64,000 nt of DNA from Lentzea sp. NBRC 102530 (GTDB lineage Bacteria > Actinomycetota > Actinomycetes > Mycobacteriales > Pseudonocardiaceae), in contig NZ_BSTF01000016.1 of NCBI RefSeq assembly GCF_030269365.1, positions 62,001-126,000 of the forward strand, written 5' to 3'. Numbering within the stretch: position 1 is the stretch's first letter; every line of letters starts with the position of its first letter. Under the pieces are notes generated by a model. It saw only the letters and a list, made by a program, of their open reading frames with translations, was not told where the DNA came from and searched no databases. Below, piece after piece: positions 1-64,000 of this stretch. Made by a program: the position numbers and the translations under genes.

Positions 1-592
1 GCACGACGATCGTGCGTTCCCGGCGAGGAAGGCCCCGCAGCATGGGCTGCAGGGCCTCGTGGATCTCGACGCCTTCCAGTGCCGGGTCGTCGACGGTGGA
101 ACCTTCGAGCGTGTCGAGGGACGCGAACGCGATGTTCTTCTCGATCCGCAGACCCTCGTAGACGTCGGTGAGCGGGATCCCGAGGTGCCGGGCGATCTCG
201 GAGGGAGTGGGAGACCGCCCGGTGCGGTGCGACAGTTCGGCGGTGGCTCCGTCGATCGAGTCGCACAGCTCTTTCAACCTGCGGGGCACGCGCACCGCCC
301 AGCACTGGTCGCGGAAGTGGCGCCGCACCTCGCCGGTGATCGTCGGCACGGCGTAGGACAGGAAGTCCGTCTGCCGGCCGACGTCGAATCGGTCGATGGC
401 GTTGATCAGGCCTACTGCGGCCACCTGCGCGAGGTCTTCCATGGGCTCGCCGCGTTCGCTGAAGCGACGGGCGATGTGCCGGGCGAGCGGGAGGTACTCG
501 CGCACCAGCTTGTCTCGCAGCACGTAGTAACGAGGCGAGTTACGCGCGGTGCGGCCGAGTTCCTCGAACGCCGCGTGCTGGTCTGGCGTCAA
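1..592 (-). CDS. RNA polymerase sigma factor, SigB/SigF-type (3' end outside window)
   Basis: Alternative sigma factor of the SigB/SigF/SigG family that directs RNA polymerase to stress-type promoters. The translation shows region 2 (ARHIARRFSERGEP, GLINAIDRF, FLSYAVPTITGEVRRHFRD), region 3 (RSPTPSEIARHLG) and the beginning of region 4 (LPRRERTIVV), where the window ends, so the last 30 or so residues are missing. An in-frame stop (605-607, the end of the SRPBCC gene) lies just upstream; the first usable in-frame codon after it is TTG at 592, giving MTPDQHAAFEELG, without a clear Shine-Dalgarno. It is the second gene of an operon with the SRPBCC gene, behind a SigF-like promoter, so control by itself or by the second SigF-type factor (45415-46248) is likely. 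Family certain, start less so. Confidence 0.85.
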   Translation of the reverse strand, partial: MTPDQHAAFEELGRTARNSPRYYVLRDKLVREYLPLARHIARRFSERGEPMEDLAQVAAVGLINAIDRFDVGRQTDFLSYAVPTITGEVRRHFRDQCWAVRVPRRLKELCDSIDGATAELSHRTGRSPTPSEIARHLGIPLTDVYEGLRIEKNIAFASLDTLEGSTVDDPALEGVEIHEALQPMLRGLPRRERTIVV

Positions 593-604
593 CGCGCACC
601 GCGA

Positions 605-1069
605 TCAGACCTGGGGCGGCGGCGTCACGTCGCCACGCCACGCGCCGGTCTCCACACCGCGGTTCTCGATGAACTCCTTGAACCGCTTGAGGTCGCCCTC
701 CACCCGCTGGCCGACGACGCCGAGTGCCGCGCCCGCCTTCTCGATGAACGTCTCGGGGTGGTACTCCATCTGGACGTGCACCCGAGTGGTGTCGTTGTCG
801 ATCCGGTGGAACGTGACCACGCCGCCCTGCGGCGCGCCGTCGACCGTCGTCCACGCGACCCGCTCGTCCGGGTGCTGCTCGGTGATCTCGGCGTCGAACT
901 CGCGCACGACACCGCCGATCTTCGTGGTCCAGTGCGTCTTCGTCGGCGTGAGCTGGTCGATCTTCTCGACGCCGTCCATGAACGCCGGGAAGGATTCGAA
1001 CTGGGTCCACTGGTTGTAGGCCGTGCTCACCGGCACGTGGACGTCCACCGACTTCTCAATGGTGGTCAC
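605..1069 (-). CDS. SRPBCC family protein (polyketide cyclase/dehydrase-like)
   Basis: Single-domain 154-residue protein of the START/Bet v1-like SRPBCC superfamily, a fold that binds hydrophobic ligands in a deep cavity. Seen: an N-terminal strand (TTIEKSVDVHVPVSTAYNQW), the FESFPAFMDGVEKI segment, several beta strands (VVREFDAEITEQHPDERVAWTT) and a long C-terminal helix (DLKRFKEFIENRG), the usual order and length. The GTG start at 1069 is chosen because GGAGGAGG lies 4 bases upstream; an earlier in-frame start at 1117 has no such site. It overlaps nothing and is followed after 12 bases by the sigma gene. Similar small SRPBCC proteins commonly belong to actinobacterial general stress regulons, which fits the promoter at 1105-1129. 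The ligand is unknown. Confidence 0.85.
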   Translation of the reverse strand: MTTIEKSVDVHVPVSTAYNQWTQFESFPAFMDGVEKIDQLTPTKTHWTTKIGGVVREFDAEITEQHPDERVAWTTVDGAPQGGVVTFHRIDNDTTRVHVQMEYHPETFIEKAGAALGVVGQRVEGDLKRFKEFIENRGVETGAWRGDVTPPPQV

Positions 1070-1104
1070 GAAACCTCCTCCTTCATCTTGGCGTCGGAAG
1101 GTGA

Positions 1105-1129
1105 GTACCCGCGTCACGCGCCGTTACAC
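1105..1129 (-). promoter_or_regulatory. SigF/SigB-like promoter of the SRPBCC-sigma operon
   Basis: On the minus strand GTGT (1129-1126), a 15-bp spacer, then GGGTAC (1110-1105). This is one base from the GTTT-N14-16-GGGTAT pattern of mycobacterial SigF and Streptomyces SigB promoters. The start codon is 36 bases downstream, leaving a short leader with a strong ribosome site. Confidence 0.6.
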
Positions 1130-1244
1130 ATCCGTCATGTGTCCACTCAGGACGGTCACGCAGAGTGGTGCACCAATCGCGATCTGCACATCACGAAATC
1201 GCCCACAGTGGTCAAACCGCTCTGTGATCCAAGTCTCACGAGCG

Positions 1245-1263
1245 GCATACTGCGCGGTATGTC
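1245..1263 (+). promoter_or_regulatory. Palindromic operator upstream of the LIV operon
   Basis: GCATACTGCGCGGTATGTC contains the inverted repeat CATAC-N6-GTATG and ends 23 bases before the livF start. CATACT within it could serve as a -10 element, so a bound repressor would block initiation. The same 19-mer with one change occurs at 14355-14373 before the molybdopterin oxidoreductase/acyl-CoA ligase operon. The style resembles TetR-family operators of acyl-CoA metabolism genes (inference). A separate weak inverted repeat, ACACAT-N5-ATGTGT, lies at 1126-1142. Confidence 0.6.
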
Positions 1264-1286
1264 ACGACGCCCCACAGGAGGCGCTG

Positions 1287-2060
1287 GTGCTCGAAGCGAA
1301 CAACCTCGAGGTTGTCTACGACGACGTGATGCTGGTGCTCAGGGGCGTGAGCCTGAAGGTGCCGCGGGGCAAGGTCGTGGCCCTGCTCGGTGCCAACGGA
1401 GCAGGCAAGACGACGTTGATGAGGGCCTTCAGCGGGCTCCTCGACGTGCACGACGGCAAGGTCACCAAGGGCTCGATCACGCTCGACGGTGAACCGATCC
1501 ACCGCCTCTCACCGGCGAAGATCGCGGACCGCGGCATCAAGCAGGCGCTGGAGGGCCGGCGGATCCTGGCCGAGCTCACGGTCGAGGAGAACCTCAAGGT
1601 CGGCGGCCACGCCAGGCCGAAGAGGCTCAACCACAACCTCGAACGCTGCTACGAGATGTTCCCGCGGCTGCTGGAGCGGCGAAGACAGAGCGCGGGCTAC
1701 CTGTCCGGCGGCGAGCAGCAGATGCTCTCGATCGGCCGGGCGCTCATGTCGGAACCGTCCTACCTGCTGCTGGACGAACCGAGCCTCGGCCTCGCGCCGC
1801 TGCTCGTGCAGCAGATCCGCGACCTCGTCGTGAAGATCAACGAACAGGGCACCACGGTCCTGCTGGTCGAGCAGAACGCCAGCATGGCGCTCTCCATCGC
1901 CGACCACGGCTACGTGCTCGAGACCGGCAAGGTCGTCATGGACAAGCCGGCGGACGCACTCCTCGCCGACGACGACATCCGCGAGTTCTACCTCGGTCTC
2001 GGCACCTCCTCGTTCCGTGCGGTCAAGCACTACAAGCGTCGGAAGCGGTGGTTGTCTTGA
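1287..2060 (+). CDS. livF: LIV-type ABC transporter ATP-binding protein (LivF-like)
   Basis: One of the two ATPase subunits of a branched-chain-amino-acid-type (HAAT family) importer, acting on the cytoplasmic face of the membrane. Seen in order: Walker A GANGAGKTT near residue 37, signature LSGGEQQ near residue 139, Walker B with YLLLDEPSLGLAP near residue 158, and the H-loop region LLVEQN. At 257 residues it is about 20 longer than typical LivF because of a basic tail ending HYKRRKRWLS. GTG 1287 is chosen because AGGAGG (1276-1281) lies 5 bases upstream. It opens a tightly overlapping six-gene operon. Since the operon includes an acyl-CoA ligase, the substrate may be an organic or fatty acid rather than an amino acid. 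Confidence 0.92.
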   Translation: MLEANNLEVVYDDVMLVLRGVSLKVPRGKVVALLGANGAGKTTLMRAFSGLLDVHDGKVTKGSITLDGEPIHRLSPAKIADRGIKQALEGRRILAELTVEENLKVGGHARPKRLNHNLERCYEMFPRLLERRRQSAGYLSGGEQQMLSIGRALMSEPSYLLLDEPSLGLAPLLVQQIRDLVVKINEQGTTVLLVEQNASMALSIADHGYVLETGKVVMDKPADALLADDDIREFYLGLGTSSFRAVKHYKRRKRWLS

Positions 2061-2875
2061 GCGTCGACGTGCGCACCTCAGCGGAGGCGCCCTCCACCTC
2101 CGTTCTGGAGGTCAGCGAGATCCGGCTCGCGTTCGACGGCGTCGTGGCCGTCGACACCGTGTCGTTCACGGTCGAGCAAGGCGAGCTCTTCGCCATCATC
2201 GGCCCGAACGGCGCCGGCAAGACGTCCATCTTCAACGTCCTGAGCGGCGTCTACCGGCCGCAGCGCGGGACCGTCCGGTTCCACGGCGACGACCTGGTCG
2301 GCATGCGGCCGCACAAGATCGCCGCGCGGGGCATGGCCCGCACGTTCCAGAACATCGAGCTGTTCTCGCACCTCACGGTCGTCGACAACCTGATGCTGGG
2401 GCGCCACAACCACATGCGGTACGGCGCGCTCTCGGCGTTCGTCTGGCTCGGCAAAGCACGCAACGAGGAGCTGAAGAACCGGGCGGCGGTCGAGGACGTC
2501 ATCGACTTCCTGGAACTGGAGCAGTGGCGGCGCTTCCCGGTCGGCCTGCTGCCCTACGGCGTGCAGAAGCGCGTCGAACTCGGCCGCGCGCTCGCGATGG
2601 AACCCAAGCTGCTGCTGCTCGACGAGCCGGTCGCCGGCATGAACGTCGAGGAGACCGAGGACATGGCGCGGTTCATCCTCGACGTCCGGGAGGAGCTGAA
2701 CATCCCGATGATCATGGTGGAGCACGACATGGGCCTGGTCATGGACCTCGCGGACCGCGTGATGGTCATGGACTTCGGTCGCCCGATCCGCACCGGCACC
2801 CCTGCTGAGGTGCAGCAGGACCCGGACGTCATCCGCGCGTACCTCGGCGAGCAGCACAAGAGCGTGACGCCATGA
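2048..2875 (+). CDS. livG: LIV-type ABC transporter ATP-binding protein (LivG-like)
   Basis: Second ATPase subunit, 275 residues. Walker A GPNGAGKTS is at residues 52-60, the Q-loop lies in ARTFQNIELF, the ABC signature is the degenerate form LPYGVQKRVELGRAL usual for LivG, Walker B is LLLLDEPVAGMN, and the H-loop is VEHDMGLVMDL. The GTG at 2048 overlaps the end of livF by 13 bases; a TTG at 2057 is an alternative start. The N-terminal 15 residues before the nucleotide-binding domain are longer than in most LivG proteins and may not be conserved. It pairs with the upstream ATPase to power the two permeases encoded at 4688-6690. Confidence 0.92.
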   Translation: MVVLSVDVRTSAEAPSTSVLEVSEIRLAFDGVVAVDTVSFTVEQGELFAIIGPNGAGKTSIFNVLSGVYRPQRGTVRFHGDDLVGMRPHKIAARGMARTFQNIELFSHLTVVDNLMLGRHNHMRYGALSAFVWLGKARNEELKNRAAVEDVIDFLELEQWRRFPVGLLPYGVQKRVELGRALAMEPKLLLLDEPVAGMNVEETEDMARFILDVREELNIPMIMVEHDMGLVMDLADRVMVMDFGRPIRTGTPAEVQQDPDVIRAYLGEQHKSVTP

Positions 2876-4695
2876 CAACAACGACCGTCGTCACGCGCGT
2901 GCGGGACCGCGCTTCCGGAACACCCGACCAGGTCGCCTTGCGCGCCAAGGACTTCGGCATTTGGCAGGAGGTCACCTGGGCCTGCTACTGGGCGAACGTC
3001 GAACTCGTCGGTCACGCGCTGCTGGCGTTGGGACTCCAGCCGGGCGAACGGGTCGCGATCCACTCCGAGAACCGGCGCGAGTGGCTCTACGCCGACCTCG
3101 GCACGGTCGCGGCGCGCGGCATCACCGTCGGCCTCTACCCGACGAACCCCGCCTCCGAGGTCGCCTACCTGCTGTCGCACTCCGGCACGCGCATCCTGAT
3201 CGCCGAGGACCAGGAGCAGGTCGACAAGGCGTTGCTGGTGCTGGAGGACACGCCCGACCTGGAGTGGATCGTCTACGTCGAGCCGCGCGGGATCAAGGGC
3301 CGCTACGACAACCCGAAGCTGCTGGCCTGGGACGACTTCCTGGCACTCGGTGCCGCCCACCGCGACGAGTTCCCGGCCGAGCTCGCCGAGCGGATGGCGG
3401 CGACCGAGTCCGGGGACGTCATGACGTTGATCTACACGTCCGGCACCACCGGGCCACCCAAGGGCGCGATGCTCACCGTGGCGAACGTCGAGTTCGCCGT
3501 CCACGTGCTGGTGGAGGGCGGCGGTTTCACTTCGCCACCGCCGTCCTCCGCCGACGTCACGCTGTCGTACCTGCCGCTGTGCCACGTCGCCGAGCGCATC
3601 TTCACGACGTGGTTCAGCGCGGCGAGCGGCGTGCGCGTCCACTTCGCCGAGTCGATCGAGACGGTGCAGGCGAACCTGCGCGAGGTCCAGCCGACGATCC
3701 TGTTCGGCGTGCCGCGGATCTGGGAGAAGGTGCTGGCGGGCGTCAAGATCGGCGTCTCCAGCGCGTCCTGGATCAAGCGCACGACCACCCGGTTCTGGTT
3801 GCGCAGGGCCGAAAGCATCGGCGAGACGCTGGTGAGGACCGGCGGCAAGCACACCGCACGGAGCCGGATCGTCTACGCGCTGGGCTGGCTCGTCTGCTTC
3901 CGTGCGCTGAAGGCCCGCATCGGCATGCGGCACGTCCGGTACGCCGCCTCGGGCGCCGCTCCGATCGCGCCGGACGTGCTGAAGTTCTTCATGGGCATCG
4001 GGGTGCCGATGCACGAGGTCTACGGCATGACCGAGAACACCGCCGTGGCCACCGGGAACCGCCCCGGCCGGGTCAAGCTCGGCACCGTCGGCGAACCGCA
4101 GCCCGGCACCGAACTGCGGATCGACGAGGAGACCGGCGAGGTCCTCACCAGGCACGGCGGCACGTTCGCCGGCTACTGGCAGGACCCCGAGGCCACCGCG
4201 CGGGTCATGAGCGACGGCTGGCTGCACACCGGTGACGTCGGCGAGTGGGTCGACGGCACGCACGTGAAGATCACCGACCGGATGAAGGACATCATCATCA
4301 CCGCGGGCGGCAAGAACATCGCGCCGTCCGAGCTGGAGAACGCCCTCAAGACCTCGCCGTACATCAAGGAGGCGGTCGTCATCGGCGACCAGCGCGCGTA
4401 CCTCGTGGCGCTGATCGGCATCGAGTACGAGACCGTCGGCCACTGGGCGCAGCAGCGCAAGATCACCTACACCACCTACCGGGACCTGTCGGAGAAACCC
4501 GAGGTGCTGGAGCTGGTGCAGAAGATCGTGACCGAGGCCAACGGGAAGTTCGCCCAGGTCGAGCAGATCAAGAAGTTCCGGATGTTCCCCAAGGAGCTCG
4601 ACCACGAGGACGGCGAGCTGACCGCGACGCAGAAGGTGAAGAGATCCGCGCTGGGCAAGATGTTCGACGACCTCGTGGAGAGCATGTATGGATGA
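2872..4695 (+). CDS. AMP-dependent synthetase/ligase (long-chain acyl-CoA synthetase-like)
   Basis: Adenylate-forming enzyme that activates a carboxylic acid with ATP and transfers it to coenzyme A. 607 residues. Seen: P-loop YTSGTTGPPKG at about residues 188-198, the A5 motif YGMTEN near 384, LHTGDVGEW near 451, and DRMKDIIITAGGKNIAPSELE with the catalytic C-terminal hinge. Length and motifs fit the FadD15/FAA1-like subgroup. Its ATG overlaps the livG stop (ATGA) and its end overlaps livH, so it is translationally coupled within the transporter operon. This placement suggests that the imported compound is trapped or processed as a CoA thioester; the substrate cannot be read from sequence. 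A second ligase of the same subgroup is encoded at 16705-18486. Confidence 0.92.
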   Translation: MTTTTVVTRVRDRASGTPDQVALRAKDFGIWQEVTWACYWANVELVGHALLALGLQPGERVAIHSENRREWLYADLGTVAARGITVGLYPTNPASEVAYLLSHSGTRILIAEDQEQVDKALLVLEDTPDLEWIVYVEPRGIKGRYDNPKLLAWDDFLALGAAHRDEFPAELAERMAATESGDVMTLIYTSGTTGPPKGAMLTVANVEFAVHVLVEGGGFTSPPPSSADVTLSYLPLCHVAERIFTTWFSAASGVRVHFAESIETVQANLREVQPTILFGVPRIWEKVLAGVKIGVSSASWIKRTTTRFWLRRAESIGETLVRTGGKHTARSRIVYALGWLVCFRALKARIGMRHVRYAASGAAPIAPDVLKFFMGIGVPMHEVYGMTENTAVATGNRPGRVKLGTVGEPQPGTELRIDEETGEVLTRHGGTFAGYWQDPEATARVMSDGWLHTGDVGEWVDGTHVKITDRMKDIIITAGGKNIAPSELENALKTSPYIKEAVVIGDQRAYLVALIGIEYETVGHWAQQRKITYTTYRDLSEKPEVLELVQKIVTEANGKFAQVEQIKKFRMFPKELDHEDGELTATQKVKRSALGKMFDDLVESMYG

Positions 4696-5575
4696 GTTTC
4701 TCCAGTCGTTGATCCGGGGCCTCGGCACCGGGTCGATCTACGCGCTGCTCGCGCTCGGCTTCGTGATCATCTACAAGTCGACGCAGGTGATCAGCTTCGC
4801 GCAGCCGGCGTTCATGCTGGCCGGTGCCGTGCTGGTCTCGTACCTCTCGCCCGCGGTGACGTTCGTGGGCGCGGTGGTCGTGGCCGCCGTGGTGATCGCG
4901 GTGCTGGCCCTGGGCGTGGAACGCACGGTGCTGCGGCCGATGGTCGGCAAGCCGGTGTTCGTGGTCGCGATCATCACCATCGGCGTGGACGTCGTGGTCA
5001 GGGTCGTCACCAACGCGTTCATCGGCCTCGACGTCCGGCAGGTCGGCGACCCGTGGGGCCTGAACACGGTGAACTTCCTCGGCGCCGAGGTGCAGCAACG
5101 CTACCTGGTCATGATCGCGACGACCGCCGTCGTGACCGCCGCGCTGTTCCTGTTCTTCCGCTACTCGCGGATCGGCCTCGCCATGCGGGCGGTCGCCTAC
5201 GACCAGGAAGTCGCGCTGGCACAGGGTGTGTCGGTCGGATCGGTGTTCGCGTTGTCGTGGGCGCTGGCCGGCGGGCTCGCCGCGCTGGCCGGGGTGTTCG
5301 TCGCGACGGGCGCCGGGGTCGACCAGCAGCTGTGGATCGTGGCGCTGAAAGCGTTGCCCGCCATCATCATCGGAGGTCTGGAGTCGTTGGGCGGTGCGGT
5401 CGTCGGCGGGCTCACGGTCGGTGTCGTCGAGTCGCTCTTCGGCACCTATCAGAACGACTTCGCGCCGTGGCTCGGACCGAACTTCGGACTGGTCGCGCCG
5501 TACGCGTTGATGCTGCTCGTGTTGCTCGTCAGACCGTACGGACTGTTCGGCAAGAAGGAGGTGGAGCGCCTGTGA
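4688..5575 (+). CDS. livH: LIV-type ABC transporter permease (LivH-like)
   Basis: Integral membrane permease of 295 residues with about eight hydrophobic segments. The opening SLIRGLGTGSIYALLALGF is the typical LivH start, where the channel loop SIYALLALG is highly conserved. IGLAMRAVAYDQEVALAQGV is the cytoplasmic coupling loop, and the C-terminal part shows IIIGGLESLGGAVVGGL and a closing LLVLLVRPYGLFG, also conserved. Its ATG at 4688 overlaps the ligase gene by 8 bases and its stop overlaps livM (GTGA). It forms the transmembrane channel together with LivM. Confidence 0.93.
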   Translation: MDEFLQSLIRGLGTGSIYALLALGFVIIYKSTQVISFAQPAFMLAGAVLVSYLSPAVTFVGAVVVAAVVIAVLALGVERTVLRPMVGKPVFVVAIITIGVDVVVRVVTNAFIGLDVRQVGDPWGLNTVNFLGAEVQQRYLVMIATTAVVTAALFLFFRYSRIGLAMRAVAYDQEVALAQGVSVGSVFALSWALAGGLAALAGVFVATGAGVDQQLWIVALKALPAIIIGGLESLGGAVVGGLTVGVVESLFGTYQNDFAPWLGPNFGLVAPYALMLLVLLVRPYGLFGKKEVERL

Positions 5576-6690
5576 AAGGGCCGAAGACCATCAAGGGCAG
5601 GCCAGAGCTCTACACCTCCTACGGGCAGGACATGGCGTTCCTGAACACGCGCCCGAAGCGTGTTTCGGTCTCCGGCCTGGTCGTGATCGCGTTGCTGATG
5701 CCGTTCATGATCACCGACGATCTCCTCCAGCTGCTCGCGACGGGGTTCGTGGCGGCGATCGGTGCGATCGGGCTCAACATCGTCACGGGCTACGCGGGCC
5801 AGGTCTCGCTGGGCCACGCCTTCTTCCTGGCGATCGGCGCCTACACGGGTGCGGCGCTGAGCGGTTCCGAGACCGGGCGGGTGATCGGGTTCGGCGTCAC
5901 GTCGCTGCCGATCTGGCTGCTGGCCTCGGGATTGGTGGCCGCGTTCTTCGGCGTGCTGGTCGCGCCGGTGGCGGTGCGGTTGCGCGGTCTCTACCTCGCG
6001 ATCGTGACGCTCGGGCTGGTCTTCCTGGGAGAGCACGTCTTCAAGGAGTGGACCTCGCTCACCGGCGGTCCCGGTATCGGGCGACCGGCGGCGGTCCCCG
6101 AGCTGTTCGGGGTGCGGCTGGACCAGAGCAACTCGGTGTTCACCGCGGCACAGATGCTCTACCTGCTGATGTTCGTGCTGCTGGTGATCTTCGGCGTGCT
6201 GGCCCGCAACCTGGTCAGGTCACGGGTCGGGCGGGCGTTCGCGGCGGTGCGCGACCGCGACCTGGCCGCGTCGGTCATCGGCGTGGACCTGACGAGGTAC
6301 AAGGTGCTCGCGTTCGCGGTGTCCTCGTTCTACGCGGGTGTCGCGGGCGCGTTGTTGTTCGTGGTGAACGGGTTCTTCGATCCCGGCTCGTTCAACCTCT
6401 TGTTGTCAGTGCAGTACATCGCGATGGTGCTCATCGGCGGCGCGGGCACCATCTCCGGAGCGATCATGGGCGCGCTCTTCATCACTCTGCTGCCACGCAT
6501 CACCAGGGAACTGCCCACGGTGCTGCCGTTCATCAGTGGTGACGCGACCGGCGTGATCACGGTCTTCCAGGTGGAGGCCGTGCTCTACGGCGTGCTCATC
6601 ATCGTGTTCCTCATCGTCGAGCCACGAGGGTTGTTCGGCATCTGGGTCCGCGTCCGCAACTACTGGCGCACCTGGCCGTTCTCGTACTGA
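5572..6690 (+). CDS. livM: LIV-type ABC transporter permease (LivM-like)
   Basis: Second permease, 372 residues, with roughly nine or ten membrane segments. Characteristic stretches are GLNIVTGYAGQVSLGHAFFL near residue 64, RGLYLAIVTLGL, the coupling loop VGRAFAAVRDRDLAASVIG, and the late IGGAGTISGAIMGALFI. A GTG at 5572 overlapping the livH stop is taken as start, which gives the normal length; the frame is open upstream but only in the shadow of livH. A short hydrophilic N-terminus (about 35 residues) precedes the first membrane helix. The gene is followed after 11 bases by the binding-protein gene. Confidence 0.93.
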   Translation: MKGPKTIKGRPELYTSYGQDMAFLNTRPKRVSVSGLVVIALLMPFMITDDLLQLLATGFVAAIGAIGLNIVTGYAGQVSLGHAFFLAIGAYTGAALSGSETGRVIGFGVTSLPIWLLASGLVAAFFGVLVAPVAVRLRGLYLAIVTLGLVFLGEHVFKEWTSLTGGPGIGRPAAVPELFGVRLDQSNSVFTAAQMLYLLMFVLLVIFGVLARNLVRSRVGRAFAAVRDRDLAASVIGVDLTRYKVLAFAVSSFYAGVAGALLFVVNGFFDPGSFNLLLSVQYIAMVLIGGAGTISGAIMGALFITLLPRITRELPTVLPFISGDATGVITVFQVEAVLYGVLIIVFLIVEPRGLFGIWVRVRNYWRTWPFSY

Positions 6691-6701
6691 GGAGATTCCC
6701 C

Positions 6702-7988
6702 ATGTCTGGTAAGAGAGTCGCCGTGATTTTCGTAGGGGCGTTAGCCCTGGCATCGTGCCGAGGATCCGACGGCGCGGCGCCGCAGGAGGGCGCGGGCGGG
6801 ATCAAGGTCGACGTCGGAGTGACGTCCGAGGCGTGTCCCAACGCCGTCGACAAGGCCAAGGGCTGCATCTACCTGGGCACCATCTCGGACCTCACCGAAG
6901 GCCCGTTCAAGACGCTGGCCGTGCCGATCACGGACTCGCAGAAGGCGTTCTGGAAGCGCGTCAACGACAAGGGCGGCATCGGCGGGTACGAGGTCGACGT
7001 CACCAAGTACGTCAAGGACAACAAGTACAACCCGCAGATCCACAACCAGGTCTACCAGGAGATCAAGGGCAACGTGCTGGCGCTGACCCAGACCCTGGGC
7101 TCGCCGACGACCGCCGCGATCCTGCCGGACATGAAGAACACGCAGATGGTCGCGGTGCCGGCGTCGTGGACCTCGTTGTGGGGCTTCGAGGACGGCGTGC
7201 TGGAGTCCGGCGCGAACTACTGCGTCGAGTCGATGAACACCGTCGACTACGCCGTCGAGAAGATGGGCGTGAAGTCCGTCATGGCCGTGCACAACGCCGG
7301 TGACTACGGCGACGACGCGGCGGCCGGTGCGAAGATCGCGGCGGAGAAGCGCGGGCTGACGTTCGAGAACGTCACCACCCAGGCGGGCCAGGACAACCAG
7401 GGCGGCGCGATCGACGCGGTGGTGTCGAAGAAGCCGGACCTGGTCGTGCTGACGACCGGCCCGACCGACGCGGCCGTGATCATCGGGCAGGCCGCGGCCC
7501 GCGGCTTCAAGGGCAGGTTCATCGGCACCTCGCCGACGTGGAACCCCGGTCTGCTGAAGTCGCCGGCCGCTCCCGCGATCAAGGCGCTGTACATGCAGTC
7601 GGCGCCGTGGAAGTCGTGGAGCACCGAGTCCGTCGGCCACACCGCGATGCGCGCGGCACTGCCGGGCGTGACGCCGAACGACGGCTACACGGCCGGTTGG
7701 GTGTGGGCGTACCCGTTGAAGGCGGCGCTCGAAAAGGCGGCCGCCAACAAGGACCTGACGCGGGCCGGTGTGCTGAACGCTGTGAAGCAGCTCACCTCTG
7801 TGGACTACGAGGGGATGCTCCCTTCGGGTGCAGGCAATTTCTCCGCTTCGCCCCAGGACGCACTGTTCCGCCAGAGCACCCTCTACCAGCCCGACGACGC
7901 CTCTCCGACCGGAGTCACGCTGGTAGAGGACTTCTTCACCGGTTCCACGGCCAAGGACTTCAAGTTCGAGAAGCCCTGCTACCAATGA
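6702..7988 (+). CDS. LIV-type ABC transporter substrate-binding lipoprotein
   Basis: Extracytoplasmic solute receptor of the periplasmic-binding-protein type I fold (Peripla_BP_6), 428 residues. The N-terminus is a lipoprotein signal: basic MSGKR, hydrophobic core, lipobox LASC with Cys19 as the predicted acylated residue. The mature part shows typical LivK-type features such as ITDSQKAFWKRVNDKGGIGGYEVD, the hinge region around MAVHNAGDYGDDAAAG, and KKPDLVVLTTGPTDAAVII. A GAGGAG site lies 9 bases before the ATG. It closes the operon and delivers the ligand to LivH/LivM. Ligand identity is open; the co-encoded acyl-CoA ligase argues for an acid. Confidence 0.92.
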   Translation: MSGKRVAVIFVGALALASCRGSDGAAPQEGAGGIKVDVGVTSEACPNAVDKAKGCIYLGTISDLTEGPFKTLAVPITDSQKAFWKRVNDKGGIGGYEVDVTKYVKDNKYNPQIHNQVYQEIKGNVLALTQTLGSPTTAAILPDMKNTQMVAVPASWTSLWGFEDGVLESGANYCVESMNTVDYAVEKMGVKSVMAVHNAGDYGDDAAAGAKIAAEKRGLTFENVTTQAGQDNQGGAIDAVVSKKPDLVVLTTGPTDAAVIIGQAAARGFKGRFIGTSPTWNPGLLKSPAAPAIKALYMQSAPWKSWSTESVGHTAMRAALPGVTPNDGYTAGWVWAYPLKAALEKAAANKDLTRAGVLNAVKQLTSVDYEGMLPSGAGNFSASPQDALFRQSTLYQPDDASPTGVTLVEDFFTGSTAKDFKFEKPCYQ

Positions 7989-8066
7989 ACCGAACGGGTG
8001 ATACTCGACCCTGACCGTCGCGATCTCTGACTACCCTCGTGGTGAGCCCTTAGGAGGTCGTTAGCG

Positions 8067-8375
8067 GTGTTGTCGTGCGTCGAGATTCGCCGATCCGCTG
8101 GAGGGCTCCGGTTATTCGTCCGTCCCCCGGCCGCGCTGAGCTGGAACGCGCGGCTGGGGTACGACCGGGTGTCGGAGTTGCTGGAAGCCATTCGTCAGAC
8201 CGAGTCGTGCACGGTGCCGGACGTGGCACTGACGTTCGTGCCCGACCAGCGCACCGGTGAAGCGGTGCTGAAGTGCGAGACCGGGTCCGTTCTGCTGGAC
8301 GCCGAAGAGGTGGCGACGTTGTCCACCGCGCTCCGCGCGCACATGCCGGACCGCATGAGGCCACTTCCGGTCTAA
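8067..8375 (+). CDS. hypothetical protein
   Basis: A 102-residue protein not recognised. It has an internal pattern of alternating strands and helices (LRLFVRPPAALSW, YDRVSELLEAI, VALTFVPDQRTGEAVLKCETG, DAEEVATLSTALRAHM), suggesting a small alpha/beta fold without membrane segments or signal peptide. The GTG start at 8067 is supported by TAGGAGGT 8 bases upstream, among the best ribosome sites in this region, and codon third positions are strongly G/C. It lies 78 bases after the transporter operon and may be its last gene or an independent one. Its end overlaps the convergent esterase gene by 4 bases. Confidence 0.7.
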   Translation: MLSCVEIRRSAGGLRLFVRPPAALSWNARLGYDRVSELLEAIRQTESCTVPDVALTFVPDQRTGEAVLKCETGSVLLDAEEVATLSTALRAHMPDRMRPLPV

Positions 8376-9256
8376 CGGAGTTTTGCCGCAAGCCACTCCG
8401 TGCGGGTGCGCCGCGCCCGCACGGAGAGCGCGGCCTCGGGGAAGATCGCGTCGAACCCGTGGAACCCGCCCGCCCACGTGTGCAGTTCCGCGTCACCGCC
8501 CGCCGCCCAGATGCGGGAGGCGTAGGCGACGTCCTCGTCCCGGAACACCTCCGCCGTGCCGGTGTCGACGTACGTGGCGGGCAGGCCCGCCAGGTCGTCG
8601 GCCAGAGCCGGTGACACATAACGTGAAACGGTCGTGCGGTCACCCAGGACGGCGCGCCATCCGAACTCGTTCATCTCGCGCGTCCACACGCCCGGCACGC
8701 CGGAGTGCTGCCTGCTCGACGTGGAATCGTTGCGGTGGTCCAGCATCGGGCAGATCAGCACCTGCGCGGCGATCTCCGGACCGCCGAGGTCGCGGGCCAT
8801 CAACGTGATCCCGGCGGCAAGCCCGCCACCCGCGCTGATGCCCGCCACGACGAGCTTCCCGGTACCGAGGTTCTCCGCTGTCCACAAGAGACCGCGGTAG
8901 CAGTCGTCGACGAGTGTGCTGCCGGTCGCCTCCGGGGCGAGCCGGTGCTCGACGGTGACCACGGCGACGCCGAGTTCCGCGAGCCACTGCAACGGGATGT
9001 CGATCTGTGAGAACCGGTCGCCCATCACCATGCCGCCGCCGTGGATCCAGTAGACGCACGCGGTGGGCGTGATCCCCCTGGGGCGGAACACGGTCAGCAC
9101 GATCTCACCGAGGTCGACGTCCTGCCGGTCGGCGTCGGTCGTGAACGGCGGGGACGGCATCCGGCGGATCTGCTGGAGCAGCTCGGGCGTGAGTTCGGTG
9201 GACAGCGGCATCTCGGCGAGGAGGGCGCGCAGCTCGGGGTCGAGGGCGAGGGGCAT
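8372..9256 (-). CDS. alpha/beta hydrolase, hormone-sensitive-lipase-type esterase
   Basis: Cytoplasmic carboxylesterase of the HSL/bacterial family IV group (Abhydrolase_3), 294 residues. Seen: oxyanion motif HGGG at residues 72-75, EHRLAPE near 104, nucleophile motif GISAG with Ser141, an aspartate in TAEVFRDED near 240 and the catalytic histidine in GGFHGFD at 266. These complete the Ser-Asp-His triad with normal spacing. Its ATG shares one base with the stop of the upstream ABM gene, so the two are co-transcribed leftward. Substrates are probably short-chain esters; no further inference is possible. Confidence 0.92.
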   Translation of the reverse strand: MPLALDPELRALLAEMPLSTELTPELLQQIRRMPSPPFTTDADRQDVDLGEIVLTVFRPRGITPTACVYWIHGGGMVMGDRFSQIDIPLQWLAELGVAVVTVEHRLAPEATGSTLVDDCYRGLLWTAENLGTGKLVVAGISAGGGLAAGITLMARDLGGPEIAAQVLICPMLDHRNDSTSSRQHSGVPGVWTREMNEFGWRAVLGDRTTVSRYVSPALADDLAGLPATYVDTGTAEVFRDEDVAYASRIWAAGGDAELHTWAGGFHGFDAIFPEAALSVRARRTRTEWLAAKLR

Positions 9257-9561
9257 CAGAACGCCGCCTTGCCACCGACGGGCAGCTCGTCCAGGTACGT
9301 GGACTCGCCGTCGAGCAACGTCTGCAGGTTCGCGACCAGCGCCTGCGCCTCGTCGCTCGCGAAGAACGCGCTGTGCGCCTCGGGGGTCGTCCAGCCCTCC
9401 GTCACGTACACGACGTCCGGGTTGGTGGTCGAGCGGCCGACCAGGAAGACGACGCAGTCGTCGTTGGTGAGCGACGGCGCGTCGAGCAGGAACTCGACGA
9501 CCTCGTCGCCCTTGCCGGGCTTCGCGGTCAGGGTGGCGTGGAAACCGTGCTGGACGCTCAT
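9256..9561 (-). CDS. antibiotic biosynthesis monooxygenase (ABM) domain protein
   Basis: A 101-residue ferredoxin-like protein of the ABM/quinol-monooxygenase type (YgiN-like). It shows the usual opening VQHGFHATLTAKPGKGDEVVEFLLDA, a central CVVFLVGRSTTNPDVVYVTEGWTTPEAHSAFFAS and a C-terminal strand. These proteins are small dimers that oxidise quinones or aromatic polyketides without added cofactor, or act as sensors; activity here is not proven. It is the first gene of a two-gene leftward operon with the esterase. Between this gene and 9662 lie two short inverted repeats (9625-9645 and 9648-9666). Confidence 0.85.
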   Translation of the reverse strand: MSVQHGFHATLTAKPGKGDEVVEFLLDAPSLTNDDCVVFLVGRSTTNPDVVYVTEGWTTPEAHSAFFASDEAQALVANLQTLLDGESTYLDELPVGGKAAF

Positions 9562-9647
9562 CTGTTCCTACCTCTCGTCGTTCTGGCGATGTCTCAATAA
9601 GACCGCTTGAACAGGGGAGATAGGAGATCGATGCTGTCTCGATCTTG

Positions 9648-9666
9648 CCTGATCCTCTCGATCAGG
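9648..9666 (-). terminator. Small hairpin at the end of a gene remnant
   Basis: CCTGATC-CTCTC-GATCAGG, a perfect 7-bp stem with a 5-base loop, overlapping the stop codon of the minus-strand remnant at 9662. A second 7-bp inverted repeat, AGATCGA-N7-TCGATCT, follows at 9625-9645. Tandem hairpins of this kind fit a terminator that outlived its gene. No U-run. Confidence 0.4.
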
Positions 9667-9895
9667 TGATCGGTGTCGGTGAACTGGCGTCCGGTGCCAG
9701 GACCGCCGGGGCACCGCTGCCGTCCGCCGGCACCGACCACACGTCGTTCAGGCCGTCGTCACGCTGGATCGAGTACGCGGACGGTCCTGTCGTCGACCCA
9801 CGCCGGTTGGTCGACGACGCCGCGGGCCTCGGCGAGTTCGGTGATCTCGCGTCGGGAGAAGCGGAGCGGAATCGTTCGGTGTCCGACGGTCGTTC
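9662..9895 (-). pseudogene. Gene remnant with TolB/WD40-like C-terminus (frameshifted)
   Basis: Two minus-strand frames carry good codon bias in succession. From about 9895 to 9750 one reads PLRFSRREITELAEARG and VVDQPAWVDDRTVRVLDPA, then a stop. From about 9755 to 9662 another reads RDDGLNDVWSVPADGSG and APAVLAPDASSPTPIT, which resembles the repeat ending of TolB/beta-propeller proteins. Neither has a start of its own, and the plus-strand gene at 9923 cuts off anything upstream. I read this as the 3' remnant of a larger gene with at least one frameshift. The beta-propeller assignment is a weak resemblance. Confidence 0.4.
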
Positions 9896-9922
9896 GGCGG
9901 CGGTTGGGTGAACGGCGGGCGA

Positions 9923-10549
9923 ATGACGTTGTTGCGGTATTTCCCCGCAGCCTCGGGACTCTGTGAAGGCATGGGAGTCGAGGTCTGCGACCCTCGCTGG
10001 CTCGCGGCCGTGCCTGGGGCCGAGCTCGTGGTCGCGCTGGACGAGGTGAGCGCGCACGCCGCCGCGGGGCACCGGGTGACGGTGCTGATCGACCTGGTGC
10101 CCGACAACGTCGCCGTGCTGCGTGGACTGGCCGCCGAGGCCGTGGGGGAGGGCGCGCGCAAGGTGCGGGTGCGGCCGCACGGGGTGGATCGGGTGGACCT
10201 CGTCCACGCGGCGGTGGAGCTGGGGCGGGTGGCCGAGGACGACGCCGTGGAGGTGCAGTTCGACGTCACGTCGGCTGCCTTGTTGCGCGCTGATCCATCC
10301 GCGTTCGTGCGGGTGGATCCGCTGGTGGTGACGGCGGACGGGACCGTCGTGCCGATCTGCGCCGGGCTGGAGGGGTTCGCCCTGGGGCGGCTGGGGTCGT
10401 GGGAGGAGTTGCTGGAGGGGTGGGATCCCGAGCCCGTCCGCGATCTGTGCCGGGTGGCGCTGACCCGTGCGCTGGCCGACACCGGGCCTCTCGTTTCCTG
10501 GTACGAGCACCTCACCCGGACAGCAGCCGAGATGCGCTCCGGGTGTTGA
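9923..10549 (+). CDS. hypothetical protein resembling the C-terminal half of a radical SAM protein
   Basis: A 208-residue protein (GTG 9908 is an alternative start). The C-terminal part, VDPLVVTADGTVVPICAGLEG then FALGRLGSWEELLEGW, has the layout seen after the barrel in many radical SAM proteins, where a sheet strand is followed by '(A/L)G-x-L-x-(E/S)-x-x-x-L-x-x-W'. The middle (LIDLVPDNVAVLRGLAAEAVG, KVRVRPHG) looks like the last strand-helix units of the same barrel. The N-terminal CxxxCxxC cluster motif is absent, so if this is that family it is a half protein. Codon bias is normal for the genome, so it may still be expressed. No clear ribosome site. It overlaps the convergent PHP gene by 38 bases. 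Confidence 0.55.
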   Translation: MTLLRYFPAASGLCEGMGVEVCDPRWLAAVPGAELVVALDEVSAHAAAGHRVTVLIDLVPDNVAVLRGLAAEAVGEGARKVRVRPHGVDRVDLVHAAVELGRVAEDDAVEVQFDVTSAALLRADPSAFVRVDPLVVTADGTVVPICAGLEGFALGRLGSWEELLEGWDPEPVRDLCRVALTRALADTGPLVSWYEHLTRTAAEMRSGC

Positions 10550-11498
10550 TCACCAGGTCCGGGGTGACGCCGACCTCCTCGGCCCTGGCGCAGCCGTAGT
10601 TCAGCCAGTCGAGCTGGCCCGGGGCGTGCGCGTCGCTGTCGATGGAGAACGTGCAGCCGGCGTCGACGGCGAGGCTGAGCAGCCGGCGCGGGGGATCGAG
10701 GCGCTCCGGCCGTGAGTTGATCTCCACGGCGGTGCCGTGCTCGGCGCACGCCTCGAAGACCTTCGCCGCGTCGAACTGGGACTCGGGCCTGCCCTTGCCG
10801 ACGACCAGGCGGCCGGTGCAGTGGCCGAGGATGTCGACGTGCGGGTTCTTCACGGCGTTGATCATGCGCCTGGTCATGTCCGGACGGGGCATCTTGAGTT
10901 TCGAGTGGACGCTCGCGACCACGACGTCCAGGCGTGCCAACAGGTCCTCGTCCTGGTCGAGGCTGCCGTCGTCGAGGATGTCGACCTCGATGCCGGTGAG
11001 GATCCGGAACGGCGCGAGGTCCTCGTTGAGCTCCACGACGACCTCGAGCTGCTTCTCCAGCCGGGCACGCGTCAGTCCATTCGCGACGGTCAAGCGCGGG
11101 GAGTGGTCGGTCAGCACCATGAACTCGTGGCCGAGGTCGCGGGCGGCCTCCGCCATGTCCCTGATCGGGCTGCCGCCGTCGGACCAGTCGGAGTGGACGT
11201 GGCAGTCGCCCTTGAGCTCGGCGCGCATCTCCTCGCCGCCGGTGATGTCGACGTGCCGGAGCTTCGCGAGGTAGGAGGGCTCGCGGCCGGCCAGCGCGTC
11301 CACGACCACGCCCGCGGTCGACTTGCCGACGCCCTTGAGGTCGGTGAGCGTGCCGAGCTTCGCCCGCTTCTCGACGTCGGCGGGGTCGAGGCCGGCGAGG
11401 ACGGCGGCGGCGTTGCGGAACGCCTGGACGCGGTAGGTCGGCTCCCCCGCCCGTTCGAGGTGGAAGGCCACCTGCTTCAAAGCCTTGACCGGATCCAT
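10512..11498 (-). CDS. PHP domain-containing protein with N-terminal helix-hairpin-helix
   Basis: Metal-dependent phosphoesterase-like protein, 328 residues. Residues 1-75 form a PolX-like 8-kDa/HhH module (AFHLERAGEPTYRVQAFRNA; hairpin LTDLKGVGKS at 51-60). The PHP domain follows from about residue 95 with the metal ligands of GDCHVHSDWSDG (97-108), LTDHS, GIEVDIL, SVHSK, GHCTGR and the late SDAHAPGQ. This is the architecture of the C-terminal PHP exonuclease region of bacterial PolX with the polymerase palm missing. A role in DNA-end processing is plausible but unproven; histidinol-phosphatase activity is the other option. It is transcribed leftward, divergent from the S33 peptidase gene. 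Confidence 0.88.
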   Translation of the reverse strand: MDPVKALKQVAFHLERAGEPTYRVQAFRNAAAVLAGLDPADVEKRAKLGTLTDLKGVGKSTAGVVVDALAGREPSYLAKLRHVDITGGEEMRAELKGDCHVHSDWSDGGSPIRDMAEAARDLGHEFMVLTDHSPRLTVANGLTRARLEKQLEVVVELNEDLAPFRILTGIEVDILDDGSLDQDEDLLARLDVVVASVHSKLKMPRPDMTRRMINAVKNPHVDILGHCTGRLVVGKGRPESQFDAAKVFEACAEHGTAVEINSRPERLDPPRRLLSLAVDAGCTFSIDSDAHAPGQLDWLNYGCARAEEVGVTPDLVINTRSASRLLSG

Positions 11499-11626
11499 AT
11501 CTCTTCCTACCCCATGCCGTCTTGTTTGGCTGCTCAGCGGTGAACATCACCCGACCTTCGGAGGTGTCGACAGGACCACGTACTGCGACAGCGTTCTGGC
11601 CCTGGCCGACGAATCGGAGGGTGCGC

Positions 11627-13201
11627 GTGAGGAAGCGTTGGGGCGCGGCGGCTTTGGTCGCTCCGTTGTTCGTGTCTCTGGTGGGAACCGCTCAGGCCGC
11701 GCCTGGGCCGCTGGACGAGTACTACGCGCAGACCATCGCGTGGGCCGAGTGCCCGGCGGGGTGGGTGTCGCCGTCGACCGGGGTCGAGTGCGCGTCCGTC
11801 GTGGTGCCGATGGACTACAAGAACCCCGGCAACGGGAACCTGGAGATCGCGATCTCCCGGAAGAAGGCCACCGAGCCGTCCCGGCGCAGAGGCGTGCTGA
11901 TGACGAACCCCGGCGGGCCCGGCGGCTCCGGGCTCGGGGCGGTGCACTGGTTCACCGCGCAGACCGACGTCCTCAAGATCTACGACGTGATCGGCATGGA
12001 CCCGCGCGGGGTCGGCCGATCCACCCAGATCCGGTGCATCTCGACGCCTTCTGACGACGAGTTCCCCTCGCGCCCAACGGATGCGCAGCTCGCGAACTGG
12101 TCCGACTACGCGCGGGCCGTCGAGGACAACTGCCGGCGCGGCGGCGGTGAGATGCGCCGGTTCATCTCCACCATGAACACCGCGCGCGACATGGACGTGA
12201 TCCGCGGGGCCATGGGGGAGAAGAAGATCTCCTACGTCGGGTACTCGTACGGAACGCAGCTCGGCGCGGTCTACGGGTCGATGTTCCCGAAGAACCTGGA
12301 CCGCAGCGTGCTCGACTCGGCGCTGGACCCGCTGAAGACGTGGCACGAGCAGGACGTCGACGTGGTCGACGCCATCACGGACAACCTCCGCAAGTGGACC
12401 GCGTGGACCGCCGCCCGCAACTCGGCCTACGGGCTGGGCACGACCGCTGCCGCTGTGCGCGGTGAGCTGGACGCGATCGCCGAGAAGCTGAAGTCCGGGC
12501 CGTACGGCGGCTACGCGGACGTGACGTCCTTCGACTACGCGGTCGGTGCCACGCGGTACCGCCGTTCGTGGGCCGCTTTCTCCCGGCACATCGCCTCGAT
12601 CAAGGCCGGGGTCGCCGACCAGGGCGAGGCCGCGGCGATCGTCGCGGCGCTGAAGAAGGGCGACGTCGAGCCCACCTCGGCGGGGACGTTCCAGGCCGTC
12701 GTCTGCGAATGGGACTGGTCCACCGACGTCAACACCTACTACAACGACATGAAGCGTTGGCGTGACACCAACCCCTACGGCGGCACCGTCGACTACATGG
12801 CGCCGACCAACTGCACGTTCCGGTCGTTCCAGCGACCGGAGAAGATCCCGGCCATCACCCGCAAGTACCCGGCCGGCCTGGTGGTCAACTCCGACGGCGA
12901 CACCCAGACCCCGCTCGCCAACGGCCGGGTGATGGCGGAACACCTGAACCAGCCGTTGATCAGCGTGTCGAACGACGGCCAGCACGGACACTACGCCCTG
13001 CGCCGCAACGCATGCGTCGACACCCTGGTCAACAAGTACCTGGTCTCGGGCATCCTGCCCGCGTCCCGGGTGACCTGTGCGGGCACCGACATCGCGGAGG
13101 ACGTGCCTCCGGGTGCGGCGGCCTCCGCCGGGGTGCAGTCGGCAGGGCGGCCGTTGAGCGCGATCCTCGGCGAGATCGCCGCGGAGACCAAACCCTTCTA
13201 G
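11627..13201 (+). CDS. secreted alpha/beta hydrolase, S33 tripeptidyl-aminopeptidase type
   Basis: Exported peptidase related to Streptomyces tripeptidyl aminopeptidase and SlpD/SlpE. GTG 11627 is preferred because CGGAGG ends 6 bases before it; the frame is open further upstream to 11522 without better support. A Sec signal (MRKRWGAAALVAPLFVSLVG, then TAQA before Ala25) precedes a 500-residue enzyme. Seen: oxyanion loop TNPGGPGGSG, nucleophile elbow GYSYGTQLG with Ser near 206, Asp in NSDGDTQTP near 421 and His in GQHGHYAL near 449, plus the C-terminal TAP-like domain. Likely cleaves short peptides from N-termini outside the cell. It ends 8 bases from the convergent MASE1 gene. Confidence 0.92.
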   Translation: MRKRWGAAALVAPLFVSLVGTAQAAPGPLDEYYAQTIAWAECPAGWVSPSTGVECASVVVPMDYKNPGNGNLEIAISRKKATEPSRRRGVLMTNPGGPGGSGLGAVHWFTAQTDVLKIYDVIGMDPRGVGRSTQIRCISTPSDDEFPSRPTDAQLANWSDYARAVEDNCRRGGGEMRRFISTMNTARDMDVIRGAMGEKKISYVGYSYGTQLGAVYGSMFPKNLDRSVLDSALDPLKTWHEQDVDVVDAITDNLRKWTAWTAARNSAYGLGTTAAAVRGELDAIAEKLKSGPYGGYADVTSFDYAVGATRYRRSWAAFSRHIASIKAGVADQGEAAAIVAALKKGDVEPTSAGTFQAVVCEWDWSTDVNTYYNDMKRWRDTNPYGGTVDYMAPTNCTFRSFQRPEKIPAITRKYPAGLVVNSDGDTQTPLANGRVMAEHLNQPLISVSNDGQHGHYALRRNACVDTLVNKYLVSGILPASRVTCAGTDIAEDVPPGAAASAGVQSAGRPLSAILGEIAAETKPF

Positions 13202-13209
13202 GACAAGGA

Positions 13210-14160
13210 CTAGGCGGGCGGCACGACGCGGCCGAGCCGTTTGCGCACTCCCTCCTCCTGGTAGCGCGCAACGGTCTCGGCCAGCTGCTCGCAGGCCCGT
13301 TCCACGGTGCGCCGGGCCTCGTCGCGCTCACTGGTGATCGCCGAGAGGATCAGCCCGGTCAGCGCCACCGATCCGTTGAAGGCCTGCAGCACGATCATCG
13401 TCGTCAGCAGGCCGCCCGGGGAGAAGTGCCCGCCGGCGGCGGACATCACGGCGGCCACGGAGATGATCGCCGCACAGGGCGCCGCGATCGCGTGCTGGAA
13501 CCGCAACGCCGCCCAGATCAGCATCGGGAACACCAGGAACAGCAACCGCAGGGCCGACACGGTCACGAACGACGCGAGCGCGGCCGTCGTCACCAGCACC
13601 ACGCACGCCTCGGCCAGCCGGGCGGGGGACACGCGCCACCGCAGGCGCGCCAGCGTGAGCAGCAACGGCGTGAACACCAGCACGCCCATCGCGTCACCGG
13701 TCCACCACACCGACGCCACGGCCGGCGCATCGCGCCACGGGATCACGCCGCCCAGCCGCAACGCCGTCGTGCCCACGAGGGCGCTCACCAGCATCGAGCC
13801 CAGCGCGGCCGCGAAGACGAGCAGCAACGCGTCCTTCAGCCGGTCGATCGCCGGGCGGAAACCGAAGCGGGTCAGCAGGTACCAGGCGAGCAGGGGTGCG
13901 GCGGTGTTGCCCGCCGTGATGAGCAACGCCGACAGCAGCGGTGCGCTCAGGGTGACGTTGGCGGCGAACGCGCCGAGCGCGATGCCCGGCCAGATCCGCG
14001 GCCCGCAGATCAGCAGCGCCGCCACGGAGATCCCCGTCGGCAGCCACAGCGGGGTGACCTGACCCTCCACGAGGGCCAGGACCAGGCCGACCTGTGCGGT
14101 CGCGAAGTACGCGAGCGCGCAGGCGGCGATCGTGGCGACGGTCCGGAGTGCGGCGTTCAC
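13210..14160 (-). CDS. MASE1 domain-containing integral membrane protein
   Basis: Membrane protein of about 316 residues with eight or more hydrophobic segments. The pattern LAYFATAQVGLVLALVEGQVTPLWLPTGISVAALL is the hallmark start of the MASE1 sensory module (hydrophobic stretch quoted in parts: LAYFATAQVGLVLAL, then VTPLWLPTGIS). WWTGDAMGVLVFTPLLL is a second conserved segment. The C-terminus is a short cytoplasmic coil (SERDEARRTVERACEQLAETV) without an attached kinase, cyclase or phosphatase domain. GTG 14160 is preferred (GGAG 9 bases upstream); GTG 14229 would add 23 residues. MASE1 usually senses unknown signals for a fused output domain, so a stand-alone copy may interact with a separate partner. 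Confidence 0.8.
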   Translation of the reverse strand: MNAALRTVATIAACALAYFATAQVGLVLALVEGQVTPLWLPTGISVAALLICGPRIWPGIALGAFAANVTLSAPLLSALLITAGNTAAPLLAWYLLTRFGFRPAIDRLKDALLLVFAAALGSMLVSALVGTTALRLGGVIPWRDAPAVASVWWTGDAMGVLVFTPLLLTLARLRWRVSPARLAEACVVLVTTAALASFVTVSALRLLFLVFPMLIWAALRFQHAIAAPCAAIISVAAVMSAAGGHFSPGGLLTTMIVLQAFNGSVALTGLILSAITSERDEARRTVERACEQLAETVARYQEEGVRKRLGRVVPPA

Positions 14161-14527
14161 CGCAACATGCTCCACCCGTGCCCACGCCACCGCCAGACCT
14201 CGTGCCAGGGCGTACCCACCTGGACTCACCCGGCTCGCTCCGGGGCCCGGGCCAGCACCGCGGACGGGGCGGACGGGCGGCCCCGGTGCCCCCGCAGCCC
14301 GCGCTCAAGGCGTTCCCCCAGGTTGACCGCTATGGCCCTGACCAGCTCCAACGAGCATACTGAGCGGTATGTCGAGCAGCGCGAGGGCAGCACCGGGACG
14401 GCACGGCCGATAGGCGGGGACTCGCCGCGAGAGCTGTCGGTGAGCTGTTCGGGTTGACCTCGGCTGGGCGATTGCGCCCTGCGCCAGACAGCTAGTACTC
14501 GTTGGTAACAAGCCGATAAGGGGACCC
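14161..14527. other. Intergenic region between divergent MASE1 and molybdoenzyme genes
   Basis: About 367 bases without a convincing gene. It holds the shared operator at 14355-14373, a stretch GCTCAAGGCGTTCCCCCAG (from 14303) that recurs in similar form at 18615-18636 in the terminator region, and the AAGGGG ribosome site (14517-14522) of the downstream gene. A 14-codon reading frame starts at 14368 directly after the operator but has no other support. Confidence 0.4.
14355..14373 (+). promoter_or_regulatory. Palindromic operator shared with the LIV operon
   Basis: GCATACTGAGCGGTATGTC, differing in one base from the site at 1245-1263; inverted repeat CATAC-N6-GTATG. It lies 154 bases before the molybdopterin oxidoreductase start. 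The common site suggests one regulator for both acyl-CoA ligase operons. Confidence 0.6.
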
Positions 14528-16666
14528 ATGAGGACCGTGTTCACGACCTGCCCGCTCTGCGAAGCCACCTGCGGGCTGGAGCTGACGGTCGAGGGCGACC
14601 GGATCACGAAGGTGCGCGGCGACCGCGAGGACGAGTTCAGCAAGGGCTTCCTCTGCCCGAAGGGCGCCTCGCTCGGCACCCTCGACGCCGACCCCGACCG
14701 GCTGAGCGCCCCGCTGGTCAAGCGCGACGGCGAGTTCCACGAGGTCGGCTGGGCGGAGGCCTTCGCGTACGTCGACGAACGACTGAAGGACTTCCCGGAC
14801 CGCAACGCCGTCGCCATGTACCTCGGCAACCCGGTCGCGCACTCGCTCGCCGGCGGCCTCTACGCCGGACCGCTGCGCAAGTCGCTCGGCAGCCGCAACA
14901 TCTTCACCGCGAGCACCGTCGACCAGATGCCCAAGCACGTCCAGGTCGGCCACATGTTCGGCGGCATCTTCTCGATCCCCGTGCCCGACATCGACCGCAC
15001 CGACTTCATGCTGGTGCTGGGCGCCGACCCGTTCGCGTCCAACGGGAGCCTGTGGACGGTGCCGGACGCACCGGGCCGCTTCAAGGCGTTGCAGAAGCGC
15101 GGCGGGAAGTTCGTCGTGGTCGACCCGCGCCGCAGCCGCACCGCCCAGGCCGCCGACCAGCACGTCGTGATCCGGCCGGGCACCGACGTGTTCCTGCTGC
15201 TGGCCTTGATCCACGAGCTGTTCGCGCAGGACCTGGTGCGGCTCAAGGACCTCGCCGGCCACGTCACCGACCACACGGTCATCCGCGCGCACGTCGAGCC
15301 GTTCAGCCCCGAAGCCGTCGAGGACCGCACCGGCGTCGACGCGGCCACGACCCGGGCACTGGCGGCGCAACTGGCCGCGGCCGACCGCGCCGTCGTCTAC
15401 GGCCGCATCGGCACGACCACCGTCGAGTTCGGCACGATCGCCTCGTGGGCGGTCGACGTCCTCAACGTCCTCACCGGCAACCTCGACCGGCCCGGCGGCG
15501 CGATGTGGCCGCTGCCCGCGCACCTGAACCGCGGCAGGGGCAGCGGCAAGGGGTTCGCCGTCGGCCGCTGGCACAGCCGCGTGCGGGGCCACCCCGAGGT
15601 GATGGGGGAGTTCCCGGCGGTGACGCTGGTCGACGAGATCGAGACGCCCGGCGAGGGCCAGGTGCGCGCGCTGTTCACGATCGGCGGCAACCCCGCGCTG
15701 TCGTTGCCGAACTCGGCCAGGGTGAACGCCGCTCTGTCCTCTTTGGACTTCATGGTCAGCGTCGACCCGTACCTCAACGAGACCACCCGGCACGCGGACG
15801 TCATCCTGCCGACGCCGCCGCCGTCCCGGCGCGTCCACTACGACATCGCGTTCCTCAACCACTCCGTGCGCAACGTCGTGAAGTACTCGCGCGCCGCGAT
15901 CCCGTTGGAGGAAGGCAGGGTCGACGAGACGGACATCTTCTTCCGCCTCATCACCATCTTCTCCGGCCTGGGCCCGGCCGCCGACCTCGACGCCATCGCC
16001 GCGTTCCAGCTGAACGACCTCAGGCAGAAGGCCGGCGTCGACTTCGAACCCGAAGGCGAGACGCGCGAGGAACGCCTGCTGGACCTCAAACTCCGCACCG
16101 GCGCGTACGGGCTGAGCCTCAAGCAGCTGCTGGACCACCCGCACGGCATCGACCTCGGCCCGCTCACCCCGCGCCTGCCGGAGATCCTGCGCACGCCGTT
16201 CGGGAAGGTCGAGCTCACCCCGCAGCCGATCGTGGACGACCTGCCGCGCGTGCGGGAGGCGTTGGAGCGGCCGGAGACCGGGATGGTGCTGGTCGGCCGC
16301 AGGCACCTGCGCAGCAACAACTCCTGGATGCACAACGTGCCCGCGCTGGTGAAGGGCAAGCCGTTGTGCACGCTGCTGGTCAACCCCGGCGACGCCGACC
16401 GCCTCGGCCTCACCGACGGCGAACCCGCCCAGGTCACCTCGCGCGTCGGCGAGGTCGAGGTGCTGGTCGAGGTCACCGCCGACATCGCACCCGGCGTCGT
16501 GTCCATGCCGCACGGCTGGGGCCACGATCAGCCCGGCACGCGGCTCACCGTCGCGAACGAGCACGCCGGCGTGAACGTCAACCTGCTCACCGACGACCTC
16601 CGCCTCGACCCGCTCTCGGGCACCGCCGTGCTGAACGGCACCCGCGTGCGGGTCGTGCCCGCCTGA
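14528..16666 (+). CDS. molybdopterin-dependent oxidoreductase (formate-dehydrogenase-like)
   Basis: Member of the DMSO-reductase/formate-dehydrogenase superfamily, 712 residues, cytoplasmic (no Tat signal). A [4Fe-4S] motif C-x2-C-x3-C-x27-C is visible at Cys8, Cys11, Cys15 and Cys43, followed by Lys45, which in this family relays electrons between cluster and cofactor. Further on are GADPFASN (cofactor phosphate contact), VVDPRRSRTA, and a C-terminal molydop-binding domain beginning GRRHLRSNNSWMHN and continuing with VNPGDADRLGLTDGEPA. Binds bis-molybdopterin guanine dinucleotide (Mo or W). No electron-transfer subunit or maturation gene is adjacent. An acyl-CoA ligase follows after 38 bases. 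Related stand-alone actinobacterial proteins have no known substrate; formate is only one possibility. Confidence 0.88.
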   Translation: MRTVFTTCPLCEATCGLELTVEGDRITKVRGDREDEFSKGFLCPKGASLGTLDADPDRLSAPLVKRDGEFHEVGWAEAFAYVDERLKDFPDRNAVAMYLGNPVAHSLAGGLYAGPLRKSLGSRNIFTASTVDQMPKHVQVGHMFGGIFSIPVPDIDRTDFMLVLGADPFASNGSLWTVPDAPGRFKALQKRGGKFVVVDPRRSRTAQAADQHVVIRPGTDVFLLLALIHELFAQDLVRLKDLAGHVTDHTVIRAHVEPFSPEAVEDRTGVDAATTRALAAQLAAADRAVVYGRIGTTTVEFGTIASWAVDVLNVLTGNLDRPGGAMWPLPAHLNRGRGSGKGFAVGRWHSRVRGHPEVMGEFPAVTLVDEIETPGEGQVRALFTIGGNPALSLPNSARVNAALSSLDFMVSVDPYLNETTRHADVILPTPPPSRRVHYDIAFLNHSVRNVVKYSRAAIPLEEGRVDETDIFFRLITIFSGLGPAADLDAIAAFQLNDLRQKAGVDFEPEGETREERLLDLKLRTGAYGLSLKQLLDHPHGIDLGPLTPRLPEILRTPFGKVELTPQPIVDDLPRVREALERPETGMVLVGRRHLRSNNSWMHNVPALVKGKPLCTLLVNPGDADRLGLTDGEPAQVTSRVGEVEVLVEVTADIAPGVVSMPHGWGHDQPGTRLTVANEHAGVNVNLLTDDLRLDPLSGTAVLNGTRVRVVPA

Positions 16667-16704
16667 AGTCCCCACTCGCCAGAACGCGCCTTCTAGGAGC
16701 CGCC

Positions 16705-18486
16705 ATGACCGCCGGAGTCACCACCCCGAACGCGGTGCGAGCCGTCCGCCGGATAGCCGACCTGCCGTTCCTCGCGGAGCAGGCGTACGGCGACGCGGTG
16801 GCGTGGCGGTACAAGCGCGACGGGCAGTGGCACGAGCAGACCTACGCCGAGGTCGCCGAGGAGGTGCTGGACCTCGCCTCGGGGTTCGTCCACGCCGGAC
16901 TGCGGGCGGGCGACCGGGTCTGCGTGCTCGCCGGCACCCGTCCGGAGTGGACGGCCGTGGAACTCGCGGTGCTCGCGGCGGGCGGCATCGTCGTGCCGAT
17001 CTACCCGTCGAGCACCTCCGAGGAGATCGCCTGGGTCGTCGGCGACTCCGGCGCGTCGATCGTGGTGGCGGAGAACGAGGAGCAGTGCGTCAAGGTGGAG
17101 GTCGTCGCCACCGAACTGCCCGAACTGCGCACCGTGCTGGCGATCGACCCGGCCGGTGACCGCCCGCGCCTCGCCGGCCTGCAGGACTCCGGCCGCACCT
17201 CACCGCTCGCCGACGTGCTGGACTCCCGCCGCGCGGCCATCAGGCCCGACGACCCGAGCCTGATCATCTACACCTCGGGCACCACCGGTCCGCCCAAGGG
17301 GTGCGTGCTGACGAGCGCGAACTGGGTCGCGCTGTGCCGGGTCGCGGAGGAGACCCGGATGGACGCGATCACCGACACGGTCTACCTGTTCCTGCCGCTG
17401 GCGCACGTGTTCGCGCAGATCATCATGTTCGGCACCATGTACCGCGGCGGCTCGCTCGCGTACTTCGGCGGCGACATGAAGGCGATCGTGCCGGAACTGG
17501 CCGAGGTGAAGCCGACGTTCCTGCCGTCCGTGCCGCGGATCTTCGAGAAGATCTACACGTTCGTCACCTCCAGCGTGCCCGCCGACCAGCTCGCGCAGGC
17601 CGTCCGGCTCGGACTGGAGGTGCGCCGCAGGCGGGCCGCCGGTGAGGCCGTGCCGGCCGAGATGGCGGCCGCGTTCGAGCAGGTCGACGCGTTGTTCGCG
17701 AACGTCCGCGCGGTGTTCGGCGGACGCCTCGTGCAGGCGTTGTCCGGTGCCGCGCCGATCTCCACCGAGGTGCTGCAGTTCTTCCACGCGGCCGGGGTGC
17801 CGGTGCTCGAGGGCTACGGCATGACCGAGTCCACGGCGGTGGGCACGATCAACACCCTGGACCGCTTCAAGATCGGTTCGGTCGGCGCGTCCGGCATCGC
17901 GGGCCTGGAGGTGAAGGTGGCCGAGGACGGCGAGCTGCTGATGCGCGGCCCGCACGTCTTCGCGGGCTACTGGCGCAACGAGGAGGCGACGGCGGCCACG
18001 TTGCAGGACGGCTGGCTGCACACCGGCGACCTGGGCGAGATCGACGAGGACGGCTTCGTCACGATCACCGGCCGCAAGAAGGACATCATCATCACCGCGG
18101 GCGGCAAGAACATCGCGCCGGCCAACGTCGAGAACGTGCTGCGCCAGTCCCGCTGGATCTCGCACGCCGTGCTCTTCGGCGACCGCAAGCCGTACTGCGT
18201 GGCACTGATCACACTGGACGCCGACGAGATCGTGCCGTGGGCCACCCAGCGCGGCTTGCCGTCCGATCTCGAATCATTGGTGGGTCACCCGGACGTGCGA
18301 ACGCTCGTGCGGGAAGTCGTTGACGAAGCGAACTCGCACTTCGCCAGTGTTTCCCAGGTGAAGAAGTTCGTGCTGCTCACCCGTGATCTGTCCCAGGAGG
18401 AAGGGGAGCTCACCCCCACGTTGAAGGTCAAACGGAACGTGGTGCACCGTCTTCACTCTGAGTTGTACGAAGGCCTCTACGAGTAA
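16705..18486 (+). CDS. AMP-dependent synthetase/ligase (long-chain acyl-CoA synthetase-like)
   Basis: Acyl-CoA ligase of 593 residues, same subgroup as the enzyme at 2872-4695. Seen: YTSGTTGPPKG at about 190-200, FLPLAHVFAQ, LSGAAPIS, YGMTEST near 371, LHTGDLGEIDEDGFVTITGR near 438 and KKDIIITAGGKNIAPANVE, so the N- and C-terminal domains are complete. ATG 16705 is chosen from TAGGAG 6 bases upstream; the frame is open far upstream only as a shadow of the molybdoenzyme gene. It is the second gene of an operon with the molybdopterin oxidoreductase and shares a candidate operator with the LIV operon. The carboxylic acid substrate is unknown. Confidence 0.92.
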   Translation: MTAGVTTPNAVRAVRRIADLPFLAEQAYGDAVAWRYKRDGQWHEQTYAEVAEEVLDLASGFVHAGLRAGDRVCVLAGTRPEWTAVELAVLAAGGIVVPIYPSSTSEEIAWVVGDSGASIVVAENEEQCVKVEVVATELPELRTVLAIDPAGDRPRLAGLQDSGRTSPLADVLDSRRAAIRPDDPSLIIYTSGTTGPPKGCVLTSANWVALCRVAEETRMDAITDTVYLFLPLAHVFAQIIMFGTMYRGGSLAYFGGDMKAIVPELAEVKPTFLPSVPRIFEKIYTFVTSSVPADQLAQAVRLGLEVRRRRAAGEAVPAEMAAAFEQVDALFANVRAVFGGRLVQALSGAAPISTEVLQFFHAAGVPVLEGYGMTESTAVGTINTLDRFKIGSVGASGIAGLEVKVAEDGELLMRGPHVFAGYWRNEEATAATLQDGWLHTGDLGEIDEDGFVTITGRKKDIIITAGGKNIAPANVENVLRQSRWISHAVLFGDRKPYCVALITLDADEIVPWATQRGLPSDLESLVGHPDVRTLVREVVDEANSHFASVSQVKKFVLLTRDLSQEEGELTPTLKVKRNVVHRLHSELYEGLYE

Positions 18487-18605
18487 CCCGTACGTACGAG
18501 AAATCCAAAAACAGGTACATCCACCCTGGCGCATTTCTTCCGGTCAGGGCAGAGTGGGACACCAAGCGGCGCTAGGCCCCCTCCCCCCTCGGGCCCAGCC
18601 GCTTC

Positions 18606-18654
18606 GCGGCCCCGGCTCAAGGCGTACTCCCCCCAGACGCCCAGCCGGGGCCGC
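18606..18654. terminator. Inverted repeat, 12-bp stem, first of two tandem hairpins
   Basis: GCGGCCCCGGCT (18606-18617) pairs perfectly with AGCCGGGGCCGC (18643-18654) around a 25-base loop. It begins 120 bases after the acyl-CoA ligase stop. The loop contains GCTCAAGGCGT and a C-run that recur at 14303-14320, so this may be part of a genome-wide intergenic repeat. Confidence 0.55.
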
Positions 18655-18663
18655 CTTGCGTCC

Positions 18664-18708
18664 GCCCCTTTGTTTCGAAACGCGAGAGAAGTTTCGAAAC
18701 AAAGGGGC
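18664..18708. terminator. Perfect 18-bp inverted repeat between convergent genes
   Basis: Arms 18664-18681 and 18691-18708 are exact reverse complements around the loop GCGAGAGAA. Each arm contains GTTTCGAAAC, which is itself a palindrome, so the element is also two 10-bp palindromes. It separates the rightward acyl-CoA ligase gene from the leftward LacI gene and probably ends transcription from both sides. A protein-binding role is an alternative because of the nested palindromes. Confidence 0.65.
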
Positions 18709-18728
18709 CGCACCTTGTCAAAACACCA

Positions 18729-19712
18729 CTACTCGCGCGGCGGAGCAGTTGTCCCGCGCACGATGAGTTGCGTCTCCGCCACGATCTGCGGCGCTTCCGA
18801 GTGGTCGGAATCGAGCCAGTCGAGCAGGAGGTTCACCGCCGTCCGCCCGGCCTGTGCGACCGGCATCGCCACCGTCGTCAGCGCGGGCGAGCACAAAGAC
18901 GCGTAGGTGAGGTCGTCGAACCCGGTCACCGACACGTCGCCCGGCACCGAGATGCCGCGATCGCGCAGCCGGGCCAGCACGCCCAGCGCCATGATGTCGT
19001 TGTAGGCGACGATCGCCGTCGTGCCGGCCGCCACCGCGAGGTCCGCCGCCTGCAGGCCGCCCTCGTAGCGCGGCGCGAACGGCCCGAGGTCGGCCAGGTC
19101 CACCCCGTGCTTCGCCACGGCCTTCATCAGCCCACGCCGGCGTTCCTGGTTGGACCACGACGTGCGCGGCCCGTTGAGGTAGGCGATCCGGTGGTGCCCG
19201 AGCGCGACGAGGTGGTCGACGACGGCGTGCATGCCGCCCGCCGAGTCCATCAACGCCGCGGGCACGCCGGGCAGCCGCCGGTTCAGCAGCACCAGCGACG
19301 TGGCCCCGGCCACCTCGTGGATCTGCGCGTCCTCCAGCCCCGGCGCGCACAGCACGACCCCGTCGACCTGCTTGGCCATCGCGTGCACGAGCTTGGCCTC
19401 GGTGACCGGGTCCTCGTCGCTGTCCGCCACGAACACCGCGTAGTCGGCCTGCACCGCCCGTGCCTGCACGGCCTTGAGCACACCGGTGAAGAACGGGTTG
19501 TCGAGGTCGGGCACGACGATGCCGATGTTGCCCGTCTTGCCCGTGATCAGCCCGCGCGCGGCCCTGTTCGGCTGGTAGCCGAGTTCCGTCGCGGCAGCCA
19601 GCACGCGTGACCTCGTCTCCGGCCGCACGAGCTCGGGGGACGTCAGCGCACGCGAAACGGTGGCGACCGACACGTGCGCCCTGCGGGCCACGTCGCGGAT
19701 CGTGACTGCCAC
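18729..19712 (-). CDS. LacI family transcriptional regulator
   Basis: Sugar-responsive DNA-binding regulator, 327 residues. The N-terminal HTH reads VTIRDVARRAHVSVATVSRAL with the hinge helix LGYQPNRAARGL; the ligand-binding domain (Peripla_BP_3) begins TGNIGIVVPDLDNPFF and ends with VTGFDDLTYASLCSPALTTV. GTG 19712 is chosen since GAGGGTGAGG lies just upstream; GTG 19745 would add 11 residues. An AAAACGTTTA element lies about 75 bases upstream (19784-19794), consistent with autoregulation. Possible targets are the sugar-acid genes at 21091-24333, but nothing in sequence proves this. Confidence 0.92.
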   Translation of the reverse strand: MAVTIRDVARRAHVSVATVSRALTSPELVRPETRSRVLAAATELGYQPNRAARGLITGKTGNIGIVVPDLDNPFFTGVLKAVQARAVQADYAVFVADSDEDPVTEAKLVHAMAKQVDGVVLCAPGLEDAQIHEVAGATSLVLLNRRLPGVPAALMDSAGGMHAVVDHLVALGHHRIAYLNGPRTSWSNQERRRGLMKAVAKHGVDLADLGPFAPRYEGGLQAADLAVAAGTTAIVAYNDIMALGVLARLRDRGISVPGDVSVTGFDDLTYASLCSPALTTVAMPVAQAGRTAVNLLLDWLDSDHSEAPQIVAETQLIVRGTTAPPRE

Positions 19713-19783
19713 TTGTACCTCACCCTCACCGGCCGGTTGAACCAATCATGACGGGCCAGGCGTCAAGCCGGTGTCTTCGCGGC

Positions 19784-19794
19784 GAAAACGTTTA
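19784..19794. promoter_or_regulatory. Candidate LacI-family operator
   Basis: GAAAACGTTTA contains the AAACGTTT palindrome with the central CG typical of LacI/PurR-type operators. It is upstream of the lacI-type gene, on the side from which that gene is transcribed. Confidence 0.45.
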
Positions 19795-19866
19795 CGGCAA
19801 GTTCGCCTGCTTGCTGAAGGGCTCGCCGAGGAGGAACGGCTCGGGCGCAACCCGTGGCGGTGCAAG

Positions 19867-19888
19867 GGGAAGCCCCGCGGGGCTTCCC
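19867..19888 (-). terminator. Perfect 10-bp hairpin terminator
   Basis: GGGAAGCCCC-GC-GGGGCTTCCC, a near-continuous 22-base palindrome, placed 5 bases after the presumed stop of the eroded TetR gene on the minus strand. No U-run follows, as is common in this GC-rich group. Confidence 0.6.
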
Positions 19889-19893
19889 GGCGT

Positions 19894-20115
19894 TCAGCGG
19901 TGCAGGCCGCCCAGTGGCAGCGCGATCACTGGAGCCCGCTGCCGCCCGACCGCGGCGCGCCCGCGAGTTCGTGCGTGGTCACCGGGAAGTCGACGAGCGA
20001 TCGGCCCACGTCCGCAACGCCGCGAAGGACAAGTCCGAAGTGGAGGGCGAGGCGGGCTCGCCGCGGCGAGCAGGGCCTGCTCGCCGCGCACGGCGTCGGC
20101 TCGCTTGCGCGGTGG
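19894..20115 (-). pseudogene. Eroded TetR-family regulator gene
   Basis: The minus-strand frame contains PPRKRADAVRGEQALLAAA, which matches the usual beginning of a TetR regulator (RADAVRNEQxLLxAA just before the HTH). After that the similarity is lost: there is no HTH, and the frame reaches a stop at 19894 after only 73 codons, where about 190 would be expected. The stop sits directly before a perfect hairpin. It lies divergent to the hydrolase gene, whose promoter still carries a TetR-like inverted repeat. I read it as an internally deleted pseudogene; the identification rests on one short segment. Confidence 0.4.
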
Positions 20116-20136
20116 CGCGTGCTCGATCCCGGGCGG

Positions 20137-20173
20137 TTGACAAAGCGGAACAGCGCTCCGTATCGTTCCGGAA
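20137..20173 (+). promoter_or_regulatory. Promoter with inverted-repeat operator for the hydrolase gene
   Basis: TTGACA (20137-20142) and TATCGT (20161-20166), 18 bp apart, form a good housekeeping promoter. CGGAAC (20146-20151) and GTTCCG (20165-20170) are inverted repeats flanking the -10, and TTCCGGAA (20166-20173) is a palindrome. This is the arrangement of a TetR-repressed divergent promoter. Confidence 0.55.
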
Positions 20174-20217
20174 CATCGCTCCGCTTCAGTCGGAGAGCGT
20201 ACCCGAGAGGAACCCCC

Positions 20218-21090
20218 ATGACCGTCTTCACGGTGAGCCCCGTCGTGCTCGAGATCCCCGGCAGGCCCGTCGACCTGCAGCTGAAGGTGTCCGCGCCGAC
20301 CGAGGGCACCGACCTGCCGATCCTGCTGCTCTCGCACGGACAGGGCTACTCGAACCACCTGTCCTCGCTCAACGGCTACGCGCCGCTCGCGAACCACTGG
20401 GCCGAGCAGGGTTTCGTGGTGCTCCAGCCGACGCACCTGAGCAGCCGCAGCCTGGCCCTGCCCGCCACCACGCCCGGCGCGCCGCTGTTCTGGCGGGAGA
20501 GGGCCCAGGACATGTCGCAGATCATCGACCGCCTCGACGAGGTCGAGAAGGCCGTGCCGCAGCTGCGGAACCGCCTCGACACCAGCAAGATCGCCGTCGC
20601 CGGCCACTCGATGGGCGGCCACACCGCGAGCCTGCTGCTCGGCATGCGCACCGAGGGCACCAGCCTCAGGGACGACCGGATCAAGGCGGGCGTGCTGCTC
20701 GGCTCGACCGGGCGCGGTGACGCCGTCACGGACGTGGTGAAGGAGAACTACTCCTTCATGCAGAGCACGGACTTCAGCGAGATGACCGCGCCCGCGCTGG
20801 TCGTCGCCGGGGACGCCGACGCGTCCGCGCACCTCACCACGATGGGCCCGGACTGGCACGCCGACCCGTACCACCTCGCGCCCGGACCGAAGGTGTTGCT
20901 CACGCTGTTCGGTGCCGAGCACGGGTTCGGCGGCGTCAGCGGGTACGACGTCGCCGAGACCACGGACGAGGACCCGCAACGGGTCGCGGACGTGCTGCGG
21001 CTCACCACCGCGTACCTGCGCACCCAGCTGCACGGCACGAACGACTGGGACACAACGGAAATCGCGAACGGCCGCGTCGAGTCGAAGTAG
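20218..21090 (+). CDS. alpha/beta hydrolase (dienelactone-hydrolase/chlorophyllase-like)
   Basis: Hydrolase of 290 residues. It starts MTVFTVSPVVLEIPGRPVDL, then the oxyanion region LLLSHGQGYSNHLSSL, nucleophile elbow GHSMGGHTAS with serine near residue 129, an aspartate in VVAGDADAS near 200 and a histidine in FGAEHGFGG near 236, completing a plausible triad. No signal peptide. ATG 20218 is preferred (GAGAGG 8 bases upstream) although the frame stays open to 19771; that extension lacks homology-like features and covers the eroded TetR gene and the promoter. With the neighbouring repressor gene decayed, expression may be constitutive. Confidence 0.88.
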   Translation: MTVFTVSPVVLEIPGRPVDLQLKVSAPTEGTDLPILLLSHGQGYSNHLSSLNGYAPLANHWAEQGFVVLQPTHLSSRSLALPATTPGAPLFWRERAQDMSQIIDRLDEVEKAVPQLRNRLDTSKIAVAGHSMGGHTASLLLGMRTEGTSLRDDRIKAGVLLGSTGRGDAVTDVVKENYSFMQSTDFSEMTAPALVVAGDADASAHLTTMGPDWHADPYHLAPGPKVLLTLFGAEHGFGGVSGYDVAETTDEDPQRVADVLRLTTAYLRTQLHGTNDWDTTEIANGRVESK

Positions 21091-22797
21091 CTAGTGCGCG
21101 TTCGGTTCGGGGTTGTGCCCCGGCCGTGACAGGAACTCGAAGTCGCAGCCCTCGTCGGCCTGCGTGATGTGCTCGTAGTACAGAGCGCCGTAGCCGCGTT
21201 CGAACTTCGGCGGCGGCGGTGTCCACGCGTCCCGGCGACGCGCCATCTCCTCGTCGGAGATCTCCACGCGCAACACCCGCGCCTCGACGTCCAGCGTCAC
21301 GAGGTCGCCGTCCCGCACCAGCGCCAGCGGCCCGCCGACGTGCGCCTCCGGTGCGACGTGCAGAACGCAGGCGCCGTAAGAGGTTCCGCTCATCCGCGCG
21401 TCCGACACGCGCACCATGTCCCGGACGCCCTCGCGCAGCAGCCTGTCCGGGATGGGCAGCATCCCGTACTCGGGCATACCGGGCCCGCCCTTCGGCCCGC
21501 CACCGGCCAGCACGATCACCGAGTCCTTCGCGACGTCCAGCGACGGTGAGTCGATCCGTGCCCGCAGGTCCTCGTACCCGTGGAAGACCACGGCGGGCCC
21601 GGTGTGCCTCCACAGCGCGGGATCAGCCGCCACGTACTTGATCACCGCACCGTCCGGAGCCAGGTTGCCGCGCAGCACAGCCAGACCGCCCTCGGCGGAG
21701 ATCGGGTCGTCCAGCGCACGGATGACCGACGAGTCGTGCACCTCGGCACCGTCGAGGTCCTCGCCGAACGTCCGCCCCGTCACCGTGATCCGCTCGAGGT
21801 GCAACGACTCCCGCAACCGCGACAACAACCCGCGCAGCCCGCCCGCGTAGTGGAAGTCCTCCATCAGGTGCGTCCCGGCGGGCTGCACCGACGCCAGCAC
21901 CGGCACCTCCCGCGACAACCGGTCGAAGTCGGCCAACGCCAAGGGGATCTGCGACCGCCCGGCCATCGCGATCAGGTGGATGTACGAGTTCGTGGACCCG
22001 CCCAGCGCCAGCACGGTCCGGATCGCGTCCTCGTACGCCTCGGCCGACAGCACGTCGCCGATGGTCAGTCCCTCGCGCACCATCTCGACCACGCGCGCGC
22101 CGGACGCCGCCGCCATCCGGTGGTGCGCCGAGTCCACCGCCGGGATCGACGACGCGCCGGGCAACGTCAGCCCCAGCGCCTCCGCGGCCGCCGTCATCGT
22201 CGAAGCGGTGCCCATCGTCATGCAGGTGCCGGGGGAGCGGGCCAGCCCCGACTGGATCTCCGCCCAGGCCGACGACGAGAGCGTGCCCGCCCGTTTCTCG
22301 TCCCAGAACCGCCACATGTCCGTGCCGGAGGCCAGCTGCTCGCCCCGCCAGTGCCCGCGCAGCATCGGCCCGGCCGGCACGAACACGGTGGGCAGACCGG
22401 CGGAAGCGGCGCCCATCAGCAACGCCGGGGTGGTCTTGTCGCAGCCGCCCATCAGCACGCACCCGTCGACGGGGTAGGACCGCAGGACCTCCTCGGTCTC
22501 CATCGACAGCATGTTCCGGTACAGCATCGGAGTCGGCTTCTGGTACGTCTCCGACAGCGTGGACACGGGGAATTCCAAGGGGAATCCGCCCGCCTGCCAC
22601 ACCCCGCGCTCGACCTGCCGCGCCCGTTCGCGCAGGTGCATGTGGCAGGGGTTGATCCCGCTCCAGGTGTTCAGGATCGCGATGACCGGCTTGCCGAGGT
22701 GCTCGGACGCGTTCACCCCGAGCTGCCGCATGCGCGCGTTGTGCGAGAACGCCCGCAATCCCTCACCCTCGAACCATTCGGCGCTGCGCAACTTCAC
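21091..22797 (-). CDS. IlvD/Edd family dehydratase (sugar-acid dehydratase)
   Basis: Fe-S-dependent dehydratase of 568 residues that removes water from a dihydroxy acid. Cluster cysteines are visible in INPCHMHL, MGGCDKTTPA and GTCMTMGTAS, with the conserved LGGSTN and LRGNLAPDGAVIK further on. The C-terminal part RVSDARMSGTSYGACVLHVAPEA is typical of the arabonate/xylonate/galactonate branch rather than true IlvD. The GTG start overlaps the stop of the DapA-family gene (GTGA), so the two are translated together. With that lyase and the GntR regulator it forms a sugar-acid catabolic operon. The precise substrate (aldonate of a pentose or hexose) cannot be assigned. Confidence 0.88.
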   Translation of the reverse strand: MKLRSAEWFEGEGLRAFSHNARMRQLGVNASEHLGKPVIAILNTWSGINPCHMHLRERARQVERGVWQAGGFPLEFPVSTLSETYQKPTPMLYRNMLSMETEEVLRSYPVDGCVLMGGCDKTTPALLMGAASAGLPTVFVPAGPMLRGHWRGEQLASGTDMWRFWDEKRAGTLSSSAWAEIQSGLARSPGTCMTMGTASTMTAAAEALGLTLPGASSIPAVDSAHHRMAAASGARVVEMVREGLTIGDVLSAEAYEDAIRTVLALGGSTNSYIHLIAMAGRSQIPLALADFDRLSREVPVLASVQPAGTHLMEDFHYAGGLRGLLSRLRESLHLERITVTGRTFGEDLDGAEVHDSSVIRALDDPISAEGGLAVLRGNLAPDGAVIKYVAADPALWRHTGPAVVFHGYEDLRARIDSPSLDVAKDSVIVLAGGGPKGGPGMPEYGMLPIPDRLLREGVRDMVRVSDARMSGTSYGACVLHVAPEAHVGGPLALVRDGDLVTLDVEARVLRVEISDEEMARRRDAWTPPPPKFERGYGALYYEHITQADEGCDFEFLSRPGHNPEPNAH

Positions 22798-23699
22798 AGC
22801 AGGCTCCACGAGTTCAGCAGCACCCCGACGGCCGACCGATCGGCCTCCGGCAGCACCGAGGCGGGCGGGCGGACGTCCCGGCGGCACAACCCCAGCTGTG
22901 CCAGCGCTTCCTTCACCACGGACACGTTGTTCGCGGACTCGTGCGACGCGCGCAGCTCCTCGAAGCCGCGGACGAACTCCCAGAACTCCATCGCCGCACC
23001 GAACTCACCGGCCTGCAGGCAGCGCAGCAGCTGCACCGACAGCTCCGGCGCCACGTTCGCGAGCCCCGACGTGAACCCGGTGGCCCCGACCGCGAAGTAC
23101 CCCGGCGCGGACAGCTCGGCGAGCCCCGCGACCCACGTCAGCCGGTCCAGTCCGGCGTCGCGCGCCACCGACGCGAACCGGACCGGGTCCGGCACCGCGT
23201 ACTTCACCCCGACGACGTTCGGGCACGCGTCGGCCAGCGCCGCGATCTGCGCCCCGCCGATCCGCGGGTTCCGCACGTACAGCACCACGCTCAGTTCGGG
23301 CACCGCGGACGCGACAGCGCGGTGGTAGTCGACCCACCCGTCCAGCGACACGTACGGGTGCACCGGCTGGTGGATCATGATCCCGCGCGCCCCCGCCCGG
23401 TCGGCGAACCGCGCCCCGGCCACCGCGGTCGCCACGTCGTGCCCGACCCCGGCGACCACGGCGGCGCGGTCGCCCACGGCGTCCACCGCGATCCGCACGG
23501 CGAGTTCCGTCTCGGCCGCGGACAGCGTGTAGAACTCGCTCGTGTTGCCGTTCGGCGTCACCACCGAGACGCCGCCCCCGACCACCCGGTCCAGCACCGC
23601 CGCGCAGCTCTTCTCGTCCACCTCTCCGCCCGCGTCGAACGGCGTGACGGTGATCGCGACCACGGACGCCAGGTTCCCGGACAGGTCATCGAACGACAT
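22794..23699 (-). CDS. DapA/DHDPS family lyase or dehydratase
   Basis: Class I aldolase-type TIM barrel of the dihydrodipicolinate synthase/N-acetylneuraminate lyase family, 301 residues. Schiff-base Lys166 (GVKYAV) and Tyr141 (VLYVRN) are in place, and the substrate loop is PNGNTSEF (49-56) instead of the GTTGE of true DapA. Together with the adjacent IlvD/Edd dehydratase this suggests action on a 2-keto-3-deoxy sugar acid, either aldol cleavage or dehydration as in 5-dehydro-4-deoxyglucarate or 2-keto-3-deoxyarabonate pathways. It overlaps the GntR gene by 14 bases. The dehydratase/aldolase distinction cannot be settled from sequence. Confidence 0.88.
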   Translation of the reverse strand: MSFDDLSGNLASVVAITVTPFDAGGEVDEKSCAAVLDRVVGGGVSVVTPNGNTSEFYTLSAAETELAVRIAVDAVGDRAAVVAGVGHDVATAVAGARFADRAGARGIMIHQPVHPYVSLDGWVDYHRAVASAVPELSVVLYVRNPRIGGAQIAALADACPNVVGVKYAVPDPVRFASVARDAGLDRLTWVAGLAELSAPGYFAVGATGFTSGLANVAPELSVQLLRCLQAGEFGAAMEFWEFVRGFEELRASHESANNVSVVKEALAQLGLCRRDVRPPASVLPEADRSAVGVLLNSWSLL

Positions 23700-24333
23700 C
23701 GGGGAGCTCCTCGGCGAGACGGTCGGCGAAGGTCTGCAGGTGGCGGCGCAGCAGGTCGGCCGCGGCCTCGGCGTGGCCCTCCTCGGCGGTCACGAGGATC
23801 GCCCGGTGCTCGGCGTCCTCGGCCTCCCACGTCGGGTGCAGCCCCCAGCCGGCTGCGGTGACGAGCGCGGCCTGGTCGTGCAGCCCGTCCAGGATCTGGA
23901 TCATCAACGGGTTGCCGCAGCCCACGAGCAACGCGCGGTGGAAACGCCGGTTGGCGAGGTTGCGCGAGGTCAGGTCCTCGGTGTCGCGCAACGCTGACCT
24001 GGCCTCGGAGAAGTCCGCGCCCCTCAGCACCGAGCGGCGCAACGCCTCGGGCTCCACCAGCAACCGCACGTCGTACACGGAGGCGGCCATCGCGGCGTCC
24101 ACCGTGCGGACCGTCGCCCCCTTGTACGGGCTCATCACGACGAGCCCCGACCCGGCGAGCGTCTTGAGGGCCTCGCGCACGGGCGTCTTCGAGACGTTCA
24201 GCGAAGCGGCGAGATCGGTTTCGACGAGAGCCTGACCCGGCTTCAGCTTTCCATAAAGAATCGCTTCTTTGATCGATTCCAGAACAAAGTCCGTCCGGGA
24301 CGCCGGCAGCGCTCCCGCTCGGTCATACATCAT
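23686..24333 (-). CDS. GntR family transcriptional regulator (FCD domain)
   Basis: FadR-subfamily regulator of 215 residues, first gene of the sugar-acid operon. The winged HTH covers about residues 15-75 (SIKEAILYGKLKPGQALVE, LNVSKTPVREALKTLAGSGLV) and the all-helical FCD domain follows, with DVRLLVEPEALR and the metal-ligand histidines in FHRALLVGCGN and EHRAILVTAEEG. It probably represses its own operon until a sugar acid binds. The start codons (ATGATG at 24333) lie within a TCATATATGA palindrome, so the transcript may be leaderless or the real start may be slightly downstream. Confidence 0.9.
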   Translation of the reverse strand: MMYDRAGALPASRTDFVLESIKEAILYGKLKPGQALVETDLAASLNVSKTPVREALKTLAGSGLVVMSPYKGATVRTVDAAMAASVYDVRLLVEPEALRRSVLRGADFSEARSALRDTEDLTSRNLANRRFHRALLVGCGNPLMIQILDGLHDQAALVTAAGWGLHPTWEAEDAEHRAILVTAEEGHAEAAADLLRRHLQTFADRLAEELPDVVR

Positions 24334-24339
24334 ATATGA
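24330..24339. promoter_or_regulatory. TCATATATGA palindrome at the GntR start
   Basis: Perfect 10-bp AT-rich palindrome overlapping the first codon of the GntR gene and containing TATATG, a possible -10. It is unusually AT-rich for this genome. It may be the GntR autoregulatory operator. Confidence 0.4.
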
Positions 24340-24389
24340 GAGCGTAGGAGCAGGTAGAACCCCCGGTCAACCATCCGGTGTGGGCTGCG

Positions 24390-24411
24390 CAACGCAGTTG
24401 TATCTGCGTTG
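24390..24411. promoter_or_regulatory. 8-bp inverted repeat overlapping an ECF promoter
   Basis: CAACGCAG-TTGTAT-CTGCGTTG is a perfect repeat whose last two bases are the first two of the TGAACC -35 element at 24410. It lies in the divergent region between GntR and the anti-sigma paralogue and could be an operator for either. Confidence 0.45.
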
Positions 24412-24437
24412 AACCAACTTCCTCGACGGCTCGTTCT
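24410..24437 (+). promoter_or_regulatory. ECF (SigL-like) promoter of the anti-sigma paralogue
   Basis: TGAACC (24410-24415), 16-bp spacer, CGTTCT (24432-24437). Same -35, spacing and CGT core as the promoter of the ECF operon at 26874-26901. GGAGAAGGAG follows at 24469-24478, but the nearest starts after it give only short frames. Confidence 0.6.
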
Positions 24438-24532
24438 GAAGGTGTTGGTCACCGCTGCCCGCGGGACTGGAGAAGGAGAAATTTGAGTGCATCGTTCCGC
24501 GTAACCGTGTCCATAGCCGCGTCCGCCAGCGC

Positions 24533-25081
24533 ATGGCACCGAACGTCCTGGGCACCAACGAGTTGAACGAGAACGACATGCTGATGGAAGAACTGCCACC
24601 GGAGGCCGCGCTCGACGGGCCTCCACCGAACATGGACCACCTGCTGCAGCGCACGCTCGGCACGGTCCGCGAAGAGAGACAGCAGGCCGTGCGTCGCCGT
24701 GGACGCATCACGGCCCTGTCGTCGACCCTGATGGTCGCGGGCGTCCTCGCCGGGGGCGTCTGGCTCGGCCAGGGCATGGGGGTGGGCGGCACCGCCGGCG
24801 AGGTCCTGCAGGGGACCTCGGCGACAGGTGCGCACATGGCCGTGCAGGTCACCGACACCGAGGGTGGCCTGAGGCTCGTCGCCACGGTCGACGGGATGCA
24901 GGACGGGGAAGCCTGCTGGCTCGTCGTGCACACGAAGGACGGACGGACCTTCACCGCGGGCTCGTGGAGGGCGCACGAAGGTGAAGTCACGTTGGCCGGG
25001 TCCGCGATCGTGCGGGCGGAGGACGTCGCCGGGGTCAGCGTCGTCAACCACGACCGCGAGCCGCTGGTCACCGCGAACTGA
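24533..25081 (+). CDS. anti-sigma-factor paralogue lacking the zinc-binding domain
   Basis: A 182-residue protein that aligns by eye with the C-terminal three quarters of the anti-sigma factor at 27512-28219. Shared features in order: a proline-rich linker (ELPPEAALDGPPPNMDHLLQRTL versus EVPPEIMMDGPPEGGDLLLQRTL), a basic segment, one membrane helix (about 59-81), and the extracytoplasmic RskA-like domain (HMAVQVTDTEG, VDGMQDGEACWLVV, TFTAGSWRA, AIVRAEDVAGVSVVNHD). The HxxxCxxC sigma-binding module is absent; upstream in-frame sequence does not encode one. Start uncertain: ATG 24533 or ATG 24578, neither with a clear ribosome site. Its promoter matches that of the ECF sigma factor. It could act as a decoy or sensor without sigma binding, or be a decaying duplicate. 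Confidence 0.75.
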   Translation: MAPNVLGTNELNENDMLMEELPPEAALDGPPPNMDHLLQRTLGTVREERQQAVRRRGRITALSSTLMVAGVLAGGVWLGQGMGVGGTAGEVLQGTSATGAHMAVQVTDTEGGLRLVATVDGMQDGEACWLVVHTKDGRTFTAGSWRAHEGEVTLAGSAIVRAEDVAGVSVVNHDREPLVTAN

Positions 25082-25165
25082 GGTGGGTGGGCTTCCGCCG
25101 GACGGGTCATCCGCGGACGCCCGCCCACCACGGAGAGTTGTTCAGGGCACGGTTAGCCGACCGGC

Positions 25166-25195
25166 TTGACGCTCATTTGGAGCAATGTCAACATT
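25166..25195 (+). promoter_or_regulatory. Promoter and inverted repeat before the second GntR gene
   Basis: TTGACG (25166-25171) and CAACAT (25189-25194), 17 bp apart, with the inverted repeat AATGT-CA-ACATT (25184-25195) over the -10. The start codon is only 5 bases further on, implying a leaderless or near-leaderless transcript and an autoregulatory operator. Confidence 0.4.
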
Positions 25196-25200
25196 CGGAC

Positions 25201-25848
25201 ATGCCCCCTCCCGCAGTGAGACCCGTGGCCCGTCGCGGGGTCGCGGGAGAGGCCGCCGACCGCATCCGGGACGCGATCCTGGCCGGCGAGCTGGCCGCCG
25301 GCACCGCGTTGAAGGAGGTCGAGCTCGCGAGCGTGCTCGGGGTCAGCCGCGGGTCGGTGCGCGAAGGCCTGGTCGTGCTCGAGAGCGAGGGGCTCGTCGT
25401 CTCAGAGTGGCACCGCGGCACCTGGGTGCGCGAACTGACCCCGGACGACGTCGACGAGCTGTACACCCTGCGCACCGCGCTGGACGTCCTCGCGATGCGC
25501 ACCGCCGCCGCGAAGGGGTCCGGTTTCGGCCCGATCGACGAGGTCGTGAGGGCAATGGAACATGCCCGGACGGACACCGAACGGGTCGCGCTGGACATGG
25601 AGTTCCACGACGCCGTCTACGCCGCGACCGGCCACCGCAGGCTCCAGGAGGCGTGGCGGGCGATCCGCTGCCAGGTCCACCTCTTCCTGCTCGCGCGGGT
25701 CGCCGACGACCCCACCTACCAGGAGCTGGTCGTCCCGGAGCACGCCGGCCTGGCCGCCGTGCTGCGCGCGGGCGACCCCGGTGCGGCAGGGTGTGCGGCA
25801 GAGGAACACCTGCGCGGTTCCTCCGTGAAACTGGTGGAGAAGCGATGA
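25201..25848 (+). CDS. GntR family transcriptional regulator (FCD domain)
   Basis: FadR-type regulator of 215 residues. HTH at about residues 12-72 (ADRIRDAILAGELAAGTALKE, SVLGVSRGSVREGLVVLESEG, then the wing SEWHRGTWVRELT). The FCD domain shows the usual helices and ligand residues (LDMEFHDAVYAATGHRRLQE, VPEHAGLAAVLRAGD). ATG 25201 fits the family N-terminus; the frame extends upstream to 25087 without support. No catabolic gene is adjacent on the same strand: the next gene is a DUF1996 protein, so its target is unknown. Confidence 0.88.
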   Translation: MPPPAVRPVARRGVAGEAADRIRDAILAGELAAGTALKEVELASVLGVSRGSVREGLVVLESEGLVVSEWHRGTWVRELTPDDVDELYTLRTALDVLAMRTAAAKGSGFGPIDEVVRAMEHARTDTERVALDMEFHDAVYAATGHRRLQEAWRAIRCQVHLFLLARVADDPTYQELVVPEHAGLAAVLRAGDPGAAGCAAEEHLRGSSVKLVEKR

Positions 25849-25900
25849 GCCGGCGTGTTGAGACGCGGCACTTTGGTTTGCCCGGATCGATTGGCAGGCT

Positions 25901-26842
25901 GTGACCGTGGCCCGGAACAAACCGGCGACCGTCGCGGTCGCGGTGGTGGCCGTCCTCGTGGTCGTGGGTTCGGTCGTCCTGCTGCGCGGCACGTCCAACG
26001 GCGAGCCCGCGGCCGAGCAGTACGTCAGCGAGCTCGACCAGGTGATCACCGAACCGAAGACCGCGAGCGTCGTGATCAAGTGCGGCGCCAACGAGGAACG
26101 CCACCTCAACGCGGACAACCCGGTGGTCTCGCCCGGCATCCCGTTCGGCGCGCACCACACGCACGAGTACGTCGGCAACAGGTCGGCCGACGCGATGTCG
26201 ACCGACGCGTCCCTCGCGGCGTCGACCACGACGTGCGAGAACGACGACCTCTCGACCTATTACTGGCCGGTGCTGCGCCTGACCGACGGCGCGGGCCACG
26301 ACGCGCACGCGGACGGCGGCGGCCTGCACGGCAACACCGGCGAGGTGCTCGCCCCGAGGAGCGTCGAGATCCGCTACGACGGCAGCGCCACGAGCGACGT
26401 GCTGCCGATGCCGAGGTTCCTGCGCCTGATCACCGGCGACCCGGCCGCGTTCACCAACGACTACGGCCCGAACACGCGCGCCCGCTGGGGCTGCTCGGAC
26501 CAGCCGGGCCGGTACACGACGAAGTACCCGCTGTGCGGAAGCGCGACCACCCTGCGCACCTACGACTTCGGCAGCTGCTGGGACGGCAACAACAGGGACA
26601 GCGCCTCGCACCGCACGCACGTCGTGTTCCCGTTGCCGAGCGGCAACTGCCCCGCCAAGACGTTCCCCATTCCGCGGCTGCACATCACCGTGGGCTACGA
26701 CATCCCCGCGGGCCGGCCGTTCGCGATCGACTCCTTCCAGGAGGAGTTGCGTGATCCGGCGACCGACCACGGGATGGCCATCAACGCGATGCCGGAGGCG
26801 CGCATGGCGGAACTGGTCGGGTACCTCAACCGGTCCCGCTAA
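25901..26842 (+). CDS. DUF1996 domain-containing secreted or membrane-anchored protein
   Basis: A 313-residue protein with an N-terminal hydrophobic segment (TVAVAVVAVLVVVGSVVLL, about residues 9-28) acting as signal or anchor. The remainder looks like DUF1996, a domain of secreted fungal and actinobacterial proteins: PGIPFGAHHTHEYVGNRSADA, STYYWPVLRLTDG, LRLITGDP, WGCSDQPGRYTTKYPLCG, and FGSCWDGNN followed by ASHRTHVVFPLPSGNCP. Multiple histidines and cysteines (pairs around 61/107, 185/199/212) suggest metal binding and disulfides outside the cell. GTG 25901 is used; GTG 25907 is possible. Molecular function of the domain is not established. Confidence 0.85.
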   Translation: MTVARNKPATVAVAVVAVLVVVGSVVLLRGTSNGEPAAEQYVSELDQVITEPKTASVVIKCGANEERHLNADNPVVSPGIPFGAHHTHEYVGNRSADAMSTDASLAASTTTCENDDLSTYYWPVLRLTDGAGHDAHADGGGLHGNTGEVLAPRSVEIRYDGSATSDVLPMPRFLRLITGDPAAFTNDYGPNTRARWGCSDQPGRYTTKYPLCGSATTLRTYDFGSCWDGNNRDSASHRTHVVFPLPSGNCPAKTFPIPRLHITVGYDIPAGRPFAIDSFQEELRDPATDHGMAINAMPEARMAELVGYLNRSR

Positions 26843-26873
26843 CATCCGGCGTCTCTTTTTGGTTGAAACCCGT

Positions 26874-26901
26874 TGAACCGAAGCCCTCTGCCGCTCGTGT
26901 G
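26874..26901 (+). promoter_or_regulatory. ECF (SigL-like) promoter, autoregulatory
   Basis: TGAACC (26874-26879), 16-bp spacer, CGTGTG (26896-26901), matching from memory the SigL consensus TGAACC...CGT of Mycobacterium. It stands 62 bases before the ECF sigma gene, the usual position for self-activation. Confidence 0.7.
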
Positions 26902-26963
26902 ACGGCTGAGGTCTTGAACAGGACGCCCGCACGAGGTGTTCGCGGGCGGGGAGGAGTGGGTGG

Positions 26964-27515
26964 ATGGCGGCTTTGTTCTCCCGCAAACGGGAGACCGCGG
27001 CCGACGAGGCGCTGATCCGATCGCTCTACGAGGAGCACGGTCGGGCTCTGCTGGCCTACGCGACGCGGTTGACCGGTGATCGGGCGGCTGCCGAGGACGT
27101 GGTCCAGGAGACCCTGGTCCGAGCGTGGCGCCATCCCGACGCCCTCGTGAACGGCAAGGGATCGGTGCGCGGTTGGTTGCTGACCGTGGCGAGGAACATC
27201 GTCACGGACCGTGTGCGTGCGAAGGCGGCACGCCCGCAGGAGGTGGCCGAGTCCCCGGCGACGCCCCCCATCGAGCGCGACCACGCTGACCAGGTGGTTG
27301 ACTCGGTGGTGGTGCTCGAAGCGCTCGACAGGCTCTCGTCCGACCACCGCGACGTGCTGATGGAGATCTACTTCCGAGGCCGGAGCGTGACGGAGGCGGC
27401 GGAGGCGCTCGGGGTGCCACCTGGCACAGTGAAGTCGAGATCGTATTACGCGTTGCGAGCCTTGAGGGAGACCTTCGGAGGTCAGAAGGTCGCACTGAAG
27501 GGGGTGGCTGGATGA
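26964..27515 (+). CDS. ECF RNA polymerase sigma factor (SigL/SigK-like)
   Basis: Extracytoplasmic-function sigma factor of 183 residues. Region 2 spans about 20-90 (LYEEHGRALLAYATRLTGDRAAAEDVVQ, WRHPDALVNGKGSVRGWLLTVARNIVTD) and region 4 about 118-170 (LDRLSSDHRDVLMEIYFRGRSVTEAAEALGVPPGTVKSRSYYALRAL). (Segments quoted in parts; the order sigma2-linker-sigma4 is complete.) The gene overlaps its anti-sigma gene (ATGA), so both proteins are made in a fixed ratio. Promoters with the same pattern at 24410 and 48791 are probable targets. SigL of Mycobacterium tuberculosis, paired with the zinc protein RslA, is the nearest recalled comparison. Confidence 0.92.
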   Translation: MAALFSRKRETAADEALIRSLYEEHGRALLAYATRLTGDRAAAEDVVQETLVRAWRHPDALVNGKGSVRGWLLTVARNIVTDRVRAKAARPQEVAESPATPPIERDHADQVVDSVVVLEALDRLSSDHRDVLMEIYFRGRSVTEAAEALGVPPGTVKSRSYYALRALRETFGGQKVALKGVAG

Positions 27516-28219
27516 CCACGCAGCACGACCCGCAGCTGCTCGGTGCTTACGTTCTCGGAGCACTCGACGAGCAGGAGGTGCGCGACATGGACGAGCACCT
27601 GGCGTCCTGCCCCGAATGCAAGCGTGAACTCGAAGAGCTCCGCGACATGGAGGCGTTCCTCGGCGAGGTGCCTCCGGAGATCATGATGGACGGCCCGCCC
27701 GAGGGCGGTGACCTGTTGTTGCAGCGCACGCTCCGCCAGGTGCGCACCGAACGGGGCGGCGTCGCGAAACGCCGTCAGTTCGCGCTCGGTGCCGCGGCGG
27801 CCGTGGTGGCCGCGGTGGTGCTCGGAGCGGGAGTCTTCGTCGGCAAGGCCACGTCGCCCGATGCGAACGTCGCCTCTCCCACTCCGACGGTCGCACCCGA
27901 TCCGAGCGGTACCAGGCTCGCCACGTTCACCGACCCCGACACCAAGGCGTCGATGGCCGTCAAGGTCGTCCCCGCCGCCGGCTGGGTGCGGACGAACATG
28001 TCGATCAACGGCATCCCCGAGGGCGAGAAGTGCCGGATCTTCGTCGTGGCGAAGGACGGCAGCCGCCAGGAGGCGGGTTCCTGGGTGGTGTCCAAGAGGG
28101 GCGCCACCGAGGGCACGAACCTGGACGGATCAGCACTCGTCGCCCCCGCGGACGTGAAGTCCGTGGTGGTCGAGAACTTCGAGGGCAAGAAGTTCGTCGA
28201 GGTGCCGGTCCAGGCGTGA
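27512..28219 (+). CDS. transmembrane anti-sigma factor (ZAS domain, RskA-like C-terminus)
   Basis: Membrane-bound antagonist of the ECF factor encoded just upstream, 235 residues. The N-terminal zinc anti-sigma module has His29, Cys33 and Cys36 (HLASCPEC) plus the preceding helix LLGAYVLGALDEQEV. A linker leads to a single membrane helix (about 89-111) and an outer RskA-like domain (ASMAVKVVP, MSINGIPEGEKCRIFVVAK, EAGSWVVSKRG). Topology therefore is N-in, C-out: the zinc domain holds the sigma factor, and a signal outside or oxidation of the zinc thiols frees it. A shorter paralogue without the zinc module is encoded at 24533-25081. Confidence 0.92.
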   Translation: MTTQHDPQLLGAYVLGALDEQEVRDMDEHLASCPECKRELEELRDMEAFLGEVPPEIMMDGPPEGGDLLLQRTLRQVRTERGGVAKRRQFALGAAAAVVAAVVLGAGVFVGKATSPDANVASPTPTVAPDPSGTRLATFTDPDTKASMAVKVVPAAGWVRTNMSINGIPEGEKCRIFVVAKDGSRQEAGSWVVSKRGATEGTNLDGSALVAPADVKSVVVENFEGKKFVEVPVQA

Positions 28220-28224
28220 GCACG

Positions 28225-28262
28225 GATAATTGGGGCCGTCCTCCGGGGCGGCCCCAATTATC
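28225..28262 (+). terminator. Intrinsic terminator, perfect 14-bp stem
   Basis: GATAATTGGGGCCG (28225-28238) pairs with CGGCCCCAATTATC (28249-28262) around a 10-base loop, 5 bases after the anti-sigma stop, followed by TTCTTCCC. The right arm is also the start of a segment (GGCCCC..TTATC..TTCCCATGTC) repeated before 28653. Confidence 0.85.
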
Positions 28263-28270
28263 TTCTTCCC

Positions 28271-28609
28271 ATGTCATCTCACCTGTTCATCGGCGACCAC
28301 TGCTGGAACCAGTCCAGCGGCACCGTGCGCTGGGCGCTCGACGTGATCGCCGATCACGTCACGCACCCCGGGGCCGTCGCCGAGCTCAGGGAGTTCTCCG
28401 GCGGGCTGATCTTCGTGGAGGACTTCGGGCGCAGCTTCGGTCCGGAGGTCTCCGAGCAGATCGTGGAGGTCATCCGCACGAGGATCCGCCCGGCGGCGCT
28501 GGCCGAACCCGAGGGTGAGGTCCGCGACTACACGGTGCGGGTCGCCGACGAGCTCGTCGAGATGGCGAACCGGTGGCGCGGCTTCGCGATCGAGGCCGGG
28601 GAAGCCTGA
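28271..28609 (+). CDS. uncharacterised small protein, single copy of a locally repeated domain
   Basis: A 112-residue acidic protein without recognised family. It consists of one unit of about 95 residues that is also found twice in the next gene and once in the gene at 30321: an opening strand (FIGDHCWNQ), a tryptophan-containing helix (TVRWALDVIADHV), L-x-x-F-x-G-G-L-I-F-V, an acidic turn, an I-x-x-V-I-R-T helix and a closing helix LVEMANRW. No signal peptide or membrane segment. The ATG is 6 bases after a TATCTT -10-like element (28259-28264) and has no ribosome site, suggesting a leaderless transcript. Confidence 0.65.
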   Translation: MSSHLFIGDHCWNQSSGTVRWALDVIADHVTHPGAVAELREFSGGLIFVEDFGRSFGPEVSEQIVEVIRTRIRPAALAEPEGEVRDYTVRVADELVEMANRWRGFAIEAGEA

Positions 28610-28652
28610 AAACGAACGGTCCTTTCAGGACGGCCCCGTTATCGTCTTTCCC

Positions 28653-29327
28653 ATGTCCGGAACTTTCGTCGTTGATCGGGAAGACGGCCCCCACGGGTAC
28701 GAGGGCGAGATGTGGGACGTGCCGCGGTACGTGTTCTTCCGCGTCCTAGACCTGCTCGTGGACCAGCTGCGCGACGACGAGGTCTCGACCGCTCTGCGCG
28801 AGCTGCTCGACGGCGGCTACGCCTGGCTCGCCCTGACCTACTACACCCCGGAGCAGGGCGCTGAGGTCGTCCGCGCCATCCGCGAGGACCTCCCGGCCGC
28901 CGTCCGGGCCGCCTACCCGCCACCGGACCCGCACCACGTCGCCATGGGCGAGATGGTCGACGACCTGGTCGCGATCACGGACCGCTGGCTCGCCGGCACG
29001 CTGGTGTCCGCGACGGTCCGCTTCGAACGACCCGGCGAGCGCGGCTTCGAGATGTGGGAGGCGACCGTCGCCGAGGTCGGCTGGGTGCGCGACGCGCTCG
29101 CGCGCCACGTCGGCGAGGACCTGGCCGCCACGCTCGCCGCGCTCCCGCTGCGAGGCCCGGACTGGTTGTCGTTCAAGGACTTCAGCGAGGACGAGGTGCG
29201 CGAGCTGCTGCGCGCGCTCCGCGAGGACGTGGCGGGCGAGGCACCGGCCGACCGGCGGGAGTTGATCGCCGAGCTGGTCCGCGTGGCCACCGAGTGGCAG
29301 GCGGCGCGCCCGGGTCTCACGGCCTGA
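28653..29327 (+). CDS. uncharacterised protein with two copies of the local repeated domain
   Basis: A 224-residue soluble acidic protein containing two tandem units. Unit 1 (about 1-112): MWDVPRYVFFRVLDLLVDQL, LLDGGYAWLALTYYTPEQGAE, VVRAIREDL, MVDDLVAITDRWLAG. Unit 2 (about 113-222): MWEATVAEVGWVRDALARHV, LRGPDWLSFKDFSEDEVREL, LRALREDV, ELIAELVRVATEWQA. Shared core: W near the start, a helix ending in a hydrophobic residue, G-x-x-W-L-x-(F/L), an acidic E-(D/E)-(E/Q) turn, R-x-(L/I)-R-E-D and a final T-(D/E)-W. The start region GGCCCC..TTATC..TTTCCCATGTC copies that of the previous gene, so the two arose by duplication including upstream DNA. TATCGT ends 7 bases before the ATG. It overlaps the convergent oxidoreductase gene by 11 bases. 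Confidence 0.7.
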   Translation: MSGTFVVDREDGPHGYEGEMWDVPRYVFFRVLDLLVDQLRDDEVSTALRELLDGGYAWLALTYYTPEQGAEVVRAIREDLPAAVRAAYPPPDPHHVAMGEMVDDLVAITDRWLAGTLVSATVRFERPGERGFEMWEATVAEVGWVRDALARHVGEDLAATLAALPLRGPDWLSFKDFSEDEVRELLRALREDVAGEAPADRRELIAELVRVATEWQAARPGLTA

Positions 29328-30261
29328 GCACCACCTTCCCCGCCGTGGCCCGCGACTCCAGCGCCTCGTGCGCCCGGGCCGCGTCCTCCAGCGCGAACGG
29401 CGGGTGGACGGAGGGCACGAACCGTCCGCTCGCCAGCCCCGCCATCGATTCGTCCTCCAGCGCGCGCAACCCTCTCCGCATCAGGTTCGGTCCCAACGCG
29501 ACAGTCGCGGTGAGACTGTTGGCGAACAACGCCTCGGTGCTGATCGGCGTCGACGACCCGGACGCCCAGCCGTAGATGATCTGCCGGCCACCTGGCCCGA
29601 GGGTCTTCAACGCCTGCGCCCCGGCGTCGCCGCCGACGCCGTCCAGCACGACCGTCATGTCCTTGAGCCCGTCCGACCAGCCGGGCCGGGTGTAGTCGAT
29701 GGCGGCGTCGGCGCCGTTGTCCATCACCAGGTCGAGCTTGTCGCCGCTCGCGAGCCCGATGACCCGCGCGCCGACGTTGCGCGCCTCCTGCACGAACAAC
29801 GTCCCCATGCCGCCCGCCGCCGACAGGACGAGCACGACGTCGTCCTCGGTGAGCTTCGCGGCGTCGAGCACGCCGACGACCGTGCGGCCGGTGCCGATCA
29901 TCGCGACCGCCGCCTCGAACGACACGGAGTCGGGCAGCGCGTGCAGCGCGCCGACGTTCGCCACCGCGAGTTCGGCGTAGCCGCCGTTGGCGGTGCCGAG
30001 GTGCGCGACGACCCGGCGGCCGAGCCAGTCCGGGGTGACGTCCGCGCCGAGGGCCGTCACGACCCCGGCGACCTCGCGGCCCGGTGTCATCGGGAACTCG
30101 ACGGGGCCGAAGGCGCCCTTGCGGATGGTGGTGTCGACGAGGTGGACGCCGGCGGCGGCCACGGTGACGCGGACCTGGCCCGCCGCGGGCTCCGGATCGG
30201 GAACCTCCTCGAAGCGCAGGTTCTCCGCCGGGCCGAACTCGTACTGCCGAATCGCGAACAT
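29317..30261 (-). CDS. zinc-type alcohol dehydrogenase/quinone oxidoreductase family protein
   Basis: NADPH-dependent medium-chain reductase of the QOR branch, 314 residues. The catalytic domain begins MFAIRQYEFGPAENLRFEEVPDPEP and contains MTPGREVAGVVTALG; the Rossmann part has VLVLSAAGGMGTLFVQEA (glycine-rich loop AAGGMG near residue 150), GARVIGLASG, and VVLDGVGGDA. The zinc-ligand cysteines of alcohol dehydrogenases are lacking, as in quinone oxidoreductases. ATG 30261 fits the family start; GTG 30306 lies within its promoter. That promoter has a 19-bp spacer and an inverted repeat, so control by a MerR-type activator is likely. A role in reducing quinones or other electrophiles is inferred. 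Confidence 0.9.
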   Translation of the reverse strand: MFAIRQYEFGPAENLRFEEVPDPEPAAGQVRVTVAAAGVHLVDTTIRKGAFGPVEFPMTPGREVAGVVTALGADVTPDWLGRRVVAHLGTANGGYAELAVANVGALHALPDSVSFEAAVAMIGTGRTVVGVLDAAKLTEDDVVLVLSAAGGMGTLFVQEARNVGARVIGLASGDKLDLVMDNGADAAIDYTRPGWSDGLKDMTVVLDGVGGDAGAQALKTLGPGGRQIIYGWASGSSTPISTEALFANSLTATVALGPNLMRRGLRALEDESMAGLASGRFVPSVHPPFALEDAARAHEALESRATAGKVVLRP

Positions 30262-30268
30262 GCGGCTG

Positions 30269-30299
30269 ACGCTACGAACTCCACTTAACTGGAGGTCAA
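30269..30299 (-). promoter_or_regulatory. MerR-type promoter with 19-bp spacer
   Basis: On the minus strand TTGACC (30299-30294), exactly 19 bp, TAGCGT (30274-30269). The spacer contains CTCCA-N6-TGGAG (30279-30294). Over-long spacers with a dyad between -35 and -10 are the mark of MerR/SoxR-activated promoters. Confidence 0.65.
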
Positions 30300-30320
30300 C
30301 AGCCACTAGGCTGCGGGCCC

Positions 30321-31007
30321 GTGTCCTCCTGCGTGTTCCTCAACCGGCCGGGCGAAGACCCCGCGTGGACGTTCAGCTGGAACGCCTCCGTCGGGATGGT
30401 CGGCTGGGTGAAGGAAGTCCTCGCACGGCTCGTCCCGAGCCAGGCCCTCGCCGCGAAGCTCCTCGTGCGAGGCCCGGACTGGCTCGCCTTCAACGCCTAC
30501 GACGACGACGAGGTGCGCGAGATGGTCCGGGTGATCGGGCAACGGCTGGAGGTGGAGGCGCTCAAGAGCTTTCCGGGCGAGGACGACGTGCGCGCGCACG
30601 TCGGGGAACTCGTCGATCTGGTGCTGGACTGGGCCGGCGGCCGCGGTTTCTGGGGAGGGTACCGAGATCCGTTCCCGCTGTGGCTGCCGAGGAGCTTCTC
30701 CGTGCTCTGGCACGACGAGGAGAACGGCGCGATCTGCTTCCAGTCGCCCGCGGACCCGGTCGAACCCACGGAGGTCCTCCTGAGGTTCGAGGGCGTCCGG
30801 GAGCTGCGGGTGCCGCCGGACCTGAGCACGGTCGCGGTCGGTCTCGTCGCGGGCGGCTACTCGCTGACCACGCCAGACTTCCCCGGCGGGTACGTGCTGG
30901 CGGAGCGGTTCTTCTACTCCGAGGACGACGTCGTCGACTGGGAGTCGTTCGACGCCCTGAACTACGAGAAGTACGTGATGAAGAGCGTGACCCACCCGCT
31001 CGACTAG
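30321..31007 (+). CDS. uncharacterised protein: one local repeated domain plus a C-terminal beta-rich domain
   Basis: A 228-residue protein. Residues 1-105 are a unit of the family in the two genes at 28271 and 28653 and are closest to the second unit of the latter: FLNRPGEDPAW, MVGWVKEVLARLV, LVRGPDWLAFNAYDDDEVREM and ELVDLVLDWAGG. The C-terminal half (SFSVLWHDEENGAICFQSPAD, VLLRFEGVRELRVPPDL, WESFDALNYEKYV) is different, looks beta-rich and is unrecognised. GTG 30321 is 8 bases after TAGGCT with no ribosome site, again pointing to leaderless translation. It is separated from its relatives only by the leftward oxidoreductase gene. Confidence 0.7.
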   Translation: MSSCVFLNRPGEDPAWTFSWNASVGMVGWVKEVLARLVPSQALAAKLLVRGPDWLAFNAYDDDEVREMVRVIGQRLEVEALKSFPGEDDVRAHVGELVDLVLDWAGGRGFWGGYRDPFPLWLPRSFSVLWHDEENGAICFQSPADPVEPTEVLLRFEGVRELRVPPDLSTVAVGLVAGGYSLTTPDFPGGYVLAERFFYSEDDVVDWESFDALNYEKYVMKSVTHPLD

Positions 31008-31022
31008 TCGGTGGCACGTAGT

Positions 31023-31053
31023 CACACGACTGTGCTAAAAACACAGTCGTGTG
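31023..31053 (+). promoter_or_regulatory. 12-bp inverted repeat over the -10 and start codon of the acylase gene
   Basis: CACACGACTGTG (31023-31034) and CACAGTCGTGTG (31042-31053) are exact reverse complements with loop CTAAAAA. TAAAAA (31036-31041) is a good -10 exactly 7 bases before the GTG start (31049), which itself lies in the right arm. Either an operator or an RNA hairpin hiding the start; it may also terminate the gene ending at 31007. Confidence 0.6.
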
Positions 31054-32869
31054 GAAAACCGTCATCGCGAGCCTGCTCCTGGTCACCTCGGCGCCCGTGG
31101 CGTCCGCGGCCGGACCCGAGCAGGTGCCGCACGTCGTCGCAGCGCACCACCGCGGCCTGGGGGACGGCATCGGGTACGGGCAGGCGAAAGCGCACCTGTG
31201 CGACCTCGCGAAGCTGTTCACCGAGTTCGCCGCCGATCCCCAGTTCCGGGACCTCGAACGCCGGGAGGTGGTTGAGGCGATAGTCGCCCAGCCCCCGCCC
31301 GTCGGCCCGACCCGGCAGGCCCGCGACCTGGTCACCGGGTACGTGCAGGGCTACAACCGTTACGTGGCGAGGAACCCGCGCTGCGGGGCGCGGCCGATCA
31401 CCGAAGCCGAGCTCTACCGCTTCAACCACGTGGCGTTCAACGAAGGCATCTTCCGGGCGTACGAGGGCATCTGGCCGTCGCCGCCCAAGGAGGTGAAGGA
31501 GCGGGGCAGCAACACGATCGCCGTTGGTGCTGGGGGTACCAGCGGAGGTCGTGGCGTGCTGCTGGGCAACCCGCACGTGCCGTGGCGCGGCATGGTGTCG
31601 TTCTGGCACGCCAGGCTGACGATTCCCGGCAAGGTCGACGTCGACGGCGTCACCGTGCTCGGCATGCCGGTCGTGTTCAACGGGTACAACCGCGGTGTCG
31701 CCTGGTCGGCCACGGTGTCGACGGCGTCGAGCTACACGCTCACCAGGCTGCGGCTCGTCGACCGGCACACCTACCTGGTCGACGGGAAGCCGGAGCGGAT
31801 GATCGACCGCGGCACCCACTGGGACACCCGCTACGGCCCGGTCACGCGGAAGATCCGCACCAACCCGCACCTCACCGGCGACGAGATGACGCCGCTGCCG
31901 TGGACCGACACCGAGGCCTACGCCGTCACCGACCTCGCCGCGGACCGGCTGACGACGCTGAACGCGGCCGCGACGTTCCTGGAGGCGCGCACGACCGACG
32001 ACCTCAAGGCGGGGCTCGACCGGTTCGGCGGCACCGTGCGCACCAACATCATCGCGGCCGACCGGCGCGGCCAGACCCTCTACGCCGGCATCCAGGTCGT
32101 GCCGGACGTGCGCACCGACTGCGTGGTGGACCAGGGGTTCCTCGACCGCACGGGTGTCGCGATCGTCGACGGCACGCGCTCCGCCTGCCGGGCCGGACGG
32201 CTGCCGGTGGACCGGATGCCGTGGATCGCGAGCGACACCTACGCCACGAACTCCAACTCCTCGCACGCCTTCGTGCGCGCGGACAAGCCGTTGAAGGGGT
32301 TCCCGCGCGTGTTCGGCGACGAGAACATCGCGAACCTGCGCACCGAGTTCGGGCTGCAGGAGATTCCACGTCACCTGGGTCGGTTCGACGCCGGCGTCAT
32401 GCGGAAGCTGGTGCTGGAGAACAGGAACACCGCCGCCGAGAAGCACCTCGACTCGATGCCGTGCGTCCGGCCGGAGTGCGAGGTGCTGCGGAAGTGGGAC
32501 CGCCGCAACGAGGTCGGCAGCGTGGGAGCGCTCCTCTTCGACCAGTGGTTCGCGGCCGGGGGTACCGAGAAGGCGTTCGACGAGGTCGTCGCGCGGCTCG
32601 GGCCGAAGATCCACCAGCCGTTGGGGGAGAACCAGTACGTGGTGCGGGACGGCGGGAAGATCCCGCTGCACGGCGGGCCCGGGTCGTCCGGTGTCTACAA
32701 CCTCATCAACATGGACTGGAAGAAGCAGGAGGTCAGCGACGGGTCGAGCTTCGTCTTCGCCGTCGAGTACACCGACCGTGCCTGCCCGACCGCGTACACG
32801 CTGATGGCGCCTGCGCGGCCGGACCTGTACGGCGCGAAGAGGTGGCAGAAGGGAGCCCTCTGCGGCTGA
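31049..32869 (+). CDS. secreted penicillin acylase family protein (Ntn hydrolase)
   Basis: Exported amidase of the S45/acyl-homoserine-lactone acylase group, 606 residues. A Sec signal (MWKTVIASLLLVTSAPVASA) leads to the short alpha region, then the self-processing site where the new N-terminus is the catalytic serine: ERGSNTIAVG near residue 153. Following family features are GRGVLLGNPHVPW, SFWHARLTIPG, GMPVVFNGYNRGVAWSATVS and a late NSNSSHAF. These enzymes cleave acyl side chains from amides such as beta-lactams, N-acyl-homoserine lactones or aculeacin-type lipopeptides. The total length is less than the 750-850 usual for the family, so some beta-chain insertions are absent. The GTG start appears to be the first transcribed base. 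Confidence 0.88.
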   Translation: MWKTVIASLLLVTSAPVASAAGPEQVPHVVAAHHRGLGDGIGYGQAKAHLCDLAKLFTEFAADPQFRDLERREVVEAIVAQPPPVGPTRQARDLVTGYVQGYNRYVARNPRCGARPITEAELYRFNHVAFNEGIFRAYEGIWPSPPKEVKERGSNTIAVGAGGTSGGRGVLLGNPHVPWRGMVSFWHARLTIPGKVDVDGVTVLGMPVVFNGYNRGVAWSATVSTASSYTLTRLRLVDRHTYLVDGKPERMIDRGTHWDTRYGPVTRKIRTNPHLTGDEMTPLPWTDTEAYAVTDLAADRLTTLNAAATFLEARTTDDLKAGLDRFGGTVRTNIIAADRRGQTLYAGIQVVPDVRTDCVVDQGFLDRTGVAIVDGTRSACRAGRLPVDRMPWIASDTYATNSNSSHAFVRADKPLKGFPRVFGDENIANLRTEFGLQEIPRHLGRFDAGVMRKLVLENRNTAAEKHLDSMPCVRPECEVLRKWDRRNEVGSVGALLFDQWFAAGGTEKAFDEVVARLGPKIHQPLGENQYVVRDGGKIPLHGGPGSSGVYNLINMDWKKQEVSDGSSFVFAVEYTDRACPTAYTLMAPARPDLYGAKRWQKGALCG

Positions 32870-32934
32870 CGGCTCGGGTCACCGGCCCTAATCCTTTCGG
32901 GGTAAGGATCTTCGCACGCCCCCGGTCGTTCGGA

Positions 32935-33735
32935 ATGATCATGGGCGTGACGCTGGGACCTGAGTCGGTGACGTGGCGGCTCGGCTGGTACACCCGGTTC
33001 GAGCTGGTGGTGCTGGGCCGCGCGGTGCTCATGCAGGTCGCGCACCCGGTCATCGCGGCCGCCGTGCGCGACAGCTACCGCGCGGACCCGTTCCGGCGGC
33101 TGACGAGGACGATCACGTCGTCGCAGCTGCGGCTGTTCGGCGGTGAGCTGGCCGGGGAGGAGTCGGACCGGCTGCTGCGCTCGCACGCGTCGATCCCCGG
33201 CGCGGACGAGGAGCTGTTCCGCTGGGTGCACGCCACGAGTTTCGACTCGCTGCTCACCGCGTACCGGTTGCTGCGGCCCAGGATGCCCGCGATCCGCGAA
33301 GAACGGCTCTACCGCGAGTGGCGGGAAACGGGACGGTCGCTCGGCATCCGGACGATGCCGAGCGACCTCACGGCGTTGCGGTGCTACGTCGACGACGTGA
33401 TCGCCACGCAGCTCATGCCGACCGACGGCGTGGACGGGCTGCTGGAGGCGTTCGAGCTGCGGACCGGCAAGGCACCGGGCGCGGAGCACGTGCCCAGCGC
33501 CCTGTGGCCGTTGGTGCGACCCGTTGCGGCGCAGGTGTTGCCGGACTTCGCCGTCGGGACGCTGCCGGAGGCGTTGCGGGACAAGCTCGGTCTGGAGTGG
33601 GCGGATCGGGACGACCGCAGGCTGCGCCGGTGGATCCGGGCCATCCGGGTGGTTTCCGCGGTCGTCCCGGCGAGCCTGCTGCACTACCCGATGCCGTACC
33701 GGGCGATGCTCAGTGCGCGATCATCACGTGCTTGA
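32935..33735 (+). CDS. oxygenase MpaB family protein (DUF2236)
   Basis: A 266-residue protein of the DUF2236/MpaB-like family (the latex-clearing-protein b-type heme oxygenase relatives). Seen: the opening TWRLGWYTRFELVVLGRAVLMQVAHPVIAAAVRDSYR, where the histidine in VAHP is the likely heme ligand, LRSHASIPGADEELFRWVHATSFDSLL with the paired WVHA histidine, and YREWRETGRSLGI. (Only parts are quoted.) It has no signal peptide; helices predominate. ATG 32935 is used, with ATG 32941 or GTG 32947 possible. The 3' end overlaps the convergent aldehyde dehydrogenase gene by 26 bases. Substrate unknown. Confidence 0.82.
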   Translation: MIMGVTLGPESVTWRLGWYTRFELVVLGRAVLMQVAHPVIAAAVRDSYRADPFRRLTRTITSSQLRLFGGELAGEESDRLLRSHASIPGADEELFRWVHATSFDSLLTAYRLLRPRMPAIREERLYREWRETGRSLGIRTMPSDLTALRCYVDDVIATQLMPTDGVDGLLEAFELRTGKAPGAEHVPSALWPLVRPVAAQVLPDFAVGTLPEALRDKLGLEWADRDDRRLRRWIRAIRVVSAVVPASLLHYPMPYRAMLSARSSRA

Positions 33736-35098
33736 CGCGCGTGTAGTCCTCCAGGCCGTGCATCGACAGGTCCTTGCCGTAGCCCGACGCACCGAAACCG
33801 CCGTGCGGCATCTCGGACGCGACCGCGCCGTGCGTGTTGACCCAGACGATGCCGAAGTCGAGCCGTGCCGTCAGCGCGGCCACCCGGCTGGTGTCGCGGG
33901 TCCAGATCGACGACGCGAGTCCTTGCGGCACACCGTTGGCGAGCGCGATCGCCTCGTCGTCGTCCGCGAACGCCTGCACGGTGATCAACGGCGCGAACGC
34001 CTCCTCCTGCACCAGCTCGTCGTCCTGGTGCAGGCCTGAGATCACGGTGGGCTCCAGGAAGAACCCTTCGCCGCCGTGCCGCTTGCCTCCACAGTGGACG
34101 GTGGCGGACGACCGGGACAGCAGCCCCAGCACGCGGTCCAGCTGGGCCTGACTGTTGAGCGGGCCGAAGTCCGTGCCGGGCACCGCCGCGGACGCCGTCT
34201 TCACCAGTGCGGCGACGAACTCGTCGTGGACCGCCGAATGCACCAGCACGCGGCTCGCGGCCGTGCAGTCCTGGCCCGCGTTGTAGAAGGCGGCGCCGAC
34301 GATGCCCTCCGCCGCCTTGGCCACGTCCACGTCGTCGAACACCAGCACCGGCGCGTTGCCACCGAGTTCGAGGTGCGTGCGCTTCACCGTCGCGGCGGCA
34401 CCGCGCGCCACCTCGACCCCGGCGCGCGTCGACCCGGTCAGCGACACCATCGCGGGCACCGGGTGTTCGACCAGGAGTCGTCCGGTGTCGCGGTCGCCCA
34501 GCACGACGTTGAAGACACCGGCGGGCAGCACCCGGGACGCCAGTTCGGCGAGCAGCACCGTGGACGACGGCGTGGTGTCGGCGGGCTTGAGCACCACGGT
34601 GTTGCCCGCGGCCAGCGCCGGCGCGATCTTCCACACGGCCATCATCAGCGGGTAGTTCCACGGCGTGATCTGCGCGATCACCCCTACGGCCTCCCGGCGC
34701 TGGTACGAGGTGTGGCCCGGGAGGTACTCGCCGGCGGCGGCCGTGCCGAGCGCGCGGGCGGCCCCGGCGAAGAACCGGATCTGGTCCACGCACTGCGGGA
34801 TCTCCTCGTCCAGCAGCACCGACCGGATCTTGCCGGTCTCGCGCACCTCGGCGTCCGCGACCTGCTCGGCGTTCGCCTCCAGCAGGTCGGCGAGCTTCAG
34901 CAACGCCTGCTGGCGTTCACCCGGTGTGGTGCGCGACCACCGCGGAAACGCTTGCGCGGCAGCCTGGACGGCGGCGTCGACCTCGGCGGCGCGCGAGACG
35001 ACGGTGCGGCCGAACTCCTCGCCGGTCGCGGGGTCGACGAGCGGGGAGGTCTCGCCGGCACCGGTGGAGGTGCCGTTGACGAAGTTCGCGACGATCAC
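33710..35098 (-). CDS. NAD-dependent aldehyde dehydrogenase (aminobutyraldehyde/guanidinobutyraldehyde type)
   Basis: Aldehyde dehydrogenase of 462 residues oxidising an aldehyde to the acid. Key residues: Asn in ITPWNYPL near 140, glutamate in LELGGNAPVL near 238 and the catalytic cysteine in FYNAGQDCTAASRVL near 272, a pattern typical of gamma-aminobutyraldehyde dehydrogenases. The C-terminus EMPHGGFGASGYGKDLSMHGLEDYTRVKHV is also of that subgroup. The GTG start overlaps the stop of the TPP-enzyme gene (GTGA). In this operon the likely substrate is 4-guanidinobutyraldehyde, giving 4-guanidinobutyrate for the ureohydrolase. Last gene of the leftward operon. Confidence 0.9.
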   Translation of the reverse strand: MIVANFVNGTSTGAGETSPLVDPATGEEFGRTVVSRAAEVDAAVQAAAQAFPRWSRTTPGERQQALLKLADLLEANAEQVADAEVRETGKIRSVLLDEEIPQCVDQIRFFAGAARALGTAAAGEYLPGHTSYQRREAVGVIAQITPWNYPLMMAVWKIAPALAAGNTVVLKPADTTPSSTVLLAELASRVLPAGVFNVVLGDRDTGRLLVEHPVPAMVSLTGSTRAGVEVARGAAATVKRTHLELGGNAPVLVFDDVDVAKAAEGIVGAAFYNAGQDCTAASRVLVHSAVHDEFVAALVKTASAAVPGTDFGPLNSQAQLDRVLGLLSRSSATVHCGGKRHGGEGFFLEPTVISGLHQDDELVQEEAFAPLITVQAFADDDEAIALANGVPQGLASSIWTRDTSRVAALTARLDFGIVWVNTHGAVASEMPHGGFGASGYGKDLSMHGLEDYTRVKHVMIAH

Positions 35099-36759
35099 GT
35101 GTGCTCCAGGTGCGTGGGGGCGAACATGCGCAACACCGCGGGCAGCACGACGACGTGCGGGCCGTCCCCGGCGAACGCCTTGATCAGATCTTCGCGCAAC
35201 GACTCGGGGGTGCTGCGGGTGGCGGGCACCCCGAACGCCCGCGCCAGCGCGACGAAGTCGGGCCGCGCCAGTTCGGTGCCGGTGGCCTGCCCGAACGCGT
35301 CGGTCATGTACTCGCGCAGGATGCCGTAGCCGCCGTCGTCGACGATCAGCCACACCACCCGCGACCCGTGCTGCGCGGCCGCCGCGAGCTCGGAGATCCC
35401 GTACATCGCGCCGCCGTCGCCGGACACCGCGAGCACCGGCCCGTCCGTCGCGGCGGCGACCCCGAGGGCGGCGGGGAACCCGTACCCGAGCCCGCCCGCG
35501 CCCTGTCCCGAGAACTGCGCGCCACCGCGCGGGTCCCACGCCGACCAGGCCCAGTAGGCGAGGATCGTCATGTCCCAGCAGGTCGGCGTGCCGTCCGGAA
35601 CGGCCTCGCGCACGGCGTCGAGGACCTGCCGCTCCAGGTCGAGGTGCTGCGCCGCCAGCCGTTCCCGGACGCTCGCGAGCAGCCCGAGCACCCGTTCCTC
35701 GGCGAGCCCGTCCGCCGGTGTCGCGGTGGTCGCCGTGATCAGCGCGCGCAGGGCGTGCCGGGCGTCGGCGTGGATGCCGAGCGCGGGGTAGTTGGACTCC
35801 AGCTTGCCGAGGTCCGCCTCGATCTGGACCACCGCGCCGCGCGGCCGGAACGTCCGGTAGTTGCTCGACAGCTCACCCAGCCCCGACCCGACGACCAGCA
35901 GCACGTCCGCGTCCGCGAGGAACTCCGTGGTATGCCTGTCTTCCAGCCACGACCGCGCCGACAGCGGGTGGTCCCACGGGAAGTTCCCCTTGCCGCCGAA
36001 CGTGGTCACGACCGGCGCGCGCAGCTTCTCGGCCAGTTCCAGCAGTTCGTCCCGGGCGTGCAGGGCGCCGCCACCGGCGAGGATCACCGGCCGTTCCGCG
36101 CCGTCGAGGAGCATCGCCGCCTCCTCGACCAGTTCGGTGCGCGGGTGCAGTGCGCGCGGCGACCACGACACCGACGTCACGGGCGGGACGCCCGCGGGGC
36201 CGAGCAGCACGTCCTGCGGGACCTCGACCCACACCGGCCCGAACGGCGCGGTGAGGGCGATCTCCCACGCCTCGGCCAGCGCCGAGGGGATCTGCGACGC
36301 GTGCCGCACCACCCGTGCGTGCTTCACGACGTCGCGGAACGAGGCCAGCTGGTCGGTCAGCTCGTGCAGGTAGCCGCCTCGCACACCACCCAGGCCCGCC
36401 GAGGGGATCTGGGAGGAGATGCCCAGCACCGGTGCCGAGGCAGCGGCTGACTCCTGAAGTCCCGCCAGCGTTTGGAGCGCACCCGGCCCGGTGGAGACCA
36501 GCAGCGGCGTCACCTCGCCGGTGATCCGGGCGTGGCCGTCGGCGGCGAAGGCGGCGTTGACCTCGGTGCGCGAGCCGACGTAGCGCAGGCCGGAACGGCG
36601 CAGCGCGTCGAAGAGGCCCAGCGCGTGCTGACCGGGGATGCCGAACACGGTGTGCGCGCCGAGGGCTTCGAGGGTCTCGACGACGACGTCGCCGCCGTTG
36701 CGCTCGCTCACGCCTTCTTCGCCGGCCGCCTCACCGAGGCCGCCACCCGTCGCGTTCAC
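35095..36759 (-). CDS. thiamine-pyrophosphate enzyme, 2-ketoarginine-decarboxylase (AruI)-like
   Basis: Acetolactate-synthase-fold enzyme of 554 residues. The N-terminal PYR domain holds the catalytic glutamate ([16 protein letters not shown]), the middle domain a Rossmann-like fold ([17 protein letters not shown]), and the C-terminal PP domain the ThDP/metal motif [19 protein letters not shown] running into [12 protein letters not shown]. There is no acetolactate small subunit and the gene sits between an aldehyde dehydrogenase and an agmatinase-family gene, which together match the arginine transaminase route, where AruI decarboxylates 2-ketoarginine to 4-guanidinobutyraldehyde. GTG 36759 overlaps the upstream stop and has AAGGAGGGG; a second GTG 48 bases on would remove 16 weakly conserved residues. 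Confidence 0.85.
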
Positions 36760-37694
36760 TTCCCCTCCTTCGCAGCCAGCAGGCTCACCAGGTCGTAGGC
36801 CAGGTGCGACGCCGCCACCGACGTGATGTCCGCGTGGTCGTAGGCCGGCGCCACCTCCACCACGTCCGCGCCCACCAGGTTCAGCCCGCGCAAGCCGCGC
36901 ACGATCTCCAGCAGCTCCCGCGACGTCATCCCGCCCGCCTCGGGCGTCCCGGTGCCGGGCGCGTGCGCCGGGTCCAGCACGTCGATGTCGATCGACACGT
37001 ACAGCGGCCGGTCGCCGATCCGCTGCCGCAGCGCGTCCACCGTCTCGTCCACCCCGCGCCGCAGCACGTCCGACGACGTGACGATGCCGAACCCGAGTCG
37101 CCGGTCGTCCTCCAGGTCCTTCTTGCCGTACAACGGCCCGCGCGTGCCGACGTGCGAGAGCGCTTCCGTGTCGAGGACGCCGTCCTCGACCGCACGGCGG
37201 AACGGGGTGCCGTGCGTGTAGGGCTCGCCGAAGTAGGTGTCCCACGTGTCGAGGTGCGCGTCGAAGTGCAGCAGCGCCACCGGTCCGTGGACGCGCGACA
37301 CCGCCCGCAGCAACGGCAGTGCGATGGTGTGGTCGCCGCCGATCGTGACGAGCTTGGTGCCGTCGGCCTGCAGATCGGTGGCCGCGCCCTCGATCGTCTC
37401 GATGGCCTCGCCGATGTGGAACGGGTTGACCGCGATGTCGCCCGCGTCCACGACCTGCACGCGTTCGAACGGGGACACGTCCAGGCCGGGGTGGTACGGG
37501 CGCAGCAACCGGGACGCCTGCCGCACGGCCGAGGGCGCGAACCGCGCGCCCGGCCGGTACGAGACGCCGGTGTCGAACGGGACTCCCACCACCGCGACGT
37601 CCGCGTGCGCCACCTGGTCGAGGCGCGGCAGCCGGGCGAAGGTCGCCGGGCCCGCGTAGCGCGGGACCTCCCGGGAGTCGACGGGGCCGATCAT
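36756..37694 (-). CDS. ureohydrolase, agmatinase/guanidinobutyrase family
   Basis: Binuclear manganese enzyme that splits urea from a guanidino compound, 312 residues. All metal ligands are present: His in GGDHT, the set in HFDAHLDT, and the two aspartates in [19 protein letters not shown]. The latter motif is that of the agmatinase/guanidinobutyrase branch rather than arginase. Neighbours (TPP decarboxylase, aldehyde dehydrogenase) favour 4-guanidinobutyrate as substrate, giving 4-aminobutyrate and urea; agmatine is the alternative but no arginine decarboxylase is nearby. Start and stop both overlap neighbouring genes (ATGA and GTGA), so it is translationally coupled to the transporter and the TPP enzyme. 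Confidence 0.9.
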
Positions 37695-39112
37695 GCGTTC
37701 ACCAGTTCCTCTTCTTCATCGGACTTACCCGCCACCCTGCGGCCCCAGCGGGCGAGCACCGCCGGGTCGGTCGCGGGGGTGGCCAGGCTGACGATCACGT
37801 ACGTGACGAGCGACGCGCCCAGGCTGTAGTAGATGGGCGAGTCGGCGAGCACACCGTCGATCACCATGAACGTGATCGACGTCAGAGCACCGACGGCCAT
37901 CGACACCATCGCACCGATCCGCGTGCCGCGCTGCCACACCAGACCGCCGATGATCGCCACCAGCAGGCCGCCGACCAGGATGTTGTAGGCGACGGTCAGC
38001 GCCGCCACGACGTCGTTGAGGATGACCGCGATGATGATCGCGATGACGCCGAGCACGAGCGTGAACACCCGGTTGGAGTGGACGTCGGTCTTGCGCCGCC
38101 AGATGTCGTTGGCGGCCACCGTCGAACATGCGATCAACGCACCGGACGATGTGGACATCATCGCCGCCAATGCCGCAGCGAGCACCAGCCCGCGCACACC
38201 GGTCGGCAGCAGGTTCTCGACCATCGTGGCGAAAACGTCGTCCTTGTTGGCGATGTCCGGGTACAACGCCCTGCCGGCCGTGCCGATCAACGCGCCCGCG
38301 ACGGCGTAGACGAGGCAGTACAACCCGGACGTGATGCCACCCCAGGTCGCGACCTCCGGAGACTTGGCGGTGAACACGCGCTGCCAGATGTCCTGTCCGA
38401 TGAGCAGACCGAACACGTAGATCAGCAGATACGTGATGATCGTGCCGGTGCCGATGTTGCCGATCTCGAACATCGCCGGATCATCGAGCCGTCGCTGGAT
38501 CCCGTCGAACCCGCCCGCGGCGAAGATGCTGATCGGGAGCAGCAGGAACAGGATGCCGATCGTCTTGATCACGAACTGGACGATGTCGGTCAGCGTGATC
38601 GACCACATGCCGCCGAGCACGCTGTACAGCACCACGATGCCGCCACCGATGATCACGCCGAGGGTCTTCGGGAGTCCGAAGAGGACGTTGAAGATGGTCG
38701 AGTAGGCGATCGTCGACGTGACGGTCAGCATCAACGTGTACGCCCACATGACCGCGCCGGAGATCAACGACGAGTTGCCGCCGTACCGGAGGTCGAGCAT
38801 CTGGCTGACCGTGTAGACCTTCAACTTGACGATCCGGCGCGCGAAGAGCGCGCTGAGCAACAGGATGCCGAGCCCGATCGCGAACACCATCCACGCGCCG
38901 GAGACGCCGTACCGGTAGCCGAGCCCGACGCCGCCGATGGTCGACGCGCCCCCGAGCACGACCGCCGACATGGTCCCCGAGTACATCGCGAACCCGAGCC
39001 GCCGCCCGGCGACCAGGTACTCGCTCTTGCTGGTGGCGCGGCGCATGCCCCACCAGCCCATGCCGATCATGCCGAGCACGTAGGCGGCGATCACCGCGTA
39101 GTCGAGAGCCAC
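37691..39112 (-). CDS. sodium:solute symporter (SSS family)
   Basis: Membrane transporter of 473 residues with about 13 hydrophobic segments. Family features: the opening [30 protein letters not shown], where the G-x-R-(R)..S..E-Y-(F/L)-x-(A/G)-G-R motif is diagnostic, the sodium-site region [22 protein letters not shown], and [27 protein letters not shown] (conserved Na2-site serines), each quoted only in part of its context. GTG 39112 has an AAGGAGG ribosome site 8 bases upstream. First gene of the operon; it probably imports the guanidino or arginine-derived compound metabolised by the three enzymes that follow. The C-terminus is short and charged ([11 protein letters not shown]). Confidence 0.92.
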
Positions 39113-39177
39113 TGCCGACCTCCTTGGGGTTGCAGGTCACAGTAGGAACGGGGACTGGCGCCGGTAAGTGGTCGTTC

Positions 39178-39205
39178 TGCACAATCCTGGGCTTGTGGTT
39201 GTGCA
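39178..39205 (+). promoter_or_regulatory. Inverted repeat at the PucR gene start
   Basis: TGCACAA (39178-39184) and TTGTGCA (39199-39205), 14 bases apart, overlap the PucR start codon and a CACAAT -10-like element. It lies in the divergent region between the regulator and the symporter operon and is the natural candidate operator. Confidence 0.45.
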
Positions 39206-40556
39206 CACCGTCCCACTGCGGGACCTCGTCGCGCGAGCGGACCTGGGCCTGACCGTCCTTTGTGGCGCCGACGCCCTCGACCGCCCGGTCCGCTGGGCGC
39301 ACGTGTCCGAACTGGAGGACCCGACCCCGTACCTGGTCGGCGAGGAACTCCTGCTCACGGCGGGCGTGCGCTTCCCGTCCGACGTGCCCGCCTACGTGGC
39401 GGGCCTGGTGTCCTCCGGTGCGTCGGCGATCGGCTTCGGCGTGGAACCGGAGTTCCCGACGGCCCCGTCGTCACTGGTGGAAGCCTGCGCCGCCCAGGGC
39501 ATGCCACTGCTGGAGGTGCCGCCGTCGACCCCCTTCCTGGCCGTCTCGCAGGCGCTGGGCGCCCTGCTCGCGGAGATCGCCGTGCGCGAGCAACGCCTGC
39601 TCGCCGACAGCCAGCGCGCCCTGACCAGGGCGGCCACCCGAGTCCGTCCCGTCGAGTCGGTCCTGACCACCCTGGCCGTGGTGCTGAACTGCCGCGCCGA
39701 CCTCGTCGACCCCGCCACCGCGCCGTCCGACGTGGCGTCGCTGGCCAACCGCGTCGCGTCCGGCCGCGGCCCCCGTTCGGCCTCGACCCAGGCGGGCGAG
39801 GACCACGTCACCCTCGACCCGGTGGGGTCCGCGGTGCTCGTCGTGCGCCGCCCGGCGCCCCTTTCCGCGGCCGAACGGGCCGTGGTCGCGGTGGCGCTGG
39901 CACTGCTCGGCCTGCTGCACCGCGACCTGGAGAGCGAACGCGGCCAGACCGCCCGGCTGGCGGCGTCGGCGTTGCTGCGGCAGGAGGTCTCCGGACTTGA
40001 GGGGGTGACCGGACCTGGCCCCCATCGAGTGGTGGCGGGGGAGTCGCGCGCGGACTACGACGTGCTGGCGCAGCGGTACGGGCCGCTGGTGACCAAGGAG
40101 GGGGAGGGGTTCCTGGCGCTGGTCGGGGCGGGCGTGGAGGTGTCGGGGCCGGTAGGAGTCGCACCGGTGACCGACTCGACCGCCGCCGCACAGGCCCTGA
40201 CCCGAGCCGCCGTCGAAGCCGCTGCCTCCGAAGCCGCCGCCCTCCTGCCGAGGGCCCTGGCCACCGGCGAGCCCGCCCACCCCGCCTCCGACCTGGCCTC
40301 CCTCGTCGACCCCGGCACGGCCCGCGCGTTCGCCCGCCGCGAGCTCGCACCCCTCCTCGGCCGTCCCGACCTCCTCGACACCCTGAGGGCCTGGCTCGGC
40401 CAGCACGGCAGCTGGGACCGGGCCGCGAGCGTGCTGAAAGTGCACCGCAACAGCGTTCGGCACCGAATTTCTCACGCCGAGCGGCTCCTCGGTCATGATC
40501 TTGGGACGGCCGACGCGCGGGCCAGGCTGTGGCTCGCGCTCACCTGGCTCGATTAA
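39195..40556 (+). CDS. PucR family transcriptional regulator
   Basis: Regulator of 453 residues. The N-terminal PucR sensory domain (VPLRDLVARADLGLTVLCGADALDRPVRWAHVSELEDPTPYL, quoted only to show the RPVRWAHVSELxDP hallmark) covers about residues 1-120; a GGDEF-related middle domain follows and the C-terminal HTH_30 is LRAWLGQHGSWDRAASVLKVHRNSVRHRI. GTG 39195 or 39201 start the domain; GTG 39168 would add 9 residues. It is divergent from the ureohydrolase operon and is therefore its probable regulator, in line with PucR-type control of purine, allantoin and polyamine catabolism. Confidence 0.9.
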   Translation: MVVHTVPLRDLVARADLGLTVLCGADALDRPVRWAHVSELEDPTPYLVGEELLLTAGVRFPSDVPAYVAGLVSSGASAIGFGVEPEFPTAPSSLVEACAAQGMPLLEVPPSTPFLAVSQALGALLAEIAVREQRLLADSQRALTRAATRVRPVESVLTTLAVVLNCRADLVDPATAPSDVASLANRVASGRGPRSASTQAGEDHVTLDPVGSAVLVVRRPAPLSAAERAVVAVALALLGLLHRDLESERGQTARLAASALLRQEVSGLEGVTGPGPHRVVAGESRADYDVLAQRYGPLVTKEGEGFLALVGAGVEVSGPVGVAPVTDSTAAAQALTRAAVEAAASEAAALLPRALATGEPAHPASDLASLVDPGTARAFARRELAPLLGRPDLLDTLRAWLGQHGSWDRAASVLKVHRNSVRHRISHAERLLGHDLGTADARARLWLALTWLD

Positions 40557-40671
40557 TTGCTTTGCGCGAGGTGTGCGCGGCGCGTCATCATTGTTCCATG
40601 ATTCAAGCTGACGAATGGGCCGGAGCGCCCTCCAAGCTCTGACCAGCAGGTTCACATTCTCCTATTGTTTG

Positions 40672-40694
40672 CGAGCATTTTGTATCAATGCTCG
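40672..40694. repeat. 8-bp inverted repeat just upstream of tRNA-Glu
   Basis: CGAGCATT-TTGTATC-AATGCTCG ends 5 bases before the tRNA. The surrounding 60 bases are AT-rich for this genome. It could be the terminator of the PucR gene or an element of tRNA processing or promotion. Confidence 0.4.
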
Positions 40695-40699
40695 TGTTT

Positions 40700-40771
40700 G
40701 GCGTGTTCGTCTAGTGGTCAGGACGCTGGACTCTCAATCCGGAAACACGGGTTCGATCCCCGTACGCGCTA
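40700..40771 (+). tRNA. tRNA-Glu (anticodon CTC)
   Basis: A 72-nt cloverleaf: acceptor GGCGTGT with ACGCGCT (G1-U72 wobble), D-stem GTC/GAC, anticodon stem CTGGA/TCCGG with loop CTCTCAA and anticodon CTC, T-stem ACGGG/CCCGT with loop TTCGATC, discriminator A. The CCA end is not encoded. Reads GAG, the dominant glutamate codon here. Confidence 0.93.
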
Positions 40772-40890
40772 CGTGGCCCGGTCTTCGTGGGGTGGGCCGG
40801 GCCCTCCCGCACGGTGGTCCATGTCAGACGGACCCAAAGAATCTTCGAAAACTTCGCCCGAATGGTCTAGGCGCCAGTTACGCTCTGCGA

Positions 40891-41553
40891 ATGGCTGCGG
40901 TCCCCGCCTTCGCACGCTACGAGGTCGACGTACGTCGGCCGAACGCCGCACGGATCCATGACTTCTATCTCGGTGGCGCGCACAACTACGCCGCCGACCG
41001 CGCGTTCGCCAAACAGGCCGTGCGGATCGATCCGGAGCTGCCGCTCGTGACCCGGGCGCAGCGCACGTTCCTCCGCCACGCCGTCCGCCACTGCTGGGCG
41101 TCCGGCGTGCGCCAGTTCCTCGACCTCGGCTCGGGCATCCCGACGTGCGGTGCCACGCACCAGACGCTGCCCGACGCGCGGGTGGTCTACGTGGACTCCG
41201 ACCCGGTGACGGTCGCGTTCTCCCGTGGACTGCTGCGCGGCGAACCGCGCGCCTGCGCCGTGGAGGCCGATCTGCGCCGTCCCGACCAAGTGCTCCGGCA
41301 TCCGGGCGTGCTGTCGCATCTGGACCTGCGCGAGCCGTACGCCGTGCTGATGGTCGACGTCCTCAGGTACGTCGACGACGTCACGGGTCCCGGCCGGGTC
41401 GTCAGGCGCTACCGGCACGCGCTGCCCGCGGGCGGGTTCCTCGTCGTGTCGCATCCGCAGCCGGTCGAGCAGTTGATGGAGGGCCTGCAGATCGAAGCGC
41501 CGGCCGTCGTGCCGGGCGCGTACGCCGGTATCGGGCGCAAGGCCAGCGGCTGA
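40891..41553 (+). CDS. SAM-dependent methyltransferase, DUF574 family
   Basis: A 220-residue member of the actinobacterial DUF574 methyltransferase group. Hallmarks: NAARIHDFYLGGAHNYAADR, the SAM-binding loop QFLDLGSGIPTCGATHQ near residue 75, VVYVDSDPVTVAFSRGLL and VMVDVL-type strands. It ends earlier (after the RYRHALPAGGFLVVSH segment) than most family members of about 270 residues, so the last strands may be shortened. ATG 40891 is preceded 6 bases upstream by TACGCT and lacks a ribosome site, suggesting leaderless expression. Earlier in-frame starts run through the tRNA and are not used. The methyl acceptor is unknown. Confidence 0.85.
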   Translation: MAAVPAFARYEVDVRRPNAARIHDFYLGGAHNYAADRAFAKQAVRIDPELPLVTRAQRTFLRHAVRHCWASGVRQFLDLGSGIPTCGATHQTLPDARVVYVDSDPVTVAFSRGLLRGEPRACAVEADLRRPDQVLRHPGVLSHLDLREPYAVLMVDVLRYVDDVTGPGRVVRRYRHALPAGGFLVVSHPQPVEQLMEGLQIEAPAVVPGAYAGIGRKASG

Positions 41554-41556
41554 GAC

Positions 41557-41582
41557 GTTTGGTCCCTGTGAAGCGGGGGTAG
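41557..41582 (+). promoter_or_regulatory. SigF/SigB-like promoter of the DUF4383 gene
   Basis: GTTT (41557-41560), 16-bp spacer, GGGTAG (41577-41582), 35 bases before the ATG. Same pattern as the sites around the SigF genes. Confidence 0.6.
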
Positions 41583-41617
41583 CCCGCCGGGCACGGAAAC
41601 GGAGCCTGGAGGGCGAC

Positions 41618-42238
41618 ATGACCCACCGCATCAAGGTCGCCGGTCTGCAGCCGGTGCAGGTGCTGGCCGGACTGGCCGGCATCGCGTTCATCGTGTTCGG
41701 CGTCGTGGGCTTCACCCGCACAGGGGTCGGCGACTGGGCCGCCCAGTCGTTCGTGCTCGGGTTCTCGGTGAACCCGCTGCACAACCTCGTGATGGTGGCC
41801 GTCGGCGTGCTCGGCGTGCTCACGGCACTCGGTTCGGGACTCTCCCGGATGTACGGCTGGTTGCTGTTCGCGGGCTTCGGCGCGCTCTTCGTGTGGGACC
41901 TGATGATCACGGGGATCCTCGCCCAGAACCCGGCGCAGGAGTACGGCAACCCGCTGGCCGTCAACGCCAACGACAACTGGCTGCACCTCGGCCTGGCCCT
42001 GTTCGGCCTGCTGCTCGCGGTCATGCCCGCGCGCCGCAAGCTGGTCGAGGACGAGGTCCCGGTCGTGCCGGAACCGCGGTCGGAGGCGTTCCGCGACGAG
42101 CCGGACACCGTCACGCCGCCCGCGAACAACGCCATCACCGAGCCGCTCCCGATGCACCACCGGGAGCCGGTCACGCAGGAGCAGGCGGTCGTCGACCCGA
42201 AGACCGAACGCGTGGGCAAGGACAAGATCAAGCACTAG
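41618..42238 (+). CDS. DUF4383 domain-containing membrane protein
   Basis: A 206-residue protein with four hydrophobic segments in residues 1-140 (LAGLAGIAFIVFGVVGF; LHNLVMVAVGVLGVLTAL; YGWLLFAGFGALFVWDLMI; WLHLGLALFGLLLAVMPA), matching the DUF4383 layout including the NPLHNLVHxxxG-like and NxNDNWLHL motifs. A charged tail of about 65 residues (PVVPEPRSEAFRDEPD onward) is an extension beyond the domain. GGAGCCTGGAGGG provides the ribosome site. With a SigF-like promoter it is probably a general-stress envelope protein; its biochemical role is unknown. Confidence 0.85.
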   Translation: MTHRIKVAGLQPVQVLAGLAGIAFIVFGVVGFTRTGVGDWAAQSFVLGFSVNPLHNLVMVAVGVLGVLTALGSGLSRMYGWLLFAGFGALFVWDLMITGILAQNPAQEYGNPLAVNANDNWLHLGLALFGLLLAVMPARRKLVEDEVPVVPEPRSEAFRDEPDTVTPPANNAITEPLPMHHREPVTQEQAVVDPKTERVGKDKIKH

Positions 42239-42254
42239 CACCCCTGTCCGGACG

Positions 42255-42299
42255 CAGACACGCCGTGAGAGCCCACATGCGGCTCTCACGGCGCGTCTG
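42255..42299 (+). terminator. Terminator hairpin after the DUF4383 gene
   Basis: Arms 42255-42273 and 42281-42299 pair over 19 bases with one mismatch, loop CACATGC, followed by TGTTTC. Placed 16 bases after the stop. Confidence 0.8.
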
Positions 42300-42312
42300 T
42301 TTCGATGTCGCG

Positions 42313-42993
42313 ATGCCTGACGAGTTGCTGACCCGGGAAGTGCTGATCACGTGGGGGACGGCGGCCGCCGCGTTCCTGGCCGTCGCGCTGCACGGGATCT
42401 GGCGGGTCACCCGCAACGTCATCACCATCGCCCACGAGGGCGGTCACGCCCTGCTGGCCGTGCTGACCGGACGGCGCCTCAGCGGCATCAAGCTGCACTC
42501 GGACACCTCCGGCCTCACCGTCTCGCGCGGCAAGCCCCGCGGCCCCGGCATGGTGCTCACCGCCCTCGCCGGTTACATCGCCCCGTCGTTGCTCGGCTTC
42601 GGCGCGGCCGTGCTCATCACCAACGAGAAGATCCAGCTGATGCTCTGGATCAGCATCGGGTTCCTCGCCGCCATGCTGATCATGATCCGCAACGTCTTCG
42701 GCGTGCTGTCCATCATCATCACCGGCGGCATCTTCTTCTTCGTCTCCTTCTACGCCTCCCTGGAGGTCCGGGACGCGGCCGCGTACGTCTTCGCGTGGTT
42801 CCTGTTGCTCGGAGGCGTGCGGCCGGTGTGGGAGCTCCAGGTCAAGCGGTGGCGCCGGCAGGCCCCGAAGTCCGACGCGGACCAGCTCGCGTGGCTCACC
42901 GGGGTGCCCGCGCTGGGCTGGGTGACGTTCTTCGGCCTGGTGAGCCTGGCCTCACTGGTGGGCGGGGGAGCGCTGCTGCTCGGGCGGTGGTGA
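42313..42993 (+). CDS. M50-like membrane metalloprotease family protein
   Basis: A 226-residue polytopic protein with the zinc motif HEGGH at residues 41-45 inside or next to a membrane helix (RNVITIAHEGGHALLAVLTG), as in M50/site-2-protease-like proteins (peptidase_M50B type). Five or six hydrophobic segments follow. KPRGPGMVLTALAGYIAPSLLGF is the conserved second region of the family. No PDZ domain is present. ATG 42313 lacks a strong ribosome site. Substrates unknown; such proteins cleave membrane-embedded regulators, and the nearby anti-sigma factors are mentioned only as a thought. Confidence 0.82.
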   Translation: MPDELLTREVLITWGTAAAAFLAVALHGIWRVTRNVITIAHEGGHALLAVLTGRRLSGIKLHSDTSGLTVSRGKPRGPGMVLTALAGYIAPSLLGFGAAVLITNEKIQLMLWISIGFLAAMLIMIRNVFGVLSIIITGGIFFFVSFYASLEVRDAAAYVFAWFLLLGGVRPVWELQVKRWRRQAPKSDADQLAWLTGVPALGWVTFFGLVSLASLVGGGALLLGRW

Positions 42994-43054
42994 AGAACCG
43001 TTTTGCCACGGGTGAAATACTGAGGTGAACAAGCCGTGGTGAGAGGTGGGTTCA

Positions 43055-44788
43055 GTGCTGCGTGGGGATGTCGGGCTGGAACTGGGCCAGCGGGTCGCGC
43101 AGGCGCTGCGCGTCGCCCTGGACGTGGACATCACCGCCGAGGAAGCGCTGATCCGACCGTCCAACCGAGACGGTGCCGACTACCAGTGCAACGTCGCGAT
43201 GAGCCTGGCGAAGAAGGTCGGCCGCAACCCGCGTGAGGTCGCGACGCTGATCGTCGAGCACCTCGACGCGGCCGACGCGATCGAGACGCCGGAGATCGCC
43301 GGCCCCGGCTTCATCAACCTGAAGCTCAAGCGCGAGTGGCTGGAGGCCCAGGCCGCCCGGCTGCTGGGCGACGAGCGCCTCGGCGTGCCGCGGACAGAGG
43401 AGCCGCGCCGCATCGCGATCGACTACAGCAGTCCCAACGTGGCCAAGGAGATGCACGTCGGCCACCTGCGCTCGACGATCATCGGCGACGCGTTCTGCCG
43501 CCTGCTCACGTTCGCGGGCCACGAGGTCATCCCGCACAACCACCTGGGCGACTGGGGCACCCCGTTCGGGATGCTCATCGAGCACCTGACCGACGAGGGC
43601 CGCGGCGCCGACCACGAGATCAGCGACCTCAACGCGTTCTACCAGCAGGCCCGCCAGAAGTTCGACAACGAACCGGGCTTCGCCGACCGGGCCCGCCGCC
43701 GCGTCGTCCTGCTCCAGGGCGGCGACGAGGCCACCCTGGCGCTCTGGCACGAACTCGTGGGCGAGTCCCAGCGCCACTTCAACCAGGTCTACGAGCTGCT
43801 GGAGATCGGCCTGAGCGCCGACGACAACTACGGCGAGAGCTTCTACAACCCGTACCTCGCCGACACGATCACCGAGCTCCAGGGCAAGGGCCTGATCGAG
43901 ACCAGCGACGGCGCGCTCTGCGTGTTCCCGCCCGGCTTCACCAACCGCGAGGGCGACCGCCTCCCGCTGATCGTCCGCAAGAGCGACGGCGGCTACGGCT
44001 ACGCCACCACGGACTTCGCGACCGTCCGCTACTGGGTCCGCGACCGCAAGGTCGACGAACTGATCTACGTCGTCGGCACCCCGCAGTCCCAGCACTTCCA
44101 GATGATCTTCGCCACCTCCAAGCAGGCGGGCTGGCTCGACGACGCCCACACCGCCGTCCACACCGGCTTCGGCACCATCCTGGGCAGCGACGGCAAGACC
44201 ATCCGCACCCGCGCGGGCGGCACGATCAAACTCATCGACCTGCTCACCGAGGCCGTCGAGAACTCCTACAAGGTCATGCCCGAGTCGTCCGAAGTGGAGG
44301 GTGAGGAGAAGGACGCCCTAGCCCGCACCATCGGCCTGGGCGCCGTGAAGTACGCGGACCTCTCCAACGACCGCGAGAAGGACTACGTCTTCACCTGGGA
44401 GAAGATGCTCGCCACCACCGGCGACACCTCGGTGTACATCCAGTACGCCAACGCCCGCATCCTCTCCATCGTCCGCAAGGTGGGCCGCGAGGCCCCGCAG
44501 GACGCACCCCTGGTGCTCCAGGAACAGGCCGAACGCGACCTGGCCCTCAAGCTCCTCCAGCTCCCGACCGCCATCCAGGCGGCGATCGACGAGCTCGCGC
44601 CGCACAAGCTCACCGGCTACCTGTTCGAGACCGCCACCGCGTTCTCGACCTTCTACAACAACTGCCCGGTGGCGACGGCGGAGTCGCAGGAGCTGCAGGA
44701 CTCGCGCCTGCACCTGCTCACGCTGACGTCGCGGGTGCTGACGCTGGGCCTGTCGCTGCTGGGCATCGGGGCGCCCGAAAGGCTCTGA
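43055..44788 (+). CDS. argS: arginyl-tRNA synthetase
   Basis: Class I aminoacyl-tRNA synthetase charging tRNA-Arg, 577 residues. Seen: the N-terminal Add-1 domain, SPNVAKEMHVGHLRSTIIGD with the HVGH form of the HIGH motif near residue 130, NHLGDWGTPFGML, LIYVVGTPQSQHFQMIF, and the anticodon-binding DALR domain ending NCPVATAESQELQDSRLHL. As in many ArgS proteins the KMSKS loop is divergent (SDGKTIRTRAGG). GTG 43055 is taken because AGAGGTGGG lies 6-12 bases upstream; GTG 43046 would add three residues. It stands alone; lysA/thrA-type neighbours common in other actinobacteria are absent. Confidence 0.96.
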   Translation: MLRGDVGLELGQRVAQALRVALDVDITAEEALIRPSNRDGADYQCNVAMSLAKKVGRNPREVATLIVEHLDAADAIETPEIAGPGFINLKLKREWLEAQAARLLGDERLGVPRTEEPRRIAIDYSSPNVAKEMHVGHLRSTIIGDAFCRLLTFAGHEVIPHNHLGDWGTPFGMLIEHLTDEGRGADHEISDLNAFYQQARQKFDNEPGFADRARRRVVLLQGGDEATLALWHELVGESQRHFNQVYELLEIGLSADDNYGESFYNPYLADTITELQGKGLIETSDGALCVFPPGFTNREGDRLPLIVRKSDGGYGYATTDFATVRYWVRDRKVDELIYVVGTPQSQHFQMIFATSKQAGWLDDAHTAVHTGFGTILGSDGKTIRTRAGGTIKLIDLLTEAVENSYKVMPESSEVEGEEKDALARTIGLGAVKYADLSNDREKDYVFTWEKMLATTGDTSVYIQYANARILSIVRKVGREAPQDAPLVLQEQAERDLALKLLQLPTAIQAAIDELAPHKLTGYLFETATAFSTFYNNCPVATAESQELQDSRLHLLTLTSRVLTLGLSLLGIGAPERL

Positions 44789-44912
44789 GGCCAGGGGTTG
44801 CCGGGTCGGGTGGGGTGCGGAGCTCCGGGGCCCGAGCCTCAGGCCGTTGCCCGCCCGAGCAGGTGACCGGAAGTCCTGTGCGCCCTTCGCGAGCCCGCTT
44901 CACGTTGCTGAA

Positions 44913-44967
44913 CCGCACGCGGGGCGCTTTCGTTCGGGCACACCGCACGAAAGCGCCCCGCGTGCGG
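44913..44967. terminator. Perfect 21-bp inverted repeat
   Basis: Arms 44913-44933 and 44947-44967 are exact reverse complements with a 13-base loop. This is the longest perfect hairpin I found in the window. It lies 125 bases after argS and probably terminates it. TGAACC-N16-CGTTCG (44909-44936), the ECF promoter pattern, overlaps its left arm. Confidence 0.7.
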
Positions 44968-45055
44968 CGAGGAAACGTGGGGTGCGCTCGAGCGAGTGGG
45001 CGGAGGGCCGCCTGCCCCAGGTGACGGGACCAGCACACTCGAACGGTGGGAACAG

Positions 45056-45081
45056 GTTTACCGTCCCCGACCCAGAGGTAC
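45056..45081 (+). promoter_or_regulatory. Near-consensus SigF-like promoter of whiB
   Basis: GTTT (45056-45059), 16-bp spacer, AGGTAC (45076-45081), one base off GGGTAC. The ATG is 43 bases downstream. Confidence 0.5.
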
Positions 45082-45124
45082 GCAGAGATCGCAACTCTTA
45101 CCCCCTAGTCGCCAGGGAGTCGCG

Positions 45125-45442
45125 ATGACCTGCACCACCCGCCTGCCCAAGCCGGTCACCGACGTCTGGGACTGGCAGATGGACGGCCTCTGCCGGGGCG
45201 AGAACAGTGCGATCTTCTTCCACCCCGACAACGAGCGGGGCTACGCCAGGGCGGCCAGGGAGGACAGGGCCAAGGCGATCTGCGGCCACTGCCCGGTGCT
45301 GGCGCAGTGCCGCGCCCATGCCCTGGAGGCCCAGGAGCCGTACGGCGTGTGGGGCGGCATGGGCGAGGACGAACGGCGCCAGATCGTGTCAGCGGCCCGG
45401 CGCCGTGTCCGCGTTCACTCCTCCAGCACGTCCCGCAGCTGA
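45125..45442 (+). CDS. WhiB family iron-sulfur transcription factor (WhiD/WhiB3-like)
   Basis: A 105-residue Wbl protein that carries a [4Fe-4S] cluster and binds sigma factor region 4. Cluster cysteines: Cys23, Cys53, Cys56 and Cys62 (CGHCPVLAQC). The GVWGGM turn and a basic tail (RRRVRVHSS) follow. The N-terminus LPKPVTDVWDWQMDGLCRG closely resembles WhiB3 of mycobacteria and WhiD of Streptomyces (L-P-x-P-x-x-D-x-W-x-W-Q). GGGAG lies 5 bases before the ATG. Its end overlaps the convergent sigF-type gene by 28 bases, and a SigF-like promoter is upstream, placing it in the same stress/sporulation circuit. Confidence 0.92.
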   Translation: MTCTTRLPKPVTDVWDWQMDGLCRGENSAIFFHPDNERGYARAAREDRAKAICGHCPVLAQCRAHALEAQEPYGVWGGMGEDERRQIVSAARRRVRVHSSSTSRS

Positions 45443-46248
45443 CGCAGCGTCTTCGCGAGCAATCGCGAGACGTGCATCTGGGAGATGCCGACCTTCTGCG
45501 CGATCTGCGTCTGGGTCATGTTGCCGAAGAAGCGCATGATCACGATCTTGCGTTCGCGCTCCGGCAGCTTCTCCAGCAACGGGTGCAGCGCCTCGCGCTG
45601 CTCGATCATCGCGATCTCGGGGTCTTCCTCGCCGATGGTGGACCCCAGCGAGATCGACGAGTCCTCGCTCATCAGCATGTCGTCCAAAGACGCGCTCTGG
45701 TAAGCGTTTCCGGCCGCGAGTCCTTCGTGGATCTCCTCACGCGACAGTCCCAGGTGCTCCGCCAGTTCCGACGGCGTCGGCGCGCGGCCGAGCGACTGCG
45801 ACAGGCGTGAGGTGCCCGCGTTGATCGCGAGGTGCAGCTCCTTGAGCCGCCTCGGCATCCGCACCGACCAGCTGGAGTCGCGGAAGTACTTCCGCACCTC
45901 ACCCATGATCGTCGGCACCGCGAACGACAGGAAGTCGCTGCCGCGCTCGGGGTCGAAGCGGTCGACGGCGTTGATCAGGCCCACGGTCGCCACCTGCACG
46001 AGGTCCTCGTGCGGTTCGCCGCGGTGCCCGAAGCGTCGCGCGATGTGCTGCGCCACGGGCAGGTGCTCGGTGACGAGTCTGTCCCGCAGCGTTTCGCGCG
46101 CCGCGCCCGCGGGAGTGGCCGCGAGTTCCGCGAAGAGCGGGGCCAGGTGGTCGTAGTCACCCGAGCGGGAGGACTTCTTCTCCTCCTGCGCGGACTCCTC
46201 CGACGTGGCCGGCTCTTCGGTCTTGGTGATCTCTTCCGATCCGGTCAC
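45415..46248 (-). CDS. sigF: RNA polymerase sigma factor, SigF/SigB-type
   Basis: Complete alternative sigma factor of 277 residues. An acidic N-terminal stretch (about 45 residues) precedes region 2 (AQHIARRFGHRGEPHEDLVQ, GLINAVDRFDPERGSDFLSFAVPTI, GEVRKYFRDSSWSVRMPRRLKEL), region 3 (RAPTPSELAEHLGLSREEIHEGL) and region 4 (LLEKLPERERKIVIMRFFGNMTQTQIAQKVGISQMHVSRLL), each quoted partially. The GTG start overlaps the rsbW-type stop (GTGA), so factor and antagonist are coupled. A promoter of its own class precedes rsbW, giving positive feedback. It resembles the truncated factor at 1-592, so the genome has at least two of this family. Confidence 0.93.
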   Translation of the reverse strand: MTGSEEITKTEEPATSEESAQEEKKSSRSGDYDHLAPLFAELAATPAGAARETLRDRLVTEHLPVAQHIARRFGHRGEPHEDLVQVATVGLINAVDRFDPERGSDFLSFAVPTIMGEVRKYFRDSSWSVRMPRRLKELHLAINAGTSRLSQSLGRAPTPSELAEHLGLSREEIHEGLAAGNAYQSASLDDMLMSEDSSISLGSTIGEEDPEIAMIEQREALHPLLEKLPERERKIVIMRFFGNMTQTQIAQKVGISQMHVSRLLAKTLRQLRDVLEE

Positions 46249-46679
46249 GCATCCACCGCCCCTGCCGTGGACTTCACGAGGGCGATGTGCACCACGAACC
46301 CTTCGGTCTCGTCGACTCTCGTCTGCACGGAGTCGACGAGCGCCGTGAGCACGCGCCACCCGAAGCTGCCCTCGTCCGGCCCGGAGCCGGCCTTCGCGGA
46401 CACCTTGGCCGAGACGTGCACGGCGCCCCTGTCGTCCACCGCGAAGTGGCAGCTGAGCACCGCGTCGTGGGCCGCGAGCGTGATCAACGTCGAGCAGGTC
46501 TCGTCCACCGCGAGCTTCAGGTCCTCGATCGAGTCGAGGTCGAAGTCCTGTCGCATGGCGATGTCCGCCGCGACCGCACGCACGATGGAGAGCTGCGTGG
46601 GATCCGCGGCCATCCGGAGCTCGACGCCTGACAGTTGAGTCACAGCCACCTCGTAGTCCGTTCTGCTGAAGGCCGGCAT
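46245..46679 (-). CDS. rsbW: anti-sigma factor, RsbW/UsfX-type ATP-binding protein
   Basis: A 144-residue GHKL (HATPase_c) protein that sequesters the sigma factor encoded just downstream. Seen: VELRMAADPTQLSIVRAVAADIA, the N-box region DLKLAVDETCSTLITLAAHD, and SFGWRVLTALVDSVQTRVDE. N-box residues are less canonical (ETCST rather than EAxxN), and the G-box is weak, as in mycobacterial UsfX, so kinase activity may be lost while sigma binding persists. The ATG is 8 bases after the GGGTAC -10, meaning the transcript may begin at the start codon; GTG 12 residues on is an alternative. Its partner anti-anti-sigma is probably the STAS protein at 47452. Confidence 0.88.
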   Translation of the reverse strand: MPAFSRTDYEVAVTQLSGVELRMAADPTQLSIVRAVAADIAMRQDFDLDSIEDLKLAVDETCSTLITLAAHDAVLSCHFAVDDRGAVHVSAKVSAKAGSGPDEGSFGWRVLTALVDSVQTRVDETEGFVVHIALVKSTAGAVDA

Positions 46680-46687
46680 GTCCTGCC

Positions 46688-46713
46688 GTACCCGAATCGT
46701 TCTCGTCTTACAC
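46688..46713 (-). promoter_or_regulatory. SigF-like promoter of rsbW-sigF
   Basis: Minus strand: GTGT (46713-46710), 16 bp, GGGTAC (46693-46688). Transcription would start at or next to the rsbW ATG (46679). It lies back to back with a plus-strand copy at 46726. Confidence 0.65.
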
Positions 46714-46725
46714 GCGCAGTCGCAC

Positions 46726-46751
46726 GTGTAGTCGCGCCGGCCCCTGGGAAA
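46726..46751 (+). promoter_or_regulatory. SigF-like promoter of the ATPase-STAS gene
   Basis: GTGT (46726-46729), 16 bp, GGGAAA (46746-46751). The -35 elements of the two divergent promoters form an ACACG-N10-CGTGT dyad (46710-46729... continuing to 46729). Confidence 0.5.
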
Positions 46752-46793
46752 TCCTCTGCTGGAAGCAGACGAGGTTCACCCGGGAGGAGCGTT

Positions 46794-47489
46794 GTGCTGG
46801 TGCATCAGGACTTCCTCGCTCTCCGCTTCCCGGCGGACGCGCACGAAGTGGGCCCGGTGAGGCACCGCCTGCGCACGTGGCTGAAGGACAGCGGACTCAC
46901 CGACGACGAGGCGAGCGCCCTCGTCCTCGCGGCCAGCGAGGCGATCAACAACTCCGTCGAGCACGCCTACCCCGCCGGGTCGGACGGCACCGTCGACGTG
47001 CGGGCCCGCGTGGAACCGGACGGTTCGGCCCGTGTCGACGTCACCGATCGCGGCCAGTGGCGCACACCGCCTCCCGCGCTCACGATGCGCGGCCGGGGAC
47101 TCCTGCTCATGCGGGAGAGCGTGGACGAGGTCGAGTTGGCCCGCAGGGCGAGCGGTACGACCGTGCGCCTGCGCCTGACCCCCTCGGCCGGGGTGACCCC
47201 GGCGTCCGCGATCGCGCCCGAGTGCGATGTGAAGGTCCACGATTCCTCCTCGGGCGTTGTGGCGGTGGTCTGCGGCGACGTCCCGGTGGAAGCCGCTCCG
47301 TCGTTGCGCCGCACCCTCACCACGGCGGCGAGGGGCGGAACCGTGCCGCTCACCGTGGACCTCAGCGGCCTCGGCCCCGAGTGCGGCGGCGTGGAGATGG
47401 CTCTCCAGGACGTCGCGGAGGCGTTGCGGCAGGCGGGCAACCGCCTGGTCGTCAGCTCAGCGCCGAGTCCACCGACGAGTGGAGGCTGA
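46794..47489 (+). CDS. HATPase (RsbW-like) and STAS-like domain fusion protein
   Basis: A 231-residue protein with two parts. Residues 1-125: a well-preserved GHKL anti-sigma kinase (FPADAHEVGPVRHRLRTWL, ALVLAASEAINNSVEHAYPAG with the N-box EAINN, VDVTDRGQWRTPP with D-x-G, and MRGRGLLLMRESVDEVEL with the G-box). Residues 145-230: a small domain with SSGVVAVVCGDVPVEAAPSLRR, PLTVDLSGLGPECGGVEM and ALRQAGNRLVV, the strand-helix pattern of a STAS domain, although the usual phosphorylated Ser is not obvious. Having kinase and antagonist-like domains in one chain suggests intramolecular control. GTG 46794 follows GGGAGGAG. Divergent from rsbW-sigF; the 3' end overlaps the STAS gene by 38 bases. Confidence 0.82.
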   Translation: MLVHQDFLALRFPADAHEVGPVRHRLRTWLKDSGLTDDEASALVLAASEAINNSVEHAYPAGSDGTVDVRARVEPDGSARVDVTDRGQWRTPPPALTMRGRGLLLMRESVDEVELARRASGTTVRLRLTPSAGVTPASAIAPECDVKVHDSSSGVVAVVCGDVPVEAAPSLRRTLTTAARGGTVPLTVDLSGLGPECGGVEMALQDVAEALRQAGNRLVVSSAPSPPTSGG

Positions 47490-47808
47490 AGACCTCACCC
47501 AGTCCGGTGGCCTCCAGCGGACGCGTCACGCTCCGCGCGGTCGCCACGACCTTCAGGGTCGCGCTCTGCTGCTGGGCGAGTTTCGCGGCCTCGACGAGGA
47601 CGGCGAGCCCGGCGGAGCCGAGGAACGTCACGCCGGTCATGTCGACGACGAACACACCGCCGTCACCGAGACCGTTGACGAGCGATTCGCGCAACACGGG
47701 CGCGGACACCATGTCGACCTCACCGGACACGGCGAGGACGGTGACTCCGGGCGCCGGCTGCCGCACCTTCAGCTCGATCTGCTCCGCACGTGGGTCCTGC
47801 ACAGTCAC
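47452..47808 (-). CDS. STAS domain anti-sigma factor antagonist (RsbV-like)
   Basis: Anti-anti-sigma factor of 118 residues. It reads IELKVRQPAPGVTVLAVSGEVDMVSAP, then VFVVDMTGVTFLGSAGLAVLVEAAKLA, where the serine in FLGSAGL (about residue 66) is the site phosphorylated by RsbW-type kinases, and ends with a helix (ATGLGEVFSLHSSVDSALS). In its unphosphorylated form it should bind the anti-sigma factor and release the sigma factor. GTG 47808 has GGGAG 7 bases upstream; an earlier GTG would add six residues. A near-perfect SigF promoter lies 120 bases upstream, so it probably forms a positive-feedback arm. Confidence 0.9.
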   Translation of the reverse strand: MTVQDPRAEQIELKVRQPAPGVTVLAVSGEVDMVSAPVLRESLVNGLGDGGVFVVDMTGVTFLGSAGLAVLVEAAKLAQQQSATLKVVATARSVTRPLEATGLGEVFSLHSSVDSALS

Positions 47809-47930
47809 CGAAGTACTCCCTTTCACGGACAGGGAGCCGCCACGCAGCGGCCCCGACGCGGCTGCTGGCTCAACCGCTGCGGACACCACCGTACGGGAGT
47901 GGCCGCTCGACAGGACAGGTCGTGTGGTCC

Positions 47931-47956
47931 GTACCCGGACAACACTTGGTTCAAAC
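47931..47956 (-). promoter_or_regulatory. SigF-like promoter of the STAS gene
   Basis: Minus strand: GTTT (47956-47953), 16 bp, GGGTAC (47936-47931). Best match to the SigF consensus in the window. It overlaps the last codons of the upstream ANTAR gene. Confidence 0.65.
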
Positions 47957-48622
47957 GCGGATCGCGTCCCACAGTTTCCGCGCGACCCCGAACGCCTCGC
48001 CCGGCGCGGCGACCACCTCCTCGGCTCTGTCCTCCAGCGTGCCGCCGACGACCAGCACCAACGCCGTGGCCACGTCACGGAGCTTCACGTTGGCGTGCTG
48101 ACTGGCTCTGACCAGCAGTTCGAACGCCTCGCCCGGCGCGCACGGACGCGCCCCCATCACGAGTCCCTTGGCCTGCTCGATGTAGCGGCGGTGCTGGACC
48201 ATCCGCACCATCTGGTCGGCGCGCAGCACCTCGCCCGCGCAGAACTCGACCACCGAGGCGGCCGTCGCGACGAGCGGCTCCATCTCCTCTATCGCCTTCA
48301 GGTCCTCCAGGCGCGGCGGGTGGTCCAGGTAGACCGTGAGCACCACCGGCCCGCTGTCACCCCAGCTGCCGGGCACCGCGATCACGTGCAGACCACCGAC
48401 CTCCCCCGAGGACTGCCGCTCGTCGCGGGAGGCCTCGACGAGCGGCCCCTCGCCGGCGTCCAGCTGGGCCTGGTCGAGGTCGGCCGCCACGCCGACCGAA
48501 CGCAGCCGCTGAGCGCCGGGCCAGATGCTCAACCCCACCCCGGGGCAACCGTCCATTTGGGAGCACAGGTGCGTCATCAAGCGGCTGAGCAGCTCTTCTC
48601 CGTACTTCACCTGGGATTCCAC
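47951..48622 (-). CDS. GAF-ANTAR domain transcription antiterminator-type regulator
   Basis: A 223-residue regulator. The N-terminal 140 residues have a GAF-like composition (VGLSIWPGAQRLRSVGVAADLDQAQLDAGEGPLVEA, where 'xxQxxxGEGPxxEA' is typical of this group). The C-terminal ANTAR domain is seen in MVQHRRYIEQAKGLVMGARPCAPGEAFELLVRASQHANVKLRDVA, with the three-helix RNA-binding pattern ending near residue 200; the canonical A-x-G-x-x-M is AKGLVM. ANTAR proteins bind paired RNA hairpins to prevent termination. No such dual hairpin was found next to the gene. The signal is unknown; this GAF type often lacks a haem or nucleotide pocket. Confidence 0.88.
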   Translation of the reverse strand: MESQVKYGEELLSRLMTHLCSQMDGCPGVGLSIWPGAQRLRSVGVAADLDQAQLDAGEGPLVEASRDERQSSGEVGGLHVIAVPGSWGDSGPVVLTVYLDHPPRLEDLKAIEEMEPLVATAASVVEFCAGEVLRADQMVRMVQHRRYIEQAKGLVMGARPCAPGEAFELLVRASQHANVKLRDVATALVLVVGGTLEDRAEEVVAAPGEAFGVARKLWDAIRV

Positions 48623-48790
48623 GGTAAGAGGTTAGGCCGGGCAGAAGACGAGCACGAGCCGTGCGGTCATCGACGAACGACGAACGGTTGCGCAGGCAAG
48701 GACCGGGAGATCCGTTCCGCTTCGGGCCCGAACAGCTCGGCGCGCCGATCGATCCATCCAACGCTCAGGATCCACATCACGTACGTGTTC

Positions 48791-48818
48791 TGAACCACAG
48801 TCGGACAGAATTCGTTTC
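48791..48818 (+). promoter_or_regulatory. ECF (SigL-like) promoter before the 71-residue protein gene
   Basis: TGAACC (48791-48796), 16 bp, CGTTTC (48813-48818). Identical -35 and spacing to the promoters at 24410 and 26874. The palindrome CACGTACGTG lies just upstream (48778-48787). Confidence 0.55.
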
Positions 48819-48875
48819 CAGGGATAACGCCGGAGCCCCGGTACGCGACATCCCTGGTGTCACGGAGGGACAGAG

Positions 48876-49091
48876 ATGAGAACCGCCATGGAGACCCACC
48901 CGAAGCAGGCCGAGGAGTCCGGCTCGAGCCTGCCGACCACGCCGTGCAGCGTGGTGTGGAGCCGGGGTCACGCCTACGTGCTCGAGGGTTTCCGCGCTCG
49001 CTGGGTCGGCCGGGACGACCGGGGCCGCCCGCACGCCATCACCGGTGCCGAGATGCAGCGCCGGGGCTGGACGTTCACCCGCACAGCCTGA
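48876..49091 (+). CDS. small hypothetical protein (71 aa)
   Basis: Not recognised. The core TPCSVVWSRGHAYVLEGFRARWVGRDDRGRPHAITGAEMQRRGW looks like a small beta-rich domain with three tryptophans. No signal peptide or membrane segment. GAGGGACAGAG precedes the ATG, and codon bias fits the genome. A leader of about 50 bases separates it from an ECF-type promoter, making it a candidate member of the regulon of the sigma factor at 26964. Quotation here is partial; the sequence runs to RTA at the C-terminus. Confidence 0.65.
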   Translation: MRTAMETHPKQAEESGSSLPTTPCSVVWSRGHAYVLEGFRARWVGRDDRGRPHAITGAEMQRRGWTFTRTA

Positions 49092-49199
49092 GCACGACCC
49101 CGCAAGAACGCAGAACGACCGCATCCCCGCAACCAGTCGCACCGCGTGCCGTGACGCCATCCGGCAGCCCCTGCGCAGTCACTCGTTTAGAGTGCGGGT

Positions 49200-49781
49200 G
49201 TGCGTGATCCGGCTGATCGCCTGCTGACGATTCCGAACCTGCTCAGCGTGTTGCGGCTGGCCGGTGTTCCGCTCTTCCTGTACCTGCTCCTCGGACCCCG
49301 CGCGGACGGCTGGGCGCTGCTCGTCCTCGTCTTCGCGGGGCTGTCCGACTGGCTGGACGGCAAGCTCGCGCGCTGGCTCAACCAGATGAGCAGGCTCGGC
49401 GCGTTGCTGGACCCCGCCGCGGACCGCCTCTACGTGTTCTGCACGCTGCTGGCGTTCGTCATCAGGGACATCGTGCCGCTCTGGATCGCCCTCGTGCTCG
49501 TGGGGCGGGAGATCGTCGTCGGCATCTGCCTGCTGGTCCTGCGGCAACGCGGGTGGGGCCCGTTCGAGGTCACCTACCTGGGCAAGGCCGCGACCTTCAA
49601 CCTGTTGTACGCGTTCCCCCTGCTGCTGCTCGCGCAGGGCGACTCCGGCTGGGCGCAGGCCGCGCAGCCGATCGCCTACGCGTTCACGGCCTGGGGCGGG
49701 GCGCTCTACCTGTGGTCGGCGCTGCTGTACGTCTACCAGTTCTTCCTGGCCCTGCGGGTCACACCTCGCACGGTCGCGTGA
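49200..49781 (+). CDS. CDP-alcohol phosphatidyltransferase family protein
   Basis: Membrane enzyme of phospholipid synthesis, 193 residues with about five or six hydrophobic helices. The catalytic motif D-G-x2-A-R-x8-G-x3-D-x3-D is complete (LDGKLARWLNQMSRLGALLDP then AADRL, quoted in two parts). It transfers a phosphatidyl group from CDP-diacylglycerol to an alcohol such as glycerol-3-phosphate, phosphatidylglycerol or inositol phosphate; PgsA2/cardiolipin-synthase type is likeliest because Mycobacterium pgsA2 lies close to gcvH-garA. GTG 49200 is 6 bases after a TAGAGT -10 and has no ribosome site, so leaderless. Confidence 0.9.
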   Translation: MRDPADRLLTIPNLLSVLRLAGVPLFLYLLLGPRADGWALLVLVFAGLSDWLDGKLARWLNQMSRLGALLDPAADRLYVFCTLLAFVIRDIVPLWIALVLVGREIVVGICLLVLRQRGWGPFEVTYLGKAATFNLLYAFPLLLLAQGDSGWAQAAQPIAYAFTAWGGALYLWSALLYVYQFFLALRVTPRTVA

Positions 49782-49823
49782 AAAGATCACCCCATACAGG
49801 TTCAGCACGAGGAGCGCAGTCAG

Positions 49824-50207
49824 TTGATTCCCGAGGAGCTTCGCTACACCGAGGAGCACGAGTGGGTCGCCAGCACAGGCGAGAACACCGTGCGCGTCGG
49901 CATCACCGACTACGCCCAGGAACAGCTCGGTGACGTCGTCTTCGTCCAGCTGCCCGAGGTCGGTCACACCGTCTCGGCGGGTGACACGTTCGGTGAGGTC
50001 GAGTCCACCAAGAGCGTGTCGGACCTCTACTCGCCGCTCGACGGCGAGGTCGTGGCCATCAACGACGCTCTGGTCCAGACGCCCGACTCCGTCAACAGCG
50101 ACCCGTACGGCGAGGGCTGGATGGTCGAGATCCGCCTGAACGACGCGGACGCGCTCGAAGGACTGCTGGACGCGGACGGGTACAAGGCGTTGGTGGAGAA
50201 GGAGTGA
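49824..50207 (+). CDS. gcvH: glycine cleavage system H protein
   Basis: Lipoyl carrier of the glycine cleavage complex, 127 residues, the usual length. Opening IPEELRYTEEHEWV and the lipoylation site GEVESTKSVSDLYSP with Lys63 as acceptor are unmistakable, followed by VVAINDAL and GWMVEIRL. It shuttles the aminomethyl group between GcvP, GcvT and the L protein. TTG 49824 is the start, with GAGGAGCG 8 bases upstream. It is not next to gcvP here: four regulatory genes stand between, and gcvT is absent from the window. Confidence 0.97.
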   Translation: MIPEELRYTEEHEWVASTGENTVRVGITDYAQEQLGDVVFVQLPEVGHTVSAGDTFGEVESTKSVSDLYSPLDGEVVAINDALVQTPDSVNSDPYGEGWMVEIRLNDADALEGLLDADGYKALVEKE

Positions 50208-50320
50208 CGTCGATCTTTCGCCGGATCTTCGGCCGGAAGGGGAGCCGCGCTGAAGGCGGTGACCCCAACGCGATAGGTTTTACCGGAAGTGACGGATCCA
50301 GCAGCAGGAGGAGAGCTCAG

Positions 50321-50779
50321 GTGAGCACGAACGACGGCCCAGGCGTTCCGCCGGAGCAGTCCCCGGAGCGGACCTCCGTCTTCCGGGCGGACTTCCTCCA
50401 GGAGATGGAAGGCGGCGCCGAGGCGCCCGCACAGGAGCCGGCCGTTGCCGGTGTTGACGCCCTTCCCGCCGGTTCCGCGCTGCTCGTGGTCAAGCGCGGT
50501 CCGAACGCCGGTTCCCGGTTCCTGCTGGACCGAGACACGACGAGCGCCGGGCGCCACCCCGACAGCGACATCTTCCTGGACGACGTGACGGTCTCGCGCC
50601 GGCACGCCGAGTTCCGCCGGGAGAGCGGCGAGTTCGTCGTCATCGACGTCGGCAGCCTCAACGGCACCTACGTCAACCGCGAGCCGGTCGACCAGGCCGT
50701 TCTCGCGAACGGTGACGAGGTCCAGATCGGCAAGTTCCGCCTCGTCTTCCTGACGGGTCCTGGCTCCGCGGGAGCCTGA
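50321..50779 (+). CDS. garA: FHA domain protein GarA/OdhI
   Basis: Phospho-dependent inhibitor of 2-oxoglutarate metabolism, 152 residues. The N-terminal tail carries the kinase motif ERTSVFRADFL, corresponding to ETTSVFRADFL of mycobacterial GarA; only one threonine (Thr18) remains of the neighbouring pair phosphorylated by PknG and PknB. The FHA domain covers about 60-145 (GRHPDSDIFLDDVTVSRRHAEF, GSLNGTYVNREPVD). It binds KGD, GDH and GltS in known cases. GTG 50321 is chosen because GGAGGAG lies 8 bases upstream; the frame also opens at GTG 50204 overlapping gcvH, which would add 39 unconserved residues. Confidence 0.92.
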   Translation: MSTNDGPGVPPEQSPERTSVFRADFLQEMEGGAEAPAQEPAVAGVDALPAGSALLVVKRGPNAGSRFLLDRDTTSAGRHPDSDIFLDDVTVSRRHAEFRRESGEFVVIDVGSLNGTYVNREPVDQAVLANGDEVQIGKFRLVFLTGPGSAGA

Positions 50780-50782
50780 CGC

Positions 50783-51370
50783 GTGACGGCCGGGCGGCCA
50801 CAACGCGGGGGCTCGAGCATCGGTGCTGTGCTCGCGCAGCTCCGGCCCGAGTTCCCCGACGTCACCATCTCCAAGATCCGCTTCCTGGAAGCGGAGGGGC
50901 TGGTCCGCCCGGCACGCACCGCCTCCGGCTACCGCCAGTTCAGCGCGGCGGACGTCGAGAGGCTGCGCTTCGTGCTGTCCGCACAACGGGACAGGTACTT
51001 ACCGCTCAAGGTGATCCGCGAGCAGCTCGACGCCGTCCCCGACGGCACGACGTTCGTGACGCGGATCGATCTGCTGGCCCAGACCGGTCTCACCGCGGAG
51101 CAGCTCTCCCAGCTGGAACGCGACGGTCTGCTGCGCCCCGGCCCCGGTGGCCGGTTCACCACCGACGACATCACCGCGCTCCGCACGATCCGGACGATGA
51201 CCGGGCTCGGCGTCGAGCGCGAGCACCTGCGCGCGGTGCGCGCTGCGGCGGACCACGAGGTGGTTCTGCTGAAATCTTTCTCAGATCCCGAGACGGTCCG
51301 GGAATTGGCTGACCTCTTCACCTCGTTGCACACGTTGTTGGTGAGAGCGGGTCTGCGGCAATCATCTTGA
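50783..51370 (+). CDS. ftsR: MerR family transcriptional regulator FtsR
   Basis: A 195-residue regulator homologous to Rv1828 and corynebacterial FtsR, which activates ftsZ. The HTH is SIGAVLAQLRPEFPDVTISKIRFLEAEGLV (quoted in part: DVTISKIRFLEAEGLVRPAR), followed by SGYRQFSAADVERLRFVLSAQRD. A second winged-helix-like domain (FTTDDITALRTIRTMTGLGVE) occupies the C-terminal half, as in Rv1828. It starts 3 bases after garA, so co-transcribed. In this position it belongs to a block conserved across actinobacteria. Confidence 0.9.
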   Translation: MTAGRPQRGGSSIGAVLAQLRPEFPDVTISKIRFLEAEGLVRPARTASGYRQFSAADVERLRFVLSAQRDRYLPLKVIREQLDAVPDGTTFVTRIDLLAQTGLTAEQLSQLERDGLLRPGPGGRFTTDDITALRTIRTMTGLGVEREHLRAVRAAADHEVVLLKSFSDPETVRELADLFTSLHTLLVRAGLRQSS

Positions 51371-51494
51371 TCACGTTCTGCCCGCAACGATTGAGCACAC
51401 GGCCCGCTTGGCGGGTAGCGTCGAACGCATACGCCGGGGGATGCTCGGAGACGAACCGGGTACTCCCCAACGAGTCAGAGGGAGGCGAGACCCG

Positions 51495-51968
51495 ATGAGT
51501 GAGATGCGCGTCGTGGGCGTCCGGGTGGAGCTGCCCCAGAACCAGCCGATCCTCCTGCTCCGGGAAACCGAGGGCGAGCGGTACCTGCCGATCTGGATCG
51601 GGTCCGTCGAGGCCACGGCGATCGCGCTCGAGCAGCAGGGCGTCCGTCCTGCCCGTCCGCTCACCCACGACCTGCTGAAGGACGTCATCGGGGCGTTGGG
51701 GCGCAACCTCGAGCAGGTGCGGATCACCGACCTGCAGGAGGGCACGTTCTTCGCCGAGCTCGTGTTCGACGGCGACGTGCGGGTGTCCGCGCGGCCGTCC
51801 GACTCGGTGGCGCTCGCGCTGCGGGTGGGCGTGCCCATCCACGCGGACGAGGCCGTGCTCGCCGAGGCCGGGTTGATCATCCCGGACGAGCAGGAGGACG
51901 AGGTCGAGAAGTTCCGCGAGTTCCTCGACTCTGTTTCCCCGGAGGACTTCCGCGGAGCGGACACGTAG
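51495..51968 (+). CDS. bifunctional nuclease family protein (DUF151)
   Basis: A 157-residue protein with DUF151 (MRVVGVRVELPQNQPILLLRE, RYLPIWIGSVEATAIALEQQG, RPLTHDLLKDVIGALG, FFAELVFDGDVRVSARPSDSVALALR) and a short acidic C-terminal UVR-like tail. ATG 51495 has GGGAGG about 8 bases upstream. It is the Rv1829 counterpart in the conserved garA-ftsR block; plant and bacterial relatives show nuclease activity, but the in vivo role is unsettled. Its last codons are the first copy of a 16-base direct repeat. Confidence 0.92.
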   Translation: MSEMRVVGVRVELPQNQPILLLRETEGERYLPIWIGSVEATAIALEQQGVRPARPLTHDLLKDVIGALGRNLEQVRITDLQEGTFFAELVFDGDVRVSARPSDSVALALRVGVPIHADEAVLAEAGLIIPDEQEDEVEKFREFLDSVSPEDFRGADT

Positions 51969-51991
51969 GCACCGTCGCGGAGCGGACACGT
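51951..51991. repeat. 16-base direct repeat at the end of the nuclease gene
   Basis: CGCGGAGCGGACACGT occurs at 51951-51966 (coding, up to the stop) and again at 51976-51991, a period of 25 bases. It looks like a short recent duplication of the gene tail. Confidence 0.7.
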
Positions 51992-52335
51992 GGGCAGGCC
52001 GTGCGGTGCGACGCCTGAGACGCCTGTGAGTGAGTTTCGGTGCGTCGCACTCCGTCTCGTATGGGCTTTCGAACGTTCGTTTGGACGTCACTCGACAGGA
52101 CTACTTTAGGTCGTTTTTCTCGCTAAACGATCACTAAACGTCACCTGAAACGCCTAGTTCGGGTGACGGTGTGACTCTCTACCTGAGGTTGAGGGTCGTA
52201 ACTCCCCGCGCGTCGCGTTGACCTGCCCTCGGACCGGTCCTACCGTCGAACTCGAGTGGACGTCGCCGCTTCGCGCGAGCGGACGTGGCGGCTTGACGGT
52301 CATGAGTTTCGTGGCCGTTCCGAGGGGAGGCAGGC
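51992..52335. other. Intergenic region before the second MerR gene
   Basis: About 340 bases without a gene. It contains an AT-richer part (52080-52160) with three similar words, CTAAACG, CTAAACG and TGAAACG, then ACCTGAGGTTGAGGGTCG (52181-52198), whose ACCT-G-AGGT dyad is a candidate MerR site, and finally the GGGGAGG ribosome site. No hairpin terminator was found. Confidence 0.35.
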
Positions 52336-52902
52336 GTGGTCGAGGAAGCGCCCTTGAGGGCGGAATCCGGGCTGCAGGGTGAACTGTTCCCGGACTCCTC
52401 GCTGCCGGACGAGCTCGTCGGTTACCGAGGTCCCGCGGCGTGCCAGATCGCGGGCATCACGTACCGGCAGCTCGACTACTGGGCGCGCACCGGGCTGGTC
52501 GCCCCGACGGTGCGGATGGCGCACGGCTCGGGCAGTCAGCGGCTGTACTCCTTCAAGGACATCCTGGTCCTCAAGGTCGTGAAACGCCTGCTGGACACCG
52601 GCGTCTCGTTGCAGAACATCAGGGTCGCGGTCGACCACCTGCGCCGCCGCGGCGTGCAGGACCTCGCGAAGATCACGCTCTTCTCCGACGGCACCACCGT
52701 CTACGAGTGCACCTCGCCGGAGGAGGTCGTCGACCTGCTGCAGGGCGGTCAGGGCGTCTTCGGCATCGCGGTGAGCGGTGCTATGCGCGAGATCTCCGGC
52801 ACGATCCACGAGTTCCCGGCCGAACGTGCGGACGGTGTCGAGATCGCGCCGATGACCGAGGACGAGCTGACCCGCCGCCGTCGCGAGCGCGCCACCGGCT
52901 GA
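52336..52902 (+). CDS. MerR family transcriptional regulator (Rv1830-like)
   Basis: A 188-residue regulator with a central MerR HTH (GYRGPAACQIAGITYRQLDYWARTGLVAP, and GSQRLYSFKDILVLKVVKRLLDTGVSLQNIR, each quoted partly) and a C-terminal part (AKITLFSDGTTVYECTSPEEVVDLLQGGQGVFGIAV) conserved among Rv1830 orthologues. GTG 52336 follows GGGGAGG. The Mycobacterium counterpart follows ftsR and the nuclease gene and precedes gcvB; the order is the same here with one gene inserted. Rv1830 orthologues influence cell division and drug tolerance; the function here is inferred by synteny. Confidence 0.9.
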   Translation: MVEEAPLRAESGLQGELFPDSSLPDELVGYRGPAACQIAGITYRQLDYWARTGLVAPTVRMAHGSGSQRLYSFKDILVLKVVKRLLDTGVSLQNIRVAVDHLRRRGVQDLAKITLFSDGTTVYECTSPEEVVDLLQGGQGVFGIAVSGAMREISGTIHEFPAERADGVEIAPMTEDELTRRRRERATG

Positions 52903-52990
52903 CCGGCCGAGGAGATCATGGCCGACTGGCCGTCCCTCGTGGCCGGTCGGCGGCAGCGCCGCAAACCCCGGTCTCCCTAGCGTTCCTGCC

Positions 52991-53959
52991 ATGACGCACA
53001 CCCCTTCAGCGCAGGTGGTCAAGGTCCTGGCGGCGGCCGCGCAGCGCGCCTTCCGGCTGGAGTTCGGCTTCGTCGGCACCGAGAACCTGCTGATCTCACT
53101 GGTCGACACCGTCGGTCCCGGCCGCAAACTCGGCACGACCTCGCTGACGGCACAGGCGATGGCCCGGGGCACCGACCACTGGGCCGGTGATGACGGAGGA
53201 GTCGTCGCCGAGTCCCACCCGGACGTCATGGCGCTGATGAGCGCCGCCCATCACCACGCCCGCGTCGACACCGTCCTGCCCGTCAGCCGCGCGCTGGAGA
53301 CCTGCCTGCGGGCCGCCGTGGCGCAGGCGGGCGACGGCGTCCTGACGACCACCCACCTCGCGCTGGCGCTGCTGTCGCTCGACTCCGGCAGGGTCGCCGA
53401 CCTGATGTTCCTGCACGGCGTGGACGCGGAGGCGACCGCGGCGGCCGTGCGCGCCGACGCCACGCGGAAGTACGCCGAGGTCGAGGAGGCGCCCGCCGTG
53501 TGGCTGCTGCGCAAGGCGGGGGCGCTGGAGGGGGAGTCCGGCGGTGGGTACGTGCGCTGGCTGACCAAGCTCGTCTCGCGCGGCCAGGGCCTCGGCGGCC
53601 CGGTGCTGACCGCCGTGCGCAACGAGGCCGACCGGCTGGCCGTGGCCGGTCGGCGGGACGTGTCGTCGCGCGATCTCGTGGCAGCGGTGCTCACGCTCGA
53701 CCACCAGCTGGCGGTGGCGGGGCGCAGGCTCAAGCCCGAGTTCGAGTCGGGTGGCGCGGCGGCCCTGCGCGCGGCGGGCGTGGACAGCAGCTCCCTGCCC
53801 GCCGGAGGCACCGTCGAACGCGCGATGGAACGCGCGAAGCTCGTCGCGGCCCGCAGCGGCGACCCGGTCGTGGGTACCAAGCACCTGCTGCTGGCCGTGC
53901 GGGACGACCCCGCCGACCCGGTCTCCGCCGCCCTCGCCGGTCTTCGTGCTGAGACGTAG
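52991..53959 (+). CDS. Clp N-terminal-domain repeat protein (no ATPase)
   Basis: A 322-residue protein made of two Clp-N-type double repeats. First copy around residues 5-130 (VLAAAAQRAFRLEFGFVGTENLLISLV, then GVLTTTHLALALLSLDSGRVADLMF); second around 195-315 (VLTAVRNEADRLAVAGRRDVSSRDLVAAVLTL and VERAMERAKLVAARSGDPVVGTKHLLLAVRDD, parts quoted). No Walker motifs, so it is not a ClpC/ClpB unfoldase; it may be an adaptor or competitor binding Clp substrates or ligands. The ATG lacks a strong ribosome site. It sits between the MerR gene and the glycine riboswitch, a place where mycobacteria have no such gene. Confidence 0.82.
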   Translation: MTHTPSAQVVKVLAAAAQRAFRLEFGFVGTENLLISLVDTVGPGRKLGTTSLTAQAMARGTDHWAGDDGGVVAESHPDVMALMSAAHHHARVDTVLPVSRALETCLRAAVAQAGDGVLTTTHLALALLSLDSGRVADLMFLHGVDAEATAAAVRADATRKYAEVEEAPAVWLLRKAGALEGESGGGYVRWLTKLVSRGQGLGGPVLTAVRNEADRLAVAGRRDVSSRDLVAAVLTLDHQLAVAGRRLKPEFESGGAAALRAAGVDSSSLPAGGTVERAMERAKLVAARSGDPVVGTKHLLLAVRDDPADPVSAALAGLRAET

Positions 53960-53970
53960 GTCGCGTCCCT

Positions 53971-54016
53971 AGCGACTACCCGGGCTGCCTGCGGGTATTC
54001 TTCTCGGGTAGTCGCT
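53971..54016 (+). promoter_or_regulatory. 12-bp inverted repeat around the likely gcvP promoter -10
   Basis: AGCGACTACCCG (53971-53982) and CGGGTAGTCGCT (54005-54016) are exact reverse complements. The 22-base loop contains TATTCT (53996-54001), a good -10 for transcription entering the riboswitch. It could terminate the Clp gene or be an operator. Confidence 0.5.
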
Positions 54017-54019
54017 GAA

Positions 54020-54222
54020 CTCAGGCGGGAGAGTCCGGGTCTCGAACCCGGCGCCGAAGGAGCAAGTCCCTCCCCGGGAACCTCTCAGGCATCCAGGACC
54101 GCCAGAGCGAGACGCCTCTGGAAAGTGGACTCCCGCAAGGGAATCCCGCCGACGGTGAAAGCCCGTTCTCGCAACGGGTGAACCTCTCAGGCGCCCTTCG
54201 GGGTACGGACAGAGCGGGGAGG
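54020..54222 (+). ncRNA. Tandem glycine riboswitch upstream of gcvP
   Basis: Two aptamers in series. The first begins GGCGGGAGAGTC (54024) and the second is around CGCCGACGGTGAAAGCCCG (54148 on). Each contains the hallmark AACCTCTCAGGC (54079-54090 and 54180-54191) and each ends with a closing stem (AGGACCGCCAGAG; ACGGACAGAGCGGGG). Glycine binding activates glycine-cleavage genes in known cases. The gcvP ATG lies 45 bases downstream. Confidence 0.93.
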
Positions 54223-54266
54223 GCACCAGGACACGTGTGCCCGAAGCCAGCCCCCGGAGGCGTTTG

Positions 54267-57158
<2,892 letters not shown>

Positions 57159-57170
57159 TCCGAGCAGGTC

Positions 57171-57207
57171 CGAAAGGGGCGCATCCGTCGGGGGTGCGCC
57201 CCTTTCG
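57171..57207. terminator. Bidirectional terminator after gcvP
   Basis: Arms 57171-57186 and 57192-57207 form a 16-bp stem with one G-U pair and a 5-base loop, ending CCCCTTTCGTTC. The convergent 60-residue gene ends at 57209, so it serves both. Confidence 0.85.
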
Positions 57208-57208
57208 T

Positions 57209-57391
57209 TCATGCTCCGACCGGGCAGGCCTCGTCGCCGCAGTTCTCGTCGACACCGATGCCGGGCTTGTTGAGGTCGTGCTCGAACGCGAAGTGGAAGC
57301 AGTCCGGGTGCATCCGCTCGAACAGTTCGAAGTCCTCGGCCTCCAGCTCGACCGTCTCACCGCAACGCTGGCACGTCTGTTCCTCTGACAC
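57209..57391 (-). CDS. small CxxC-containing protein (60 aa)
   Basis: A 60-residue acidic protein starting MSEEQTCQRCGETVELEAED. The CQRC pair (Cys7, Cys10) with Cys31 (HPDCFHFAF) and a late NCGDEACP may form a small zinc-binding site. No family name recalled, but composition and codon use are those of a real gene, and it abuts a terminator. It is downstream of, and possibly co-transcribed with, the methyltransferase gene 14 bases away. Confidence 0.65.
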   Translation of the reverse strand: MSEEQTCQRCGETVELEAEDFELFERMHPDCFHFAFEHDLNKPGIGVDENCGDEACPVGA

Positions 57392-57404
57392 GCCGCAGAT
57401 CGTC

Positions 57405-58007
57405 TCACCCGCGCGCGAACAGCACCGCGCCGTCGTCCCCGAGCAGCCACTGCGCCTCCACGACGAACCCCGCCTCCCGCAGCCACCCCGCGACCCGCTC
57501 GGGCGGTCGCAGGTGGACGTTCACCCGCATCGGGTGCCCGCCGTAGCCCGAGGTCTTGAGGTTCGTGCGGTCGCCGACGTGGAAACCGACCTGCACGAGC
57601 CCGCCCGGCACCACCGCCTCTCGGAAGTGCCCGAACACCACCGGCACCAGCTCGTCCGGCACGTGGATCAGCGACCACCAGCAGAGGATCCCGCCGAGCC
57701 CACCGGGCAGCGGTTCGGTCATCGACCCCACCTCGAACCGCAGCGCCGGATGCGTGGACCGGGCCAGGGCGATCATCCCGGGGGAGAGGTCGATCCCGGA
57801 CGCGTCCACGCCCAGTGCGGCCAGCCGCGCCGTGATGTCGCCGGGACCGCAGCCGACGTCCAGCACCGGTCCGCGCACCTCCTCCGCGAACAGCCGCAGG
57901 GCCGCCAGCAGGTGCGGCAGCTGGTCGAGCAACTCACGGGTGTGCTCCGCGTAGCTGGTCGCCACCGTGTCGTAGGAGTCGCGGGTGTCCGCCAGCCAGT
58001 CGTTCAC
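57405..58007 (-). CDS. class I SAM-dependent methyltransferase
   Basis: A 200-residue methyltransferase. SAM-binding motif I is VLDVGCGPGDITARLAALG (about residue 45), followed by ASGIDLSPGMIALARS, LGGILCWWSLIHVPDEL and VVPGGLVQVGFHVGD. GTG 58007 is used because the upstream gene ends at 58019; earlier in-frame starts lie in that gene. No domain indicates the acceptor. It is the last but one gene of a leftward run that begins near 59058. Confidence 0.85.
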   Translation of the reverse strand: MNDWLADTRDSYDTVATSYAEHTRELLDQLPHLLAALRLFAEEVRGPVLDVGCGPGDITARLAALGVDASGIDLSPGMIALARSTHPALRFEVGSMTEPLPGGLGGILCWWSLIHVPDELVPVVFGHFREAVVPGGLVQVGFHVGDRTNLKTSGYGGHPMRVNVHLRPPERVAGWLREAGFVVEAQWLLGDDGAVLFARG

Positions 58008-58018
58008 GACGCCCGAAA

Positions 58019-58678
58019 CTACTCGCTGAACGGCTTCGGGCGGTGCCTTCCGAACAACGCCAGCGACGAGATCCACACGTCCGGATCGCCGTCCCAGTCG
58101 AGCGCCTTGATCTGGTCGGCCGACCGCCGACCGCCGATGGCCCGCATCAGCTCGAACGACGTCGTCCGCAACGTCCCGGCGGGCTCGCCGTGGCCCAGCA
58201 CCCGGTCACCGTGTTCCAGGGTGATCCGCAACGCCGGCACGTCGTTCTCCCGCATCCGCTGGTCGAGCTGCTGCAACGGTTTCACCAGCGCCGCCCGCAC
58301 CTCGACCCCGGTCCGGTCGCCCGGCACGCCCAGGGCCGCGCGCAGGTCGTGCTCGTGCGCGATCACCTCGGACACCAGCACCGGGCCGAGCGGGGTGTCG
58401 AACAACGGCCTGGCCCGCTCCAGGTTCGCGTCCCACTCGGCGAAAGCGTCTTCCAGCGAGTTGTCGCGGCGGTCGCGCACCTGCCGTTCGCCCCACTCGC
58501 CCGACTCGACGCCGTCGAACCGGCGGTCCGCGAAGTCGCGCAGACCGCCGGCGAGGTGCGCCACCACGTCCTTGACCGACCAGCCGGGCGTCGCCGCCAC
58601 GGGCGTCTGCGGATCAGCGCCGGTGACGAGCGTGGTGATCCGCTGCTTGGCCGCGTCGTAGATGGGGGCGTTGGTCAT
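58019..58678 (-). CDS. maleylpyruvate isomerase/DinB-like mycothiol-dependent enzyme family protein
   Basis: A 219-residue protein of the actinobacterial mycothiol-dependent four-helix superfamily (TIGR03083-like). Seen: QRITTLVTGADPQTPVAATPGWSVKDVVAHLAGGL (W-S-V-(K/R)-(D/E)-V-V-x-H-L is the signature, histidine as metal ligand), SEVIAHEHDLRAALG with the second and third histidines, and a small C-terminal MDMPI_C-like domain (FELMRAIGGRRSADQIKALDWDGD). It may perform a thiol-dependent isomerisation or transfer. Its ATG is 2 bases from the stop of the DUF3224 gene. Confidence 0.85.
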   Translation of the reverse strand: MTNAPIYDAAKQRITTLVTGADPQTPVAATPGWSVKDVVAHLAGGLRDFADRRFDGVESGEWGERQVRDRRDNSLEDAFAEWDANLERARPLFDTPLGPVLVSEVIAHEHDLRAALGVPGDRTGVEVRAALVKPLQQLDQRMRENDVPALRITLEHGDRVLGHGEPAGTLRTTSFELMRAIGGRRSADQIKALDWDGDPDVWISSLALFGRHRPKPFSE

Positions 58679-58680
58679 CG

Positions 58681-59058
58681 TCAGACCTCGTACTCCAGGG
58701 TGTAGGTGCCGCTGCCATCCTCCGCCCAGTCCACCGTCACCGCACCTCGCGCGTTGAGGAACTTCCCGGTGCCGTCGACGATCTCGGTGGCACCCTCCAC
58801 AGCGGACCGGTAGGCGCCGACGTGCCGCAGCACCAGCGTTCCGTCGTCGGTCGTGATCTCCTCCAGCGCCGTCGTCCACGCGACGTCCTCGCCGTAGTAC
58901 ATGAGGTAGCGGCAGCTGCCGACGCCGCTGATCTCGCCCCCGTAGGTGAACTGGACGTGCGCCTCGGTGAGCTTGCGGCCCTCGACCTCGGTGTACGGAC
59001 GCCCGTCCCAGGTCTTCTCGTCCCAGCTCTTCACCGCGATGGTTCCCGTTGCCTTCAT
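58681..59058 (-). CDS. DUF3224 domain-containing protein
   Basis: A 125-residue beta-barrel-type protein of the DUF3224 family (allene-oxide-cyclase-barrel-like). The start MKATGTIAVKSWDEKTW, the central YLMYYGEDVAWTTALEEITT and the end FLNARGAVTVDWAEDGSGTYTLEYEV fit. ATG 59058 is preferred; an upstream GTG adds three residues. It heads the leftward operon and is divergent from a WYL-type regulator, with an operator-like dyad between them, so it is probably that regulator's target. Family function unknown. Confidence 0.87.
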   Translation of the reverse strand: MKATGTIAVKSWDEKTWDGRPYTEVEGRKLTEAHVQFTYGGEISGVGSCRYLMYYGEDVAWTTALEEITTDDGTLVLRHVGAYRSAVEGATEIVDGTGKFLNARGAVTVDWAEDGSGTYTLEYEV

Positions 59059-59080
59059 GCGGGCCACTCTGCTGGCAATT

Positions 59081-59099
59081 CCTGACAGAACGTGTCAGG
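59081..59099. promoter_or_regulatory. Inverted repeat between DUF3224 and WYL regulator genes
   Basis: CCTGACA-GAACG-TGTCAGG, a perfect 7-bp dyad with a 5-base centre, 8 bases before the regulator ATG and 22 before the DUF3224 start. A shared, autoregulatory operator is likely. Confidence 0.6.
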
Positions 59100-59107
59100 T
59101 TCAGTCC

Positions 59108-60079
59108 ATGAAATCCGGCAGGCTCATCCAGGTGCTCCTGCTCCTGCAGGCCAGGGGCCGCATGACGGCCGACGAGCTCGCGTCCGAGCTGGAGGTCTCG
59201 CCGCGCACGATCTACCGCGACGTCGAGTCCCTGAACGCCGCCGGGATCCCGATCTACTCCGACCGCGGCCCGGCGGGCGGCTACCGGCTGATCGACGGCT
59301 ACCGCACCCGGCTCACCGGCCTCACCACCGACGAGGCGCAGTCGTTGTTCCTCGCGGGCCTGCCCGGCCCGGCGCAGGCGCTGGGGCTGGGGGAATTCGC
59401 GGCCGCCGCCCAGCTCAAGCTGCTCGCCGCGCTGCCCACGGAGTTGCGCTCCAAAGCAGAGCAGATCCGCCAGCGGTTCCACCTCGACACCCCGACGTGG
59501 TTCCGCGGCGACGAACCCACCGAGCACCTCGCCACGATCGCCGACGCGGTGTGGGAGCAGCGCCGCGTGCGGATGACCTACCTGCGCTGGGGCAACCGGA
59601 CCGTCGAACGCGAGGTCGACCCGCACGGCCTCGTGCTCAAGGCGGGCACCTGGTACTTCGTCGGCAGCGGCCGCACCTACCGCGTCTCGCGGGTGCTCGC
59701 CCTGGAGGTCACGACGGACACGTTCGAACGCCCGGAGGACTTCGACCTCGCGGCGTTCTGGGCCGGCTGGTCCGAGCAGTTCGAGGCCCGCATGTACGGC
59801 GACCGCGTCACCGTCCGGATGACCCGGGCGGGCCTCGACAAGTCGCAGTACCTGCTCAGCGGGTACCAGGCGCGCGTCATCCGGGACGCCGATCCCCAGC
59901 CGGGGCAGGAGTTCGGCTTCCCCACCGAGTCGCTCCGGCACGCCGTCGCTGACCTGCTCAAATTCGGCGCGGACGTGGAAGTGTTGGCACCGAACGAACT
60001 CCGGCACGAACTCGTCGCGACGATCAAGGCGATGCAGGACGTCTACAACGGTGCGAAGCTACCCGCATGGTTCCGCTGA
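59108..60079 (+). CDS. WYL domain transcriptional regulator (YafY/DeoR-type HTH)
   Basis: A 323-residue regulator. N-terminal HTH_11 (RLIQVLLLLQARGRMTADELASELEVSPRTIYRDVESLNAAGIP, with SPRTIYRDV as recognition helix), then the WYL domain (about 140-220: RVRMTYLRW, VDPHGLVLKAGTWYFVG, YRVSRVLALEV) and a WCX extension at the C-terminus. (Parts quoted only.) The family senses nucleic-acid or other ligands through the WYL fold. It is divergent from the DUF3224 operon and overlaps the aldo/keto reductase gene by 13 bases, so both sides may be under its control. Confidence 0.9.
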   Translation: MKSGRLIQVLLLLQARGRMTADELASELEVSPRTIYRDVESLNAAGIPIYSDRGPAGGYRLIDGYRTRLTGLTTDEAQSLFLAGLPGPAQALGLGEFAAAAQLKLLAALPTELRSKAEQIRQRFHLDTPTWFRGDEPTEHLATIADAVWEQRRVRMTYLRWGNRTVEREVDPHGLVLKAGTWYFVGSGRTYRVSRVLALEVTTDTFERPEDFDLAAFWAGWSEQFEARMYGDRVTVRMTRAGLDKSQYLLSGYQARVIRDADPQPGQEFGFPTESLRHAVADLLKFGADVEVLAPNELRHELVATIKAMQDVYNGAKLPAWFR

Positions 60080-60879
60080 TCTCGTTGAACAACGGAGTAC
60101 GGATCCCCCAACTCGGCTTCGGCGTCTACCAGGTGCCGGAGGACCAGGTGGCCGGTGCGGTCACGACGGCGATCGAGGCCGGCTACCGCAGCATCGACAC
60201 CGCGGCGGCGTACGGCAACGAGTCCGGGGTCGGCGACGCCATCGCCGGCGTCCCCGACCTGTTCATCACGACCAAGCTGTGGAACGCCGACCAGGGCCAC
60301 GACGCGACGCTGCGCGCGTTCGACGAGAGCATGCGCCGCCTGCGTCTCGACGTCCTCGACCTCTACCTCATCCACTGGCCGACGCCGAAGCGCGACCTCT
60401 ACGCCGACACCTGGCGCGCGTTGGAACGCCTCTACGCCGACGGTCGCGTGCGCGCGATCGGCGTGTCCAACTTCCACACCCCGCACCTGCAGCGGCTGTT
60501 CGACGAGTTCCCGACCACCCCGGCGGTGAACCAGATCGAGCTGCACCCGTTGCTGCAACAGGAGGAGATGCGCAAGGTGCACGTCACCCACCGCATCGTC
60601 ACCGAGGCGTGGTCGCCGCTCGGCCAGGGCGCGCTGCTGCGCGAACCGGACATCGCGGGCCTCGCCGAGAAGTACGGCAAGACCCCCGCCCAGATCGTGC
60701 TGCGCTGGCACGTACAACTCGGCAACGTCGTGATCCCGAAGTCCGTCACGCCCTACCGGATCAAGGAGAACATCGACATCTTCGACTTCGAGCTGGCCCA
60801 GGACGACATGCTGGTGATCAACGAGCTCGACCGCGGCGCCCGCACCGGACCGGACCCCGACCGCTTCAACGCCGCCTGA
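60067..60879 (+). CDS. aldo/keto reductase
   Basis: NADPH-dependent reductase, 270 residues, of the 2,5-diketo-D-gluconate-reductase-like AKR5 branch. The tetrad is present: Asp in SIDTAAAYGNE with Tyr five residues on, Lys in FITTKLWN, and His in LYLIHWPTP. The NADP-binding end shows VIPKSVTPYRIKENIDIFDF. It follows the WYL regulator with a 13-base overlap and is therefore co-transcribed with it. Probable roles are detoxification of carbonyls; substrate not predictable. Confidence 0.93.
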   Translation: MVPLISLNNGVRIPQLGFGVYQVPEDQVAGAVTTAIEAGYRSIDTAAAYGNESGVGDAIAGVPDLFITTKLWNADQGHDATLRAFDESMRRLRLDVLDLYLIHWPTPKRDLYADTWRALERLYADGRVRAIGVSNFHTPHLQRLFDEFPTTPAVNQIELHPLLQQEEMRKVHVTHRIVTEAWSPLGQGALLREPDIAGLAEKYGKTPAQIVLRWHVQLGNVVIPKSVTPYRIKENIDIFDFELAQDDMLVINELDRGARTGPDPDRFNAA

Positions 60880-60890
60880 GCCCCAATACC

Positions 60891-60914
60891 CCGAGCCCTG
60901 AGCCGGTCGCTCGG
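60891..60914. terminator. Weak hairpin between convergent genes
   Basis: CCGAGC (60891-60896) and GCTCGG (60909-60914) with a 12-base loop, just between the aldo/keto reductase stop and the VWA gene stop. Only a 6-bp stem. Confidence 0.35.
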
Positions 60915-62621
60915 TCAGGCCTTGGTCGACAGGACCTGGCCGAGCGCCGCCTCGACGCCGTTCTCGTTCTCCACCACCGAAACCGAGCCGCCGGTCGTCT
61001 GCGCGACGTCGGTCAGCGCCGCCTTGTCGACGTCACCGCCGATCGCGATGAAGCTGATCGCCAGGTCCGTCCCGTGCAGCTGGCCCTTCAACGCCGCCAG
61101 GTCGATGCCGCCGTCGGACCTGCCGTCGGTGATCACCACGACCCGGTTCACCCGGCCCGCCACGAACCCGTCGTGCGCGGTCTCGTAGCAGGCGGCCAGC
61201 GCGCTGTAGAGCTGCGAACCCTCGGACGTCTTCAGCCCGTCGATCGCCCGCCTCAACGCGTCGCGCTTCTCGGCCACCGGACCGGTCGCGACGAGTTGCT
61301 TCTGCGGCTTGGCGCCGTCGAGGTCGCGGGAGAACTCCCACAGTCCGAACGACCCGGACACCGCCCGGTCGACCTGGCCGCGCAACGCCGCCTTCACCTT
61401 GTCCAGCCTGGGTTTCATCGACGTCGACACGTCCGCCAGCACCGTGACGACCTGTCCGCCGCGGTCCGCCGACGCCCACGCCGACGAGATCTGCTGCGTG
61501 GTCGTCGCGTCGGCGGCGACCAGGTTCTCGGTCACGGGGGCCCAGGCCACGCCGGGCGAGGGCGAGGGACGGTCCTGAGTGGACTCCACCCGCAACCCGC
61601 CGCGCGCGAGGATCCGCTGCTGGTCGGGCTCGGTCATGAAGTCGCGGAACGCCTGCGCGGCACGGACTTCGGCCTCGCCGACCTCGGACCCGCCGAGCGC
61701 GACGTACGGGAAGTCCGCCACCGGCGCCGGTCCGGCCGGCAGGACGCCGACCAGCGGCTTGGACGGCGCGTCCTTGCCCGTGTTGTGCTTGAACAGGTCC
61801 ACTTCGGACACCGGCGTCACGGAGAAGCCCGCCGCGTTCACGGTCGCGCTGTCTCCCAGGCGTGCCAAGGCGTCGCGCGTCGTCGGCGGCACCTCGGGCG
61901 GTACCGCGGCCGCGAGCTTGGTCAGCGCGGACTTCGAGGCGTCCGACCCGAGCGACTCGGCCGTGACGGGACCCGCGCCGCCCGCCAGCGCCGCCTGGAT
62001 CGCGAGCGCCGACGCGGTGTTCGCCGCCGGGTCGGGCATGGCGGCGCTGAACCGGCCCCACGACTGGCCGTACTTGCTCCAGTCCGTCACCTCGGGCAGG
62101 TCCGACCAGCGGAAGTCCTTCAGCACCGGCGCGGCGGCCTCGGGGGCGGCGAGCAGCACCGGCGACGTGCCGACGGACTTCGGCGCCGAGCCCACCAGCT
62201 TCGCGTTCAACGCGGACAGCCGGTTCGCCCACAGCGTCGAGTCCGGCAGCCACGCGTGCGGGCGCTTGCCGAGCTTGTTCTCGTCCCAGGTCGTCGTCAG
62301 GCCATCGAGGACCGCGGAGGAGTCCGCCGACGTCACCTCGATGGCGATGCAGTGGTCGTAGACGACGGGCCGGGTCGCGCTGTAGGCCTGCGCGACGTCG
62401 CGGACGGCCTCGGCGACGCTGGGCGTCACCGACACGCGCAGCACCGAGTCGCCCTCGCTGCAGTTCTGGGCCAGCGCCTGCGAGCGCTTGTCGAGGATGT
62501 CACCGGCCCACGACAGGGCGAGCCAGCTGAGGCCTAGCAGCACCACGAGCACGACGATGAGCACGGGCCACTTCGCGATTCCGCGCTTCACCTTCGCCCG
62601 CAGAGTGCGGTGTCGAGACAT
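60915..62621 (-). CDS. substrate-binding and VWA domain membrane protein
   Basis: A 568-residue protein with one N-terminal membrane anchor (PVLIVVLVVLLGLSWLALSW, about 19-38) after a basic stretch, then a large outer part. Residues 50-370 resemble an extracellular solute-binding fold (LRVSVTPSVAEAVRDVAQAYSA, PDSTLWANRLSAL, VLLAAPEAAAPVL, AQAFRDFMTEPDQQRILARGGL). Residues 385-565 are a von Willebrand A domain with the MIDAS motif DVSTS near 395 and a following ITDGRSD. ATG 62621 has GAGGGAT upstream. The combination suggests a surface protein that binds a ligand and presents a metal-dependent adhesion domain; its partner is unknown. Confidence 0.88.
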   Translation of the reverse strand: MSRHRTLRAKVKRGIAKWPVLIVVLVVLLGLSWLALSWAGDILDKRSQALAQNCSEGDSVLRVSVTPSVAEAVRDVAQAYSATRPVVYDHCIAIEVTSADSSAVLDGLTTTWDENKLGKRPHAWLPDSTLWANRLSALNAKLVGSAPKSVGTSPVLLAAPEAAAPVLKDFRWSDLPEVTDWSKYGQSWGRFSAAMPDPAANTASALAIQAALAGGAGPVTAESLGSDASKSALTKLAAAVPPEVPPTTRDALARLGDSATVNAAGFSVTPVSEVDLFKHNTGKDAPSKPLVGVLPAGPAPVADFPYVALGGSEVGEAEVRAAQAFRDFMTEPDQQRILARGGLRVESTQDRPSPSPGVAWAPVTENLVAADATTTQQISSAWASADRGGQVVTVLADVSTSMKPRLDKVKAALRGQVDRAVSGSFGLWEFSRDLDGAKPQKQLVATGPVAEKRDALRRAIDGLKTSEGSQLYSALAACYETAHDGFVAGRVNRVVVITDGRSDGGIDLAALKGQLHGTDLAISFIAIGGDVDKAALTDVAQTTGGSVSVVENENGVEAALGQVLSTKA

Positions 62622-62684
62622 CGATCCCTCACAACTACTCAGCGGCCCCCGACGACCGCCGATCACGCTAACAGGTGAACTAAG

Positions 62685-63563
62685 TCAGCAGAGTGAAGTC
62701 ACTGCAAGTATCGACCGGCACACGAAGATGAGCCGTTCTCGCAACGGTTGTGCCCGGTCAGCGAACTGCGACTGCCTCCGCACGTACTCGGCACGTCCCT
62801 CCGGCGTCTCGATCCGCACCGGCCCGTACCCGAGGTCGGCCAGGTCGTACGGGGAGGCCTGCATGTCGAGTTCGCGCACGTCAGCGGCCAGTTCGAAGCA
62901 GTCGGCCACCAGCGATGACGGGGTCGCCGGTTCCAACTTGTAGGCCCACTTGAACAGGTCCATGTTCGCGTGCAGGCACCCTGGCTGTTCGTTCTCCAAC
63001 TGTCCGTCGCGGGTGGGCTGCAGAGCGTTACGCGGCCGAGCGGGTGACGTGAAGAACCGGAAGGCGTCGAAGTGCCCGCACTGGATCCGGCTCGCCTCGA
63101 CGACCTGGTCGGTGCCGCCGCTGCCCAACCGCAGCGGCCACGCGTTGTGCCGGACCTCCTCGGGCTGCTGCCGGTAGACCATGGCCCACTCGTGCAACCC
63201 GAAGCAGCCCAGCCGGGCGGGACGGCTCAACGTCGCGGTGAGCAGAGCTTGGACGAACTCCAAGGTCTTGGCCCGTTGCCCGACGAAGCTCTCGACGTCG
63301 AGCGTGACGCCGTCGGCCGTGGCCCGGTAGTGCGGGAACTCCAGGTACTCGGCCGCGTCCTCCAGGACGACGCCAGGCCCCGGATGCCACCGTTCGAGCC
63401 GCACGGGCCGATGGCTGTAATAGGTGAAGAGGAAGTCCATCACCGGATGCTTCTCTTTGCGAAGCTTCCGCTCCTGGTGCGGCCCGGTGAACCGGCGCAT
63501 GCGCGCGATGTGCGCGTCACGCAGCTCGTGCCACTCGGCTCGGGTCAGGACCTCCACGGGCAA
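62685..63563 (-). CDS. conserved actinobacterial protein annotated as 3-methyladenine DNA glycosylase
   Basis: A 292-residue protein I recognise from actinobacterial genomes, where it is usually called 3-methyladenine DNA glycosylase, though it has no clear HhH-GPD or AlkC motif. Seen: AEWHELRDAHIARMRRFTGPHQERKLRKEKHPVMDFLFTYYS (the HPVxDFLFTYYxxRP segment is characteristic), LRRWHPGPG-like RLERWHPGPGVVL, GCFGLHEWAMVYR, and CGHFDAFRFFT. The histidine- and tyrosine-rich core suggests an enzyme. The last dozen residues (FVCRSILAVTSLC) look unlike the rest and may reflect drift at the stop. True function uncertain. Confidence 0.8.
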   Translation of the reverse strand: MPVEVLTRAEWHELRDAHIARMRRFTGPHQERKLRKEKHPVMDFLFTYYSHRPVRLERWHPGPGVVLEDAAEYLEFPHYRATADGVTLDVESFVGQRAKTLEFVQALLTATLSRPARLGCFGLHEWAMVYRQQPEEVRHNAWPLRLGSGGTDQVVEASRIQCGHFDAFRFFTSPARPRNALQPTRDGQLENEQPGCLHANMDLFKWAYKLEPATPSSLVADCFELAADVRELDMQASPYDLADLGYGPVRIETPEGRAEYVRRQSQFADRAQPLRERLIFVCRSILAVTSLC

Positions 63564-63581
63564 ATACGGTACGCGTGAGGC

Positions 63582-63827
63582 TTAAAGGGGCGGCACGAGC
63601 CCGGTGAACGTCCGCGCGCCGTGGCAGTGAGGGCACTCCCGGCCGTTGTCCACGGTCCTGGGCGCGCCGCCGATGATCGCGAGCGTCGGCGCCGCGATGT
63701 AGCTCGCGCCCCCGCACAGGTGGCAGACCGTGCGCGGTTCGGGCGTGACGGCGAAGAGGTCGTCCGGGTCTTCCTCGTCCTCGAAGTCGTCGTCCTCGGC
63801 GAACTCGTCCTCGTCGTCCTCACTCAT
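63582..63827 (-). CDS. small acidic zinc-ribbon protein
   Basis: An 81-residue protein. The first 30 residues are almost all Asp/Glu (MSEDDEDEFAEDDDFEDEED), followed by a two-knuckle zinc ribbon CHLCGG (about 36-41) and CPHCHGARTF (about 66-75), similar to DnaJ-type CxxCxG knuckles. ATG 63827 is used. It precedes the glycosylase-like gene by 18 bases on the same strand and is probably co-transcribed. Likely a protein- or RNA-interacting adaptor; family not recognised. Confidence 0.7.
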   Translation of the reverse strand: MSEDDEDEFAEDDDFEDEEDPDDLFAVTPEPRTVCHLCGGASYIAAPTLAIIGGAPRTVDNGRECPHCHGARTFTGLVPPL

Positions 63828-63837
63828 GCCGCCCAAC

Positions 63838-64000
63838 CTAGTGGGTCACCTGCTCCGCACGGGTCAGCGACTCCGGCGTGGCCTCCTCGCCGCACGCCGC
63901 GCACACCACGCGGGGCTCGAGAGTGGCGCCGCACGAGTGCTGCCACACGAGGGGGAGGGGCCCCTGCGTGACGTACTCGTCGCCCCACTCCTTGAGCATC
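63838..64000 (-). CDS. HxlR-type winged-helix regulator, C-terminal end (5' part outside window)
   Basis: The minus strand reads LKEWGDEYVTQGPLPLVWQ, HSCGATLEPRVVCAACGEEATPE and a short tail to a TAG stop at 63838. The segment L-x-x-W-G-(D/E)-x-x-(V/L) followed by H-x-C-G...C-x-x-C-G is the usual C-terminus of HxlR/MarR-like actinobacterial regulators, with a possible zinc site. The DNA-binding part lies beyond the window edge. Confidence 0.65.
   Translation of the reverse strand, partial: MLKEWGDEYVTQGPLPLVWQHSCGATLEPRVVCAACGEEATPESLTRAEQVTH

Follow-up and report, generated by a model that had tools for sequence, protein, structure and literature searches.

A SigL-type sigma factor locus in Lentzea with an RslA paralogue that lacks the sigma-binding domain and may act as a decoy

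ECF sigma factors usually act with one dedicated anti-sigma factor and under simple autoregulation. SigL of Mycobacterium tuberculosis belongs to the ECF19 group, and its -35 element is TGAACC. Its -10 element has been published as CG-TGN(C/A)AG, T-12 and G-11 being recognized by His54 and Asp60, and sigL, pks10 and Rv1139c are named as its targets (PMC6372665). According to PMC10449499, SigL upregulates its own expression; RslA, its anti-sigma factor, is reported to release zinc on oxidation and to undergo site-2 proteolysis by Rip1 (PMC10449499, PMC2877774). The AS19-type SigK/RskA pair offers another comparison, RskA being reported to work without reliance on a zinc motif (PMC7406223). In the alphaproteobacterial PhyR-NepR-EcfG system, a degenerate homologue of one partner is reported to modulate the sigma/anti-sigma pair, whereby a domain resembling a sigma factor titrates its anti-sigma partner (PMC8103513). 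Among the papers listed by literature searches on these subjects, no title or abstract opening describes Lentzea ECF sigma factors or an anti-sigma homologue without the sigma-binding domain.

The window analyzed here is a 64,000-nt stretch of DNA from the soil bacterium Lentzea, in which the pattern TGAACC-N16-CGT occurs four times, against 0.51 expected; none of 100 shuffles reaches four. The matches, all on the + strand, start at 24410, 26874, 44909 and 48791, precisely where the original prediction had placed them, and three of the four lie in the correct orientation upstream of the sigma operon, an RslA paralogue and a gene for a 71-residue protein. The first two matches belong to the following locus.

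24410..24434, + strand: predicted SigL-type promoter of the paralogue, TGAACC-N16-CGT(T)
24483..24566, + strand: short upstream open reading frame with a TTG start after the Shine-Dalgarno-like GGAGAAGGAG; frame and length are not conserved across Lentzea
24578..25081, + strand: RslA paralogue without the anti-sigma domain, with a short cytoplasmic stub, one hydrophobic (predicted transmembrane) helix and a beta-sandwich ectodomain
25901..26842, + strand: DUF1996 gene, placed downstream of the paralogue and ahead of the sigma operon, with a homologue in 20/20 sister-genus loci
26874..26898, + strand: candidate promoter through which the sigma/anti-sigma operon would be autoregulated, TGAACC-N16-CGT(GT), found by the window search
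26964..27515, + strand: predicted SigL-type ECF sigma factor
27512..28219, + strand: predicted RslA-type zinc anti-sigma factor (zf-HC2, HxxxCxxC)

The arrangement resembles that of SigL/RslA, in that sigma and anti-sigma genes are adjacent and preceded by a probable autoregulatory promoter. The closest solved structure to the sigma protein is SigL (6dv9, E 8.9e-39), SigK following as a far weaker second match (6e-13), and the protein scores 222.7 bits against NF007227 (cut-off 202), a match behind which stands the model PRK09645, which we take to mean SigL. These matches mark the product as a SigL-type sigma factor, as had been predicted. The neighbouring protein carries HxxxCxxC in its N-terminal anti-sigma domain and one transmembrane helix, the latter read from the sequence, and its zinc domain matches the RslA structure 3hug_B (E 9.8e-6). 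Its likeness to RskA is limited to a weak RskA_N match below the cut-off (E 0.0023), and its zinc motif sets it apart from RskA. By its domain and structure matches, it is thus an RslA-type zinc anti-sigma factor. An ORF with HxxxCxxC, picked by that very motif, stands beside the sigma gene at 38 of 40 loci.

The sigma promoter match begins 90 bp upstream of the start codon of the sigma gene (ATG at 26964). The motif is invariant in all 24 Lentzea genomes, in which only one of the 16 spacer positions is invariant and 18 distinct spacers occur, and it lies upstream of the sigma gene at 19/20 sister-genus loci, the exception being G222, whose sigma factor is 81% identical. Of 20 loci with a sigma homologue outside the sister genera (69-82% identity), three have the strict motif within 600 bp, and in two of these it lies within 100 bp of where the sigma match starts. 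Read from the sequence, the -10 element of this promoter begins CGTG, as reported for SigL (PMC6372665). Lentzea differs from SigL in using CGTT beside CGTG and in the sigma factor itself: of the two residues at the SigL -10 positions, His54 is kept and Asn takes the place of Asp60 in all 24 Lentzea and all 13 sister loci, a substitution that fits the presence of CGT followed by G or T in the putative sites. The single pattern proposed for three promoters was borne out as far as TGAACC-N16-CGT, yet the flank after CGT differs between them, namely CGTGT at the sigma operon, CGTT at the paralogue and mostly CGTT (22/24 Lentzea) at the 71-residue gene. On this comparative evidence, transcription of both the sigma operon and the paralogue very probably depends on the sigma factor.

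The match upstream of the paralogue starts 123 bp before an ATG at 24533. The ATG at 24578 appears the likelier start, because ATGCTGATGGA or a near variant is present in 24/24 Lentzea, which all share this start, while the preceding sequence shifts frame. The stop codon of the short upstream ORF falls 11 nt before this ATG, and the ORF may be a leader or the remnant of a lost N-terminus. The promoter motif is kept in 24/24 Lentzea, with 3/16 spacer positions invariant among 18 spacers. A second site at the place of the paralogue was found in 16/20 loci of the sister genera, 14 times before an intact paralogue, once before a frame-broken one and once, at L308, where the paralogue is gone. Five of the 20 loci have no detectable paralogue; in four of these the second site is missing as well, and the sigma promoter persists in three of the four. 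Paralogue and site are thus mostly present or absent jointly, in agreement with the proposed membership of the paralogue in a SigL regulon. Some sister genomes have lost the paralogue or carry a broken copy, so it is not essential to the circuit.

The zinc anti-sigma motif HxxxCxxC was sought in 38 paralogues and found in none, so that the description of the protein as zinc-less is accurate for all 38; an anti-sigma factor in the strict sense it is not. In a tree of ectodomains (20 of the 38 of each kind), the paralogues split from RslA on one branch with support 99/97. They retain the ectodomain together with a stub motif, LLQRTL..VR.ER, and 37/38 hold a cysteine motif in the ectodomain, 32/38 having a single cysteine in all; a looser pattern of this motif is present in 30/38 RslA ectodomains. 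A structure model built from two sequences gives the ectodomain a pLDDT of about 84-93 by blocks, and its PDB matches, to SOD-like beta-sandwich folds, are weak and do not reach E <= 0.001. By sequence, the paralogue is therefore homologous to the stub, transmembrane helix and ectodomain of RslA only, and the name "anti-sigma factor" is inapt.

Genome-wide, TGAACC-N16-CGTK has 78 matches, 28 of them intergenic and 20 promoter-placed according to a purpose-made codon-usage gene caller. An N19 control of equal codon phase gave 96 matches, of which 30 were examined (five between genes, two promoter-placed), and an N17 control gave 28, all examined (15 between genes, eight promoter-placed). The expectation that the pattern would be commoner before starts than inside coding regions holds insofar as its density between genes is four to five times that inside genes, yet this enrichment is not special to N16: 15/28 of the N17 matches lie between genes, and the promoter-placed fraction is as high for N17 (8/28) as for N16 (20/78). 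The two controls suggest that about a third of the promoter-placed N16 matches are expected by chance. Because they yield such matches, the pattern by itself is weak evidence, and counts were rejected as proof of a regulon; the case is carried by conservation.

Conservation also brings in genes beyond the window. A PF03640 lipoprotein gene carries the motif, as CGTGT, in 20/20 orthologues found, ten of them in sister genera. Within Lentzea, the motif precedes a second lipoprotein gene in 4/5 close orthologues and a gene for an SsgA-like protein in 5/5 (six genomes searched). In the sixth genome, the nearest relative (53%) lacks it, as do SsgA-like genes at 18/18 loci of the sister genera (35-42% identity). 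The regulon, as read from these upstream regions, extends past the window, and its description as small was too narrow. Its core, consisting of the sigma operon, the paralogue and the PF03640 lipoprotein under the SigL-type sigma factor, is assigned a probability of about 0.8. The proposed regulon differs from that of SigL in including PF03640 lipoproteins and a paralogue of RslA without the ASD. Among other candidates, L015 was rejected, as it represents a tRNA-Ser on the opposite strand, and L002, whose pattern is kept with an identical spacer in G002, gave no tRNA or Rfam match.

The match at 48791 concerns a further gene.

48791..48815, + strand: candidate Lentzea-specific promoter of the 71-residue gene, TGAACC-N16-CGT(T), overlying an older conserved upstream element
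48876..49091, + strand: 71-residue Pseudonocardiaceae protein with four predicted strands and a helix

The gene is found in 191/249 genomes of the family. Its product has no match in Pfam or NCBIfam, and its structure model (pLDDT 73) none in the PDB at E <= 0.001.

Two rival explanations bear on these sites. The motif could be read by a different, paralogous ECF, the sigma factor at 26964-27515 being just one of its targets. At least 57 ECF-like matches were scored in the Lentzea genome, any of which could supply such a reader, and a related specificity may exist, given that TGAACC-N16-CGTA lies upstream of other PF03640 lipoprotein genes in sister genera (L348, L350, L352, L354-L356, L359-L361, L369) and in one Lentzea (L367). 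However, CGTG/T and CGTA divide these sites into two classes, the site before the sigma gene itself is the usual sign of autoregulation, and SigL is reported to raise its own expression (PMC10449499); a foreign reader is accordingly considered very unlikely. The site of the 71-residue gene, starting 85 bp before the ATG at 48876, is less secure, and may be a chance match retained through overlap with an older conserved promoter, the gene lying outside the regulon. The motif is present in 24/24 Lentzea and at 0/13 sister loci, where the gene is present and the sigma factor is 89-94% identical in 12 genomes and 81% in the other; it does not, then, accompany the gene wherever the sigma factor is conserved. 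Most sister loci share CCACAGTC-N3-CAGAATC and GGATAACGCC, exact or changed, before the gene, and the Lentzea spacer is unusually conserved (8/16 positions invariant), so that the older overlapping element may underlie part of the conservation of the site. The chance expectation for promoter-placed matches points the same way. Against this stands the comparison of those upstream columns that differ from the sister consensus, of which the motif columns are invariant at 7/7 and the others at 18/51 (p 0.0016, neighbouring columns not being independent). An origin by chance is judged unlikely on balance, and the gene is plausibly, indeed probably, a Lentzea-only member of the regulon. The proposal of a new regulon member is thus plausible within Lentzea and fails beyond it, and the anticipated conservation upstream of orthologues holds for the sigma operon and mostly for the paralogue, and for this gene within Lentzea only.

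The observations can be assembled into a circuit, in which we infer recognition of the sites by the sigma factor (26964-27515), membrane topology and proteolysis. RslA (27512-28219) would keep the sigma factor at the membrane until an envelope or redox signal frees it. The freed sigma factor would transcribe its own operon, the paralogue and the PF03640 lipoproteins and, in Lentzea, also the SsgA-like gene and probably the 71-residue gene. The paralogue would offer an ectodomain and juxtamembrane stub of the RslA kind to whatever signal or protease inactivates RslA. Unable to hold the sigma factor, it would accumulate after induction, divert the signal, spare RslA and end the response. That the paralogue acts as such a decoy is a tentative hypothesis, held at somewhat below even odds. 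The complete decoy-receptor loop, in which a sigma-induced sensor half of RslA tunes the duration of RslA destruction and is kept in Lentzea, Saccharothrix and Umezawaea, is put forward with slightly less assurance. The likeness to PhyR-NepR-EcfG, where a degenerate homologue of one partner also tunes the pair, is one of analogy only; the element proposed here is, unlike the sigma-like domain in that system, a sigma-induced homologue of the anti-sigma factor without its sigma-binding domain.

Alternatively, the paralogue may be a duplicate in decay or simply an envelope protein with no part in sigma control, a reading that is a real contender while falling short of an even chance. Its frame-broken copy in one sister locus, its absence from others and the shifting frame of its 5' region within Lentzea are what decay would leave, whereas the separate branch of the paralogues, their retained ectodomain and stub motif, and the persistence of the site argue for maintenance. 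It is also conceivable, though rather improbable, that the paralogue amplifies the response, by taking a stabilizing ligand from RslA or by forming mixed oligomers that speed RslA loss. The cysteine motif common to both kinds of ectodomain is perhaps an oligomer contact, and the co-induced lipoproteins could be such ligands, yet the available observations fit damping equally. An anti-sigma homologue that is conserved, probably co-regulated and stripped of its sigma-binding domain would be a new element in ECF circuits, and the paralogue offers a test case for the termination of envelope signals. The proposed regulon, with its lipoproteins, SsgA-like protein and 71-residue family, affords a view of possible SigL-type control outside mycobacteria.

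The remaining match in the window, predicted to lie in a 21-bp hairpin before whiB, is indeed situated there.

44909..44967, + strand: dispersed hairpin repeat holding the fourth match; no promoter by present evidence

With TGAACCGCACGCGGGG..TTTCGTTCG and comparable flanking sequence recurring at two more places in the genome, the match is part of a dispersed repeat, and its reading as a promoter was rejected. The arms of the hairpin, each of 21 bp, extend over 44913-44933 and 44947-44967, and the last base of the match coincides with that of the left arm.

A SigL-type regulon comprising the sigma operon, an RslA paralogue and a lipoprotein gene is well supported by conservation of the candidate promoter motif TGAACC-N16-CGT. 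The window holds four matches, exactly where the original prediction had placed them, against a mean of 0.51 in shuffled sequence, and four were never reached in 100 trials. Three are upstream of the operon for the ECF sigma factor (26964..27515) and the zinc anti-sigma factor RslA (27512..28219), of the paralogue (24578..25081), and of a gene for a 71-residue protein (48876..49091). In Lentzea (23 further genomes and the window's own) the motif precedes all three genes in 24/24 genomes each. Both boxes are invariant at the sigma and paralogue sites, while only 1 and 3 of the 16 spacer positions are invariant, respectively, with 18 distinct spacers at each site. The sigma factor is matched in 106 of 249 family genomes (E <= 1e-55), and the 20 ranking next after Lentzea (81-94% identity; Saccharothrix, Actinosynnema, Umezawaea) served as the sister set. 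The predicted conservation upstream of orthologues extends to this set, since the motif precedes the sigma gene in 19/20 (the exception, G222, has a sigma factor 81% identical) and a second copy occupies the paralogue's place in 16/20. Fourteen of these second copies stand before an intact paralogue, one before a frame-broken one (L304) and one where the paralogue is gone (L308); at L317-L320 no paralogue is detectable and the second site is missing, although three of these four loci keep the sigma promoter. Of 20 sigma loci farther removed (69-82% identity), only two have the strict motif no more than 100 bp from where the match begins, and a third has it at -350. A DUF1996 gene (25901-26842), with no TGAACC-N16-CGT site of its own within the window, directly precedes the sigma operon and has a homologue in all 20 sister loci.

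The sigma factor matches NF007227 above cut-off, and its best solved relative is Mycobacterium tuberculosis SigL (6dv9, E 8.9e-39), followed by SigK (6e-13). The SigL -10 element is described in PMC6372665 as CG, then T-12, G-11, N, C/A, A, G; T-12 and G-11 are specified there by His54 and Asp60. By position in the alignment to SigL, His54 is kept and Asp60 is replaced by Asn, both in 24/24 Lentzea and 13/13 sister sequences examined, which may fit the occurrence of CGTG at some sites and CGTT at others.

The point of interest in this SigL-type module is the paralogue, which lacks the anti-sigma domain. Its alignment to RslA covers a juxtamembrane stub (DGPP...LLQRTL..VR.ER), a single hydrophobic helix and the ectodomain; missing are approximately the first 47 residues, which form the zinc anti-sigma domain. 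None of 38 paralogues, 24 from Lentzea and 14 from sister genera, has the zinc motif. An RslA ORF with the motif adjoins the sigma gene at 38/40 loci, although the latter count is not an independent test because the motif was used to pick the ORF. An ectodomain tree of 20 paralogues and 20 RslA proteins separates the two on one branch (support 99/97), which fits, without proving, one duplication followed by domain loss, the tree being unrooted and the branches among outgroup RslA long. All 24 Lentzea share the paralogue's start, either ATGCTGATGGA or something close to it, while its 5' region shifts frame through small indels and, in the window, includes the following feature:

24483-24566, short ORF, preceded by a strong Shine-Dalgarno-like sequence and with a stop codon 11 nt before the ATG at 24578

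Lentzea species differ in the frame and length of this ORF, which may be a remnant or serve translational coupling. Structure prediction from only two input sequences gives the ectodomain, with good confidence, an eight-strand sandwich fold, for which PDB matches are weak.

RslA would hold the sigma factor until released; in the homologous M. tuberculosis pair oxidation is sensed through the zinc site, according to PMC2877774, and PMC10449499 describes cleavage of RslA there by the site-2 protease Rip1 and counts SigL with the sigma factors that upregulate themselves. Here, by analogy, the sigma factor once released would transcribe its own operon, the paralogue and other genes with the motif. 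The paralogue would be produced only after induction, would lie in the same membrane as RslA and would present an RslA-like ectodomain and stub to the trigger of RslA loss, but would not itself hold the sigma factor. The favoured reading, with a probability of about 0.4, is that the paralogue damps the response; it may instead amplify it, or have an envelope role unrelated to sigma control.

The 71-residue protein, matched in 191/249 family genomes (E <= 1e-6), was originally proposed as a new regulon member, and this is plausible in Lentzea, where the site shows 9 distinct spacers and 8/16 invariant spacer positions, but is not supported in sister genera, where 0/13 loci have the motif within 500 bp, even relaxed. 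Twelve of those 13 genomes have a sigma factor 89-94% identical to that of Lentzea, and the other has one at 81%. Alignment shows an element common to Lentzea and most sister loci, exact or changed, CCACAGTC-N3-CAGAATC with GGATAACGCC farther downstream, which is probably an older promoter and on which TGAACC and CGT are superimposed in Lentzea. Among columns differing from the sister consensus, 7/7 motif columns are invariant in Lentzea versus 18/51 others (p 0.0016, adjacent columns not being independent). In the rest of the family, this gene is preceded by the strict motif at 0/6 loci and, in another set, at 1/19 (after dropping one misplaced region). Among named genomes it is found at 9/9 Lentzea loci versus 1/54 others, the sole exception being Goodfellowiella, with a different sequence at -47. 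Lentzea-specific membership of the regulon is plausible and rather likely. A near-palindrome, GACATCCCTGGTGTC, lies at 48847-48861 in the 5' region of the gene; its perfect form, GACATCCCTGATGTC, occurs in 16/23 other Lentzea, and the aligned sister-genus loci are not palindromic there.

TGAACC-N16-CGTK has 78 matches in the 9.53 Mb genome, 28 between genes and 20 promoter-placed (same-strand start within 200 bp, by a purpose-written codon-usage gene caller). By density the pattern is four to five times commoner between genes than inside them (coding share taken as 88-90%), but this is not peculiar to N16, the N17 control having 28 matches, 15 between genes and 8 promoter-placed. The N19 control keeps the codon phase of N16 and has 96 matches; in the 30 that were examined, 5 are between genes and 2 promoter-placed. 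The promoter-placed share for N16 differs from N19 with p 0.02, from N17 with p 0.71 and from both pooled with p 0.17. With 20 promoter-placed N16 sites against 8 for N17 and approximately 6 extrapolated for N19, about one third may be chance, so that identical spacing, unlikely as coincidence within the window, is a weaker argument genome-wide. The pattern alone is no proof of a promoter. Candidates were assessed by their conservation, own-genome sites being compared with one other Lentzea genome, G002. At two sites (L163 and L002; L185 and L210 in G002) the spacer is the same in the two genomes, a complete identity that suggests an element of a different kind; one of the two sites precedes a gene judged ftsH-like by eye. 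The fourth window match does lie inside the hairpin before whiB, as first described, but is rejected as a promoter, belonging instead to a dispersed palindromic repeat which is a source of chance matches to the ECF pattern. Its form, with variation, is CTTCACGTTGCTGAACCGCACGCGGGG..TTTCGTTCG..CGTGC.GC..GGAAACGTG.

Dispersed palindromic repeat (at least three genome copies)
44896-44985, window
L011, 1487-1576, reverse complement
L147, 1513-1602

The small regulon first envisaged is of SigL type, but also takes in a gene outside the window, L028, coding for a 387-residue lipoprotein with six stretches of the PF03640 family. The motif, with CGTGT in each, precedes 20/20 orthologues found, 10 of them in sister genera (28 genomes searched, 8 without a match at threshold); the search reached 800 bp above the protein match, whose start is inside the protein in several. 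A second PF03640 lipoprotein gene, L026, has the motif in 4/5 close Lentzea orthologues. Two SsgA-like genes (sporulation/cell division) also have sites.

Sites at SsgA-like genes, own genome
L136, 1519-1543
L157, 1503-1527

For L136, across six Lentzea genomes, the motif is kept in 5/5 close orthologues (86-95%) with widely differing spacers; the sixth genome has only a relative at 53%, which lacks it, as do 18/18 distant SsgA-like sister-genus loci. These genes hint at a link of this type of sigma factor to development. The L157 motif is kept in G002, the SsgA-like label there resting on inspection by eye and similarity to L136. The variant TGAACC-N16-CGTA stands before other PF03640-type lipoprotein genes in sister genera (L348, L350, L352, L354-L356, L359-L361, L369) and in one Lentzea (L367), about 235-315 bp before the protein match; a sister ECF sigma factor whose -10 preference is shifted may account for it.
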